Shown here: positions 1 to 64,000 of the stretch, piece by piece
Layout: each line of letters starts with the position of its first letter
Position numbering within the stretch: the first letter of the stretch is position 1
From: Trichuris trichiura
Taxonomy: Eukaryota; Nematoda; Enoplea; Trichinellida; Trichuridae
DNA: 64,000 nucleotides
Assembly (NCBI GenBank): GCA_037903355.1
Contig: JBAJFE010000050.1
Coordinates: 930,001 to 994,000 of the forward strand
Direction: 5' to 3'
The notes under the pieces: model-generated
Seen by the model: the letters and a program-made list of their open reading frames with translations, nothing else
Told to the model about the DNA's origin: nothing
Database searches by the model: none
Made by a program: the position numbers and the translations under genes

Positions 1-489
1 AAAGTAATGGTCAGCTACCCTCACTGCAAAGCTGCTTATGCAAAATCATAGGCATAGGATTAAAACGAATAAACTCATGGAACACTGTTTTCATTTTAAA
101 CTATGACGTCACAAGTTTTCTAACCGCCCAAATTTAGTTGTATTCTTCTTGTTCATTATCATGCTGCTACCGGTGCTTCTGGCTTTTCATATTTTCATTA
201 ACGTGAACTTCCTAGGAACGTTACTGCCGCCGTAAACTTGACCTTTTCCGTAGTTTTAATTTTTCTTGGGAGATCCGTTTCAAGAAAATTAAACGCCCTT
301 AACTTAGCAACGCGGTAAGGGCAAAGTTATTTACGGGGAGATGGATATACCAGTAAAATTCGCTCGGTTTTTTGACATTCTTACTGTGCGGAGGGCAGCT
401 TATCTAGATATCATACCTGCACATTAGTTTACTGTATTGTGATAAGTCCTTCCACGCTGGTCGGTGGGGCAGCTTTCCTCTGGAGAAGC

Positions 490-600
490 CCTGTTCGTAT
501 GTGTAGAGCCGATGTATTGGCTCTATAAAGAACGGGCACTGTTTGACTAGACATGTTCGCGTGTGTATAGCCTAACTATGGGCTGTATAAAGAACAAGTC
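490..600 (+). promoter_or_regulatory. Duplicated hairpin plus TATAAA block (unit A)
   Basis: Two imperfect direct repeats of about 58 bp each read TTCG.(G/T)TGTGTA..GCC....TGGGCT-TATAAAGAAC. The first contains AGAGCC...GGCTCT and the second ATAGCC...GGCTGTAT, so each can fold into a short stem. Both end in TATAAAGAAC. The same pair is kept in unit B at about 5670-5785, although its first TATA has become TTTAAAG. It could be a core promoter for a lost transcript; there is no proof of activity. Confidence 0.3.
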
Positions 601-631
601 TTGGTCAAGAAAACGCCCAAGGAAGCAACCG
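578..631 (+). CDS. Possible 18-codon first exon (unit A)
   Basis: ATG opens 18 codons reading MGCIKNKSWSRKRPRKQP, followed at once by GTAAGCT, a strong splice donor in phase 0. Unit B has the same exon with a single residue change (N to D). The peptide is strongly basic. An acceptor-like TTTTTCTGGCAG lies downstream at about 973-984, but the frame beyond it is not the same in the two units. It may instead be a transcribed leader rather than coding. The TATAAA inside the codons overlaps the candidate promoter, which argues against translation. Confidence 0.2.
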
Positions 632-951
632 GTAAGCTCCTTTGTTTTTTGTTTTACGGGGGCAAGTGTTAGCAGTTACTATTAACGTAACAAACTATTT
701 TTTCTGCGCCATTTTGATACTACGGAAGGGCACACTTAGCAGCACGCGTTCCGCTATCCTTTCGCCAATTCGCATGCTGATTTTCGTGCGTTGAATATTT
801 AAGACCAAAATGAGTTTACTGCGAAAGTTTCGACTATTCAAGGTTAACCCCATTCGGTGTTTCGACTTGCAGTTTAAGTACTGCGACCGCGGGAAAAGAA
901 TAGTTGCATGTATAATTGACAGCTCAGTAAAGCATTGTTTGCAATGCGCCA

Positions 952-1266
952 TTGAGTTCTCCTATCCGCATTTGTTTTTCTGGCAGCTTTACCTACTTGT
1001 TGCAGACTTCAGAGAAACGAAGCCGGAGTGGCCCCGCCGGAATGGCAGTCTGGAGGCAGTCCAACGGCCATGTGCCGTTAATGGACTCTTGCTCTAGGAC
1101 TGCCAATACGGTTGACGAAGAACGCCGTGGGCATAAGTATTCAAGTCTGTTAAATGGTTTCTTGAGCAGTGGACTGTCCTCTCATGTTCATCGGCCATTT
1201 GCCGTTGGACTGGACTGTTCCATTTTTGGCGTCCTCGCGGTGGAGGACGCAACAATGGAATGCTAA
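952..1266 (+). pseudogene. Short conserved ORF, probably decayed (unit A)
   Basis: This frame contains SGSFTYLLQ near its start and SRTANTVDEERRGHKYS in its middle. Matching words appear in unit B (SGSFTYLLQ at about 5970; SRTANMVDEQSRGHKYP at about 6085), but there they lie in two different frames. One or both copies have therefore taken a frameshift. An AATAAA follows about 65 bp after the stop. I recognise no domain. Confidence 0.2.
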
Positions 1267-3587
1267 TGAAAAACATGGAAGACGATTTCAAAAGGAATAG
1301 TTGCAGGAAGAAAGGAAATTGAACGCCAATAAAGAAGACAGAGAGTGCAAATTACCGCAGAACAGCTAAGGAAAATAAAGACGAAGAAAAAACATCTTTG
1401 CTTAGAATCTGTTGCACTCATTTCTCTATTTTTTACGCCTGCTGCTGGTGCACGCTGGCACCTAATGCCGCAACAGCATAGGCGGCTCCGCTGCTGAATA
1501 TTAAAGAAATATCTGCCTGTTACCATGCACGACTTTCAAATAAACTGAATTGTGAAAATAAATATTCCCTCCGCGAGTGCTCTTATGACCTGTTCGTTTA
1601 TTTGCGAGAGGTTAAAAAGCCTAACTAACTTACAGTGGCGCAAAATTTGTCTTCCTTGCTTCACGAAATGCTGAGCAGTGTTGTGGTCAACTCATTCGAT
1701 TCTTTTGCTTTAAGATGGACTTATTAGTGTAACCTATTTTGTGACTAGCTAACTCACATATGCTAGTACACAATCGACGCTTATTTTACAAGTTTGCCGA
1801 CCGTACGTTCAGGAGCAACTCGATCGAGCGGTGAAAATTTGGTGGAAAGAATAATTACTCAGTAATTATTCTCTTTATGTATAGCGTATTTATAGGTGTA
1901 TAAATGGTAAGTCTAAAAGGAGAGAGTGTACAAAAGCTTTCTAGATCGATAGGTTCGTCTAATCTATTTCTTAAAGCAGAAAAGTTGAGTTCAGTTAGCA
2001 ATTCTGAGTGCTTTCCAAGCGGTATTTTGACCTTCGAGAGAGGACACTAATTGGAAATACGAGTTATCAGTTCATCCTCTCCGTATGCACTGGCGAACCT
2101 CTCGGTGGAAACTCCGTTTAGTACACCGCACCACTGTCGACGTCAAAAAGTTGCGACTGCAGTTTGAGACTAAGCGCTTCCCGTTTTCCTGAACGCAGTA
2201 ACCTGCAATAGCTGGAAACGAGAAAACGGCTTTTGAAAAATTATCCCACGTTATTTATTTCACTCTTCTTTTAAAAATTTTGCTGACTTCTCAAACTGCT
2301 AGGATTCCTACTCTCCTGTCGTCAGCGTAAAGTTAGTTGTGACTACCCTGAACTTTTCTACATGCATAAAAGAGCCTGATTATATTTTAAAATGAATAAT
2401 GCTCAGGTTTGCTCATACTGTAATTTAAACTTAGAGCTGCCGTGTAGGTCCGCATCACCCACACCTGCGTTCAACTGTTGCGTAGTGGTTGACAACACGC
2501 GCTTCCTCCCTACGGGTGCGCGTCGTGCATCAAACTCCCTGTCAGTCAAAGATTATTTCTACGCTAAAATGGTAGACTGGGAATCAAAATGATTTTGCTG
2601 CTTTCTTTAGGAAAGCCGCGTTAAGTGGCAATCATGGTTATTGGTATTGATGTTGCTGGGTAATGTGTCACCTTGGAAGAAGAAATGTTTATTAAACATT
2701 AATACGTCACAAGGAAAGTTCAAGCGCAGAAGATATTTCCCGGATGAGGTTGGCATTCGCCTGGGCGACTTGAAGCTTCACCTTTAAAATGTTATAAACA
2801 GCTGAGCGTTTTAACGTCTGGATAATTTGGAAACCAAGCTGTGAAATGATATGCGCAGATTAGAATGATTTCTCCAGCGGCTTCAGTCTTTTTGCCTCTT
2901 GTGTCAGCAGATCTGATAAGCTCGTATGCCAAATGATATTCAGAGCTACTATGGCTTCTCAAATGCCATAAGCAACATTGGTCATGGGCAACCAGCATTC
3001 TGTGCACAAAGAGCGGCTAATAGCCACGTGAAGCTAAATGGTCATTTTGTACTTCAAGGCTGACGTTGCAGCCTGTTGACGATATAAGAAGGCTAGATGG
3101 CTTGTCGCTAAAACGGCGTTGAGGCTGTTGACAATATGATAGCATTGGCCCTGTGGTCGCATATTCACAGGAGCTGCTCTACCAGTGCTTTCTGCATCCT
3201 TCAGTTGTAAAATCAGTTCGAATGCATTCTAGCTAGCTTAACAACGATATAACAAGCTGATATGCTGTGGAATTCAAGCAGAACAAGTGTGGAATATTAG
3301 CAGACCTGTTGGGGTTCTTCCTGTTGAATATGGAAAGCTTTCTGAAGAACTTGTGTATGATATAGGTTATAAGGTCTTCCTGTGCGGCTGCTAATATGTC
3401 AGGGATAGAGAAAGATGAAGCCGAACGCATAATTTCACATCTTGCAAACCGGCTATACGATATTTGCAAAATTCGGGTGAACTAGCAGAGCACAGGCTGC
3501 CTCCAAGACTTTAAAATATTTGAAGCCTGTATGCTTCTAGTTGCTGCAACAGGCCGCCGAATGACCGAAAGATGATAGCATCACTAA

Positions 3588-3716
3588 AAGGATGGTATAA
3601 CGCACGAGGCAATACGTGATCCCTCAGTTGTGGAGTGGACTCTAAAAGAAAGATATAAGCTTGAGCAGAGGTTGCGAAGGTCCGCTGAAAAATTAGATGA
3701 GCGCACCAGGCGCAGA
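3588..3716 (+). pseudogene. Conserved exon-like ORF with splice donor (unit A)
   Basis: An open stretch of 43 codons contains EAIRDPSVVEWTLKERYKL and RLRRSAEKLDERTRR and runs into AG|GTAAGT at 3717. Unit B has the same frame (8608-8740) with conservative differences, but its donor is mutated to GGATAAGC. Frame-preserving substitution suggests it was once coding. The product is unknown: a charged, probably helical segment. Confidence 0.25.
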
Positions 3717-4125
3717 GGTAAGTTATGGAACACGGTGTGCTGCGATAAATTTTGGAACCGGTTCAATCAGACCGACTAGAGAGCAATGACTGGCGAAAGT
3801 GCACCAATCGTGTCGCGATTGTTCTTCAAGAATCACAATGTTCCAGCAATGTCATTAAAATAGGGTTGGCCTCTGTCAAGAAGAAAATCATGCCGCAATG
3901 ATGTGTGGTCTTCTTCTGTAGCGAAAAGCTTCTCAAGACGTCGCTATCCAAAGATGAAATTGAAGGAACAATTGGATCCTGCCCACCGTGACAAGGAGGA
4001 CAATGACCAAGATAACGCGGGCAACTACTTTAATGGTTCTCCGCTGCTGTTCTATACGATATGTACAAGGTCGGTGCGCCACCATCGCGGCATGTCGGTT
4101 GGGCACTCGCTATACTATGTCATGA

Positions 4126-4308
4126 AAAGATTGGATTAACGTTGGACGCTTCAAGATAGAGCTGACAGCTGCGGTAGCAGCCAGTGTTGGTCTGATGGAG
4201 GAGCTAACAGCCCCAAAGATCGGCCTGGCAGTGGACACCCCTAAAGCTGAAGACTGGTCTGCGTGGGACCTGAAAGCTCCGCTTGAAGTGTTTACAACAA
4301 TAGCATAA
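4126..4308 (+). pseudogene. Conserved C-terminal-like ORF (unit A)
   Basis: An open frame ends in ..KAEDWSAWDLKAPLEVFTTIA-stop. The unit B counterpart (9152-9325) ends ..NAEDGSWSNLKAPLETFITIA-stop. The stop is at the same place and most changes keep the reading frame, so this looks like the last exon of a former or unrecognised gene. Both copies have an in-frame TGA just upstream, so an acceptor between about 4126 and 4140 would be needed. Confidence 0.25.
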
Positions 4309-4770
4309 AGATGACGATATTTTGTTCGACTGTCGCCGTGGAGAGCGTAGAAGAAGATTGACGTTTCGTTAAACAAAACTAAATCAGGAAAGCTGCGTTA
4401 AGTGGCAATCGTGGTTATTGGTATTAGTGTTGCTGGGTTTACTGCCAATAAAAGTTGTACTTATTTTCTGCCGTTCTTGATTGCTGCGTACGGACAAAGT
4501 TTATCGCCCGGAATGGGACGCGCATCAAGTATTGAAACTGCGGAGACTAAGGTTGCTACCACTAAGCCGTTACTCTTATACGGTAAAAATTGGATAAAGC
4601 GATTTCATCACTGGGTGCATAGTTCATCATAACGCATAACCGAAATTACTCGTTAAAACATACGAACTGACGCAATCGTCAGCTAAGTAGCAACTATACA
4701 TCGCTTCCACGAAAAGCGAGGTTGTGAGCAAATGTGCGAAAATAAGGTGGGATCTACAACCTGCAGAAGA

Positions 4771-5187
4771 GCACCGCTTCAACAGAGCGACGCCTCGATC
4801 TTCCCAGTAGCAAACAAAGTGCGTCGAATCGCTATGCGCCATTCCGACAATTTTTTGGGAATAGATACACTGTCAGTGTTAAATAAAAGCACTGGGAAAG
4901 TAACAGAGCAAAAACGTTTACGTTGAAATAGAATACAACATCGGGAAAAAAAGTTGTCAGTTATGCTCCCTACCGACATAGTGAAACCTTGCAGGCAATC
5001 TTTTTCTGCTCCTTTCTAACTCTAAGCCTAAACATGGAACCTACATTAAGGTTTAGGCTGAGTTAGCGGCTGAAAGCATAGCCAGCATGCTCTCCAGTAA
5101 AGTCAGAAGAGGACAGACGCATGCTTAAGAGAAAAGAACCGGCATTTTTCAGACGTTAAGGAATGCATGATCGATAATGCCCCAGAC
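4771..5187. other. Spacer between the two duplicated units
   Basis: This 418 bp is unique in the window. It holds an imperfect hairpin: CTAACTC(TA)AGCCTAAAC at 5016-5033 pairs with GTTTAGGCTGAGTTAG at 5051-5066, giving a stem of about 16 bp with a two-base bulge and a 17-base loop. I see no gene. Confidence 0.5.
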
Positions 5188-5762
5188 AAGGTAATAGTTA
5201 GCTGCCCTCAATACAAAGCTGTTTATGCAAAATTATGGGAATAAAATTCATGCGAATGGAATCCTGGAACATTATTTTCGTTTTAAACTGCGACACCATA
5301 AGTTTTCCGACCGTCCGAATGTAGCTGCATTCGTCTTGTTTATTATGATGTTGTTACCAGCGGTTCCAGCTTTCCATCTTTTCATTAACGTGATGTTTCT
5401 AGGAACGTTAGTGTCGCTGTACGGTTCCTTTTTTGCGCACGCTTTTTCGTTTTTCTTCGGATGGATTTGTAGGAAATTAAACGCCCTGAACTTAGCGACG
5501 CGATCAGGGCAAAGTTAGTTACAGGGAATGATATTCCAGTAAAATTCGCTTGGTTTTTTGACATTCTTATTCTGCGGAGGGCGGCTTATCTCGACGTTGT
5601 GCCTGAACATTAGTTTACTGTATTGTTATATGTCCTTACACGGTGGTCGGTAGAGTGGGGTTGCTCTAGAGAAGTGCTGTTCGTGTGTGTAGTGCCGATC
5701 TATTGGCTCTTTAAAGAGCTGCTTTGCTTGACAAGGCATGTTCGCGTGTGTATAGCTTAACT

Positions 5763-5816
5763 ATGGGCTGTATAAAGGACAAGTCTTGGTCAAGAAAACG
5801 CCCAAGGAAGCAACCG
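5763..5816 (+). CDS. Possible 18-codon first exon (unit B)
   Basis: The sequence is MGCIKDKSWSRKRPRKQP followed by GTAAGCTT, a phase 0 donor. It is the counterpart of 578-631 and differs by one residue. Conservation is higher here than in most of the duplicated unit. As in unit A, a TATAAAG lies inside the codons. Confidence 0.2.
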
Positions 5817-6064
5817 GTAAGCTTCTGTGTTTTTTGTTTTATGGGGGTAAGCGTTAACAGGTACTACTATCCTAACAAAGTGGCTTCTGCGCGCCATTTT
5901 GATATTATAGAAAGCCTCAGCTAACAGCACGCGTTCCTGTATCCATTGACTTCTTATATCCGTAGTTGTTTTTCTGGCAGCTTTACCTACTTATTGCAAT
6001 CTTCAGAGAAACAAGGCTGCAGCGTTCCCACCTTAGCGGGACTCTGGGCGCAGTCCATTGACCT

Positions 6065-6316
6065 TTGCCATTGGACTGCTGCTCCAGGACTGCCAATATG
6101 GTTGACGAACAAAGTCGGGGGCACAAATATCCAAGGCGGCTGAATGGTTTTGTGAACGCTCAAGTGCCTTCGGTTCAACGGTCATTTGCCGTCGTTGGCG
6201 AGTATTGTTCGTGTCTGCACGATGGAAAAGTCAGGGATAAAAAAAGCGGAGAAGAATCCTGGAGGATGATTTTAAAAAGCATAATTGCTAGAAGAAAAAA
6301 GGCCAAACGGCAATAA
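6065..6316 (+). pseudogene. Short conserved ORF with basic tail (unit B)
   Basis: The frame reads through SRTANMVDEQSRGHKYP and ends in a strongly basic tail (SIIARRKKAKRQ-stop). The TAA overlaps an AATAAA (6314). The counterpart in unit A loses this tail to an earlier stop. I recognise no family. It may be the 3' end of a lost gene. Confidence 0.2.
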
Positions 6317-8607
6317 AGAAGAGAGAGGAAGAAGTTAAAGCACAGGAAAAGAGAAAATAAAGACGAGGAAAAATGATTTTTCTTAGAATCCGTTGTATCC
6401 GTTTCTCTATTTTTTACGCTTGCTGGCAGTGCCTGCTGGCTCTATGGTGCAAGAGCCTAAGCAGCTTCGCCGCTGAAAATGACGGAAATATTTGCCTGTT
6501 TCCACGTGCGACTTTCAAATAAACTGAATTGTGAATCAAATATCCCCTCCTTGGGTCTTTTTACGTCCTGTTCGTTCATTTGCGAGAGGTTGAAAGGCCT
6601 GACTAACTTCCAATGGTGCAAAATATGTCTTGCTTGCTTCACAAAATGCTAAACCGTGTTGAGGTACATTCATGCGATTCTTTAGCTTTAAGATGAACTC
6701 AGTCGTGTATTCAACTATGTGAGTAGCTAAGTCATATGTGATAGTATAGCCCCAACCCGAAGTTTAGGTTGCAAGTTTGCGGACCGTACGTTCAGGTGGT
6801 ACTCGTTCGGCTGGTGCAAGTTCAGTCGAAGGAATAATTACTCAGCAGTTATGTATTTTGTGGGTCGCGTAGTGACAGCCGTATAAATCGTAAGTCTAAA
6901 AGGAGAGAGTGTACAAAAGCTTCCTAGATCGATAGGGTCGTTGATTCGAATTTTTAAAGCAGAAAAGTTGAGTTGAGTTAGCAACTCTGACTGCTTTTTA
7001 AGCACCATTTTAGCCTTCTTGAGAAGACTCTAATTAGAAATACGAGTTATCAGTTCATCCTCTCCGTATGCACTGGCGAACCTTTCAGTGGAAACTCCAT
7101 ATAGTACAGCGCACGACTTTCGACGTCAAAAAGTTGCGACTGCAGTTTGAGACTCAACGCTTCCCGTTGTCAGCGATGCAGTAACCTTCAATAGCTGACA
7201 ACGGGGAAACGGCTTTTTAATAATTATCCATCGTTATTTATTTCACTTTTTCATTAAACATTTTGCTCAGTTCTCATAGTCCTAAGATTTCTGTTCTGCC
7301 GTCGTCAGCGTAAACTCACCGGCTAATACCCTGAGTTTTTTAACGTGCATAAAAGAGCCTGATTATATTTAAAATTAAATTATGCTCAGGTTTGTTTATA
7401 AGTTTGTTCATACTGTACTTTAAAGTAACAGCTAACGTGTAGGCGCGCATCATTCACACCTGAGTTGAACTGTTGCACAGTGGTTGCGAATACGCGCCTC
7501 CCCTCAAAGGATGCCAGTCGTGCGTCAAACTGCTTGTTACTCAATGATTGTTTCTAACGCGAAATGATCGACTGGGAATCAAAGTGATTTCGCTACTGTC
7601 TTCAGGAAAGCTGCATTAAGTGGCAATCGTGGTTATTGGTATTGGTGTTGCTCAGTTATGTGTCATTCCGGAAGAAGATATGTTCACTAAACATTAATAC
7701 GTCACAAGGAAAGTTCAACAACCAAAATACCTACTGGATGAGGGTGCCATTTGCCTGGACGACTTCAAGCGTCAGCTTTAAAATGATATAAACAGCTGAG
7801 CGTTTTAACGTCTGGATGATTTGGAAACCAGCCTATGAAGTGATACCCGCAGATTAGAATGGTTTTTCAAGCGACTTCAGTCGTCGCTACTGCTTCCACC
7901 TTTCCGTCGTTTTACGTCTTATGATAGTAGAGCTGATAAGTTCGTATTCCAAACGATATTCGCAGCTCCTATGGCTTCTCAAATACTATAAGCAACATTG
8001 GTCAAGGGCAACCAGCATGCAGCGCACAAAGAGCGGCTATAGCCACGTGAAGCTAAATGGTCATTTCGTACTTCAAGGTTGACGTTGCAGCCTGTTGACG
8101 ATATAAGAAGCCTCGATGGCTTGTCGCTAAAATGGCGTTGAGGCTGTTGACGTAATGATAGCACAGGCCCTTTGCTTGTGTATTCGCAGGAGCTGCTATA
8201 CCAGTGCTTTCTGCACCATTCTATTGTAAAATCAGTTCGAATGCATTCTAGCTAGCATAACAACGATACAACAAGCTGATATGCTGTGGCATTCAAGCAG
8301 AACAAGTGTAGAATATTAGCAGACCTGTTGGGCTTTCTTCCTGTTGAATATTGAAACTATTCTGAAGGGCTCGTCTACGATACAGCACGCAACTTCTTCC
8401 CGTGCGTCTGCTAATATGTTAGGGATATGGCCCGTATAAACCGAAAGCAGAATTTGTCATCTTGCAAACCAGTTCTACGATATTTACAGAATTTGGGTGA
8501 ACGTGCAGAGCAGAGGCTGCTTCCAAGACTTGAAAATTTTTGAGAGCTGTCTACTTCTAGTCGCTATGACAGCGCCTTGAGTGACCCAAAGACGATAGCA
8601 TGACCGA

Positions 8608-8832
8608 GTGGAGGATATAACGCCTGAGGCAATTCGTAATCCCTCAAATGTGGAATGGACTCTAAGAAAAAGATATAAGCTTGCGCACAGGTTGCGAAAA
8701 AGCGCTGAGAAGTTAGAAGACCGCATCCGACGAGGGATAAGCAGTGGAAAATGGTGTGCTGCGATAAATTTTGGAAGCGGTTCCACCAGACCAAATAGAG
8801 AGCCATCACTGGCGGAATTGTACTTGTCATAG
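8608..8832 (+). pseudogene. Conserved exon-like ORF (unit B)
   Basis: EDITPEAIRNPSNVEWTL and RLRKSAEKLEDRIRRG align in frame with 3588-3716. The splice donor seen in unit A is destroyed here, so the frame runs on for about 30 codons that are probably not coding. The first codon of the longest frame is GTG, not ATG. Confidence 0.25.
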
Positions 8833-9151
8833 CGGCATTGTTCTCAAAAAATCACAATATTCCAGCAGCTTCATTAAAATATGGTTGACTTTCGTCAAGG
8901 AGAAAGTCGTCTCAGAACTGACGTGCGACTTCTTGCGTACCCAAGTGCTTCTCAAGACGTCGCTATCCAACGAGGTAAGAAGGAACAGTTGTCATCTTGC
9001 CCATCCTGACAAAGTGGGCAATGAGGAGGATAACGCGGGCAACTACTATAATCCTTCTCCGCTGCTGTTCCAAACGATATGTACAAGATGGGTCTGGCAC
9101 CGTTGCGCAGTTCGGTTGGGCGCTCGCTCTGGCATCTGACGAAAAGTTTGA

Positions 9152-9325
9152 ATTAACATTATACGGCTCAAGATAGAGCTGACAGCTGTGGTCCCGGCTA
9201 ATGTTGGTCGGATGGACGAACTGATAGCTGCATTTATCCACCAGATACTGGATACCCTTAACGCTGAAGACGGGTCCTGGAGTAACCTGAAAGCTCCGCT
9301 TGAAACGTTTATAACAATAGCATAA
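9152..9325 (+). pseudogene. Conserved C-terminal-like ORF (unit B)
   Basis: RLKIELTAVVPANVGRMDEL is followed by a helical-looking segment ending LKAPLETFITIA-stop. It is the counterpart of 4126-4308 with the same stop position. An in-frame TGA at 9149 bounds it upstream. Function unknown. Confidence 0.25.
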
Positions 9326-9770
9326 AAATGATGTTTTGTTCGACTGTCATCGTGGAGAGTGGAGAACAAAATTGGCGTTTCGCTAAACAAAGCTAAACCA
9401 TCAGTTTACTGTCAATAAAAGTTCTATACATTTTGTGGCATTGTTAATCGCTGCGTAAGGAGAAACGTTACCGCAATGGGACTCGCGTCAAGTATTGAGT
9501 TTGCAGACACAAACGTTACTGCCATTAAGGCGTTACTCTTAAACAGTAAAACTTCAGTTAAGCGATTCTATCATTGGGTGCGTAGTTTATGATAACGCTT
9601 AACCAAAATCGCTTACTCGTGAAAACATAGGAACTGATAGGATCGTCAGTCAGATAGCCGCTACACATTAGTTGCTATTGCGAGGTGCTTAAACGCAAAA
9701 GGAAGTTGGCAGCAGTTGTTGGAAAATAAGCTGGGATATACCACCTGTAGAAGACAACCGTTTTAACCGT

Positions 9771-12213
9771 TTGCATTGAAACTTGGTGCCACCTTGTCCG
9801 TGAGAGCGCTCCTGGGTACGGTTGTCTAAGAGAGCACAATCGTGCACTGCGACGTCTTTAAGGCTTTAGGCGTCAACAAATACGCGAAGAGCTTTCCAAT
9901 AGCTAATCGCTCTGGACTTGAAGGTCCACGCTTGGAAAGAAGGGAATAGATGGGAATAAGACGGGAATAAATGAAAGTGAAGAACGGAGATGGAAAGATT
10001 GGGAAATCTATTGCTAATATGGGTATGCACGTGGTCAACGGATTGTATGATCTGAAAATTAGCGCAAGTTTATCAAAAAGCATCTCTGACATGCTTGGGT
10101 TTCATACTGTTGATAACTTTTCCACTACATTCGTTCTTCACAGGTCACCATAGATTGGATGTACAAACGTGGTCTCTACTGTGTAGGTATGAAGGAGAAG
10201 TCGGATATTTTTTTCCGCGATTGTGTACCCTTCTTCCGTACTGGCAGTTGGTTACAACTTCTTCCAGATCGATTATGTAAAACAATCTTTTACCGTCTGG
10301 ATAAGCAGAACGAAATAGCGTGGTTTTTAATTTGTAAGGCATTGGAAATAGTCGTTGGGCTATACACTGTTCTGGTGGCTAGATTGAGCACTTTACGGAG
10401 ACCTTTGTGACATTCTCCTGGTGTTAGCGCGCGGAGTTTGATTCGGCTCCTAAAGTTTTTCCTGGCTCCTTGAATATCATTTTCGGCAAACTGGTTTGAA
10501 TTAGAGGTTTACCGACCGAAAAGTGAATGGCAGAATGGATTTCGTTCGATCATAATTTCCCACTCTTTTCCCTGCGAAAGCCCAAGGAATATCGTCTCCA
10601 TTTTGATTCTTCAGCGAGAGCCAGGTTCCTCCTGGAAAAGTCTCGCCTCATGGGTACGCAGGTCAGATGAATGGCCCACTGCGTTTGTCCGTAACCCGCA
10701 TCATATCCTCCAGTGCCATTCATCAACTCATCATGTCTATGCCTTTCGGGATTCAGTTTCAGCACAACTATCCTAAGCTTTTCTATTCGGCTCTGAATAC
10801 ATATGGGAATAAACGTATGCGCCACAAAATTAACTGAATGTCGTTTGTCCTGTTCGCATCTTTAATCTTCATATCCTTCCGAGGAACATAAACGCTATTT
10901 TTCACACAACTGTAAGGCCAGTTGCTACAAGCTTTCAAGTAAGAGGCTCTTTAGTGCGTCGACTTGATTGGACACAGCGCGAAAAGTGCAATAGCTGACT
11001 TGTTGATAACATATATTGCTGTTCAAAGTCACGTACCAATCAACTGCACGTGAGAAAGACGTTGTTCAGGCTGAAATTAAATCCACGTCAAAGGGTTATC
11101 TCAAGCGATCGTGAAAAATTGAAATGTTTTACGGGGACGTAGAGCAAGAAGATATCAAAAATTCTGAAGACCAGCTGGCAAATAGGATAAGCAAAAGCTA
11201 AGTAAACTTTAAGACATGAAACAACGCTAGATTCGTCCTGCTTTTCACGTTGGAAAGCAGAAGACACTAAGCGGTCCGCCTCAAAGCTTTTGACAGAAAT
11301 AGGCGTTGTTAAAATACTGCTTGGATGAATCGTCTGCAGTAAATGGTTTTACATCAATTTTGCTTTTATCCCGAAAATATCCTTAACTGCTGTCGTTTTC
11401 CCCGAAATAAAATCGCTGAGTGTGCTTTATGATACATTGGTTTGCTGAGCTTTTTGCATTCTTTTCAACCGGACCTTCACGAAGCACTACAACTTGACGG
11501 TTTAAGAGTAGTTCATTTTAGGAAATTCATGAGTTAAGTTAGCCTCGAGTAATTTATTGAAACCGTACTTTTTCCCATGTATGCAAAAAATGCTCTACTA
11601 GAGCTAGCTTTTGTACCTTACCTATAAGCCAGTATGATACACAGTGAGACGTGGCCTAATATGGAACATAAATTAAACTGGACTAAAATTTTCTTTATAA
11701 ATAACAGACTTAAGGAGTCGTGGAGTTTTCGTTTTCTCAGTGGTGTTCTTCAAACTGCTCTGCAAAAAAGTCCAGGAAAAGAAGGATCACAGAGGTACTT
11801 TCATTTTTGGGAGAAAAATAAAATTCCCTCACAAAATTTCAGGAGAAAAAAGCACGATTTCAGAAGTTAATTAACCTCTCACGTAAGCGCAGATTTTCTC
11901 AGTGAAAAATATCATCACGCGAGTTTCTTATCCAATGTAAACATTGCCACCATCTTACGTAAGCTTTTGTGAGCTTACAAAACAAACCAATTTCAATTTT
12001 CTTCTCTCGTTTAACGTTTGTTTTCGTAGCTGAATATTTCTCTAGTCGAACCTATTATTTGTTTCTGTTGTTTGTTCAAGCTGCTATACTACGCGTTTCA
12101 ATGGACAGTTTTATATTCATACAAACACTGCATATTATTTACAGTTAGACAAGTATTACTACATAAGCTGAGCTTTTGCTTCACCAGCATCAGTTCCTGC
12201 TCACTGCGTACGC
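9771..12213. other. Intergenic stretch upstream of gene 1
   Basis: No gene can be supported here. An 88-codon open frame after an acceptor-like TTCTTCACAG (10,135-10,144) starts VTIDWMYK, which resembles the start of a cystatin-like B exon (VTIDQLYS). The cysteine spacing does not fit and no A exon precedes it. A short + strand ORF at 11,634-11,870 has no recognisable content. A weak TATATT lies at 12,112, about 100 bp before the gene 1 ATG. Confidence 0.5.
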
Positions 12214-12267
12214 ATGATGCGGAAAGTGAAGCTCTTTCTGGGCTTGCTGTTAGCAGGCTTTTCATTG
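12214..12267 (+). CDS. Gene 1 exon 1: signal peptide
   Basis: Eighteen codons, MMRKVKLFLGLLLAGFSL, are followed by GTAAGC. There is a basic N-region, then a Leu-rich core. Cleavage is likely just after the splice junction, around VNS|C at the start of exon 2. A second ATG directly follows the first, and either could start. Gene 2 exon 1 (40,005-40,055) is clearly homologous. The following intron (561 bp) is the longest in gene 1. Confidence 0.75.
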
Positions 12268-15200
12268 GTAAGCATTGCAGCTTCCAGTTAACGGCGCCTA
12301 TCAAATTGGCGAAATTGGTTTTTAAATACCTTTCCGTCTAGGCTACAGTAGACTTCATTTGCATTTGCAACGGCATTGCAAAAATAAACTGTTGAATGAC
12401 CGTATGTCAAATGAAATAGGCGCATGGGTGTCATCGAGCTACTATTCCTTTTAATTCGCTTCTTACTGGTGCTTCTTACTGGACCATGAATCCCTTGTTA
12501 AAAGGTTTTACTCATTGCTTATCATCTCATTAAAGTATTCATTTTTCTGGCAGAAAGAATGCTTTTAAGGTACTTCTGACTAGTAGTCAACCTAACCAAA
12601 AAAGTAACCAAGTAATTCTCAAGGCAGGAAATCTTGTTTCATTTTGGAAAATATCATGAAAAGGGATAGGCAGTTTTTTTTACCGAAAAGAGCGAATTAA
12701 GAAAAGAACGTGAAAATACTTTAACGGACACTAGATAGCGTAATTTCTTACAATCTGGGGTTTTAGCAGCCTTTACTGCGCAGTAGTTGAAAAAGGGAAG
12801 CGGAATTTTACCGTTATCCATATTTAAGGTAAACTCATGTTCACCCGGCGCCAACGTCACAGGATGTAATCTGAAAAATTCACCCGCCAATCGAAACAAT
12901 GGACCAATGCTAATAGAATTCATAAAAAACGAAACCTTTAGTCAAGGAATTTACGTGGAACAATGGTTGACGAAAATGGTCCAATTGAACTCGGCAAAAA
13001 TGAATGGAACTATGGTCACTGTGAAGTATTTCGTTGCGCCAACACAGTGCAAAATACAAAATGGGGTAAACGTTATTCTAAGCTAACTGTTAAGATTTTC
13101 CAGACTGTTTCCCGCTTTTATTATCTACTTCCTTTTAGTCCAAGTGATTAAGAGCAGTATAGTCAGACATTTTGCTCATGCGAACATATATGGTTACGTA
13201 ATATACAAGCAACTGCTTAGAACGTGCGTGCGTAAGGTTAGAAGATTTAAAATTATGTCAAACAAAAATGGCGCCTACTGGCAAAACATGTCAACAAGGA
13301 TTAAGAAATAATACGAAAAATGCCAAACTGGGAATTTAATTACGCTTTTGCAGATTTCGCTTGAGCGATTGTACTCAAAAAAATGTCCCATTCAAAAAGA
13401 AATGGAATGGAAAAAGTGCAAGGGATTTTTCAGCATGGAAGATAAGTACTCTTCCGTGTCTTGCTTTAAGACAGTTCCCCCACGGAAGAAGGACTCCGAA
13501 ATTTCCAACTCGGTCAAGGTAAGCTAGCTACCGTAATAAAAATGTATTCAGGTGAATAAGATTTTGTTAGCTTCGTCAGTTACTTGGTTAGGCTTAAAAC
13601 CTCGTTCTAAGCGGCAGTTTTATTAAAAACACGTCTGAGTTAAAACTAATATTGACAAAAAATGCATAAGGTTTAGATTAATGTAGTTCGTATCTCCTTT
13701 TGGGAGAAAGCTAACGACGCGAACTCTAGGCCCCAAAAGTTCTTTACCCTTTCAACTTTTTCGATAAATCATGCATACCGTAAACTTTCATTACGACAAC
13801 TTGAATATAGTAACTATGCACCTGAGCGGTAAATGTACCTGTGAAAGACAGTACGCTTTCAATCTTCCTTTCAGGATGAAGTGGCGAAAGTAAATCTGAA
13901 TAGCGATGATTCAAGCGAGGAAGTCAACGGATATAAAATCCATGCAGTGGTCAAAGACCATATTTTCCATTCCAGCTTTTTCATTGATGATTGGTATGTA
14001 CGCTTGGTTAGGCTTTACGAAAACAGAGAAACTGAAAACGGCCTCTTCGTGAAATTCTCGTTGGCACCCAGTCTCTGCAGCAACTTGATTACGGTAAATA
14101 ATTGCTATCGACTTTAAGCATGCTCAATAAGCGGTCCATTTTTCGAGAAATTGTATTCCTAGCTATTACGTATTTTGTTTTCTAGATTTCCTTAGATCAA
14201 CTATACTCCAGCTCGTGTCCAGTTATACAGAACGATGACTGGATGCTTTGCAGCGGTATCATTCTTAATAGAACCGTTGGGGACTATAGAATCACGTGCA
14301 GAGGCATTATACATTCAGACAACAAGAAAAAGGATGCAGACAATGGCGTAAGTTTTCTTCGCTTTATTTGTTTTATTTTCCAGCTAGTCGGTTGATAGTA
14401 CGGTCAAAAACGACATTCCTTACGAAGTCAACATTATAAGAGACTTCCGCATCCCAAACACTCCAGCTTTCTGTTTTCTTCCACGATCTACTACTTGCAG
14501 AGAAACGTCACTACAACAACAACAACTGTGGTTGCCACATCGGTAGAAGTGATGCAAGTTACCACAGTGCTTAAACGCCTCATATTCGCCGAAGTCATGG
14601 AATTTGACGGCTGGTATGCAAGAGTTGTGGACTTGCGTGCGTTGAAAAGAGAGGAGTCGACCGCATTCGTTGAGTTCACGATCGCACCTAGCAAATGCAA
14701 TGTCAAATCAAAGGTAGTTGCTTAAAAGTTTTTAAAAAACTTGTAAAAGATTGTTCATAAAAAACGGACAAGATTGTGCATACGAAATGCATTGTAATGT
14801 AGAGAGCTTCTAGAAAAGACACGTTTCGTTGTCAGCTTTTTCCGAATTTTGCAGAAACCTTTTCCCGCTCACTGCAACAGCTCATTTTAGGTGTCTTTCG
14901 ATCAGCTGTACTCCAACGTCTGTCCTATTGACATCGACGGAGCAACTATCATCTGCCAAGGGTCAGTGTTTTACAACAGTAACGGAAAACATACAATACA
15001 TTGTGGCAAACGGAAAATCAGCAGCCCGGTAACAATTCCCCTCCTTATTTGTGGAATTGAACAAATTCTTAGAATCAAAATTGAAAATGCAGAAAATACT
15101 TTCTTTATCTTGAATACTACTAGTAAAACCGCTAAAGGAAATGCATGCTGTTTCGCATTTCTTTTAAAAGCTTAATTTACTCCCCTAACATGGCGTGCCG

Positions 15201-18200
15201 CTTTTCAGCTACCGTCGGAATTCCCTGCATTGCTTAGGATTGTAGAAATAAACGAGCAATCCACTCAGGAAGAAATTACAGTGGTCCTGCAAAATCTTAT
15301 AACTGAGAAAAAGATTCAAACGTCCGTCCGTAATGTGCACATCAGCTCATTGTTGAAGGTGGAAAAGCAAGAGTCATTTGCATATGTAGAATTTATTGCT
15401 GCACCTGCTGAATGTGACCCATCAGTTCAGGTAATTTCGTATAACAATCCCTTAAGCATAATCAGTGAAACAACGCTGCAGGGTAGTTTTCGTAATACAT
15501 ATTAGTATGGCTTAACTCTCAAAGTACGCGTAGTGTTGCTTTGCTATACTTCACAGTCAATCAGCTGAACTCAGCTTATGTCTGAGAGTGTAATCCAACT
15601 GCGAGATCGAATTTTTCAATTCAGGACCCCATTGGACTAAAAGACAAGACAGTATGCGACTCAAATTCTTCAAGCATCGTAATATTGTGCAAAGGAAATA
15701 TTCCATATTCACCGAATGAAAAACATGGTATAAATTGCACGGAAATGAAAAGAGACGATCCGGTAATGTGGACATGTAGCCATTTTCTACCTTTACTGGA
15801 GGGCATAATTCCAATAAAAAGCATGAGACCACACTTATATTCCTCTTCACTCATTTTCTGCCATTATGCTCAGGATAAATAACTTACTCGGTTGAGGACA
15901 TGGTTAAATAAGGAAACAAGGCCAACGATGCCGTTATTTTTGATTTTTAAGCTTCTGTCCAAGCTGCGATAGCCTGAGTGACAGGACTCTTTTCATTACA
16001 GAGTTTATCGAAGCTGCCTACGCACGTTATCCCGGGAAAAGAGCAAGTGCACGAATTTGAGGAAACTCAAGAAATAATTACCACAATCAAGGAATTCATA
16101 ATAGAGGAGAGAATCACTATTGAAGGGCATCAAGCTTGGCTTGACAAAGTGATAAGCTTCCAAAAGAGCACAGAATCTATCGAAATGGAATTCAGCATAG
16201 TTGACATATTTTGCGGACAGCGCAAGTCGGTAAGTAAAAATATATTGCGCAGAAAATTAACCACTTAAAAAACGAGTAGTAAGCTTGAAAATAATGAAGT
16301 CAGGAGATGAAATGTCAAATGAGTCGTTTTTGAATAATGACTATTTTAAGCTTATGCCTCTTGCAGACGACTACACATGATCCTAGCAAGGATTCGTGCA
16401 TGCAGAGAAATGCAAAAAAGAAAGCCGTCTGCAAAGGGACCATATCGCTGATACCAGGAATAAGAAACTCGTTCAGATGCACATTACCAGAGCTCGTCCG
16501 ACAGGTAACCTTATTATTTATAGCTTTTACGGTACGGCGCATGAAAGTGAAAGTAAATCAAGTACAATTACATAGACAGCTGCGATTACGAGTTGTGGAT
16601 CACATGCGCAAGACAGCAAATACGAACGCGTGTCATTTTTAGAAACCTGGAGCGACTACACCAGCAGAAAAGGACACTGAAATTGACGCCGAAATTACAA
16701 TCTCAATCAAGCGGCTATTACTGATTGAGAAAATTGCTATCGGCGGGCATCACGTACGCTTCGATACGTTGAACAGCCAGAGAAGAGTAAAAACTGGACT
16801 AGCAGTAGAATTCACCGTTAGAAATACTAGATGTGATATCACAGAAGAGGTATACGCTGATTTTGCTCATTTTTCAAATGTTTTGCATGCGTTACGACTT
16901 GCGTAACTCGCACTTACGCAGTTTTAAGATATCGCCACATTTAGTGACCACTGTGTTGATTTCTGACGGATAGAACTTCTAGATGTCTCTCAGTATGATC
17001 TACTCTGAATCGTGTACGAAAGTGAGCCAAAAGAAAACGCGTCGATGCAAAAGCATTCTGTCCTTCATCGCTGGAGTGAAAGATACTGTTCATTGCGATG
17101 AAGAAACGGATAGCGGTGAACAGGTATGCGTTTTATTTTGCTTGAGCAGCGCGCGGGAAAAGACGAGCTTTGCATCCTTGCATTCGATGCAGATCTCTTT
17201 GCTGCGTTATTAGCCAACCTCTTTGCGCTAAGCCATTCAGATTGCTGTTATTGACAAAGACTATATGGTATTATTTGTAGACTGATCCTTCTCGGCCATC
17301 CATTCCTGAAGGACCACACACTGATAAGACAACAACCGAAACAATTACCAAATCAGTCAAGGAAGTTATCTTCACTGAAGTTATGACTATCAAAGGACGA
17401 CATGCACGTGTCGAGAGGCTGATAAAATACGAAAAGCTCACAACAGGTGTCCAAGTTGAATTTTCCATTTCTGAAACGACCTGCGATGGAAGGCTAAAGG
17501 TAAATACTACTTATGAATCTTCATTTTCCCATAACATTATTATTGCTGTGTTGTAATATGTCTGAGCGTCCCCTTCCGCTGCTGCTTGAGAGGTTTCTAT
17601 CGTCTGTTATTGGCCTTGGCGCAGCCTCTTTCTTGTTGCAATCAACACCATCTTAAAAATCGGTTTTGCAGATTTCATTGGAGCAAATCTATTCTTCAGT
17701 GTGCAGTCCTGACGGAAAGACAACTGTTATTATTTGCAAGGGTATTATTCCGTTCGCGAAAAGTATGCAACACACAATCAGATGCTCCGGCGGTGATAAA
17801 CTTACGGAAGTAAGCAGAGCATTAAAGTTTTTGAAAAGACATTGCAGCTTACCCTTTGACGCTCCACCGGAAGTATGTAATCGCTGCTTCTTCAGATTGA
17901 CCCTTCGACTCCATCCACTGATGGTGACAGCAGCACGGTTATAAAAACCATAGAATATACTGAAGTTGTGCATAAAGTCGAGCGATTGGTATTCATTGAA
18001 AAAATGACAATCAATGGTTACTATGTACGCGTAGAAAAATTGACCAAATACGAAAGAACAACAACTGGCGTAGATCTTATATTCATTATCGTAAGAACCA
18101 AGTGCACCAGCAAGACGATGGTATGTTGTTCGACTTGCCCTCCCGCCTTATTTATTGCATCGTATAGTCTAGCTTTGCTTCAATCTGTTAGCTTTCTTTT

Positions 18201-21200
18201 CATGCACCCTAATTATATTCCCAACTTGGACGTCGCCAGCAGAGGGTTTTTTTTAGGTAACGATCGACAACCTATACTCATCTAAGTGCGAACCGCAGGA
18301 CTTCTCGGATCCCATTGTGTGCAAAGGGATATTGCCGTTCGAGCAAATGTTTTTGCACCAAATCAGATGCACCCTCACCAACGGCACCGAAATAGTAAAT
18401 ATGCTTTTTTTTGGGCGGCTCTTCTCTTTTCGCTGTTTTGTCTTGTTAGCGGCAGTTCAAATTCTGCCATTAAGAAAAACGCTTTCAGGCTAGCTAATTG
18501 CTATAACTTTTTGCTTGTCTCTGTTTCGTTCGTTACTCAGTGCACGTGGTTGTCTCACGAACAAAGCTTCTCTTGCAGCCTCTCGCTCCAACTCCTCAAA
18601 GCCCAATGGATGGCGAAGTAGTCGTAACTGAAGAAGAAATTGAAGTCACCACTCAGATCAGACAAATGATGTTCGCTAAGAAATTGACTATTAACAAACA
18701 GCAAGTTCGACTCGATACGCTTATCAAGCACACGAAAATTGAAACTGGAATTGAAGTGGAATTCACTGTTATAGAAACTACCTGCAGTATCAACGACCAG
18801 GTAACTGTTCCATCTGATCCATATACATACTTTTGGTATTTCCTCCCCTGTTGTAAGCCATGGAAGTTTTAATTTCATCCACTAAGCCAGCTAGCGCCTT
18901 CTCGTCAGTTATAAGAAGGCGTCTTTAATGAGGGGGAATAAAACAAGGCTGTTAACTCACCTGTGCTCTTGGAACTTTACAGATAACGATGGAGCAATTG
19001 TACGCAAAATTCTGTACGCAAGAAAGCTTTGGCAAGAAGCTTATCTGCAAAGGCATTATTTCCACTCTGCCAGAACTGAAAGACAATGTGCAATGCTCTG
19101 AAAGAGACAACATTGAAGAGGTAAACCAATTCTTGTTATTTTTACCTGTATTTTGTTTAGCGTAATCGATTGACTTGGAAATACGTGGTTCTACGGCTTT
19201 GTACGCTATGCCTTCTGTCACTATTAATTTTGCCATTGCTGAAGCCTTACGCATATAAATTCATTGCAGTTTGATCCATCGGAACCGTCCACTCCTGGCA
19301 GCCACATAATTGTTGATCCCAGCAACGTAAACTCTTACGAAATTACCATTTCCATCAAAAAACTCATGTTCATTGAAACAATGACCATAAAAGGACATCA
19401 CGTAAGAGTTGAAAAACTGCTGAAGCATAAAACGGTTACTATGGGTGTCGAAGTTGAGTTCACCATTTTGCAAACGACATGTGACGGAGTAGTGAAGGTA
19501 ATGTATATAGTTTCTTCTTTTCGTTCTTTTCATCTTCTATCACGTAACTGCTTTCTTTTTTTCTATTAAGGGCGTCGGCTAAGGTTTCTGTAGCGATATT
19601 ATTTGCATTTTTCAACGTCGTTTTTGTTCTATAGATTACTCTCGAACAAATCTATTCCGACATGTGCGCAGTCACGGAAGCTACGAAAGTGGTTGTCTGC
19701 AAGGGGCTTCTTCCATTCCAATCTGTGATGAAGCACTCTATCAGATGTTCCCGCGGAGATAAGCTTTCGTCAAAGGTAAGCTTCATATTCTCTTTTACTT
19801 ATAGTGTCCGAAACAAGCGAGTTTTCCTATTGCATTTTCCCTATTTTCGCGTCATTATTTCAGAGTGACCCATGGATACCCTCAACTGATGTTGTGAAAT
19901 CTGTTGAATACTCTAAAGCATTACGCTTCGTCGAACGATTTGTTTTCATCGAAAAGATGAGCATAAGTGACCATTACGTCCGCGTTGATGAGATGAGCAA
20001 ACATGAAACTTCTGCCACTGGAATGGATGTTATATTTACGGTTATAACCACGACATGCACCATTGAGCAGCGGGTATGTTGGTTTTGACTTTGATTTCTT
20101 CTTGCATTGTTCTAAGATCTGAGCAATGCTTTGAGTTTATCTTAGAGAACGAAGCTTGTCAACCTTTGGCTTCCCTTCAATTATTCTACCATTTTCCTAT
20201 CCGTGATTTATTTCAGCTGAGCATGGAAGAACTCTACTCGCCTTTATGTCCACCGGAACGACTCTTCACAGTCGCAGTATGCACTGGAACTTTGCCTTTC
20301 AAATTAACTGTTCCTCACAACGTCTCGTGCATATTCAGCAACGGCACTGCAACGGTAATTATTTGCTTATTAGTTGTTAGGTTATTTTCGTTTAATCGAA
20401 TACTTTTGAAAATCACTCGCCGATTTCGCCTCGCTTCAAAAAAGCCAGCAGAAGGTTGCTTTGCTCTCGCAGTCTAATAAGATGAGGCGGGATTTCAATC
20501 TTTACCACTTCAGACCAGCCTTGGCGAGGGGAACGTAAAACTGCTAATCTTTTATAGCCACTTTCGCCAGTACGAAAACGTCCGGAGGAAATGCAAATTG
20601 TTGAAAGCACCGAAGTGGCTGAAATTACCAGTCAGATTAAAGAACTGATTATTACTGAACGACTGACCGTGCGTGGACAGCGTGCTCAATTGGATACGCT
20701 GATTTTGCACAGAAAAGTTGAAAATGGCATCAAGGTTCAGTTCACCATTGTCGAGTCTACATGCTCGGGAAATATTCAGGTAACCAATGCAGCAAAATAA
20801 CCATAATGATCCGCTAATAATTTCGTCAGCTCATCATTCTTCCCAGCTCAGAATTAGCGCTTACATTTTATCCATTCCTTATTTATAAATACTGTCAAAG
20901 TGGGCCCAAAATATGCTCCATCGTGATACCATGTAATATAGCGACTGTTTAGCAAACGGTGGAGAAGTTGTACGGACAGCAATGCACACGTCTTGGCTAC
21001 GGGAAGAAACTTATCTGCAAAGCCATTATTTCCACTGTACCAGGAGTGAAAGACTACGTTAGATGCTCTGAACAAAATGAGATCGAAGAGGTAAACCGAC
21101 TTCTGTCACTTTTATCCGCGTTAAGATGGATTGGGTAAACTACATCTAGGCTCACGGCAACATTTCAAAGTAATTTTATTAATATTAATATTGTCAATCT

Positions 21201-24200
21201 CCTTTGTGGAAGTAGAACAAAGAAAAGTGCATTACCACATAGGAAAAGCAAAGATGTGGAGGTAATTGCGCTCTGCATTGTAGGTTGAACCGTCACAGCC
21301 GTCCACTCCTGGCAATGTCACCATTAGTGACCCAACAACCGTAAGCAAAGAACAAGTTACAATTTCTATCAAGCGGCTAATGTTCTCCGAAACTATGACC
21401 ATAAATAGTAATCACGTCCGAGTTGAAACGCTGAACAAAGTAGAGACAGTCGCCTCTGGCATGTTGGTCGAATTCACTATTGTTGAAACTACATGCAGCA
21501 GCAGATTGAACGTAAGTGTTTCCGATCAGCTTGCTATTATTCTTTCCTCTGGATTAACGCGGCGACAATTCTTCATTTTTTTCCATATCTCATTCCACAA
21601 AGTTGCCGTTTTCAGATTAGACTGGAAACCATATATTCTAAGCACTGTCGAACTGTCCAAAGCGCTACCTTGATCGTATGCAAAGGATTACTTCCGCAGA
21701 AAAAGACTGATACCCACACGATCAGATGTTCTGGTGGAGATAAGCTCACTGAGGTAATCTCCCTGTTTTCATAAAAAAACCTTCCGCAGCAAAAGAGCAG
21801 CAGTTCATTTCATTCTTACGGCATGCATGCATTATTGTCTCACTGAATATTCATTACTTGCTTAGCTACCTTGGAATGGCTACATCAACATATTTAGTCC
21901 ATAGCTATGGAACTCAGCTTTCTATTAACAGTGTAGATATTATTACTGCTTTCAGGACTCTCCGTCAGATCCATCGATTCCAAGTGAAGGCGATATTGAA
22001 CAAAATCCTCAAGTCTTGAATCGGTTAAAACTTCTGGCGTTCCATGAAAGACTCACGATTAATGGAGCTTATGCTCGCGTCAGCTCAATAGCAAAAGTTC
22101 TATCTGTTTCTGTCGGCTTGGAAGTCAGATTTACCATTACACAAACCGTCTGCCGCGGCACGCAGATGGTATGTTCTTGCATAAGTATAAACGGTTTTGT
22201 TTCTTTCAACGTTCATGCAAAACTACGCTTTTAATTTCTGAATATTCCCTCGCTAGACGTCGACAACTCAATTCCCACCTTCACGCGCACAACTTAGTCA
22301 ATTGGCAAACGCTGACAAGCTGATCCAATCGGAAGACTGAATATATTCAACAGCTTACCTTTAGATAACTTTGGAAGAGCTCTATTCACGCCGTTGCCGA
22401 CCGCAACTTCCAAGCGCTTATCAGAGGTGCATAGGAATTCTGCCTTCAAATGATCGAACAAAGCCCAGTATCAAATGCGGTGAAGTGAGGAAGCCAGGAA
22501 AGGTAATGGCTTTACTTTCCATTGTTCTTATCTATAATTTCCTATACATTAATTCGCTGTTTTGTGACTTTAAGGTCTTTTCGTACTTTCCAATGCATCT
22601 TCAATCGGCAGCGTAAAAATGCGTCCTCTTTCAGGAAGATGACCAGACGTCTCCAAGCGATGACCAAACAGGACAAAACACTCAGGTCATAACTTCAATT
22701 AAACGCTTAATACAAACGCAGTCAATCACCATCAATGGACGATATCCTAGCTTCCATAAGTTGATCAGGCAAACCAAAACAGAAACCGGAATAGAAGTAG
22801 AGTTCATTGTTACGGATCCCATCAACGGCACTGAGGTATTTATATACTTATTTGAGTTTCTTCATCAGCTGCAGCATCACTCCATATCTTTTTTTTAACT
22901 TATAAATATGAGGAACAAAAGCACCTTATAAAAACTCTGTAATGGAGTGCTCACCCGCTTTGCTCTAATTGAAAGAATGTTAAGACCTCTGTGGACACGA
23001 AAATCACAGAAACAGACACGACAGTGCATTATACCAAAACGCTCATCTGCAAAGGCATCTTGTCACTGACACCTGGAGTAAAAGACAGTGTTAAGTGCGA
23101 AAAACCAAAAGATGACACTGAAGAGGTAAGTTCTCATCCTCTATGCTATCTTGTTTCCAGCAGAGCCAATGCGGTGTGAATGTCAATAGCTATGAGTTGA
23201 AGGCAATGTGAAGGCAATACTGTCATGAGAGTCGCATTATTTAAAGCAGATGACCAAAACGAGCACCTATAGTGTAACCTTCCTGAGTAGCGGTCTCTAT
23301 GCCGCCCTTTAAGCTCCTGCTGTTGATAAGTAAATGCGTCTTATCTTTAGATCGATCCTTCTCGGCCGTCTACTCCCGGAGACACGACCACTGAGAAAGC
23401 AACAATTGAAAAAATAACACACTCAATCAGGGAGTTTATTTTTGTGGAAGAAATGACCATAAAAGGTCGGCACACTCGCGTTGAGAAGCTGATAGAATAT
23501 AAAATGGTCACAACTGGTGTCCAGGTTGAATTTTCCATTTACGAAACCACCTGCGATGGAAAGAAAAAGGTGAACATCTATTTATACAGAAATCTTTGTT
23601 GTTCCGGTTCTCAACTTCTGCCTAACGTAAATCCACTCAACTTGGCAACTCGCTCCCATAGTACAATCAACATTGTGGCAAGCACCTATTTTTCAGATTC
23701 CTTTGGAAGAAATCTACTCGCCCTTATGTCCTCGAGCTGACATGACCGTTGTTATTTGCAAAGGTATTCTTCCGTTCAACAGAGAAATGAAACATACTAT
23801 CAGATGCACCGGCGGTGACAAGCTTACAATAAAGGTGCGCGCATTGATGTCACCTCACATTACTTAATCACTTACCAATGCTTTAGCCTGATCCTTCGAT
23901 TCCATCAGATGATGATGACGGCACTACGAGTCCTCAAGGACCTGAGTACATTATAGCACTGCGCAAAATCAGGCGTTTAGTGTTCATTGAAAAGACGAGC
24001 ATCGATGGTTACTATGTACGCGTGGACAAACTGACCAAATATGAAAAAACTATAACAGGAACAGATGTCACGTTCACCATAAGGCAAACAACGTGTGCTA
24101 CCAAGAGGACGGTAAGCAGATCGATTTCTACTACCTACTTAAGTGCCCATGTTTGCTGTTTAAAGCGTTGCTGTCCTTGACATGACGATTTTTTTGTTTG

Positions 24201-27200
24201 ATTATTTCATTTTCCTCTTTAGCCATATGCTACTTATTGAGGCACAGCTAACTTGTACATTGTTCACAGTTGAATACTTTTGTTTCAGGTGACCTTTGAC
24301 CAGCTGTATTCCACTATGTGTGTAGTGCAAAGCTTCTCAGAGTCTGTAGTTTGCAATGGAATACTGCCTTTCCATCAAACGTTTATTCATAACGTCAAAT
24401 GCTTCTCCAAAGATGGAACAGAAATGGTAATACATCATCTATTTTTTCGTGTGCATCTTTGAATAGCACTTGTCCCCCTCTGTATTTACTATATTATTGC
24501 TCCATCCTCACTGCCTATCATAGGCAGCTCAGGCAAGCTAACCCCTATACCTCTACGAAAATAATAGTGCACTGATATGCATGTCTAAAATTTGTTTGCC
24601 CTACTCATCAGGTACAACATGCCTGCTATTTATAGCCTCTAAAACCAAAGCCGCAGAGCCCAATGGACGTTGAAGTAATCGAATCTGTTGAAGTTACGGA
24701 AGTTACCACACAGATCAAGACTGTAATGCTCACTAAGAAAATGACCATTAATGGTCAGCATGCTCGCTTGGACACATTCATTACGCATAAGAAAGTAGAA
24801 AGAGGAATAGAAGTCGAGTTCACAATCACAGAAACGGTTTGCGACGTTAGCTTCCAGGTAAATACAGTGCAACAATTAAAACCCGTTTTTGGGGACGAAA
24901 GGCTATAGACCTTACTACCTTTTGGAGTAGTTTCACGACAGGCTTCAACTTTTCAGGTAACAGTGCAGCAACTATACAGCAAACTGTGCATACGACCCGA
25001 CCACGGCAAGACGCTCATTTGCAAAGGCATTATTTTCACTGTACCAGGACTGAAGGACAACATTCAGTGCTCCGAACGAGATGATGTCGACGAGGTAAAC
25101 TTAACTACCCTCCCTTCGTTTGCTTGCGCATTTACAGTAGCAATTAAAGGGAGCAACATGGACAGAAAATATAAATACTTAATTTTTGCACGTTTAAGGC
25201 AGTCTTCACTGATATTCACTTGCTTGAAAGTAATAGCGTAGTCGACTGACCTTGCGAAGAAGCATCATTGTGCAATGCGTGTAAAGCCTTCAGATGAGAC
25301 GTTTTTAAAAAGTTTGCAAACAGAAATGCGTTCCATGCTGCTTCAAAGATCTACTGATGATTGAACGCCTAACAATGCCATTTCATTTCAGTATGACCCT
25401 TCGGAACCATCCACCCCAGGCAGTGATGAGGTCACTGATCCAACAACAGTTAGCACTGAACGGGTAATAATTTCCATCAAGAAGCTCATGCTCCACGAAA
25501 CAATGACCATCAACGGAAACCATGCCCGCTTCCAAACATTGGTTAGTCACGAAAAGGTCATCTCAGGCGTCCATGTGGAATTCACACTCGTTGAAACTAC
25601 ATGCAATGGAAACTTGAAGGTTAGTAGCTGCAAACATTCACCTTCTTTTCCTCACAGGCCTTTGCTCCTGCTGTTCCTTCCTCCAAATCGCTCTGCTAAG
25701 CGTTGCTTCTTTGAAACATTTCGCATGTTCAACTTCTTCTTGTAGATTCACTTGGAAACACTGTATTCGCACCAATGCGCCGAAGTGAAAACCACAACTA
25801 CCATTGTCTGCAAAGGCTTGCTACCTGCGCGATCAGACAAACGTCACACAATCAGGTGCTCTGGTGGAGACAAACTTGTTGAGGTAAAGGGGCAAACCTT
25901 CGATCTTAACGACACCATTATCTCGTCCATGCAACTTTTTTTCCGCTTTCATAAAGCTTCCCATTGCCTATACCCGATTTCTCCAAGTGTCTAAAAGAAC
26001 CAAAAAATAAGAATTCCTTTCGAACCGCACGTCCATCCGAACTTACCAACCCTTACTTCACAAAAGGAATGGCGAAAATCGAAACTATGAGTCACTTCAG
26101 GAATACGATCCAACCAAACCAACTCCCGGAGAAACAATAGAAGAAAAGAAAATCACAGCATCAATCCAACGCCTAATAGTGACTCAAAGAATCACTATTG
26201 AAGGAAGCCAAGCACGCTTTGAAACTTTGATCAGTCATAAAAAGACTCAAACTGGAATCGAAGTAGTCTTCGTCGTCACGGATCCAAACTGCAGCAACAA
26301 ACCAGGGGTATGCATACAATTATGCTTACTTTCAGCCTATGCAACGACGACGCATCCGCAACTAATGCTAATCCTGTTTCTGCATGCCTTATGCCTTCTT
26401 ATGTATAAACTCGTATTCTTCTTCAAATGCTTCATGGGATCATATGGATGCCCATTACCACCTAATTCACAATGCTTACAGGCACCCTTCGACATCACTG
26501 TCTCTGAAACTTGCACAAGACTGGGCTACACCAAGAAACTCATATGCAGAGGTATTCTATCATTGGTGCCTGGAGAAAAGGATACCGTAAAATGTGAAGA
26601 TCCAAAAGACTACATTCAACGGGTAAAAGCCTAAGCCGTCTGATTTATCATATTCCCGCAAAGAACCCTTGAGTACATGGCGACACACTTACGCACAACA
26701 ATCAGTTGTGTGCAATCGTTAACCCAAGGCTCCAAGTCAGTCGTAGTACATCTAACCTTTATTCTAGATCGATCCATCTCAACCAATCAGACCTGAAGAC
26801 AAGCATACCAACAGCATAACAAATGAAATAATTACAATATCAGTCAAAGAGATACTTTTCGTTGAAACAATGACCATCAAAGGACGACATGCACGCGTAG
26901 AGAAGCTGATCAAATATCAAAAAGTTCCAACTGGTGTCCAAGTTGAATTTTCTATTTTCGAAACCATCTGCGAAGGAACCTCAAAGGTATATTGCTCCTG
27001 TGTTCCGCATGCCTCGTTATGGCTATCCCACAGCTACTACTATCCTTCACTTAAGCTAGCATGCTTCCTCACACTTGCAGTAATCCAGCTGATGGAATAG
27101 CTTTCTAAAATGGTACACTCAACACCTAATCGTTTTACAGATTCTCTTGGCGCAACTATATTCCACGATGTGCTCCCGCGCGGAAACGACCACCGTCATT

Positions 27201-30200
27201 ATATGCAAAGGCGTTATTCTGTCCAGCGGCAGCTTTAAACATACTATCAAATGCTCCGGTGGAGACAAGCTTACAGAGGTGAGTCGATATAGCTGATACC
27301 TTATCCTAACTTTTCAAACGTCAACTGCCTATACTAACCACACCTTACTCTATTCCGTGCTGCACAAATGGGCGCCACGTTGAATATTAGCATATGCAAC
27401 TGATATGTCTTCCACAACAGATATGACAGCGTCGCTCAGCATTTGAATACGTTTTTTAGTCCACACAACGAATAGTACATATTCCTGATGTGCATGTTGT
27501 TTTTCAGGATCATCCTTCAGACCCATCTACCCGTGATGACACTACAACCGACATACACACCTTACAGCACTCCGTAGTGTTGCGGAAATTAGAGCGGCTG
27601 GTATTTATTGAAAAGATGACAATCAATGGCAACTATGTGAGAGTCGTAAAGTTGACCAAATATGAACGAGCTACTAGTGGCATAGACGTCTTCTTCACTA
27701 TAAAACAAACGACATGCTCTTCCCAGCTCGCGGTATGTTATCTGCAATCTATTGAAACGACGCGTACACCGATAAGATAGTTTTCCTAAAACCTCTTTTA
27801 TCCTGTTTATGTTTAATCATCTTTCCTTACACCGTTTATCTCAGCTTTCTAACTATCGAATCACGCAGCCAAGTGAATCCTTGTTAAACAAATTATCTGT
27901 TCTAGGTGACCATTGACCAATTATACTCCTCCAAGTGCTCAGAGCAGACTCATGCAGATACCGTTATTTGCAAAGGAATACTGCCTTTCAAACAAATCTT
28001 CACGCACCGTATCAAATGCTTCTTCTCCGATGGAACTGAAACGGTAACCTCTCTTCCTTTCGCCTCTATAAATTTTCGCATACGTTTGCTAAGCTGTTGT
28101 TATCCGACAACAATAATAATGCTTCCGCGCGTTCGCTGAATGCTTCGCTATATTTTCCGAGGAACGTCTCGCATATGTATAATGACTCATCCAACATTCC
28201 CATTGCAGCCCCTCAGCACGAAACCAACGGATGTTGGAATATTTGAAACAGCTGAAGTGTCTGAAATCACTACCCAGATCAAACGAATGATTTTGACAAA
28301 GCGATTGACCGTTGATGGACAATACGCTCGATTGGATACGCTCATTACTCACAGAAAAGTTACAAATGGAATTGAAGTTGAATTCACAATCACAGACACC
28401 ACCTGCAATGGCAATTTGGAGGTAATTAATCCTTCAACGTTTCAACTCTATTCAATGCTTTGCGAACGCATCCTCACTTTCTATGCCCACTGCGACAGCA
28501 ACCTAATCTCTTTTATTATATCAATATTAGCAGAAGTAGTTAACCTTCGGCTTGTTATGACTTTATCCCAATCAAAGAAACAGAATATATCAAACTTTAT
28601 CGTTACGTTCTCTCTCTCTCACGCTTTCGTGATTTAGCTCACAGTGGATCAAGTGTATAGTCACTCATGCTCTCGTAAAACTTACACGAAGAAGCTCGTT
28701 TGCAAAGCTATTATTTCCCTTATAAATAGAGAGTACGGAGATGTCAAATGCTCTGAGCAAGATGATATCGAACAGGTAAACAGCTTTCTCTTTTCCTCAA
28801 AATTTTATCCTACTATGTCGTATGGTGAAAATGACACGTCATAATGTTTAAAACTACTGAGAGCTTTTGTCTTCTAACACTGCTCGTCGATTGGACATAT
28901 TAAGCAAAATAATATCCTCCCATCGCTAAACTTTTACTACGCGAGCAGTCTTGCAACTCTGGTGGATGAATACATAGCAGCACTCCATTGCAGATTGACC
29001 CCTCAAAGCCATCAACTCCTGGCGAGGATGACATTACCGACCCTTCACAAACTGTCAGCTCAGAAAAAATTACAATCTCTATTAAAGAGCTCATTTTCTC
29101 TGAAACAACAACCATCAACGGACATCATGTACGAGTTGAAAAATTGATCAACTACAAGAAAGTCACCACTGGTGTTCACGTTGAATTTACCATTGCTGAA
29201 ACTAAATGCAGCACCAAGTTAAAGGTTCGTAAAAAACACCATTTTTACAAGCGCTTCCTTCGTCACCTTTTCTTGTCCATTTTCTTTTTTCATGGGCAGA
29301 AATTTTCTTTCTTCCACTGCATTCCAAGAACAAACATGTTCTGGACTAGCTGAAACATGCTTCTCTTTAAAGCTTTTACACTCTTAGCATTTTCTCTTAG
29401 ATTTCACTGGAGCTATTATATTCGGAACACTGCAAAAATGTACACGGAATAGCTGTTGTTTGCGAAGGCTTGCTTCCTTTCCGACCTGGAAATGCTCACA
29501 CTATCAAGTGCCCGGGTGTAGATAAACGAACTGACGTAAGCACAATATTCTTTTTCTTAGAAATCTTCCGTTAAGTCAACGATTCTCTTGTTCTTTCAAT
29601 CCATCATGTCATACCACATTCACTCATACAACAAAGCCTTTGTTTCAACTTGACGTCTGATGGCTTGATCGCTGAACACTCCATTGTAGGTTGAACCGTC
29701 CAAACCAACCACACCTGACGGTGAAGACACCAGTGACCAAACACCAATAAACAAAGAAGAAATTACACTTTATATCAAAAAGATAATGCTTTCTGAAATA
29801 ATGACTATCCGTGGGCATCACGTTCATGTTGAAAAATTGATTAGAGCCCAGAAAGTGACCTCTGGTGTATTTGTTGAATTCACCATTTTGGAAACTACCT
29901 GCAGTGGCCGACTAAAGGTACGTGGTTTTAAATCAGCTAAATCGGTCTCGTTTTCCCATTTTCCTTTTTCTGCGGTTACATAGAAGTCCTCATTTCAGCT
30001 TACATTAGAAGTCGTCTATTCTCATCGCTGTCTAGCTGTGCAAAGCAGCACCGTAATTCGATGCAACGGAATCCTTCAACTGCCTTATAATTCTAAGCAC
30101 TCGATCAGATGCTCTGGTGGAGACAAGCTGACAGACGTAAGCTAACTGAATTATAATGATTATCAAAGAATTGTTGGACCACAGATCAGTTCTCATTTAG

Positions 30201-33200
30201 ATAAATTTTCTTAACGGCACAATTCTTCCTTTACAACGTTGCCCATTATAAGCACTCATACTCCAACTTACTTATAGCTACCTTCTTCCGGAATTTAAAC
30301 TACACCGTCATCGGATATAAGATATTCATGTTTAGAAATACGATCCTGAACCATCCATTCCAAGCGACAGGGATAGTGCACAGCCTGTTAACAAACCAGA
30401 GATTATGTCCAAGCTGAGGCTACTCACGTTCATGGAGAAATTCTCTATTCGTGGTCACTACGTACGCGTCGAGTCCTTGAGTAGCGCTCATAAAGTTCCT
30501 GGCGGTACTCAAGTTGTGTTTACCGTTACGGCTACCGTCTGTACCATAAGGATACAGGTATGAAAACAGGGATGGCAGTGTAGCTCATATTTTCTTTCGC
30601 GACGAGTCTTTGTGTTCTCAACTTGCATGAGTGTCTCTTTATCTCTGTTTTCCAATGTTTTGCACTTTCTCTTTAGAACAAGCTTTCCTCATCAGCGACT
30701 CACTTACGTTCGGATATCTGCTTTCAGATAACACTGGAACAGCTGTACCAAGACATCTGCCCGCTTCAAAGTCCAACCGTAAAACAAATTTGCAAGGGAG
30801 TGTTGCCATCAAACTCACTATCAAAACACAGTATCAAATGCTCTGAACCGAAAGAAGACGACGAAGTAATAGTTACTTTCATTTCTTGGTCATATTTACC
30901 TTTCAATATACTTTCACTAATCCTCACGTCATTGCCACGCTTAGTGCAATTTCAAAGGTTCAAGCACAGCAGCAGTGTTATTAACAATACTGAGAAACTA
31001 ATTCGCCATCATAGCCAGATTATGTTTTCCTTCACATCCACATAAGGCTTGATTCTTCATCTATTTCAACTGACTTCTTTATTGCTCAACTCTGGAAGTG
31101 TGATTCCTTTCAGCCGACTAAACCAAGTTTCCCAACACCCGTCCAACCTACAGAAACAGAATTAGTAGAAATAAAGAAAATCACTACGTCTATCAAGCGC
31201 CTCATAACGAGTGAACGAATCACTGTCAACAGACAGCCAGCAAATTTCGAAAGATTGATCAGCCATAAAAAGACAACATCCGGAATTGAAATAGTGTTTA
31301 CTGTTACGGATACCCGTACGGATGAGGTATCTACTATGACGTTTTACTTGTTTTTCTCAGTTTCATTTCGTTCTTTTATCCATAACTCACTCATATACTT
31401 GAACCGGAATAGCGGCTTTGCATGTCGGTATAATATTGCTTCTATACGCACAACTGTGCTTACGCTTTTTGTGTAGCCATTTCATTTCATGTGATAATGT
31501 TTTTAGACTTCTGTTGTGGATCCTTCTCGAGTTAAGAAACTTATTTGCAAAGGCATTTTGTCATTGGTACCAGGAGTGAAGGACAGTATTCATTGCGAAG
31601 AATTGAAAGAGACAGATGAAGAAGTATGTGACCACGTTATCCAAAGTTTTCTCCGATGTTTTATTGGGTGATTCGGCTAAGGAAGCGTTCTACAACTGCA
31701 GTTTTTTCTCTACCAACAGCAGTCGTTATTAGCAATTCGCTTTATTTCAGTACCACAAACCAAGCTTCCCAACTCCAAATCAACCTACAGAAGCAGAAAC
31801 AATAGAAATTAAGAAAATCACTACTTCTATCAAGCGGCTAATAGTTAGTCAAGGAATCAAAGTCAATGGAGAGCCGGCACGTTTCGATAAATTGGTCACT
31901 CATAAAAGAACAGAAACCGGCATCGAAGTAGTATTCGTCGTTACGGATCCCCGCGCTGATAACACTGATCGAGTACATATGATGTTTTATTTTATTTTCA
32001 CATTTGTATTTCATCTAATCGTCCATAATTCAATTCAAGGGATGAATGTGGTTATGAATAAGTAACAGATGCATGCATTATTTTATTTATAATGGTTATT
32101 TCGGTCTTGCCATTTGTTATTTTCGCCTTATTTCAAATGATTGTGTTTTCTAGACGCCCTCCGTTTGGGATCCTTCCGTATCAACCTTCACCAAAAAACT
32201 TATTTGTAAAGGAATTCTCTCTTTGGTACCTGGAGTGAAGGATACTATCAAATGTGAAGAAGCGAAAGACGGCGATGGACAGGTAGGCGATAATTCTATT
32301 CAACCTCTGCTAGGTGTTGGATTAGTGGGCGCGAGAAAACGAATATGAAGCAAGCTAAATCTTTCGTCAATACAAGCAATGGTCAGCAGTAATAATGTGC
32401 ATCGTTTCAGTATCACGATCCAAGCTTCCCAACTCCTAGTCAACCTACAGAAGCAGAAACAATAGAAATTAAGAAAATCACTACTTCTATCAAGCGGCTA
32501 ATAGTTAGTCAAGGAATCAAAGTCAATGGAGAGCCGGCACACTTCGATAAGTTGGTCACTCATAAAAGAACAGAATCCGGCATCGAAGTAGTATTCGTTG
32601 TTACGGATCCCCGCGCTGATAACACTGATCAGGTACGTATCATGTTTTTATTACATTTTCACATTTGTATTTCATTTTCCATGCATAATTCAATTCAGGG
32701 AATGAATGTGGTTATGAATAAGTAACGGATGCGTGCACTATTTTATTTGTAGTGGTTATTTCGATCTTGCCGTTTGTTATTTTCGCCTTATTTCAAATGA
32801 CTGTGTTTTCTAGAAGCCCTCCGTTTGGGATCCTTCCGTATCAACCTTCACCAAAAAACTTATTTGTAAAGGAATTCTCTCATTGGTACCTGGAGTGAAG
32901 GATACTATCAAATGTGAAGAACCGAAAGACGGCGATGGACAGGTAGGCGGTAATTCTATTCAACCTCTGCTAGGTGTTGGATTAGTGGTCGCGGGAAAAA
33001 GAACATGACGCAAGATTAATCTGTCCTCAGTACAAGCAATGAACAGCAGTAATAATGTGCATTGTTTCAGTATCACGATCCAAGCTTCCCAACTCCTAGT
33101 CAACCTACAGAAGCAGAAATCATAGAAATTAAGAAAATCACTACTTCTATCAAGCGTCTCATAACGAGTCAACGAATCACTGTCAATGAGCAACCGGCAC

Positions 33201-35494
33201 GCTTCGATAAATTGATCACCCATAGAAGAACAGAATTTGGCATCGAAGTAGTGTTCATCGTTAAGGATCCTCGTGCTGATAACACTGATCGGGTACGTAT
33301 GGTATATTGTTTCCTTTTGACATTTGTGTTTCATTTTGTGTTCGATTATTCAATTGAGGGGATGTAGAATGAATAAGTGACGGATGCATGTATTATTTTA
33401 TTTATAATGGCTATTTCAGTCTGCTCGCTTGTTATTTTAGCCATAGTTCAAATGATAATGTTTTCTAGACGCCCTCCGTTTGGGATCCTACCGTATCAAT
33501 CCTCAGCAAAAAACTTATTTGTAAAGGAATTCTCTCATTGGTACCTGGAGTGAAGGATACTATCAAATGTGAAGAAGTGAAAGACGGCGATGGACAGGTA
33601 GGCGATAATTCTATTCAACCTCTGCTAGGTGTTGGATTAGTGCGCGCCGGAAAAAGAATATGACGCAAGATGAATCTGTCCTCAGTACAAGCAATGGTCA
33701 GCAGTAATAATGTACATTGTTTCAGTATCACGATCCAAGCTTCCCAACTCCTAGTGAACCCACAGAAGTAGAAACAGTGGAAATAACAAAAATCACTACT
33801 TCTATCAAGCGTCTCATAACGAGTCAACGAATCACTGTCAATGAGCAACCGGCACGTTTCCATAAGTTGGTCACTTATAGAAGAACAGAATCCGGCATCG
33901 AAGTAGTGTTCATCGTTAGGGATCCCCGTGCCGATAACACTGACGGGGTATGTATGACAGGTCTTTAGCTCTTCATAATTCCATTTCCATTCTTCACTTC
34001 TCAAAAGGGATTTGATTATAAATGTTGGGTAAATGCTCGTAATATTGCCTTATGGTGGCTACGTTGCTCTCCTGTGTTTTATTCGTAGTGTTTCAAATGA
34101 CGCTGTTTTCTAGACGTTCCCTGGTGTGGATCCTTCCGGCAGTCTGATAACTTCGACCTTTACCAAAAAACTTATTTGTAAAGGAATTCTCTCGCTGGTG
34201 CCTGGAGTGAAGGATACTATCAAATGTGAAGAAGCAAAAGATGACAGTGAACAGGTGGGTTGCTACGTTGCTCATCCTGTCACGATTGCTGGCTTAGCCG
34301 TCCAACTTAGAGGGCGGAAGAAAAAATGTGAAACTAACGAAAAAATCTTTCCTACCAGTAATCTAGACTTCTATTCGATACTGCTAGCAAGTATTAAGGA
34401 CAAGTTGTCATGATTTACTACATTAGTTCAAAACTAAACAGTGGTTTTGTTACCATGTTCGTAGTTCCATGCTTATGTGGTTAGAAGCACTTGCTTTTAT
34501 GCTACCATTTATGGATGAGTGAGATAACCTCTTTGCAGATTGATCCTTGGAAACCACCAACTCCTGGTAGTGACAGTGTCACAGATCCAACAATTGTTAG
34601 CTCTGAAGAGGTCACTATTTCTGTCCAAAAGGTGATGTTCCATGAAACAATGACCATCAATGGATACTATGTTCGCGTAGAAAAATTAATTAGACGGGCA
34701 AATGTCAATTCTGCCTTATATGTCGAATTCACTATTGCACAAACAACATGCAGCGGCCGCCTTGGAGTAAGTGATGAGCTCTATTGCTTACATTTTTCCA
34801 GTTTTTTCTACTGACCTGTAAAGTGTGCCAGGTTTCTGCCTATTTTAAGCTCTTACGTTGGTTTGCACGAGTAGCTATTCACATGCGTTTGTTTCAGCTT
34901 GCCATGGAGAGTATTTATTCCTCTCGTTGTCCTGTAGCGGAAGGAGTATCCCTGGTTGTCTGCAAAGGCTTCCTTCCTCCGAGTACTGGCGGTAAACACA
35001 CGATCATCTGCTCCGGTGGAGACAAGTTAACCCAGGTAATCTTAGTTCCTTTATGCTTCCATAAATTTCATTTGGTTTTGTTGCTTTTTGCTTTCATACG
35101 AATTGATTCGATTCAATTGCAGCTTCCTGACGACTCACCTTTCGTTCCTGGCGAATCTGTTGTTTCTGATGCTAGCAACAAAACTCACGTGTTTGAACTG
35201 CTGAAGAAGGTCATTTACTTTGACAGAACACATCTTCGCGGCTACTATCCTCGTTTGGTTTCTTTGAGCGGATTTGAACGAGCTGGCTACCAAGATCTTC
35301 AAGTGCAGTTTTCAATTGCTGCAAGCAATTGCTCCAGCCTTCATCACGTTTCCCTTGAGCAACTGTACAGCGACATTTGCCCAATTAACGAATGCTGTTC
35401 ATGGCTGACCTGCACTGGAACTTTACCCTTGGTGAAACGTAGAAATTATAATATCCGCTGTATTATCGCTGTTACGTTCAGTGGGCATTTGTAA
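12214..35494 (+). CDS. Gene 1: giant secreted multi-cystatin-like protein (66 exons, 33 domains)
   Basis: The model has a signal-peptide exon followed by 65 exons that build 33 cystatin-like domains, about 3,972 residues in all. Every exon length is a multiple of three and every intron is phase 0 (GT...AG). Each domain shows a helix-like segment, a strand with the sequence [HY][VA]RV[ED]KL, a loop equivalent to the QxVxG loop of cystatins, a strand ending in TxC, [LI]YSxxC, CKG[IL]LP, and a closing [IV][KR]C. This gives four cysteines spaced like the two disulfides of type-2 cystatins (MEROPS family I25). In none of these 33 domains is the first Gln of QxVxG present, so ordinary papain inhibition is doubtful. 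There is no membrane segment apart from the signal peptide. Known relatives are secreted clade I nematode multi-cystatin-like proteins. Splice sites were inferred by eye; individual exons could be skipped in real transcripts. Confidence 0.85.
12829..13518 (+). CDS. Gene 1 D1, type N cystatin-like domain
   Basis: Exons are 12829-13065 (79 codons) and 13354-13518 (55). The A half carries NVT, NET and NGT sequons and an extra Cys pair near the mature N terminus (SCSPG...GC). The B half starts ISLERLYSKKC and has a longer charged tail than other domains. It is closest to gene 2 D1. Confidence 0.8.
13875..14347 (+). CDS. Gene 1 D2, type N cystatin-like domain
   Basis: Exons are 13875-14093 (73 codons) and 14186-14347 (54). 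A hallmark is KDHIFHSSFFIDDWYVRLV; the first Cys is in APSLC; the B half opens ISLDQLYSSSC and has an NRT sequon after CSGIIL. It matches gene 2 D2 closely, so D1-D3 are ancestral to both genes. Confidence 0.82.
14501..15028 (+). CDS. Gene 1 D3, type N cystatin-like domain
   Basis: Exons are 14501-14713 (71 codons) and 14891-15028 (46). The linker is a Thr run after an NVT sequon (RNVTTTTTTVV), a likely glycosylated spacer. The QxVxG-equivalent Gly is missing (REESTAF). The B half is VSFDQLYSNVC...IICQG. Confidence 0.82.
15209..15762 (+). CDS. Gene 1 D4, type N cystatin-like domain
   Basis: Exons are 15209-15430 (74 codons) and 15625-15762 (46). The loop Gly is absent (EKQESFAYVEF). The B exon lacks the usual LYS motif (DPIGLKDKTVC) but keeps the cysteine, then ILCKGNIPYS and the last Cys. 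It is the most divergent complete domain of gene 1 and has no clear partner in gene 2. Confidence 0.75.
16002..16504 (+). CDS. Gene 1 D5, divergent type f domain
   Basis: Exons are 16002-16229 (76 codons) and 16367-16504 (46). ITTIKEFIIEERITIEGHQA is f-like, and CKGTISLIPGIRNSFRC keeps the f-type PG loop. Unlike later f domains it has both cysteines of the first disulfide (IFC; DSC). Confidence 0.78.
16643..17123 (+). CDS. Gene 1 D6, type f domain with four cysteines
   Basis: Exons are 16643-16849 (69 codons) and 16983-17123 (47). ITISIKRLLLIEKIAIGGHH leads to RVKTG; the first Cys is in NTRC; the B half is SMIYSESC then RCKSILSFIAG. It looks intermediate between types d and f. Confidence 0.8.
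17281..17809 (+). CDS. Gene 1 D7, type a domain
   Basis: Exons are 17281-17499 (73 codons) and 17672-17809 (46). The Pro/Ser linker is TDPSRPSIPEG; hallmark IKGRHARVERLIKYE; loop KLTTG; B half ISLEQIYSSVC, IICKGIIPF, closing with SGGDKLTE. First member of the repeating a-b-c-d series. Confidence 0.87.
17896..18394 (+). CDS. Gene 1 D8, type b domain
   Basis: Exons are 17896-18120 (75 codons) and 18257-18394 (46). Hallmark VERLVFIEKMTINGYYVRVE; loop RTTTG; B half VTIDNLYSSKC, IVCKGILPFEQ, ending NGTE (a sequon in this copy). Confidence 0.87.
18579..19120 (+). CDS. Gene 1 D9, type c domain
   Basis: Exons are 18579-18800 (74 codons) and 18983-19120 (46). Pro-rich linker (PLAPTPQSP), then EVTTQIRQMMFAKKLTIN; loop KIETG; B half ITMEQLYAKFC, KKLICKGIIS, LKDNVQC and an acidic tail. 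Confidence 0.87.
19270..19775 (+). CDS. Gene 1 D10, type d domain
   Basis: Exons are 19270-19497 (76 codons) and 19635-19775 (47). Linker FDPSEPSTPGS; IKKLMFIETMTIKGHHVRVE; loop TVTMG; B half ITLEQIYSDMC, VVCKGLLPF, tail SRGDKLSSK. The tail resembles gene 2 D13. Confidence 0.87.
19864..20354 (+). CDS. Gene 1 D11, type b domain
   Basis: Exons are 19864-20073 (70 codons) and 20217-20354 (46). FVERFVFIEKMSISDHYVRVD; loop TSATG; B half LSMEELYSPLC with CTGTLPF in place of CKGILPF. The linker is shorter than usual. Confidence 0.85.
20558..20779 (+). CDS. Gene 1 D12, type c domain, A exon
   Basis: This 74-codon exon has PLSPVRKRPEEM as linker (a dibasic KR within it), VAEITSQIKELIITERLTVRG, RAQLDTLILHRKV and loop KVENG. 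It is listed apart from its B exon so that the dibasic, potentially cleavable linker can be found. Confidence 0.86.
20953..21090 (+). CDS. Gene 1 D12, type c domain, B exon
   Basis: This 46-codon exon reads QTVEKLYGQQC, KKLICKAIISTVPGVKD, then the closing Cys and EQNEIEE. The acceptor GTTTAG|CAA is the weaker of two possible readings, but it is the only one that keeps phase 0 and exon length. Confidence 0.85.
21284..21753 (+). CDS. Gene 1 D13, type d domain
   Basis: Exons are 21284-21511 (76 codons) and 21616-21753 (46). Linker VEPSQPSTPGN; IKRLMFSETMTINSNHVRVE; loop TVASG; B half IRLETIYSKHC, IVCKGLLPQ, SGGDKLTE. Confidence 0.87.
21956..22502 (+). CDS. Gene 1 D14, type e domain
   Basis: Exons are 21956-22168 (71 codons) and 22365-22502 (46). 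LLAFHERLTINGAYARVSS; loop SVSVG; B half ITLEELYSRRC, RCIGILPSN, PSIKC. It lacks the KG after the third Cys. Confidence 0.84.
22635..23125 (+). CDS. Gene 1 D15, type f domain without first disulfide
   Basis: Exons are 22635-22835 (67 codons) and 22985-23125 (47). ITSIKRLIQTQSITINGRYP; loop KTETG; the A half ends VTDPINGTE with no Cys and the B half begins TSVDTKITETD with no Cys. CKGILSLTPGVKDSVKC remains. The acceptor AATGTTAAG|ACC is purine-rich and weak. Confidence 0.82.
23351..23834 (+). CDS. Gene 1 D16, type a domain
   Basis: Exons are 23351-23569 (73 codons) and 23697-23834 (46). Linker IDPSRPSTPGD; IKGRHTRVEKLIEYK; loop MVTTG; B half IPLEEIYSPLC, IICKGILPF, TGGDKL. The donor is GTGAAC. 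Confidence 0.86.
23887..24426 (+). CDS. Gene 1 D17, type b domain
   Basis: Exons are 23887-24111 (75 codons) and 24289-24426 (46). The intron before it is only 52 nt. The linker holds an Asp run (PSDDDDG); IRRLVFIEKTSIDGYYVRVD; loop KTITG; B half VTFDQLYSTMC with CNGILPF. Confidence 0.86.
24636..25094 (+). CDS. Gene 1 D18, type c domain
   Basis: Exons are 24636-24857 (74 codons) and 24957-25094 (46). Linker PLKPKPQSPMD; VTTQIKTVMLTKKMTINGQ; loop KVERG; B half VTVQQLYSKLC, KTLICKGII, VPGLKDNIQC. Confidence 0.87.
25392..25883 (+). CDS. Gene 1 D19, type d domain
   Basis: Exons are 25392-25619 (76 codons) and 25746-25883 (46). Linker YDPSEPSTPGSD; IKKLMLHETMTINGNHARFQ; loop KVISG, one of the nearer matches to QxVxG; B half IHLETLYSHQC, SGGDKLVE. 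Confidence 0.87.
26101..26622 (+). CDS. Gene 1 D20, type f domain with four cysteines
   Basis: Exons are 26101-26307 (69 codons) and 26482-26622 (47). Linker YDPTKPTPGE; QRLIVTQRITIEGSQARFE; loop KTQTG; the Cys in DPNC and the Cys in SETC are both present. Very similar to gene 2 D17 (52445-52890). Type e is skipped before it. Confidence 0.87.
26768..27278 (+). CDS. Gene 1 D21, type a domain
   Basis: Exons are 26768-26986 (73 codons) and 27141-27278 (46). IKGRHARVEKLIKYQ; loop KVPTG; B half ILLAQLYSTMC, SGGDKLTE. Its exons are identical to gene 2 D18. It starts the nearly identical block shared by the two genes. Confidence 0.87.
27508..28043 (+). CDS. Gene 1 D22, type b domain
   Basis: Exons are 27508-27732 (75 codons) and 27906-28043 (46). 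LERLVFIEKMTINGNYVRVV; loop RATSG; B half VTIDQLYSSKC, VICKGILPFKQ. I see no base difference from gene 2 D19, introns included. Confidence 0.87.
28209..28775 (+). CDS. Gene 1 D23, type c domain
   Basis: Exons are 28209-28421 (71 codons) and 28638-28775 (46). VSEITTQIKRMILTKRLTVD; loop KVTNG; B half LTVDQVYSHSC with CKAIISLINRE in place of the usual PG loop. No base difference from gene 2 D20 was seen. Confidence 0.87.
28994..29535 (+). CDS. Gene 1 D24, type d domain
   Basis: Exons are 28994-29224 (77 codons) and 29401-29535 (45). Linker IDPSKPSTPGED; IKELIFSETTTINGHHVRVE; loop KVTTG; B half ISLELLYSEHC with CEGLLPF and a changed tail (CPGVDKRTD). No base difference from gene 2 D21 was seen. 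Confidence 0.86.
29690..30136 (+). CDS. Gene 1 D25, second consecutive type d domain
   Basis: Exons are 29690-29917 (76 codons) and 29999-30136 (46). Linker VEPSKPTTPDGE; IKKIMLSEIMTIRGHHVHVE; loop KVTSG; B half LTLEVVYSHRC, RCNGILQLP, SGGDKLTD. The d-d duplication is shared with gene 2 (D22). Confidence 0.87.
30336..30865 (+). CDS. Gene 1 D26, type e domain
   Basis: Exons are 30336-30557 (74 codons) and 30728-30865 (46). LRLLTFMEKFSIRGHYVRVE; loop KVPGG; B half ITLEQLYQDIC, ICKGVLPSN, SIKCSEPKEDDE. It matches gene 2 D23 with a few substitutions, so the near-perfect block fades here. Confidence 0.86.
31114..31623 (+). CDS. Gene 1 D27, type f domain, short B exon
   Basis: Exons are 31114-31326 (71 codons) and 31507-31623 (39, the shortest B exon in the gene). 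Loop KTTSG. Both first-disulfide cysteines are missing (VTDTRTDE; TSVVDPSRV). First of five successive f domains. Confidence 0.85.
31751..32282 (+). CDS. Gene 1 D28, type f domain
   Basis: Exons are 31751-31972 (74 codons) and 32154-32282 (43). ITTSIKRLIVSQGIKVNGEP; loop RTETG; VTDPRADNTDR without Cys; B half TPSVWDPSVSTFTKK, LICKGILSLVPGVKD. Confidence 0.87.
32411..32942 (+). CDS. Gene 1 D29, type f domain
   Basis: Exons are 32411-32632 (74 codons) and 32814-32942 (43). It lies exactly 660 bp after D28, with near-identical exons and introns. Loop RTESG. No first-disulfide cysteines. Confidence 0.87.
33071..33597 (+). CDS. Gene 1 D30, type f domain
   Basis: Exons are 33071-33292 (74 codons) and 33469-33597 (43). 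It lies 660 bp after D29. ITTSIKRLITSQRITVNEQP; loop RTEFG; IVKDPRADNTDR without Cys. Confidence 0.87.
33726..34254 (+). CDS. Gene 1 D31, type f domain
   Basis: Exons are 33726-33947 (74 codons) and 34114-34254 (47). The A half is nearly that of D30, but the B half is longer (TFPGVDPSGSLITSTFTKK), so this copy ends the homogenised array. Loop RTESG. No first-disulfide cysteines. Confidence 0.86.
34539..35035 (+). CDS. Gene 1 D32, type d domain
   Basis: Exons are 34539-34766 (76 codons) and 34898-35035 (46). Linker IDPWKPPTPGSD; VQKVMFHETMTINGYYVRVE; the conserved loop Gly is replaced by Ala (NVNSA); B half LAMESIYSSRC, VVCKGFLPP, SGGDKLTQ. Confidence 0.86.
35123..35494 (+). CDS. Gene 1 D33, terminal domain in one exon
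   Basis: This last exon of 124 codons includes TAA at 35492. It joins A and B halves without an intron: ..AASNC..., then VSLEQLYSDIC directly. Two extra cysteines (ECCSW) precede the third core Cys. Gene 2 D34 keeps an intron at the equivalent point. The preceding intron (35036-35122, 87 nt) is in frame and open, so retention would add 29 residues. Confidence 0.85.
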   Translation, partial: LPDDSPFVPGESVVSDASNKTHVFELLKKVIYFDRTHLRGYYPRLVSLSGFERAGYQDLQVQFSIAASNCSSLHHVSLEQLYSDICPINECCSWLTCTGTLPLVKRRNYNIRCIIAVTFSGHL

Positions 35495-35511
35495 CTTCTT
35501 CAGGAACATAC

Positions 35512-35517
35512 AATAAA
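35512..35517 (+). terminator. Poly(A) signal of gene 1
   Basis: AATAAA lies 18 nt after the stop codon. It is the first such motif after the gene, and the very short 3' UTR it implies fits the compact gene structure. Confidence 0.6.
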
Positions 35518-36805
35518 CTTATTCATTGGATATCCCACTCTATTGATCACCTGATTATTAAGCAATTTTGGCAAGCTCTATCAGCGCGCAGCTGTTTAAT
35601 CACTACTTAAATTTAGGGACTTGAAAAGTTAAACTTTTCAATTCATTGCTTCTATAATTTTCTTGTTTATTATTTGCAAGTTTTTGTTTTTTTCTGAACA
35701 CACTTTAAACTATGCACTTTCCTTCTTTTGCTCTGTCATAAATTTCTACCTCTCATTCTATACAAGCGACAATTCAGTCAGTCTTGTACCTTTTTTTTAC
35801 GCCGACGAAGAAGTAATCTATTCTGAAAGCTCCACGTCATTCTACCTTTCAGCTGCCAAGTAAATCTTTACCTGGCTTGAAGGAAGAAAATTGAATTGAT
35901 ACATACCATACCGCTCTTAGCTACTTCTTGCAACCGTTCTAAGTGCACACGTTTATCGTGCTCTTAGGCGGACAGGCTTGCGTTATGCCATTCAACGCTT
36001 TGAAATATGGTGCGCTAAAACAACAGTAAAGGTACTGTCAAATTCAACACTTAGCGCATTGCCATATTAGTGGATGGCTAAATTAAATAACTCTTTTACT
36101 GCTTACTTTTAAACTGGAAAACCTTAGTATTATCCCTCCTTACTATCCTGGAAAGTAAAGTTCAATAGTAGTCTATGCTCATTCATTTTAAATTTTAGTA
36201 CTAGCATGTCCAACTATACGAATTCTTAAAAGCGATTGGCAGTCCTAAAACTCTGTCTCTTTAACAAACTTTTTTTTCATGCAAAGTCCATTATGTAATA
36301 ATTATATTTTGACAAAAAATGCGCATGCATTTCGGTGAATTATCATAGATAATTAAAAATCAGTTGTCTTGCAAACGAATTCGCTTATGAAAACACTTTT
36401 ATGAAGTTCATACATGTTGAAAAGATAGCTAAATTCTACCGTTATTTCGCAGGAAATGTTCAGTAATTCTTAACGATATGAAGTGGCTGCCCATCAAGTA
36501 GCTGAACTGTTATCATGAAGCGTGTGGAATTTAACGGAATCCATTTCGCCTACGTTCATGTTTTCCAAAGCATTTTCTCGATAAACAAAACTTCGTGCAG
36601 CGTAGCCGCTCACGTATGAGGGAAGAAGTAATTGAAGTGATGTAACCTATTGCAAAGATGCTGATAGCGGGAGCAGATGAATCCCGGAAGTTTCGCCATC
36701 ACCAACCAGCGAACGAAGTATGCCGAAGGCTACATAAATGCTTGAAAATAAAAATCCACACACCCATTGGAAAGCACCCAATCTACATGATGGAAAAGTA
36801 AAATA
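35518..36805. other. Intergenic stretch
   Basis: AT-rich sequence between gene 1 and the transposon. No open frame with recognisable content and no cystatin-like exon was found on either strand. Confidence 0.5.
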
Positions 36806-37682
36806 CAGGCGGCCCTCGTTATCCGCGGTTAATTCTTCCAACGTTTTGAGCATTTTACCACGTTAAGTTGAATTCCGCGTTATATAGGATACCTTATGAA
36901 AAAGACCAAATATCTTATAATCTAGCTGCGTATTTCGTCCTGTCCGCTTGAATTCCTTTTGGAACGGTTATCATACCTAGTGATCCTTCAAAGCTTGATA
37001 CTACAGAATCTAGCTACGAGATAAGGACATCAATGAGACTGCGCTTGTCCAATGGGGTTAGACATCAGAGTCCAGGCCGTTAGATACAAGAAAGGATGAA
37101 AGTAGGATGCTGTTTCCTTAAACGCCTGGAAATCGCCTTGCTTTAATGGGCTAAGCGATGTACTGGTGCGCGGAATGAGTAAAGAGCGGGGGAAATATAA
37201 AATACACAGTCCCACTTAAGCAGAAATAGTGAACATCCCACAGAACACATCCACGTCTACGACAGAAACGCTTGGCGCATCAGGAATCAATTTACGCACT
37301 TTCTGCAAATGGGCGCAGATCTCCTGGAGAACGGCCAGTTTCAAAGTTTCATGAACTTGCTAGTAGCAAAGCTTCTCGCCTTAAAATGTTAGTCCTCGCA
37401 ACTGCCGGAGCTTTGTTTAAAAACATTGCTATAGGGAGCTGTATCTGCCTTCTCTTCGCTTGATCGAATAAGTCTTGTAACGGCTTCAACGAAGCCGTTA
37501 TTCCTCATTTAACCATGATGCCACGTTCCATAGACGGATCGTTTTCAGCAATCATATCTTTCGGGACCTGCGCTTGCCGGAAAATAGCCAGCGGTGCGCA
37601 TGTTTTCGTGAAAAGATGACGTCGCTATTTCACGCCGGACGAACCGCGTTGTATAGAATCCGCGGATAACGAGGGCCGCCTG
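36806..37682 (-). mobile_element. Decayed pogo/Tigger-type DNA transposon
   Basis: Perfect 23-bp terminal inverted repeats begin CAGGCGGCCCTCGTTATCCG on each end, flanked by TA on both sides (36804-36805 and 37683-37684), as expected for the Tc1/mariner-pogo superfamily. Tigger-like ends have a similar CAG...CCCTCG.TATCCG shape. On the minus strand, 37030-37215 encodes TSLSPLKQGDFQAFKE, which resembles the pogo transposase stretch around (T)SLxQPLDQGVIxxFK. At 877 bp, with stops around this fragment, it cannot encode a full transposase. Confidence 0.75.
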
Positions 37683-38782
37683 TACATTATTTTGTTATGA
37701 AGTGAGCTAATCCCTTCCTCAGCTAATGATCTTGAATGTATTTTTAAAATTAGTGGGACCCCATAGCGCTATGCACCTATAACTCCAACTATGCCTCATA
37801 TAGGGGTGCGTCATAAATGAATGCTGTTACAGGAACTTGCGTGATGTATCGACTTGCTTGCGTTGCTCTTGAGAAAACTGTGTGAAAATTAACCGGTAGA
37901 TAGTTGCCATTGATGTATGTTTGTTTATGCTTTACTCTTCTGCTGAGAAGGATATAGAATATAGTAATGTTAGGGGTCTGTGCTCCATGAGCAGTTTGTG
38001 TCGTCTTAGAGTGGTTTGGACGATCAAAAAGGAAGTTGAGGAAGAAAACTTCTTGTCTTCAGCTCCTTAATCGCATAGTTATTTCATAGTTTAAAAATGA
38101 CGGCTCATTGGAAAATGAACGTATTCAAAGTGATACCCCATTTCTTATCCCGTCGTCCATACTATGTGATTGCCTACGTCATGCCAGGTATGTTGAACTC
38201 CGCGGGATGCTTGTAACGTATGCGTCGTTTAATCAGGTACAACAACGCTGGACAACGATCAAATGATATTAGTGCATACAGAAGGACTATCTAAAATTAC
38301 CTGATCCCACCATCGCAATGGATCAAGTACTAAAAGCATCTACGGTCGCTTAATAGGTTTTACAGTGCTCAATCAAAGGATACTACTACCTCTCGTGAAA
38401 GATTAAAGATGCTTTTATTATACGGCGCCCTCCGCCATGGGAGTAGCTTAAAAGTTATTGAAGACAGAGCCAGAAGGGAGGAGAAACGAAAATAAACCAG
38501 AAGAAGAAAGCGAGCAGGAAATGGATGAATTCGAAGGGGCAGATGTCCTTGGATCTTCCTTCGAATTTTCGATGGTTTTTTAAATTGTTCGCTCATTTTA
38601 TGTCGTTAAAATAGACACTGACAACGAAACTAGGAGTATCCTACCTCGAAGACTCCAATTTCCTACGCAAGAATAAATGGATTCAATGTATTCAACGCGC
38701 CTTGTATATGGAACACTGCATACATATACTCTTTTAATTTTGTATGTTACTGCTACACTGTTTAGAATATAACGCACATATG
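37683..38782. other. Intergenic stretch
   Basis: No supported gene. It is AT-rich with short random frames on both strands. Confidence 0.45.
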
Positions 38783-39095
38783 CAGTGGAACCGAAGTTGA
38801 CCACCTCCCTAAAATGATCGAATTTTGACCAGTTGGTTGGTCTGCACGTTAATAAGCGCGAGGACAACCTCTGTAAGTGGGACGTTGACCGCCTTAGCTG
38901 TGACGTGGTATGTGGACGCAATGCTAATTTGCATTCTGTGAGTTGACCAGTCTGTTGAATAGACAACTTACGGTGGTTCAACTGCAATATATTCAGCCGA
39001 GCCACTTATACCCACAACTTCCCTATGTTGACTACCTCCTATGCTGAACAGTTTTCCCCAGCCTTTTGGGTGATCAGTTTACGGAGGTTCAACAG
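38783..39095. mobile_element. Probable MITE with GTTGACC-rich ends
   Basis: The left end CAGTGGAACC..AGTTGACCACCTCC is partly mirrored by the right end (reverse complement CTGTTGAACCTCCGTAAACT). A TA follows the right end. Several internal copies of GTTGAC/CCTCC words make it fold back on itself. It is 313 bp long and has no coding capacity of its own, though one minus-strand frame runs through it. Family assignment to mariner/pogo-like MITEs is inference. Confidence 0.4.
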
Positions 39096-40004
39096 TATTA
39101 ATATTAATATTACGCTGAAGAAGTTTCAAAGTCAGTCGCAGCATGTTTTCATCGTATAACTGTCACAGGTACAAAAATGGGGGAGCGCAGCAGTATTCCA
39201 AATGTAGACTTCATCACGAGCAAACAATATTGAATAAATGGCTGGAACGGTACACGGAAATAAATTTTCCTTAAGTCTGAATGCTCCTGCTATTTTGCGC
39301 ATTCTATTGGTAAAATGTTCAACCTGAACAGATTCTCATTCAGCCGATTATCTTCGTGCTGACTTCGATGAAATCGACGTTTCCGCTTTCGTTGATATGT
39401 GCGTTCTGTCGCATAAAGAAAAAAGTCTTTCATTCCTCGTAATGGTTTATGGCTTTACTCTTTCTAAAATCAATGCGCCAATCGTACCCTTTATCTTAAT
39501 TGTTCAAAATCCAGTTCTGGCCCGTCGCAGCTAACGTGCCTTATTACGCGGTTACTAGCTAAGGCCGGATAATGCAAAAAAACTGGTTTGTGCTTTTAGG
39601 CAGTCCACAATATCAACACTTTTAGCTAGTCCCACCGTGATCAGTAAATTTGGAAAAGAAATGTCTCGCGTATAAGCAGAATTTCATGAGAACAATTTAA
39701 GCTTATAGTACACAAACTACGTGACGTCATGACGAGAAAGATAGTTTTCACATTGTGCAGAAAATGTATGCCTTGATTTAGTCTAGCCATTCTTTGCCGT
39801 ATTTTACATTGTATAATGTTTGTTCAGCTTAATCTGACTGCAAGATATTGAGTTTTCAATCTTCAATTGCTGTACAATAGGTTGTTTTGCGAAGGCGTTC
39901 CAATTGTTAAATGTTTGCGCGTAATGTTGACGTTTGGAAGAAAATTTCTATTTAAGTTGCGATTTCATTTTGGAAAAACGACTTCTGCTAATTGCGAAAG
40001 CAGT
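39096..40004. promoter_or_regulatory. Upstream region of gene 2 with TATA-like box
   Basis: TATTTAAG starts at 39949, 56 bp before the gene 2 ATG, a plausible TATA position for a start site near 39,980. An ATTAATATTAATATTA run lies at 39,097-39,112. An in-frame ATG exists upstream (about 39,922), but the signal peptide favours the later one. No other gene is seen. Confidence 0.35.
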
Positions 40005-40055
40005 ATGCAGAATATGAAGCTCTTACTGAGCTTGCTACTAGCAACGTTCTCTGCG
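40005..40055 (+). CDS. Gene 2 exon 1: signal peptide
   Basis: Seventeen codons, MQNMKLLLSLLLATFSA, then GTAGGC. Translation could also start at the inner Met-Lys. Cleavage is likely after ANA at the start of exon 2 (ANA|CPPG). The Leu-rich core aligns with the gene 1 signal peptide. Confidence 0.75.
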
Positions 40056-43000
40056 GTAGGCATGATTACTTTGATTTCAATTGACTTAGCTAATGTTACA
40101 GCAAATCACCCCGGCAATTAACTTTCGGGCTTTGCATGAATTATCCGAAGCTAAAATCTATTTTTCAAAAGTTTACAAATGGATAGAAATATTGTCACCT
40201 GATCTTATTCTTCAATGAATACCTTACCTCTTATTTTTCGTACGTATCACCGTTGTCATGACTGCCAGTGCTACTTCGAAGCTCTTTGACCGTATTTCAT
40301 CCTTTCTGAAACCGAAGTTCTGAAGGCGCTTCATGCAATGAAAAATCACCAACATTACTGCTATTGTTAGGTCCGTCTTTACTCGGCATTCCATTTGAAT
40401 TTTCATCGCGTAGTTCAACTTAACAAGCTGTCATTTCTGTTCAGCCATTGAAAGGCTAAGCCTAAAAGAGCTTGCGTAGAATAACATAGAATTGTGTTTG
40501 TTCCCACTAAAGTTACAGCCTTACCTATCGTTGTTAAGCCAAAGATAATATTATTTTACATTTCCCGCGTATTAGGAAGGGAAAGTTCAAGCAAAGCTTT
40601 TTCTTTAAGGCGAACGCTTGTCCACCCGGTACACCTCCTTCGGAATGTTCACTGATAAACTACCCCTATGAACGATATGATGGACCGATGCTGATAGAAT
40701 TTATAAAGAATGAAACGTATAACAAAGGCACTTTGTTTAACGAATGGCTAACGAAAATAACTCGACTGGACACTGCAAGACGAAGTGGGACTGCAATCAA
40801 AGTTTCCTTCTACGCTGCACCAACTGAATGCAGAACAGCCATGAAGGTAAATTTTATTTTTGGTCATAAAGTGTTCTGCTATTAAGAATAAGGCAGAGAT
40901 CTTTTATAGTAATTATCCACATCATCCGCATGCGTATACTCGCTTACTTTATAGCTAACTACAGCAGCCATAGAGGATGTTTGAAGTGCTGTTATGGGAG
41001 AGCGTGAAACCCAAAAGTTTTTTGATATTAATATATTACGATTTATTGCCTATATGAGACAAGAGCTTTTTGGCATGCTTATAAGGTAAACAAAACTTAT
41101 CTATATACGACTTCTCAGATGAGGTTAAAGTAATATGTTTAAAAGCGTCATACACATGACAGACAATACAAGAGTCAAATGTCGTTCTTCACCTTGCCAA
41201 CAACCACTAGTTTATTTGTGAATATTAATACATTTTATAATATTGGACTAATCATTTGCGTATTAATAGGTCAACTGACGAATCAAAACTGTTACGAGTA
41301 ATTCAAACTTCGTATTTCAGCCGTCCCTTAAGGACTTATACTCGATGCAGTGTCCACTCCAGCATGAGAAGAAGTGGAAAAGATGCACAGGAATTTTCAG
41401 CATGGAAAAGTCTCGTTCTTCAGTATCTTGCGGACCGCTGGTTGCCGCGGAAAAAGAAGATTCTGAAGTCACGGCTTCAGTAAAGGTACTTACCTTTGCC
41501 CTTGTCACCAACGTACAGATGGCCTTCAATAGTTTTAAGTCATGTATCACTAATGAGAATTAAAAAGCCCTCTTTTTCGGCTGAAATAAGTATATTATTA
41601 ATCTGGACGGAGGCATGAAAGTGTGCAACCATCGAGTTACGCAGTAGGCTATATCACTAATCCAAATGCCGCCTTCGTCATAGTCCCATTGGTCATTTCA
41701 AAAGCAGAAATATTCTAGAAATATATTTTTGTTTGCCTTGCGAAACGGCATTTCGTTATACGCCATTTTTTAGGACGAGGAATCCACGCTAGTACTCATG
41801 GATAATGTTGCTGTCAAGCATGCTGAAGCAATGCGTGTTGACGAAGTGGTCAAAGATCATATTTTCCACTCGAGCTTCTTCGTTGAAGGATGGCACGTAA
41901 GGCTGATCAAGCTTGAAGAAAGCAGAAGAACTCCAATGGGACTTTTCGTGAAGTTCACATTGGCTCCCAGTCTTTGTGAGCAAAATCTCACGGTAAATAG
42001 CCTTACATGATTACTTCAAGACTAAATAGGAGCACGTTGTGCTTTGAAAGTTTGGCCTTAAGCACCTTCCGAATGTATCTTTCTTCTAGATTTCCAAAGA
42101 ACAACTTTACTCCAGCTCGTGTCCTATTATACAGGACGAAGAACAAATGCTTTGCAGCGGTATCATTCTGAATAGGACCGCTGGAGACTACAGGATTACG
42201 TGCAGAATTGTCATGCGAACAAAACTCTACGAGAAAAGCATCTCCACCGTTATTGTAAGCTCTTGTTTTTTCCTTAAAAGCTTCCACTACTTTTAAGGCT
42301 GCAGGAAGTGACAATAGCCGTTCGGAACAACTATAGTGTTTGAGATTTTAAGCATTATTAGCTTTTTGCGGTCATCCATCGTCATGCATAACGATATATT
42401 TTTTCAGCATGAGGAAATTACTTCAACAACCACACAAGTCTTCTCGGCTGTAGAAACTTCAAAAATAATCATTGTGCTCAAACGACTTGTCCTTAATAAG
42501 GTCATGCAGATTAATAACCACTACGTTAGAGTCGTACGGCTGGGAAGAATGACCAGAACAGAAACTGGCGTCTACGTGACATTCGAAGTGGCGCCCACGA
42601 TGTGCAGTTCCACGTTAAAGGTATTAACGTTTTTCGAATCAAAGCGGCCTACAGAACGTGTATATTGAACTTTTCAGCCAAAATCAATACGCTATAGTTG
42701 GCTAGCGGCATTAATTGCAAAATATTAATACTAATAGTTTCCTCACTTATGTTACTTTTACGAAAAGCAAGCGATTTACTTATCGTGCCCGAATTTATGT
42801 TTGATCATTTCAGATAAACTTGGAGCAGCTATATTCCCACTTTTGCCCAGTTGACACGAACGCTTTCACTGTTTCTTGCAACGGGACTTTGGAACTTAAT
42901 AAAGATGGCAGACATGAAATTCAATGCGCTGAAGAGTTTATGACATCACCAGTAAGATTTTTTGCTTTTCAACGCTCAGCTAAGTTCAATTTTAAGATAA

Positions 43001-46000
43001 CTACATTGTTCATAATAAGTGCTGTACTAACCATGTATAAGAATACATTTTTCATTGCCACTCATAGTCTTTTCGTTCAAACAAAATATTCCGGCATTAT
43101 AATGTTTTGAAGAACATCGTTAAGTAACTGCTCCACTCAAGATTTAAATATATATGACTACATAAATTTCGCTAGACAAACAAAACCGAACTTCCTCTAA
43201 CATACGAACTAGAACGGTGTTAACTGAAGAACAGTGAAATAACTGAATCGTCTTATATGGTTTTTGGCAAATTTACGGTGTTAATGCAGTAATTCGAAAA
43301 GATAAGAAAATTATGAATAAAACGCAAACATTTTTCAGGCCATTATAGTTGGACTGGTCGAGGAAACGGAAGAAACTACAATAACAACATCAATCAGACA
43401 AATGATAATAACAGAGGGTGTTAAAGTAAATGGACACATTGCACACTTTGACAAGCTCATCAAACGTAAAACTACCGAAACTGGAATCGAAGTAGAATTC
43501 ACCGTCACCGATGAAAGCTATTCCGATCCCGACATGGACCCCTCTGAGGTAAACGAGATTGTTTGCATCTTCGACTAACGGGCTATCATGAGGGTAGAAA
43601 TCAATTTCTACAACAAACGATATAATATACATTATAATATTCGAAATACGTGAATTCTAATGTGGGGCCCGCGAGTGCTGAGCTGCCGATAATGAAGAAA
43701 TATTTTAGTCTACTTTCGAAACGGTTATTTCTGAATCCAGTACACATGTAACCTATACGAAGAAGATTCAATGCAAAGGTATTCTATCGTTGGTGCCTGG
43801 AGTAAAGGACATTGTTAAATGCGAAGGACAAGATGGTGATGATGAGCAGGTAAGTTGTCATCATATTCATACTTTACAACAAGTATACTATTATTGTTTT
43901 TGTTAATGTTGTATAGCATGTACCTACAAGCTGGAACTATAGAACGCTCGCTTAAAAAAACCAAAGATTCAGATTACGCAGCTTCCATTGAAAAGCGAAT
44001 AATCAACTGAATTTCCTTTATATATTTGTTAATGATGGAACGCTACTTTTTTACAGTAAAAAGAGCTCACCTGACGCAAACATTTTTCGGTTGTTCAGAT
44101 TGATCCGTCAAGCCCTTCTACGGAAACTATCAAATATTCCAAGCTGGTGCGCAAAATCGAGCGACTGGTATTCTTCGAAAAAATGACAGCCAACGGTTAC
44201 CATGTGCGCGTCAACCAACTGACGAAATATGAAAAAGTCGATACTGGAATAGACATTGCATTTACCATCATATCAACAAGATGCGAAACCAAAGTGAAGG
44301 TATAGATTTTTTCGTCTGAGCTGTTCGTCTAAATTTCTACGTGACCATCTATTAGCTCGTTTTAGCAGGTTCAAAACTTCTTCTTCTACAAATTTCACTG
44401 ATTTTCTCCCTTTTATCATTTAAGTTTTTGCATATGCAAATTTTGTATCCTTAAAAATTCTAGACGCTCCTATTAATTGAACATTCGCTTTCAGGTGACC
44501 ATTGACCAATTGTACTCGGATATGTGCGCACCGCAGAGCTTCTCAGATCCGATTGAATGCAAAGGAATAATGCCCTTCCAACAAATATTTGTGCACCACA
44601 TCAAATGCTTCCTGCCTGACGGAACTGAAGTGGTAATAAAAAAGCTTTCCTCACTTTTCTCAAAGCTCCCAGCGTCATGCATGTGAAGCATAGCAAAATT
44701 TCCAACCACCATTCAGATTCCAAATTCATTCGCCCTTTCCTTTCCAACAGTCTCTGTATATTTAGCAAATGAACAAAAAGTTGCATCTTTCAGCCTCTTG
44801 GTCCAAGTACGTCGGATACAATAGATTTTGAAGTTGTGGAAACAACTGAATTGACTGAAATCACTACTCGTATCAAGGAAATGATGATCAATAAGAAAAT
44901 GTCCATCCGTGGTCATCATGCTTTGTTGGACAAGCTCATTACGCACAAAACAGTTGACAGTGGCATTGAAGTTGAATTCACCATTACGGAAACCATTTGC
45001 GATATCGACGATGAGGTAACTACCATGGCAATTTTGCCTTTTCGTCCTCGGCGCTATTCCGGCTATTCAAATTTGCTCCTTAAGCTAAAGTGGCTTATTT
45101 CTTTTGCTTAACACAGTATCTCTACACGAAGAGTATGCCTCAGTTTGGAAAGAGGGAATATTAGTTGATTCCAGCCACAGATATATCTAATCTTCGTGCT
45201 TTCAGCTAACCGAAAAGCAACTGTATGATCCATCTTGCGTAATGCACGTCCATGCTAAGAAGCTCATCTGCAAAGGCATTATTTACAATATACCGGGATT
45301 GAAAGACAATGTTCAATGTTCTGAACGAGACGACGTCGAAGAAGTAAGCTAACTACGTTCCTACTCAGCAAATATGATTGATTCATGACTGCCTTTTAAA
45401 ATACTGCCTATAAGGCTTCAAACAAGCTTGCTTAGCAATTGGAAGCAGCGTTGTTTATTATAGTTTGATCCTTCGAAGCCGGCAACCCCTGGCGTTGACC
45501 CAACAACCCTAAGGCCTGAAGAAATCCTAATTGCTATCAAGAAGCTCATGTTCTTTAATGCAATGACGATTAACAAGCATCACGTTCACGTTGAAACGGT
45601 GACTAAGGTCGAGAAAGTCACCTCGGGCGCATTTGTTGAATTCAGCATTGCGCAAACAACATGCAGCGAACGACTGACTGTAAGTATTTTTCAAACAAGC
45701 TCATTATTCTTGTTTCATATGATCATTTTGTTCCATCAAACGGCCTGACTCCTAGAATGGACCAATCATTAAACAGTCAGTAGTCTGTGTATCATGAAAA
45801 GAATAAGGCTAAAGCTGACGTCACTGGATAGAGTGTAACTTTTCAAGCTTTGTGTAAACATAGTTTTCTGCAGCCCCATCGTGTTGCTGCTTTGAATATT
45901 CAATAAGCATCTGAATTCCTGCGAATAACTGATATCTGAAGGGGATACAGATAGCGAGTGTTTCCTAGTCAGATATTCTGCTGCTTTTCCAAGTTTTTCT

Positions 46001-49000
46001 TTCCTACTGCACTGTCCTTCGTCAGTAAAACCTTGCAAGGATTGTCGTTTCAGGTCACGTTGGATGTATTGTATTCTGAACGTTGTATCTCACTGTACAA
46101 CACCAGCTTCGTCGCATGCAAGGGTCTCCTTCCATTGGTACACGGTATCAGTCACACGATCAGGTGCTCTGGTGGAGATAAGCTCACTGATGTAAGTTAT
46201 TTGTTCTCATAAACAAGCTTCACCTATTAATATTACCGCAACATGAAAGCTTCAGGATATCTTCCGCATACTCATTCAGCATGCTTAATCTGCAGCACGG
46301 GCTTACATTGAAATTCATCCGCAATTTTAGAAAGAACCTTCGCGACCAACAACTCCAAGCAAAGAAGACGATGAGCAACATTCCGATAGGTACCAAATTC
46401 TGCGTCGCATAAGACTTCTGGCTTTCTCGGAAAAATTCTCAGTCAAAGGAAGCTATGCGCGTGTTGACTCCCTGACAAAAGTGGCAACCATTGACGCTGG
46501 GGCAATGGTCGAATTTTCCATAACTGCCTCCGCCTGCAGCATTAGGCTAACGGTATGCCTACGGATAAAATTGTATAAAGACTCGCTTGAATTTTATTTC
46601 GACCCAAAGGCTTTATTTCCTTCTCCTATATCTTCTTCATTTCATTTTGCCAACTTTGGCTTTTTTACTCTTTTAAATTACGCTTAGTCCAAGCAGCCAA
46701 ATGTTTCTTATTTTTCTGTTTCTTTTAGATCACGTTCGAACAGTTGTACTCATCAGTCTGCTCGCCACAGCATCCGTCCATCCGCCAGATTTGCAAAGGA
46801 ATACTTCCCTCAAACGCTCATACTCGACACACTATCAAGTGCACTGATCCCAGAGGAGATGAGGAGGTAAGAATAAACAACTGCTTCAGTTCGTGGTATG
46901 CCCATATCCTACCCTTCTATCACGTAGAGTTTACGTCCAGCAGAACAGCATTACTTGAAATTGATTGCATGTGACTGCGAGGACGCTGGACTTGTACTCT
47001 AAGGGTTTTTTGTGAGTGCTTTAGTACATTTGATGCATATCGTTTCAGCATGACAAGCCGACTATTCCAAAGCCCGGGGAAACTACTCCTCCGCAAAAAG
47101 AACAAGATATCCAAATCACAAGGTCAATCAAACGCCTTATAACCACGCAGAAGATCACTATCGAAGGAAACCTCGCAGCTTTTGAAAAACTGATCAGCCA
47201 TAGAAAAACTGAAACCGGAATTGAAGTAGAGTTCATCGTTGCGGATCCCAACTGTGTTGGAACAACGGAGGTAGGGGTAAAAAGATGGTCATTGCTCGTA
47301 GGATAATTTTTCCGCGGCTGATATGCGGCCCTTTGAAAGCTCCTTTCTTAATGCATACTGCTTCGCGTTTTAAACATATTTGTCTTGTTCTAGGGCTCTT
47401 CTGGCCATAAAAAATGTACACACGTTAAGAAACTTCGTTGCAAAGGTGTCCTGTCACTCCTACCAGGAGTAAAAGACAGTGTCGAATGTGAAGAAGTGGA
47501 TGATAAGACCGAACAGGTAGATGGTGATGCTAATTAAGTTTTAACTCCAAAGGTAAAGCATAAGTATAGGTACTTTCTTGCTTAACATATGACTACATAC
47601 TGCCATAATTCATGTCTATAGAGAGAGCTTATTAATAGATAATCTTCTCCTGGTATTACCATTATTAGGTTGCCAATTGAGATTCCACTAAAAAGAAATA
47701 AAGGCCGGTTTTGTTGCAGATCGATCCTTCCCTGCCATCTACTCCTGGAAGCGTGCATACTGACTTAACAACAACCGATGGAATTATTCAATCAGTCAAG
47801 GTGCTCATCTTCATTGAAGCTATGACCATCAAAGGACGACATGCCCGCGTTGAGAAGCTGATAAAATTTGAGAAGGTTACAACTGGCGTCCAAGTTGAGT
47901 TTTCTATTTACCAAACCATTTGCGACGGAAAACAAAAGGTACTTACCAACGCTTTTTATGCCTCGAAAAGGTTCCACTAGTTCTTGCCTCTTAATGTTCT
48001 ATGGTGCAAACGACAAAGCCAAGTCCGCTTCCTTTGCAGGTTTCGTTCGAGCAACTCTACTCCTCACAGTGCACCCGCGTGGAAACAACGGCTGTTGTTA
48101 TCTGCAAAGGTATTCTTCCCTACAGACCAAGCTCAAAACACACAGTCAGGTGCTCTGGTGGCGATAAACTTCTAGTGGAGGTGAGTCACCTGCCGTGTAA
48201 TAGTGTACGAACAAAATGTAAAGCAAGAGTCAGCGCTTTTTCTGATCACAGAAGGGGATTTGCATATCTTCCTTGAAAAGATATTTTCCAAAAAAGCTAA
48301 ATTAGAAAAGTCTTCAAGCATTAACAACTTGGCGGGATCATCGTCATCAAAATCCCTTTTCTTCAGTGCAGCATTAGCTAATTGACTTTTTGATTCCTCA
48401 GGTTGACCCTTCGAAACCAGCTGACACCAATGTGCGGATTATTGAATATTCCAAAGTGATACGCAAGGTCGAGCGATTGGTATTCATGGAACAAATGACA
48501 ATCGGTGACTACTATGTACACGTCGACCACTTGGTGAAATATGAAAAGGTTACCAACGGAATAGAAATCATATTCACCATTCGACAAACGTCATGCACAA
48601 CCAAAATGGCGGTACGTTCATCACCCTCTCTTCGTCACTTATTGTCTCTGCTTCAGGTGACCATTGATGAACTATACTCTTCCATGTGCACTCCAGAAAG
48701 CCTTTCTGACCCAGTTGTCTGTAGAGGGATACTGCCGTTCGAACTGATATTTGCGCATGAAATCAAATGCTCTTTCCCTGATGGAACAGAAAAGGTAAAC
48801 CCGCACCACTATAACTTATCAGTAGTCGATGCACTAATGAGTAATATTATCGCTGTGAGCCCTGTATTCAGCTTTAGCAGACCTAGGCTTTCCAAACAAC
48901 GTTGAACTGGGAACACTTTCCGCTATTGTCCATTGGGCAGTTTTTCCATGGTTAACGTAGGGTTGACGTTCTGACTTTTATAGCCACTCAAACCGCAGGA

Positions 49001-52000
49001 TCCTGGACGAGATGATACTGAGATTCATGAAACTGCCGACGTGGCCAAAATCACCTCACGGATAAAGAGAATAATGATCACTAAGAAACTGTCCGTTAAT
49101 GGTCAACATGCTCGTTTTCATTCGCTCATTTCACATACAAAAGTTGAAACCGGCATAGAAGTTGAGTTCACCGTTACGGAAACGAGTTGCGATACCAACG
49201 TTGAGGTAACCTATTTGAACAAGTTTTCTTAACTCTAACTTCGTTCGATACGTAACTAGCTAACTTCCTTTTGACCATAACTCAGTACCTTGACCACGAT
49301 TGAGTTAATAACAAGTATTTCGGCACAGCAGAGTCATATGACGGTTGAATGCTTTAGCTCTCGGTGGAGCAACTGTACGGCCTCTCTTGCATACAGCATG
49401 GCTATGGCAAGATGCTCATCTGTAAAGGCATAATCTCTAACGACCCCAGAGTTAAAGACAACATCCAATGCTCAGAACAAGATGACGTTGACGAGGTAAA
49501 GTAAATTTGGAAAATAATATAGCGGAGAGTTTCTCAAGCGGAATACACTATTGTAATTTAAATTAGTACTATGCAAATTGGCTTATTTTTTAAATGGCCT
49601 TACTTTCGTATAATCTGCATGATATATCCCTCCCCCTTATTGAAGAATCTATACCGTGACGTCATTGCAGTTTGACCCGTCGCATCCAGTCACACCTGGC
49701 ACTGTCATTACTATCGACCCAAGATTCACTGAGTCAGAAAAGATTGAAATTTCTATTAAGAAGCTTATGTTCGCCGAAACGATGACCATCAATAAACATC
49801 ATGTGCGAGTTCAAAAATTGGTCCGTTTCGAGAAAGTCAGCTCAGGCGTACATGTTGAATTCACCATTGTGGAAACTGTCTGCAACGGAAAGCTAAGCGT
49901 AAGTAGAAAATTACCTTCTACTGCTGCTTCTTTTTTGTACCATCTTGCTTGACTATTTTAAGAGATACTACTTTCTTTCAAGTACCATTCAATCTTTTTC
50001 TTTCTTCTCTTTCTTAATCTGTTCCTGTCGACGCAGCAGCTTTCTGTATAACATTAATACAGTCCACATTACAACTGCATGCGTGCCCTTTATAGATTCC
50101 ATTGGAAAACATCTATTCTTCACTGTGCCGCCGAAAAGACACGGTGGAAGTTGTTATCTGCAAAGGGATTATTCCATACAGCATTGCGGTGAAACATACT
50201 GTCAGATGTTCCCGTGGTGACAAACTTACAACAGAGGTAAGCAATGAATTGTACCGCTTTGAGAAAGCATAACCCAGATTGCATTCTCCATTGAGAATTA
50301 TTCATACATTATCGACAGCTGACTTCCATGATAGACATAGCAGCACTAACTGCCCTTTGAATACTTTTTCCATTCTGTATCGGAATGCCATTGCACTTCA
50401 TAAATATGCATACCGCTTTAGCGGGTTCCTTCTCCTGACGACCAAGATGCAACAACGGATACTACGGAATATACCAAAATCGTGCGCAAAGTAGAGCGAC
50501 TGGTATTCATTGAAAAAATGACTATCAATGACCATTACGTGCGCGTCGACAAACTGTCCAAATATGAACAGACTGCTACTGGCGTAGACATTGAATTCAC
50601 CATAAAACAAACAACGTGTACTTCTCACGTTAGGGTACGTATTCCATTCCTTCTTCGTAACCTACTAAAGCTTTTTCAAAATTCGCATTGTATTCTCAAG
50701 CCAAAAATCTCTGATAAACAAGTAAGCTTATTTCAGCTGACCTTCGAGCAACTGTACTCTTCTGACTGCTCGATGGAAAGATTTTTCGACCCTGTCGTCT
50801 GCAAAGGTTTACTGCCGTTTGAACAAACGTTTGAACACCAGATCAAATGCTTTTTCACTGATGGAACAGAAACGGTAAGATGTTGTACCTTCCAAGTTCG
50901 TACTTTTCGTTGCCCTGCCGGACCCAACTTCTGCGTATGCAAATTAAGTTCATATTAACAACAGCAACGTAGAATTTTCTCAAAGTTCATTCCCATACTG
51001 TCCGTCACGATGTCCACGTGCAATTCATGCATTAGCGAATCTACTCTTTACAGCTTCTGCGTCCACAAGCGCCAGGCAGAGCGGATCTTGAAATTATCGA
51101 ATCTGCAGAGTTGACTAAAATCACTAAGCAAATCAAACGAATGATGATCACTAAGAAATTGACCATTGATGAGCACCATGCTCGCTTGGATACATTGATA
51201 ACGCACAAGACAGTTGAAAATGGCATTGAAGTTGAGTTCACCATAACGGAAACCAGTTGCAATAGCAACGTCGAGGTAATAATAACCATTAGTGTACAAC
51301 TGTTTTCCCTTCTCACCTCCAACGTCATTCTGACTATTCATCGTTTTGTCTCACCTGAATGTACTAGTAATTCAGCAGGTCAATTAGTGCATTCTCTGTA
51401 ATTATCCCATTATCTCTGCAATGAATTAGTCCGATACTTCTCTCCGTACCGACGTATGACGTTCAAACGATTCAGCTGACTGTCGAACAACTGTATGACC
51501 CGTCTTGCGTACGACCTGGCTATGGCAAGAAGCTCATCTGCAAAGGCATTATTTTCCATATAGTAGGATTGGAAGACAACGTCCAATGCTTCGAGAAAGA
51601 CGATGTGGATAAGGTGAGCTGAATGGCAACATTTTTAATAACTTTAACTTTGCTGAAAAAATGTAGCTGATAACTGAAGCATAGCATAGCTTAGCTTACA
51701 CACTGCTAATAATTAGCTTTGAATGACTTGCAACTACCTACTTAAGTAGGGTCAATTTCAACAACATCTGGGAAATACCAATTCCAATATATTTCAGTTT
51801 GATCCTTCACAACCGACCAAACCAGGCCGTGATGACGTCACTGACCCAACAGTGCCAACCTCAGAAGAGATTGTTATTTCTATTAAGAAACTTATGTTCT
51901 TCGAAGCAATGACCATCAATGGATACCATGTCCGCGTTAAACAACTGATCACCCACCGAAAAGCAACCTCAGGAGTGCATGTGGAATTTACTATCGCACC

Positions 52001-55000
52001 GACTACCTGCAACGGCAGGCTAAAGGTTGGTTGGCTCTATCCATCTGTTGCTATTTTGTCAGCTGCTCGTTCGACCTTCAACGGGCTTTCTTCTAGGCAA
52101 TCAATTCATTCGGGCAGCTTGATCATCCACAGTTCTCACACTGCAACATTTCTTTATAGGTGCCATTGGCGACCATATACTCCCACCACTGCTTGGAGGT
52201 TCAAACCGTTTCCGTCATAGTTTGCAAAGGCTTACTTCCACTACAGCCCAACGTACCTCACACAATCAGATGTACCGATGGGGATAAACTCACTGAGGTA
52301 AGTCAGTACGATACCAACGTTGCTCAATCATTCAACATCACCTTCTTACGTCTTCCTATCGAATTCTTTCGTTCCTCTAAAACTTTCTGCCCCTCCCCTT
52401 CAAATTAGGAAAAACTTCAACGTAAACATTACGCATCCCTTCAGCGCACTGAGCCAACTAAACCAACGCCCGGAGAAACGACGCCAACAGAAACCGTAGA
52501 GGAAACAAAAATCATCACATCAATCAAACGCCTAATAGTGACTCAAGGAATCACTGTTGACGGAAGCCAAGCACGTTTCGAAACCTTGATCAGTCATAAA
52601 AAGACTCAAACTGGAATCCAAGTAGTCTTCATCGTCACGGATCCAAACTGCAGCAAGAACCCAGGGGTACGAATACAATTATGTTTACCATTACCATCTA
52701 CAACGACGACGCATCCGTAACTCACGCTAATCTAGTCCTTGCATTCCAGGCACTCTTCGACATCACTGTCTCTGAAACTTGCACAAGACTGGGCTACACC
52801 AAGAAACTCGTATGCAGAGGCATTTTGTCATTGCTGCCTGGACAAAAGGATAGTGTCAAATGTGAAGATCCAAAAGACTACATTCAACAGGTAAAGCCCT
52901 AAGCTGTCTGATTTATTATACTCCGGCAAGGAACCATTCAATGCATGGCGACACACTTGCGCCCAACAATCAGTTGTGTGCAATCGTTGTCCCAAGGCTC
53001 CAAGTCAGTTGTAGTACATCTAACCTTTATTCTAGATCGATCCATCTCAACCAATCAGACCTGAAGACAAGCATACCAACAGCATAACAAATGAAATAAT
53101 TACAATATCAGTCAAAGAGATACTTTTCGTTGAAACAATGACCATCAAAGGACGACATGCACGCGTAGAGAAGCTGATCAAATATCAAAAAGTTCCAACT
53201 GGTGTCCAAGTTGAATTTTCTATTTTCGAAACCATCTGCGAAGGAACCTCAAAGGTATATTGCTCCTGTGTTCCGCATGCCTCGTTATGGCTATCCCACA
53301 GCTACTACTATCCTTCACTTAAGCTAGCATGCTTCCTCACACTTGCAGTAATCCAGCTGATGGAATAGCTTCCCAAAATGGTACACTCAACACCTAATCG
53401 TTTTTACAGATTCTCTTGGCGCAACTATATTCCACGATGTGCTCCCGCGCGGAAACGACCACCGTCATTATATGCAAAGGCGTTATTCTGTCCAGCGGCA
53501 GCTTTAAACATACTATCAAATGCTCCGGTGGAGACAAGCTTACAGAGGTGAGTCGATATAGCTGATACCTTATCCTAACTTTTCAAACGTCAACTGCCTA
53601 TACTAACCACACCTTACTCTATTCCGTGCTGCACAAATGGGCGCCACGTTGAATATTAGCATATGCAACTGATATGTCTTCCACAACAGATATGACAGCG
53701 TCGCTCAGCATTTGAATACGTTTTTTAGTCCACACAACGAATAGTACATATTCCTGATGTGCATGTTGTTTTTCAGGATCATCCTTCAGACCCATCTACC
53801 CGTGATGACACTACAACCGACATACACACCTTACAGCACTCCGTAGTGTTGCGGAAATTAGAGCGGCTGGTATTTATTGAAAAGATGACAATCAATGGCA
53901 ACTATGTGAGAGTCGTAAAGTTGACCAAATATGAACGAGCTACTAGTGGCATAGACGTCTTCTTCACTATAAAACAAACGACATGCTCTTCCCAGCTCGC
54001 GGTATGTTATCTGCAATCTATTGAAACGACGCGTACACCGATAAGATAGTTTTCCTAAAACCTCTTTTATCCTGTTTATGTTTAATCATCTTTCCTTACA
54101 CCGTTTATCTCAGCTTTCTAACTATCGAATCACGCAGCCAAGTGAATCCTTGTTAAACAAATTATCTGTTCTAGGTGACCATTGACCAATTATACTCCTC
54201 CAAGTGCTCAGAGCAGACTCATGCAGATACCGTTATTTGCAAAGGAATACTGCCTTTCAAACAAATCTTCACGCACCGTATCAAATGCTTCTTCTCCGAT
54301 GGAACTGAAACGGTAACCTCTCTTCCTTTCGCCTCTATAAATTTTCGCATACGTTTGCTAAGCTGTTGTTATCCGACAACAATAATAATGCTTCCGCGCG
54401 TTCGCTGAATGCTTCGCTATATTTTCCGAGGAACGTCTCGCATATGTATAATGACTCATCCAACATTCCCATTGCAGCCCCTCAGCACGAAACCAACGGA
54501 TGTTGGAATATTTGAAACAGCTGAAGTGTCTGAAATCACTACCCAGATCAAACGAATGATTTTGACAAAGCGATTGACCGTTGATGGACAATACGCTCGA
54601 TTGGATACGCTCATTACTCACAGAAAAGTTACAAATGGAATTGAAGTTGAATTCACAATCACAGACACCACCTGCAATGGCAATTTGGAGGTAATTAATC
54701 CTTCAACGTTTCAACTCTATTCAATGCTTTGCGAACGCATCCTCACTTTCTATGCCCACTGCGACAGCAACCTAATCTCTTTTATTATATCAATATTAGC
54801 AGAAGTAGTTAACCTTCGGCTTGTTATGACTTTATCCCAATCAAAGAAACAGAATATATCAAACTTTATCGTTACGTTCTCTCTCTCTCACGCTTTCGTG
54901 ATTTAGCTCACAGTGGATCAAGTGTATAGTCACTCATGCTCTCGTAAAACTTACACGAAGAAGCTCGTTTGCAAAGCTATTATTTCCCTTATAAATAGAG

Positions 55001-58000
55001 AGTACGGAGATGTCAAATGCTCTGAGCAAGATGATATCGAACAGGTAAACAGCTTTCTCTTTTCCTCAAAATTTTATCCTACTATGTCGTATGGTGAAAA
55101 TGACACGTCATAATGTTTAAAACTACTGAGAGCTTTTGTCTTCTAACACTGCTCGTCGATTGGACATATTAAGCAAAATAATATCCTCCCATCGCTAAAC
55201 TTTTACTACGCGAGCAGTCTTGCAACTCTGGTGGATGAATACATAGCAGCACTCCATTGCAGATTGACCCCTCAAAGCCATCAACTCCTGGCGAGGATGA
55301 CATTACCGACCCTTCACAAACTGTCAGCTCAGAAAAAATTACAATCTCTATTAAAGAGCTCATTTTCTCTGAAACAACAACCATCAACGGACATCATGTA
55401 CGAGTTGAAAAATTGATCAACTACAAGAAAGTCACCACTGGTGTTCACGTTGAATTTACCATTGCTGAAACTAAATGCAGCACCAAGTTAAAGGTTCGTA
55501 AAAAACACCATTTTTACAAGCGCTTCCTTCGTCACCTTTTCTTGTCCATTTTCTTTTTTCATGGGCAGAAATTTTCTTTCTTCCACTGCATTCCAAGAAC
55601 AAACATGTTCTGGACTAGCTGAAACATGCTTCTCTTTAAAGCTTTTACACTCTTAGCATTTTCTCTTAGATTTCACTGGAGCTATTATATTCGGAACACT
55701 GCAAAAATGTACACGGAATAGCTGTTGTTTGCGAAGGCTTGCTTCCTTTCCGACCTGGAAATGCTCACACTATCAAGTGCCCGGGTGTAGATAAACGAAC
55801 TGACGTAAGCACAATATTCTTTTTCTTAGAAATCTTCCGTTAAGTCAACGATTCTCTTGTTCTTTCAATCCATCATGTCATACCACATTCACTCATACAA
55901 CAAAGCCTTTGTTTCAACTTGACGTCTGATGGCTTGATCGCTGAACACTCCATTGTAGGTTGAACCGTCCAAACCAACCACACCTGACGGTGAAGACACC
56001 AGTGACCAAACACCAATAAACAAAGAAGAAATTACACTTTATATCAAAAAGATAATGCTTTCTGAAATAATGACTATCCGTGGGCATCACGTTCATGTTG
56101 AAAAATTGATTAGAGCCCAGAAAGTGACCTCTGGTGTATTTGTTGAATTCACCATTTTGGAAACTACCTGCAGTGGCCGACTAAAGGTACGTGGTTTTAA
56201 ATCAGCTAAATCGGTCTCGTTTTCCCATTTTCCTTTTTCTGCGGTTACATAGAAGTCCTCATTTCAGCTTACATTAGAAGTCGTCTATTCTCATCGCTGT
56301 CTAGCTGTGCAAAGCAGCACCGTAATTCGATGCAACGGAATCCTTCAACTGCCTTATAATTCTAAGCACTCGATCAGATGCTCTGGTGGAGACAAGCTGA
56401 CAGACGTAAGCTAACTGAATTATAATGATTATCAAAGAATTGTTGGACCACAGATCAGTTCTCATTTAGATAAGTTTCCTTAACGGCACTATTCTTCCTT
56501 TACAACGTTGCCCATTATAAGCAATCATACTCCAACTTACTTATAGCTACCTTCTTCCGGAATTTAAACTACACCGTCATCGGATATAAGATATTCATGT
56601 TTAGAAATACGATCCTGAACCATCCATTCCAAGCGACGGGGATAGTGCACAGCCTGTTAACAAACCAGAGATTATGTCCAAGCTGAGGCTACTCACGTTC
56701 ATGGAGAAATTCTCTATTCGTGGTCACTACGTACGCGTCGAGTCCTTGAGTAGCGCTCATAAAGTTCCTGGCGGTACTCAAGTTGTGTTTACCGTTACGG
56801 CTACCGTCTGTACCATAAGGATACAGGTACGAAAACAGGGATGGCAGTGTAGCTCATATTTTCTTTCGCTACGAGTCCTTGTGCTCTCAGCTTGCATGAG
56901 TGTCTCTTTTTCTCTGTTTTCCAATGTTTTGCACTTTCTCTTTAGAACAAGCTTTCCTCATCAGCGACTCACGTTCAGATGTTTGCTTTTAGATAACACT
57001 GGAACAGCTGTACCAAGACTTCTGCCCGCTTCAAAGTCCAATCGTAAAACAAATTTGCAAGGGAGTGTTGCCATCAAACTCACTATCAAAACATAGTATC
57101 AAATGTTCTGAACCAAGAGGAGACGACGAAGTAATAGTTACTTTCATTTCTTGGTCATATTTACCTTCGAATATACTTTCTGTCATCCTCACGTCATTGC
57201 CACAGTTAGTGCAACTTCAACGGTTCGAACACAGCAGCAGTGCTTTTAACAATACTGAGAAACTAATTCGCTATCATAGCCAGATTATTTTTTCCTTCAC
57301 ATCTATATAAGGCTTGATTCTTCATCTATTTCAACTGACTTCTCTATTGCTCAACTCTAGAAGTATGATTCCTTTTAGCCGACTAAACCCAGTTTCCCAA
57401 CACCCGTCCAACCTACAGAAACAGAATTAGTAGAAATAAAGAAAATCACTACGTCTATCAAGCGCCTCATAACGAGTGAACGAATCACTGTCAACAGACA
57501 GCCAGCAAACTTCGAAAGATTGATCAGCCATAAGAAGACAACATCCGGAATTGAAATAGTGTTCACTGTTACGGATAGCCGTTCCGATGAGGTATCTACT
57601 ATGACGTTTTACTTGTTTTTCTCAGTTTCATTTCGTTCTTTTATCCATACCTCACTCATTCCCTCAAACCATAACAGCGGCTTTGCATGTGGGTATAATA
57701 TTGCTTCTGTTCCAACAACTGTGCCTATGCTTTTTGTACAGCCAGTTTTATTTCATGTGATAATGTTTTCAGACTTCCGTTGTGGATCCTTCTCGAGTTA
57801 AGAAACTTATTTGCAAGGGCATTTTGTCATTGATACCAGGAGTGAAGGATAGTATTAAATGTGAAGAATTGAAAGAGACGGATGAAGAGGTACGTGACAC
57901 AAAGTTGCTAACTCTCTCTCTCTCTCTTGCAAATTCTTTCTATATCAACAATAGTCGTTTTGGCAAGTCGCTTTTTTTCAGTATCACAAACCAAGCTTCC

Positions 58001-61000
58001 CAACTCCTAGTGAACCTACGGAAGCAGAAACAGTGGAAATAACAAAAATCAGTACTTCTATCAAACGTCTCATAAAGAGCGAACGAATCACTGTCAATGG
58101 GCAACCGGCACGTTTCGATAAATTGGTCACTCATAAAAGAACAGAAACCGGCATCGAAGTAGTATTCGTTGTTACGGATCCCCGCGCTGATAACACTGAT
58201 CGGGTACGTATCATGTTTTTATTATATTTTCACATTTGTATTTCATTTTTTCATGCATAATTCAATTCAGGGAATCAATGTGGTTGTGAATAAGTAACGC
58301 ATGCATGCACTATTTTATTTATAATGATTATTTCGGTCCTGGCGCTTGTTATTTTCGCCTTATTTCAAATGATGATGTTTTCTAGACGCCCTCCGTTTGG
58401 GATCCTTCCGTATCAACCTTCACGAAGAAACTTATCTGTAAAGGAATTCTTTCATTGGTGCCTGGAGTGAAGGATACTATCAAATGTGAAGAAGCGAAAG
58501 ACGGTGATGGACAGGTAGGTGGTAATTCTATTGAACCTCTGATAGGTGTTAGATTCGTGGGATCGGGAAAAAGAATATGAGGCAAGATTAATCCTTCCTT
58601 AGTACAAGCAATGGTCAGCAGTAATAATGTACACTGTTTCAGCATCACGATCCAAGCTCCCCAACTCCTAGTCAACCTACGGAAGCAGAAATAATAGAAA
58701 TTAAGAAAATCACTACTTCTATCAAGCGTCTCATAAAGAGTCAACGAATCACTGTCAATGGGCAACCGGCAAGCTTCGATAAATTGGTCACTCATAAGAG
58801 AACAGAATCTGGCATCGAAGTAGTATTCGTCGTTACGGATCCCCGCGCTGGTGACACTGATCGGGTACGTATGATGCTTTATTTTACTTTCACATTTGTA
58901 TCTCATCCCGCCGTCCGTAATTCGATTCAGGGAAAGAATGTGGTAAGGAATAAGTGGTGGATGCGTGTGCTGTTTTATTTATACTGGCTATTTCAGTCTT
59001 CCCGCTTGTTATCTTTGCCTTATTTAAAATGTTAATGTTTTCCAGACGCCGTCCGTTTGGGATCCTTCCGTATCAACTTTCACGAAGAAACTTATCTGTA
59101 AAGGAATTCTTTCATTGGTACCTGGAGTGAAGGATACTATCAAATGTGAAGAAGCGAAAGACGGCGATGGACAGGTAGGCGATAATTCTATTCAATCTCT
59201 GCTAGGTGTTGGATTAGTGGGCGCGGGAAAAAGAATATGAAGCAAGCTAAATCTTTCGTCAGTAAAAGCAATGGTCAGCAGTAATAGAGTGCATCGTTTC
59301 AGTATCCCGATCCAAGCTTCCCAACTCCAAGCCAACCCACAGAAGTAGAAACAGTGGAAATAACGAAAATCACTACTTCTATCAAGCGTCTCATAAAGAG
59401 TCAACGAATCACTGTCAACGGACAACCGGCGAGCTTCGATAAATTAGTCACTCATAGGAGAACAGAATCCGGCATCGAAGTAGTGTTCATCGTTAAGGAT
59501 CCCCGTGCTGATAACACTGACGGGGTACGTATGATGTTTTATTTTATTTTCATCTGTAATTCCTCATTTCGTCATCCGTAATGTAGTTCAGAGAAAGGAC
59601 ATTGTCATTGCTAAGTGACGAATGCATGTTTTATCTCAGTTATAGAGGCTATTTGGGCTATTTTTGTCTTATTTCAAATGATAATGTTTTCTAGGCGTCT
59701 ACCGTTTTGGATCCTTCCATATCAACCTTCAGCAAAAAGCTTATTTGTAAAGGAATTCTCTCATTGGTACCTGGAGTGAAGGATACCATTAAATGTGAAG
59801 CATTGAAGGGCGGCGAGAAACAGGTAGGCGGATATTCTACTCAACGTCTGCTGGGTGTTAGACTGGTGAGCGCGGGAAAAGGATTATGAAGCAAGATTAA
59901 CTTTTTCTTATTACAAGCATTTGTCGGCAGTAATAGTGTGCATGGTTTCAGGATCATAAACCAAATCATGGTCTACCTACAGAAGCCGAAATAACAGAAA
60001 TTAGGAAGGTTACTACTTCTATCCAGCGGGTAATAGTTATTCAAGGAATCACTGTCAACGGACAGCCGGCACATTTCGACAAATTGGTTACTCATAAGAA
60101 AACGGAGTCCGGTTTCGAAGTAGTGTTCATCGTTAGGGATCCCCGTGCTGATAATACTGGTGGAGTACGTATTACGTTTTGTTTGCTCTTCACAATACTA
60201 TTTCGTTTCTTCTCCTGTAAGTTACCTTTCAAACGAGATTTATTTATGTATGAGTGGTGAGTGCGTCTAAATATGGCCTTTATGGTGGCTCTTTTTGCTC
60301 TCCCATGTTTGACGTTCCCTTGTGTCACGATACCTTGTTTTACAGACGTCCTCAAGCGTGGATCCTTCCGGCAGTCTCACTGTATTAGGTATTACGAAAA
60401 AGCTTATTTGCAAAGGTACTCTCTCGATAGTGCCTGGAGTAAGGGACAATATCAAGTGTGAAGAAATAAAAGACAGTGTTGAAGAGGTAGGTAGTCGGCA
60501 GCAATGCTAAATATTAAATGTGCCGTTTTTTCAGCGTCCTAAACCGAACTTGCCTGGAGGCGGCCACCTTGCCTTGGAAGATATTACAGAAATAGTTAAG
60601 ATCACTACTTCCATCAAACGGCTATTGGTGACTAAAGGAATAAGAGTCAATGGGCAACTGGCACACTTCGAAACGTTGATCACTCATAAGAAAACTGAGT
60701 CCGGAATCGAAATACTGTTCACAGTTACGGATCCCCGATCTGATGCCCCTGGTGACGTATGTATAACGTATTGATTGCTTTTCAGATTTATATTCCTTTT
60801 TCCGAAAAGTCGTGATTACTTACGACTAGTCGCAAATGCACGTTTGCATATACTGTCGCTTCTACAATGGTGACTCTTTCTAGCCATCCTCGGGTGTGGA
60901 TCCTTCGGGAACTTTCACAACGGTGACCCAAACCACGAGACTTATTTGCGAAGGTATTCTTTCGCTGGTACTTGGAGTAAACAACGACATCAAATGCGAA

Positions 61001-64000
61001 GATCCCAAGGATAACTTTGAAAAGGTAAGTGGCGGTCGTCAGCCAAGGTGAGTTTTAAAAGCGTGGTTTTTTTAGTATCCCATACCGAGCTTCGCAACTC
61101 CCATCTATTCTCTCCGTGAAGCTGTAGAACAAATAATACGAATCACTGCTTCTATCAAGCGACTAATAGTGAGTGAAGGAATCACCGTCAACGGACAACT
61201 GGCACGCTTCGAAACGTTGATCACTCATAAGAAGACTCAATCCGGAATCGAAATAGTGTTCACTGTCATAGATCCTCGTGCTGACAGCACTAGCAGAGTA
61301 CGTATGGCACGTTATTTGTTTTCCACAATCATCATTTAACTTCTGGCAAAGGTTACAATGTATACTTTGTTCAGGCTTTTCCTATGTCCACTTTGTTTCG
61401 AGCGTTGACGTTTTTCAGATATTCTCTGGTATGGATCCGACCAAAACTTCGGCAACACTGCTCTATAGTAAGAAGCTTATTTGCAAAGGCATTTTGTCGC
61501 TTGTGCGTGGTGTAAAGAACCATGTCAAATGCGAAGAAATTAAGGACAGCGATGAGCAGGTTCGTTGCGTTGTTTTCCCATCCGGCTCTGATCTTTGTTG
61601 TAGTAACGAGCCTATTATAATTGAAAAATAATTCTACTTATATGAGCGTCTTACCACAGTCATATGGCTGCTATTGAACTAAGTTTTGAGGCGCTGCATT
61701 CTTTATCACACAAAGAGTGTCTTTCCCAACTGCTTAAGTCGTTTCTATAGTTGTTCTTAATGTGCAGTTAAGGCTGATAGGTTTGATAATCAATTTTGTT
61801 CCCTTTGTAGATTGATCCATCCTTGCCTTCCTCTCCTTCGGCTCCATGGGCTAACGACCCTGCCACTACGGTTGTAGACACTGTCGAATATGTTAAAATA
61901 CTCAGCAAAGTAAAGCGATTGGTCTTCGTTGAAAAGATGACGGTCGGTGGTTACTATGTGCGCGTGGACAAACTAACGAAACTTGAAAAAGTCGTTACTG
62001 GAATGAACATTGCATTCACTATCATCCCAACAACATGCGCAACAAAAGTGACGGTACTACACGCCTCGCTTGGTTTATCTCTTATTTTAAAATTAACATA
62101 ATATCTCTTACCTGGTTTAACAGCGTCCATTCTTGTGGTTTGACTCCTTAACGCAATGGATTAAACTTTCAGGTAACCATTGATCAACTGTACTCCTCGT
62201 CATGTGCAGTACGAAGCTCCTCTTACTCTTTGTTATGCAAGGGAATATTTTCTCTGGGACAAACGTTCGAGCATCAAATCACATGTTTCTTCGCCAACGG
62301 AACTGAAACGGTAATGCTTCTTCGGATGCTAAATTTTTCTGCCTTTTGTCTTGTTGGTAGCTTGTAGCGTTCACAAATTAACAAGACAACTGTTTAAGCC
62401 TCTTGGTCCACAGCCTTCTGACCCAAGTGACCCTGAAGTCGTGGAAACAGCCGAAATTGCCGAAATCACTACTCAGATAAAGACGACCATAATCACAAAG
62501 CGATTTATTATTAATGGTCAGCACGCTCGGTTGGATAAACTCATTAGTCACAAGAAAGTGGACAATGGCGTTCAAGTAGAGTTCACCATAATGGAAACTA
62601 CTTGCGACGGCAACGTTCACGTAAGTACTAGGCAATTTTCTATTCCAAGATCTGTCTTTCGCCATCTTGTCTATTTTTCCGTTGCTAAAGCAATAGCATC
62701 GTAATTTCACACAATATAGCAAATACTACTCTTAATGCTTTGTTCCGATCGATTACAGCGCTAGACTATCATCCTCTTATGTTTTAGGTAACGATGGAAC
62801 AACTATACGGTTTGTCTTGCATACGACATGGTTATAGCAAGAAGTTAATATGCAAAGGCATTATTACCACCGTACCTGGAATGCATCCCAACATTGAATG
62901 CTCTGAGCGAGATGACGTCGATGAGGTAAAACTAATTTCTATCCCCTTTTTATTGTTAACATTGTGACAAGAGACTTGTTTACTTATTGCAGTTTGACCC
63001 ATCGCTTCCGTCTACATCTCACAGTGACGTCATCATTGATGCAACAACAGTGAGCTCCCAAAAAGTTACAATTTCCGTTCAAAAACTGATGCTCTCTGAA
63101 TCGATGACAATCAAGGGACATCATGTCCGCGTTGAAAAGCTGACTAAGGTTCAGAAGGTCATATCCGGCGTACTGGTTGAATTCACCATTTCGGAAACTA
63201 CCTGCAGTGGCAGGCTTAGAGTACGTGGTTTTCAATCAGCCTTTTTCCTTTTGAAAAAATGAGTCTCTGCAATTGAGACTAGAAACTTTTCGTTTCGACT
63301 TGTCCGCTCTTGAGTTAATCTACTCTGCATTCATTTCAGCTAACGTTAGAAGTGATATACTCCGAACGCTGCAGCGTTGTACAAAGCACCACTGTGATTG
63401 TATGCAAGGGTCTTCTTCCAGTACGACAAGGCATTAGTCACACGATCAGATGCTCTGGTGGAGATAAGCTCACTGAGGTCAGTTTCAGCTTTTTCTTTAG
63501 GTTACTTAACCTTTCTTTCATTTTCTTTAGGAATATCCTGGCGGCCCGTTGTATCCATCAGACTCTGACGGACAGATGGATAAAGATAGCATTTATCTTT
63601 TGCTGAAGAAGACTCTCTTCAATAAGGCTATTCACCTGAACGGATGGTATGCAAGGCTGGTATCGCTGGACAAGATTCAAAGATCAATCAGAAATGAGCT
63701 GCTCGTATCATTTACTATTGCTCCTAGCAAGTGCAGAAGCGAAAGAAAGGTATTTATTTGTTTCCCACATTTTTCAATTTTTTTTCTATTTATGTTTGTC
63801 TACGAGTATACCTAGAGGGTTCATGAGTTGTTTAAACAGCAGCAACCTCCTACGGCCAACACCTTAAAACATCCGTCCAATTCTTGAGAAGCTCTTAGTG
63901 ATCTTAAACATTTCATTCGAAACTGATACCCGTTTAGTTTCCAAGGAAAGGACTGATCACTTGATGTCACTTTCAGATAACCCTTCTTGAACTGTATACC
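40005..64000 (+). CDS. Gene 2: giant secreted multi-cystatin-like protein (69 visible exons, 34 domains), 3' end outside window
   Basis: Paralogue of gene 1 in the same orientation, 4.5 kb downstream. A signal-peptide exon and 68 further exons (the last cut by the window) encode at least 4,050 residues and 34 cystatin-like domains. All introns are phase 0. Domain order is N N N f b c d e f a b c d b c d f a b c d d e, then seven f, then b c d T. The terminal-type domain at the window edge suggests that the gene ends within a few hundred bases beyond 64,000. QxVxG is degraded: the nearest copies are D31 (KVVTG) and D14 (QTATG). D18-D23 are nearly identical to gene 1 D21-D26. Confidence 0.85.
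40610..41485 (+). CDS. Gene 2 D1, type N cystatin-like domain
   Basis: Exons are 40610-40846 (79 codons) and 41321-41485 (55), with the same lengths as gene 1 D1. The extra N-terminal Cys pair is kept (ACPPG...EC), as is LIEFIKNET. B half PSLKDLYSMQC, RCTGIFSME. Confidence 0.82.
41774..42254 (+). CDS. Gene 2 D2, type N cystatin-like domain
   Basis: Exons are 41774-41992 (73 codons) and 42090-42254 (55). VKDHIFHSSFFVEGWHVRLI; B half ISKEQLYSSSC, LCSGIILNRT. High identity to gene 1 D2. Confidence 0.83.
42408..42951 (+). CDS. Gene 2 D3, type N cystatin-like domain
   Basis: Exons are 42408-42620 (71 codons) and 42814-42951 (46). Thr-rich linker (EEITSTTTQ); loop RTETG; B half INLEQLYSHFC, SCNGTLEL (NGT sequon). 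Partner of gene 1 D3. Confidence 0.83.
43339..43849 (+). CDS. Gene 2 D4, type f domain without first disulfide
   Basis: Exons are 43339-43548 (70 codons) and 43709-43849 (47). ITTSIRQMIITEGVKVNGHI; loop TTETG; the A half ends in an acidic Cys-free tail (DESYSDPDMDPSE) and the B half begins STFETVISESS, also Cys-free. Confidence 0.82.
44099..44632 (+). CDS. Gene 2 D5, type b domain
   Basis: Exons are 44099-44299 (67 codons) and 44495-44632 (46). Short linker; IERLVFFEKMTANGYHVRVN; loop KVDTG; B half VTIDQLYSDMC, ECKGIMPFQQ. Confidence 0.86.
44794..45343 (+). CDS. Gene 2 D6, type c domain
   Basis: Exons are 44794-45015 (74 codons) and 45206-45343 (46). LTEITTRIKEMMINKKMSIR; loop TVDSG; B half LTEKQLYDPSC, KKLICKGIIYNIPGLKD. 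Confidence 0.86.
45464..46191 (+). CDS. Gene 2 D7, type d domain
   Basis: Exons are 45464-45679 (72 codons) and 46054-46191 (46). Linker FDPSKPATPGVD; IKKLMFFNAMTINKHHVHVE; loop KVTSG; B half VTLDVLYSERC, ACKGLLPL, SGGDKLTD. Confidence 0.86.
46331..46866 (+). CDS. Gene 2 D8, type e domain
   Basis: Exons are 46331-46552 (74 codons) and 46729-46866 (46). IRLLAFSEKFSVKGSYARVD; loop TIDAG; B half ITFEQLYSSVC, ICKGILPSN, TIKCTDPRGDEE. Confidence 0.86.
47049..47516 (+). CDS. Gene 2 D9, type f domain with four cysteines
   Basis: Exons are 47049-47270 (74 codons) and 47394-47516 (41). ITRSIKRLITTQKITIEGNL; loop KTETG; the Cys in DPNC and a Cys in the short B start (GHKKC) are both present. Confidence 0.84.
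47720..48180 (+). CDS. Gene 2 D10, type a domain
   Basis: Exons are 47720-47938 (73 codons) and 48040-48180 (47). Linker IDPSLPSTPGS; IKGRHARVEKLIKFE; loop KVTTG; B half VSFEQLYSSQC, SGGDKLLVE. Confidence 0.87.
48402..48794 (+). CDS. Gene 2 D11, type b domain with a 45-nt intron
   Basis: Exons are 48402-48611 (70 codons) and 48657-48794 (46). The intron between its halves (48612-48656) is 45 nt, the shortest in the window. VERLVFMEQMTIGDYYVHVD; loop KVTNG; B half VTIDELYSSMC. Confidence 0.86.
48984..49495 (+). CDS. Gene 2 D12, type c domain
   Basis: Exons are 48984-49205 (74 codons) and 49358-49495 (46). Linker PLKPQDPGRDD; ITSRIKRIMITKKLSVNGQ; loop KVETG; B half LSVEQLYGLSC, KMLICKGIIS, VKDNIQC. 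Confidence 0.86.
49671..50236 (+). CDS. Gene 2 D13, type d/a hybrid domain
   Basis: Exons are 49671-49898 (76 codons) and 50096-50236 (47). The A half is type d (IKKLMFAETMTINKHHVRVQ; loop KVSSG). The B half, IPLENIYSSLC with tail SRGDKLTTE, is closer to type a. It may be an exon-level recombinant. Confidence 0.85.
50422..50874 (+). CDS. Gene 2 D14, type b domain
   Basis: Exons are 50422-50634 (71 codons) and 50737-50874 (46). VERLVFIEKMTINDHYVRVD; loop QTATG, the only copy in the window with Gln at the first loop position; B half LTFEQLYSSDC, VVCKGLLPFEQ. Confidence 0.86.
51054..51613 (+). CDS. Gene 2 D15, type c domain
   Basis: Exons are 51054-51275 (74 codons) and 51476-51613 (46). LTKITKQIKRMMITKKLTID; loop TVENG; B half LTVEQLYDPSC, KKLICKGIIFHIVGLED (the usual Pro is Val here). 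Confidence 0.86.
51798..52297 (+). CDS. Gene 2 D16, type d domain
   Basis: Exons are 51798-52025 (76 codons) and 52160-52297 (46). Linker FDPSQPTKPGRDD; IKKLMFFEAMTINGYHVRVK; loop KATSG; B half VPLATIYSHHC, TDGDKLTE. Confidence 0.86.
52445..52890 (+). CDS. Gene 2 D17, type f domain with four cysteines
   Basis: Exons are 52445-52666 (74 codons) and 52750-52890 (47). Closest partner is gene 1 D20; the intron also aligns, apart from a deletion here. Loop KTQTG; both first-disulfide cysteines (DPNC, SETC) are present. Confidence 0.87.
53036..53547 (+). CDS. Gene 2 D18, type a domain
   Basis: Exons are 53036-53254 (73 codons) and 53410-53547 (46). Exons are identical to gene 1 D21; the intron differs by two substitutions and one inserted T. 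Confidence 0.87.
53777..54312 (+). CDS. Gene 2 D19, type b domain
   Basis: Exons are 53777-54001 (75 codons) and 54175-54312 (46). Same sequence as gene 1 D22 at an offset of 26,269 bp. Loop RATSG. Confidence 0.87.
54478..55044 (+). CDS. Gene 2 D20, type c domain
   Basis: Exons are 54478-54690 (71 codons) and 54907-55044 (46). Same sequence as gene 1 D23, including its unusual CKAIISLINRE segment. Confidence 0.87.
55263..55804 (+). CDS. Gene 2 D21, type d domain
   Basis: Exons are 55263-55493 (77 codons) and 55670-55804 (45). Same sequence as gene 1 D24, with the aberrant CPGVDKRTD tail. Confidence 0.86.
55959..56405 (+). CDS. Gene 2 D22, type d domain
   Basis: Exons are 55959-56186 (76 codons) and 56268-56405 (46). 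Same sequence as gene 1 D25. The perfect match ends in the following intron, near 56,465. Confidence 0.87.
56605..57130 (+). CDS. Gene 2 D23, type e domain
   Basis: Exons are 56605-56826 (74 codons) and 56993-57130 (46). It differs from gene 1 D26 at scattered sites (for example QDFC against QDIC, PRGDDE against PKEDDE) and by a small intron deletion. Confidence 0.86.
57379..57889 (+). CDS. Gene 2 D24, type f domain, short B exon
   Basis: Exons are 57379-57591 (71 codons) and 57773-57889 (39). Partner of gene 1 D27. Loop KTTSG. Both first-disulfide cysteines absent. First of seven f domains. Confidence 0.86.
57982..58514 (+). CDS. Gene 2 D25, type f domain
   Basis: Exons are 57982-58203 (74 codons) and 58386-58514 (43). 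ISTSIKRLIKSERITVNGQP; loop RTETG; no first-disulfide cysteines. Confidence 0.87.
58643..59174 (+). CDS. Gene 2 D26, type f domain
   Basis: Exons are 58643-58864 (74 codons) and 59046-59174 (43). It starts 661 bp after D25. ITTSIKRLIKSQRITVNGQP; loop RTESG; the A half ends DPRAGDTDR. Confidence 0.87.
59303..59823 (+). CDS. Gene 2 D27, type f domain
   Basis: Exons are 59303-59524 (74 codons) and 59695-59823 (43). It starts 660 bp after D26. Loop RTESG; the B half begins ASTVLDPSIST; no first-disulfide cysteines. Confidence 0.86.
59952..60486 (+). CDS. Gene 2 D28, type f domain
   Basis: Exons are 59952-60164 (71 codons) and 60346-60486 (47). Shorter linker; VTTSIQRVIVIQGITVNGQP; loop KTESG; B half TSSSVDPSGSLTVLG then KKLICKGTLSIVPGVRD. 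Confidence 0.85.
60535..61024 (+). CDS. Gene 2 D29, type f domain
   Basis: Exons are 60535-60756 (74 codons) and 60884-61024 (47). The intron before it is only 48 nt. The linker contains PGGGH; loop KTESG; CEGILSLVLGVNNDIKC has lost the Pro of the PG loop. Confidence 0.84.
61076..61559 (+). CDS. Gene 2 D30, type f domain
   Basis: Exons are 61076-61297 (74 codons) and 61419-61559 (47). Preceded by a 51-nt intron. Loop KTQSG; VIDPRADSTSR; B half IFSGMDPTKTS; the PG loop has become VRG. Last f copy in the window. Confidence 0.84.
61811..62310 (+). CDS. Gene 2 D31, type b domain
   Basis: Exons are 61811-62053 (81 codons, the longest A exon) and 62173-62310 (46). VKRLVFVEKMTVGGYYVRVD; loop KVVTG, the closest to QVVAG anywhere in the window; B half VTIDQLYSSSC with LCKGIFSLG. 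Confidence 0.86.
62399..62925 (+). CDS. Gene 2 D32, type c domain
   Basis: Exons are 62399-62620 (74 codons) and 62788-62925 (46). Linker PLGPQPSDPSDP; IAEITTQIKTTIITKRFIIN; loop KVDNG; B half VTMEQLYGLSC, KKLICKGIITTVPGM. Confidence 0.86.
62993..63477 (+). CDS. Gene 2 D33, type d domain
   Basis: Exons are 62993-63220 (76 codons) and 63340-63477 (46). Linker FDPSLPSTSHSD; VQKLMLSESMTIKGHHVRVE; loop KVISG; B half LTLEVIYSERC, IVCKGLLPV, SGGDKLTE. Donor GTCAGT. Confidence 0.86.
63531..64000 (+). CDS. Gene 2 D34, terminal-type domain, partial
   Basis: Exon 63531-63749 (73 codons) and the first 24 bases of a B exon from 63977 (ITLLELYT). LNGWYARLVSLDK matches the last domain of gene 1 (LRGYYPRLVSLSG). 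The 227-bp intron between the halves has no counterpart in gene 1. The open end is the window edge, not a break. Confidence 0.8.

What the first reader, a model, noticed from the sequence alone, without database searches (positions are those of the whole stretch)
12214..64000. Two giant tandem genes each encoding over 30 cystatin-like domains
The sequence shows a signal-peptide exon followed by 33 (gene 1) and at least 34 (gene 2) repeated four-cysteine domains. Products of about 4,000 residues would be far larger than the three-domain multi-cystatin-like protein known from Trichinella spiralis or the few-domain kininogens and plant multicystatins. Secretion and domain spacing suggest a host-facing or gut-lumen polyprotein, either intact or cut into many units.
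Basis: partly seen in the sequence, partly recalled or inferred. Interest (0 to 1): 0.9.

Follow-up and report, generated by a model that had tools for sequence, protein, structure and literature searches.

The report
Giant cystatin-like multidomain whipworm proteins
This stretch of human whipworm DNA holds two adjacent genes that each appear to encode a roughly 4,000-residue, probably secreted protein made of more than 30 repeats of a cystatin-shaped module whose usual protease-blocking motif is missing, so the worm seems to use the module for something else.

The parts
12214..12267 (+). Gene 1 first coding exon, signal-peptide-like (MMRKVKLFLGLLLAGFSL), ends at a GT donor
   Evidence: judged by eye, no signal-peptide program was available
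12829..15028 (+). Gene 1 domains D01-D03 (N-cap domains; D01 has two extra cysteines)
   Evidence: reciprocal best matches of gene 2 D01-D03
15209..26622 (+). Gene 1 domains D04-D20 (D04-D05 N type, then types a-e with recurring a-b-c triads from D07)
26768..30136 (+). Gene 1 domains D21-D25, protein 100% identical to gene 2 D18-D22
30336..30865 (+). Gene 1 domain D26 (type d)
31114..34254 (+). Gene 1 domains D27-D31, five type-e domains without cysteines 1 and 2
34539..35035 (+). Gene 1 domain D32 (type a)
35123..35494 (+). Gene 1 terminal domain D33, one uninterrupted exon with stop codon; the domain whose structure was predicted
35512..35517 (+). AATAAA downstream of the gene 1 stop
40005..40055 (+). 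Gene 2 first coding exon, signal-peptide-like (MQNMKLLLSLLLATFSA), ends at a GT donor
   Evidence: judged by eye
40610..42951 (+). Gene 2 domains D01-D03 (N-cap domains)
43339..52890 (+). Gene 2 domains D04-D17 (D04 lacks cysteines 1 and 2)
53036..57130 (+). Gene 2 domains D18-D23 (D18-D22 identical in protein to gene 1 D21-D25)
57379..61559 (+). Gene 2 domains D24-D30, seven type-e domains without cysteines 1 and 2
61811..63477 (+). Gene 2 domains D31-D33 (types b, c, a)
63531..63749 (+). Gene 2 terminal domain D34, first-half exon
63977..64000 (+). Start of the last exon of gene 2 (second half of D34); its stop lies beyond the window in L009

Best explanation
Two paralogous Trichuris trichiura genes encode secreted proteins of about 440 kDa (arithmetic from length), each a string of 33-34 cystatin-fold domains joined by short Pro/Ser/Thr-rich linkers. 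Shown or predicted here: gene structure, domain count, fold of one domain by prediction, absence of the canonical papain-inhibition motif, purifying selection on the coding frames, orthologues in T. suis. Inferred: secretion, disulphides C1-C2 and C3-C4, that the other domains share the fold, and that the protein stays largely intact and works by avidity, many copies of a non-inhibitory cystatin surface holding a ligand at the worm-host interface; ligand binding has been proposed for Trichinella MCD-1. The array grew by duplication of two-exon cassettes, often in a-b-c triads, and by exchange between the two genes.
Against: No transcript, proteomic or localisation evidence was available. No Trichinella sequence could be compared. 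Only 2 of 609 Foldseek matches have E <= 0.001, and query-normalised TM-scores of rows 1-30 are 0.46-0.60. Sequence-only support for cystatin is weak: of 8 single domains scanned none reaches a Pfam cut-off; the best PDB profile match is a carbohydrate-binding module (E 0.027), ahead of cathelicidin (0.061) and mialostatin (0.17). Whole P0005 passes the Pfam cystatin cut-off (24.5 against 22.2 bits), but a spurious-looking S4 match passes too (26.4 against 22.8). The three-domain model of P0002 had low confidence (pLDDT 45.3). Published T. trichiura models skip exons and P0005 joins the end of gene 1 to gene 2. 8 of 64 and 24 of 66 junctions were not found in annotated proteins.
Confidence: 0.5

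Rival explanations
1. Polyprotein: the giant chain is a precursor cut in the linkers into single or few-domain units, as reported for Trichinella MCD-1/CLP (pH-dependent processing) and, from general knowledge, for nematode polyprotein allergens.
For: Pro/Ser/Thr-rich linkers between folded units. Processing of MCD-1/CLP into shorter forms is reported in PMC4334762 and PMC6797592 (passages). Two-residue basic pairs are common in both proteins (76 and 69) and were not mapped to linkers.
Against: RX[KR]R occurs 0 times in gene 1 and once in gene 2, inside a helix. G.[NAT].[FY].D, after the motif named for the Trichinella protein, occurs 0 times in either. By eye the domain borders share no cleavage signature.
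Confidence: 0.25
2. Internal or structural protein of the worm (egg, cuticle, stichocyte matrix, body fluid), not a protein acting on the host.
For: Nothing here shows release to the host; a signal-like exon fits any extracellular compartment. A T. trichiura egg-extract proteome mentions a cystatin-domain protein (PMC8021180, one passage), without saying in that passage which protein it is.
Against: The nearest described proteins of similar make-up, Trichinella MCD-1/CLP, are excretory-secretory.
Confidence: 0.15
3. Protease inhibitor in the manner of multicystatins or kininogens, with many inhibitory sites for papain-like or legumain proteases.
For: Cystatin fold. Asn at the alpha-beta2 loop, near where cystatins carry the legumain-binding Asn (recalled), in 46 of 96 domains. 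One domain of a neighbouring array (N2_D04) has PW in the L2 stretch.
Against: QxVxG in 0 of 96 domains. PW in 5 of 96 domains anywhere, and in the three window cases it is in the linker. Trichinella CLP without these motifs is reported not to inhibit papain.
Confidence: 0.07
4. One gene with 67 domains rather than two genes.
For: The T. trichiura gene model P0005 (TTRE_0000754901) runs from gene 1 D31-D33 into gene 2 D01.
Against: P0005 leaves the D33 exon before its stop by a GTGAAA donor and skips the gene 2 signal-like exon. Gene 1 has an in-frame stop and AATAAA, gene 2 its own signal-like exon. T. suis models P0002 and P0004 end with the D33 C-terminus.
Confidence: 0.05

Closest known systems
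Trichinella MCD-1 / Ts-CLP / TbCLP (multi-cystatin-like domain protein)
   Same: Secreted nematode protein, from the same order Trichinellida (recalled); tandem four-cysteine cystatin-like domains; QxVxG absent and PW altered in each domain; reported not to inhibit papain (PMC4334762, PMC6797592, PMC4740406, passages).
   Different: 3 domains and 406 aa against 33 and 34 domains and about 4,000 aa; two-cysteine type-e domains here. Sequence homology not tested, as no Trichinella sequence was returned.
Family 2 cystatins (cystatin C, E/M; tick iristatin, mialostatin)
   Different: No QxVxG, no PW at L2 in the window domains, longer C1-C2 span (cystatin span recalled), tandem repetition, no Pfam hit above cut-off for the 8 single domains scanned.
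Cathelin-like domain of cathelicidins
   Same: Top two Foldseek rows (4eyc, E 3.9e-4 and 4.6e-4, 21% identity); four cysteines in register and C-x-G at cysteine 3 in the printed alignment.
   Different: No C-terminal peptide unit; tandem array; cathelicidins are given as vertebrate in PMC2784779 (passage).
Kininogens, Fasciola six-domain cystatin, plant multicystatins (eight domains)
   Same: Several cystatin domains in one chain (PMC4740406 and PMC5085774, passages).
   Different: 3 (kininogens, PMC6797592 passage), 6 and 8 domains against 33 and 34; the potato units inhibit proteases, these lack the motif.
Nematode polyprotein allergens (recalled, no call)
   Same: Tandem units of similar size in one secreted chain.
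   Different: Those are helical lipid-binding units separated by basic cleavage sites (recalled); here a cystatin fold and no RX[KR]R at borders.

Membership tests
Cystatin superfamily, family 2-like | Cystatin fold | tested here: met
Cystatin superfamily, family 2-like | Four cysteines pairing 1-2 and 3-4 | tested here: inconclusive
   All four in 52 of 66 domains; 1 and 2 lost together in 14 of 66; bonds not observed.
Cystatin superfamily, family 2-like | QxVxG in the first hairpin | tested here: not met
   0 of 96 domains. So it is not filed as an inhibitory cystatin.
Cystatin superfamily, family 2-like | PW in the second hairpin | tested here: not met
   PW anywhere in 5 of 96 domains; the three window cases are in the linker; one neighbour domain (N2_D04) has it in the L2 stretch.
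Cystatin superfamily, family 2-like | Pfam PF00031 above cut-off | tested here: inconclusive
   0 of 8 single domains; of six whole database proteins only P0005 passes (24.5 against 22.2 bits), P0001 has 15.0, the other four list no cystatin row; the own-genome family search, which scores only best candidates, has no hit in the window.
Cystatin superfamily, family 2-like | Inhibition of papain-like or legumain proteases | not testable with these tools
   Needs an assay.
Trichinella MCD-1/CLP-like multi-cystatin-like proteins | Tandem cystatin-like domains without QxVxG | tested here: met
   against PMC4334762 (passages).
Trichinella MCD-1/CLP-like multi-cystatin-like proteins | Sequence homology to MCD-1/CLP | not tested
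   No Trichinella protein was returned; one search also missed the known relatives P0001 and P0002, so its silence says little.
Trichinella MCD-1/CLP-like multi-cystatin-like proteins | Release in excretory-secretory products | not testable with these tools
   No proteomic data.
Trichinella MCD-1/CLP-like multi-cystatin-like proteins | Signal peptide | tested here: inconclusive
   Hydrophobic N-terminal exons in both genes by eye; no prediction program.
Cathelicidins | Single cathelin-like domain followed by an antimicrobial peptide (recalled definition) | tested here: not met
   33 and 34 tandem domains; the chains end 10 and 13 residues after the last core cysteine.
Polyprotein with basic cleavage sites (nematode polyprotein allergen type, recalled) | RX[KR]R-type site at each unit border | tested here: not met
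   0 in gene 1, 1 in gene 2 and not at a border.

The most novel reading that the evidence does not exclude
Trichuris has turned the cystatin fold into a giant multivalent capture polymer: a four-gene cluster with 96 domains, two of its chains over 30 domains long, freed from protease inhibition, built from phase-0 exon cassettes that are reshuffled within and between genes so that the set of binding loops (most variable at L2) can change quickly while the scaffold stays under purifying selection. It would act as a ligand sink or decoy at the host epithelium.
Probability: 0.2. Interest if true: 0.85.

Novelty: new variant of a known kind. Interest (0 to 1): 0.6.

Why it matters
If the gene models are right, these are by far the longest cystatin-type arrays among those I saw described (3, 6 and 8 domains in the papers seen), in a parasite of people, and the database entries found carry no cystatin name, one being called a transcription factor. 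The cluster offers a clear test of what a cystatin fold does when it lacks the papain-blocking motif, and it would be a candidate antigen for serology if it proves to be secreted. It is also a well-resolved example of a protein that lengthens by exon-cassette duplication with exchange between neighbouring genes.

Tried and rejected
Pfam scans of 8 single domains gave only rows below cut-off (such as DAP3, 18.0 against 23.1 bits, for D01; S4; LbH_EIF2B; DUF5432; Cathelicidins 13.2 against 21). Spp-24, a cystatin-like family, came near its cut-off for P0001 (25.5 against 26) and P0004 (23.3), but on 16-21 residues, so it is not leaned on. The search with a six-row three-domain alignment returned none at E <= 1 among 5,285 candidates although P0001 and P0002 should have matched, so it is treated as insensitive. 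The PDB profile search with that alignment gave 0 rows; a single-domain profile that included the neighbouring genes gave a tick cystatin at E 0.24 as best row. A first trial alignment of half-domain exons failed, the halves being laid on each other; a thinned set with three bridging rows aligned correctly. The second structure job (P0002, 3 rows) gave pLDDT 45.3 and is not used as evidence, although its three domains show the same helix-strand order. Two whipworm genome papers could not be read. Paper searches for five accessions of the annotated proteins, for Trichuris trichiura with 'TCP family transcription factor', and for whipworm, cystatin and stichosome together gave 0 papers; Trichuris with multicystatin gave 1, on Trichinella. 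Of the 152, 13, 24 and 5 papers that searches report I read passages of three (PMC4334762, PMC6797592, PMC8021180). These searches cover only the held open-licence library.

Full report
What is there. Half-domain profile HMMs, seeded with window sequences, rebuilt three times from window hits and run on all six frames, found 67 first-half (A) and 66 second-half (B) exons at E < 1e-9, alternating on the + strand in two runs. Six more rows, the best at E 0.19, were dropped. With splice sites chosen by hand among in-frame GT/AG candidates, gene 1 has 33 domains and 3,975 residues including the first exon. Gene 2 has 34 domains; 4,020 residues of array exons within the window, plus the 17-residue first exon and the 50-residue last exon that begins at 63977, make about 4,087 (my arithmetic). 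No array exon has an internal stop (0 of 65 and 0 of 67) and an in-frame GT-AG solution exists at all 130 introns. Because candidates were confined to in-frame GT/AG sites, the phase-0 result is partly built in; that 56 of 64 and 42 of 66 junctions recur in annotated T. trichiura or T. suis proteins is the independent check, and 32 junctions were not found there. Phase-0 exon pairs are cassettes that can be added or lost without a frameshift.

Domain starts. Gene 1, D01 to D33: 12829, 13875, 14501, 15209, 16002, 16643, 17281, 17896, 18579, 19270, 19864, 20558, 21284, 21956, 22635, 23351, 23887, 24636, 25392, 26101, 26768, 27508, 28209, 28994, 29690, 30336, 31114, 31751, 32411, 33071, 33726, 34539, 35123. 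Gene 2, D01 to D34: 40610, 41774, 42408, 43339, 44099, 44794, 45464, 46331, 47049, 47720, 48402, 48984, 49671, 50422, 51054, 51798, 52445, 53036, 53777, 54478, 55263, 55959, 56605, 57379, 57982, 58643, 59303, 59952, 60535, 61076, 61811, 62414, 62993, 63531. Of the 66 domains complete in the window (gene 2 D34 set aside), 52 have all four core cysteines and 14 lack the first two together; none lacks just one of that pair, and cysteines 3 and 4 are in 66 of 66. All 14 are type e, so they are not 14 independent losses; four of the 18 type-e domains keep both (gene 1 D06 and D20, gene 2 D09 and D17).

Order in the array. I labelled domains a to e by eye; on a FastTree tree of 66 domains, rooted on the D01 pair, each label is one clade without intruders (supports 0.76 to 0.996; 17 a, 9 b, 9 c, 4 d, 18 e; the other 9 are N-type or terminal). 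Gene 1 reads N N N N N e abc abc a d e abc a e abc a a d e e e e e a T; gene 2 reads N N N e b c a d e abc abc a e abc a a d e e e e e e e b c a T. Both contain the run 'a e abc a a d' followed by the e block. Gene 1 D21-D25 and gene 2 D18-D22 are 100% identical in protein. The DNA of 26476-34241 and 52744-60473 is 92% identical overall; 15 consecutive 200-base steps from 27200 are 100% identical at one offset, introns included, and the next two are 97.5% and 99.5%. In six same-length exon pairs beyond the identical steps Ka/Ks is 0.17 (a seventh pair was dropped for unequal length); pooled over 21 overlapping pairs of type-e first exons it is 0.30 (Nei-Gojobori counts in a script). Both point to selection for the protein.

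Whose genome. The gene 1 product retrieved four proteins (only the 1,808 candidates sharing most words were scored): P0003 (Trichuris trichiura, 'TCP family transcription factor, partial', 2,841 aa), P0005 (T. trichiura TTRE_0000754901, partial, 2,915 aa), P0004 (T. suis D918_00200, 2,750 aa) and P0006 (T. suis M514_28028, 2,351 aa). They hold 26, 30, 26 and 20 matched stretches, some of them half-domains. Outside the shared tract, domains of P0003 match gene 1 and domains of P0005 match gene 1 D31-D33 and gene 2 at 95.6-100%; inside it (gene 1 D21-D26, gene 2 D18-D23) at 72-100%. T. suis domains match at about 69-92%. A three-domain query found two more T. suis fragments, P0001 and P0002, and nothing else at E <= 10 among 1,753 candidates. 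So the window is T. trichiura or something very near it, and the family is conserved in T. suis. The published models skip exons, and P0005 fuses the two genes by leaving D33 before its stop.

What it can and cannot do. In cystatins QxVxG and PW belong to the wedge that blocks papain-like proteases (PMC2784779, passages). QxVxG occurs in 0 of 96 domains of the four array genes; the commonest residues at the aligned hairpin are [KER][KR][VT]x[TS]G. PW occurs in 5 of 96 domains; the three in the window are in linkers, one in a neighbouring gene (N2_D04) is in the L2 stretch. The alpha-beta2 loop has a near-constant Gly (75 of 95), whereas linkers and the L2 loop, by my own segment borders, are the most variable. 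Trichinella CLP, with three such domains, lacks QxVxG, has PW altered, and is reported not to inhibit papain (PMC4334762 and PMC6797592, passages); TGF-beta binding like fetuin was proposed for it (PMC4740406, passages). I therefore favour binding by many sites over inhibition; this step is inference.

The wider cluster. Outside the window on the same contig are an array of 17 domains (C34:874226-890633, +) and one of 12 (C34:907782-898369, -), with the same two-exon unit and all four cysteines in 29 of 29 domains; their splice sites were picked automatically and their first exons were not modelled. So the contig holds 96 domains in four genes over about 120 kb. Weaker relatives lie on C20, C22 and C49. 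The 24 PF00031 matches of this genome, a lower bound, lie on C1, C4, C5, C7, C11, C12, C19 and C21 and none in the window.

Limits. No expression, splicing or protein data; signal peptides judged by eye; one well-modelled domain of 67; disulphides inferred; no comparison with a Trichinella sequence; literature limited to the held library and to passages of PMC4334762, PMC6797592, PMC2784779, PMC5085774, PMC4740406 and PMC8021180.

Noticed in passing
window 26476-34241 and 52744-60473: A long tract shared by the two genes: 92% over 7.8 kb, about 3 kb of it identical including introns. In published T. trichiura proteins the two copies differ here: gene 1 copy P0003 81-97% to the window at D21-D25, gene 2 copy P0005 97-100% at D18-D20 and about 95-97% at D21-D22. 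So the window shows recent exchange, at D21-D23 perhaps from gene 2 to gene 1, or an assembly artefact.
   Followed up: partly
window 1-9767: A tandem duplication of nearly 5 kb (1-4783 and 5188-9767, 77-80% identical) upstream of gene 1; eight ORFs from this region and just beyond gave no Pfam match above a cut-off.
   Followed up: partly
L014-L017, C34:874226-890633 (+) and C34:907782-898369 (-): Two further arrays of 17 and 12 cystatin-like domains upstream of the window.
   Followed up: partly
P0003, P0005 (database proteins): The public T. trichiura model of gene 1 is named 'TCP family transcription factor, partial', evidently wrong; P0005 fuses the end of gene 1 to gene 2.
   Followed up: yes
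gene 1 D27-D31, gene 2 D24-D30: T. trichiura has 5 and 7 type-e domains in these blocks; T. suis models show one (P0004; P0002 shows one and part of another) and two (P0006), which may be expansion, loss, skipped exons or assembly collapse.
   Followed up: no
L030 (C22:569001-579000), L028-L029 (C49:378001-398000), L019 (C20:1214001-1224000): Weaker scattered half-domains of the same family, on C22 perhaps a further short array.
   Followed up: partly
L001-L008 and L020-L027 (C7, C11, C12 of the own genome): 24 matches to the classical cystatin family PF00031, clustered on C7, C11 and C12; the A and B HMMs gave no hit in the C7, C11 and C12 pieces fetched.
   Followed up: partly
window 24001-32000 and 50001-58000: GC skew falls to between -0.11 and -0.20 over the later parts of both arrays.
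   Followed up: no
window 9829-10101 (-): Weak GWT1 match (22.3 against 29.6 bits), possibly an exon of a neighbouring gene.
   Followed up: no
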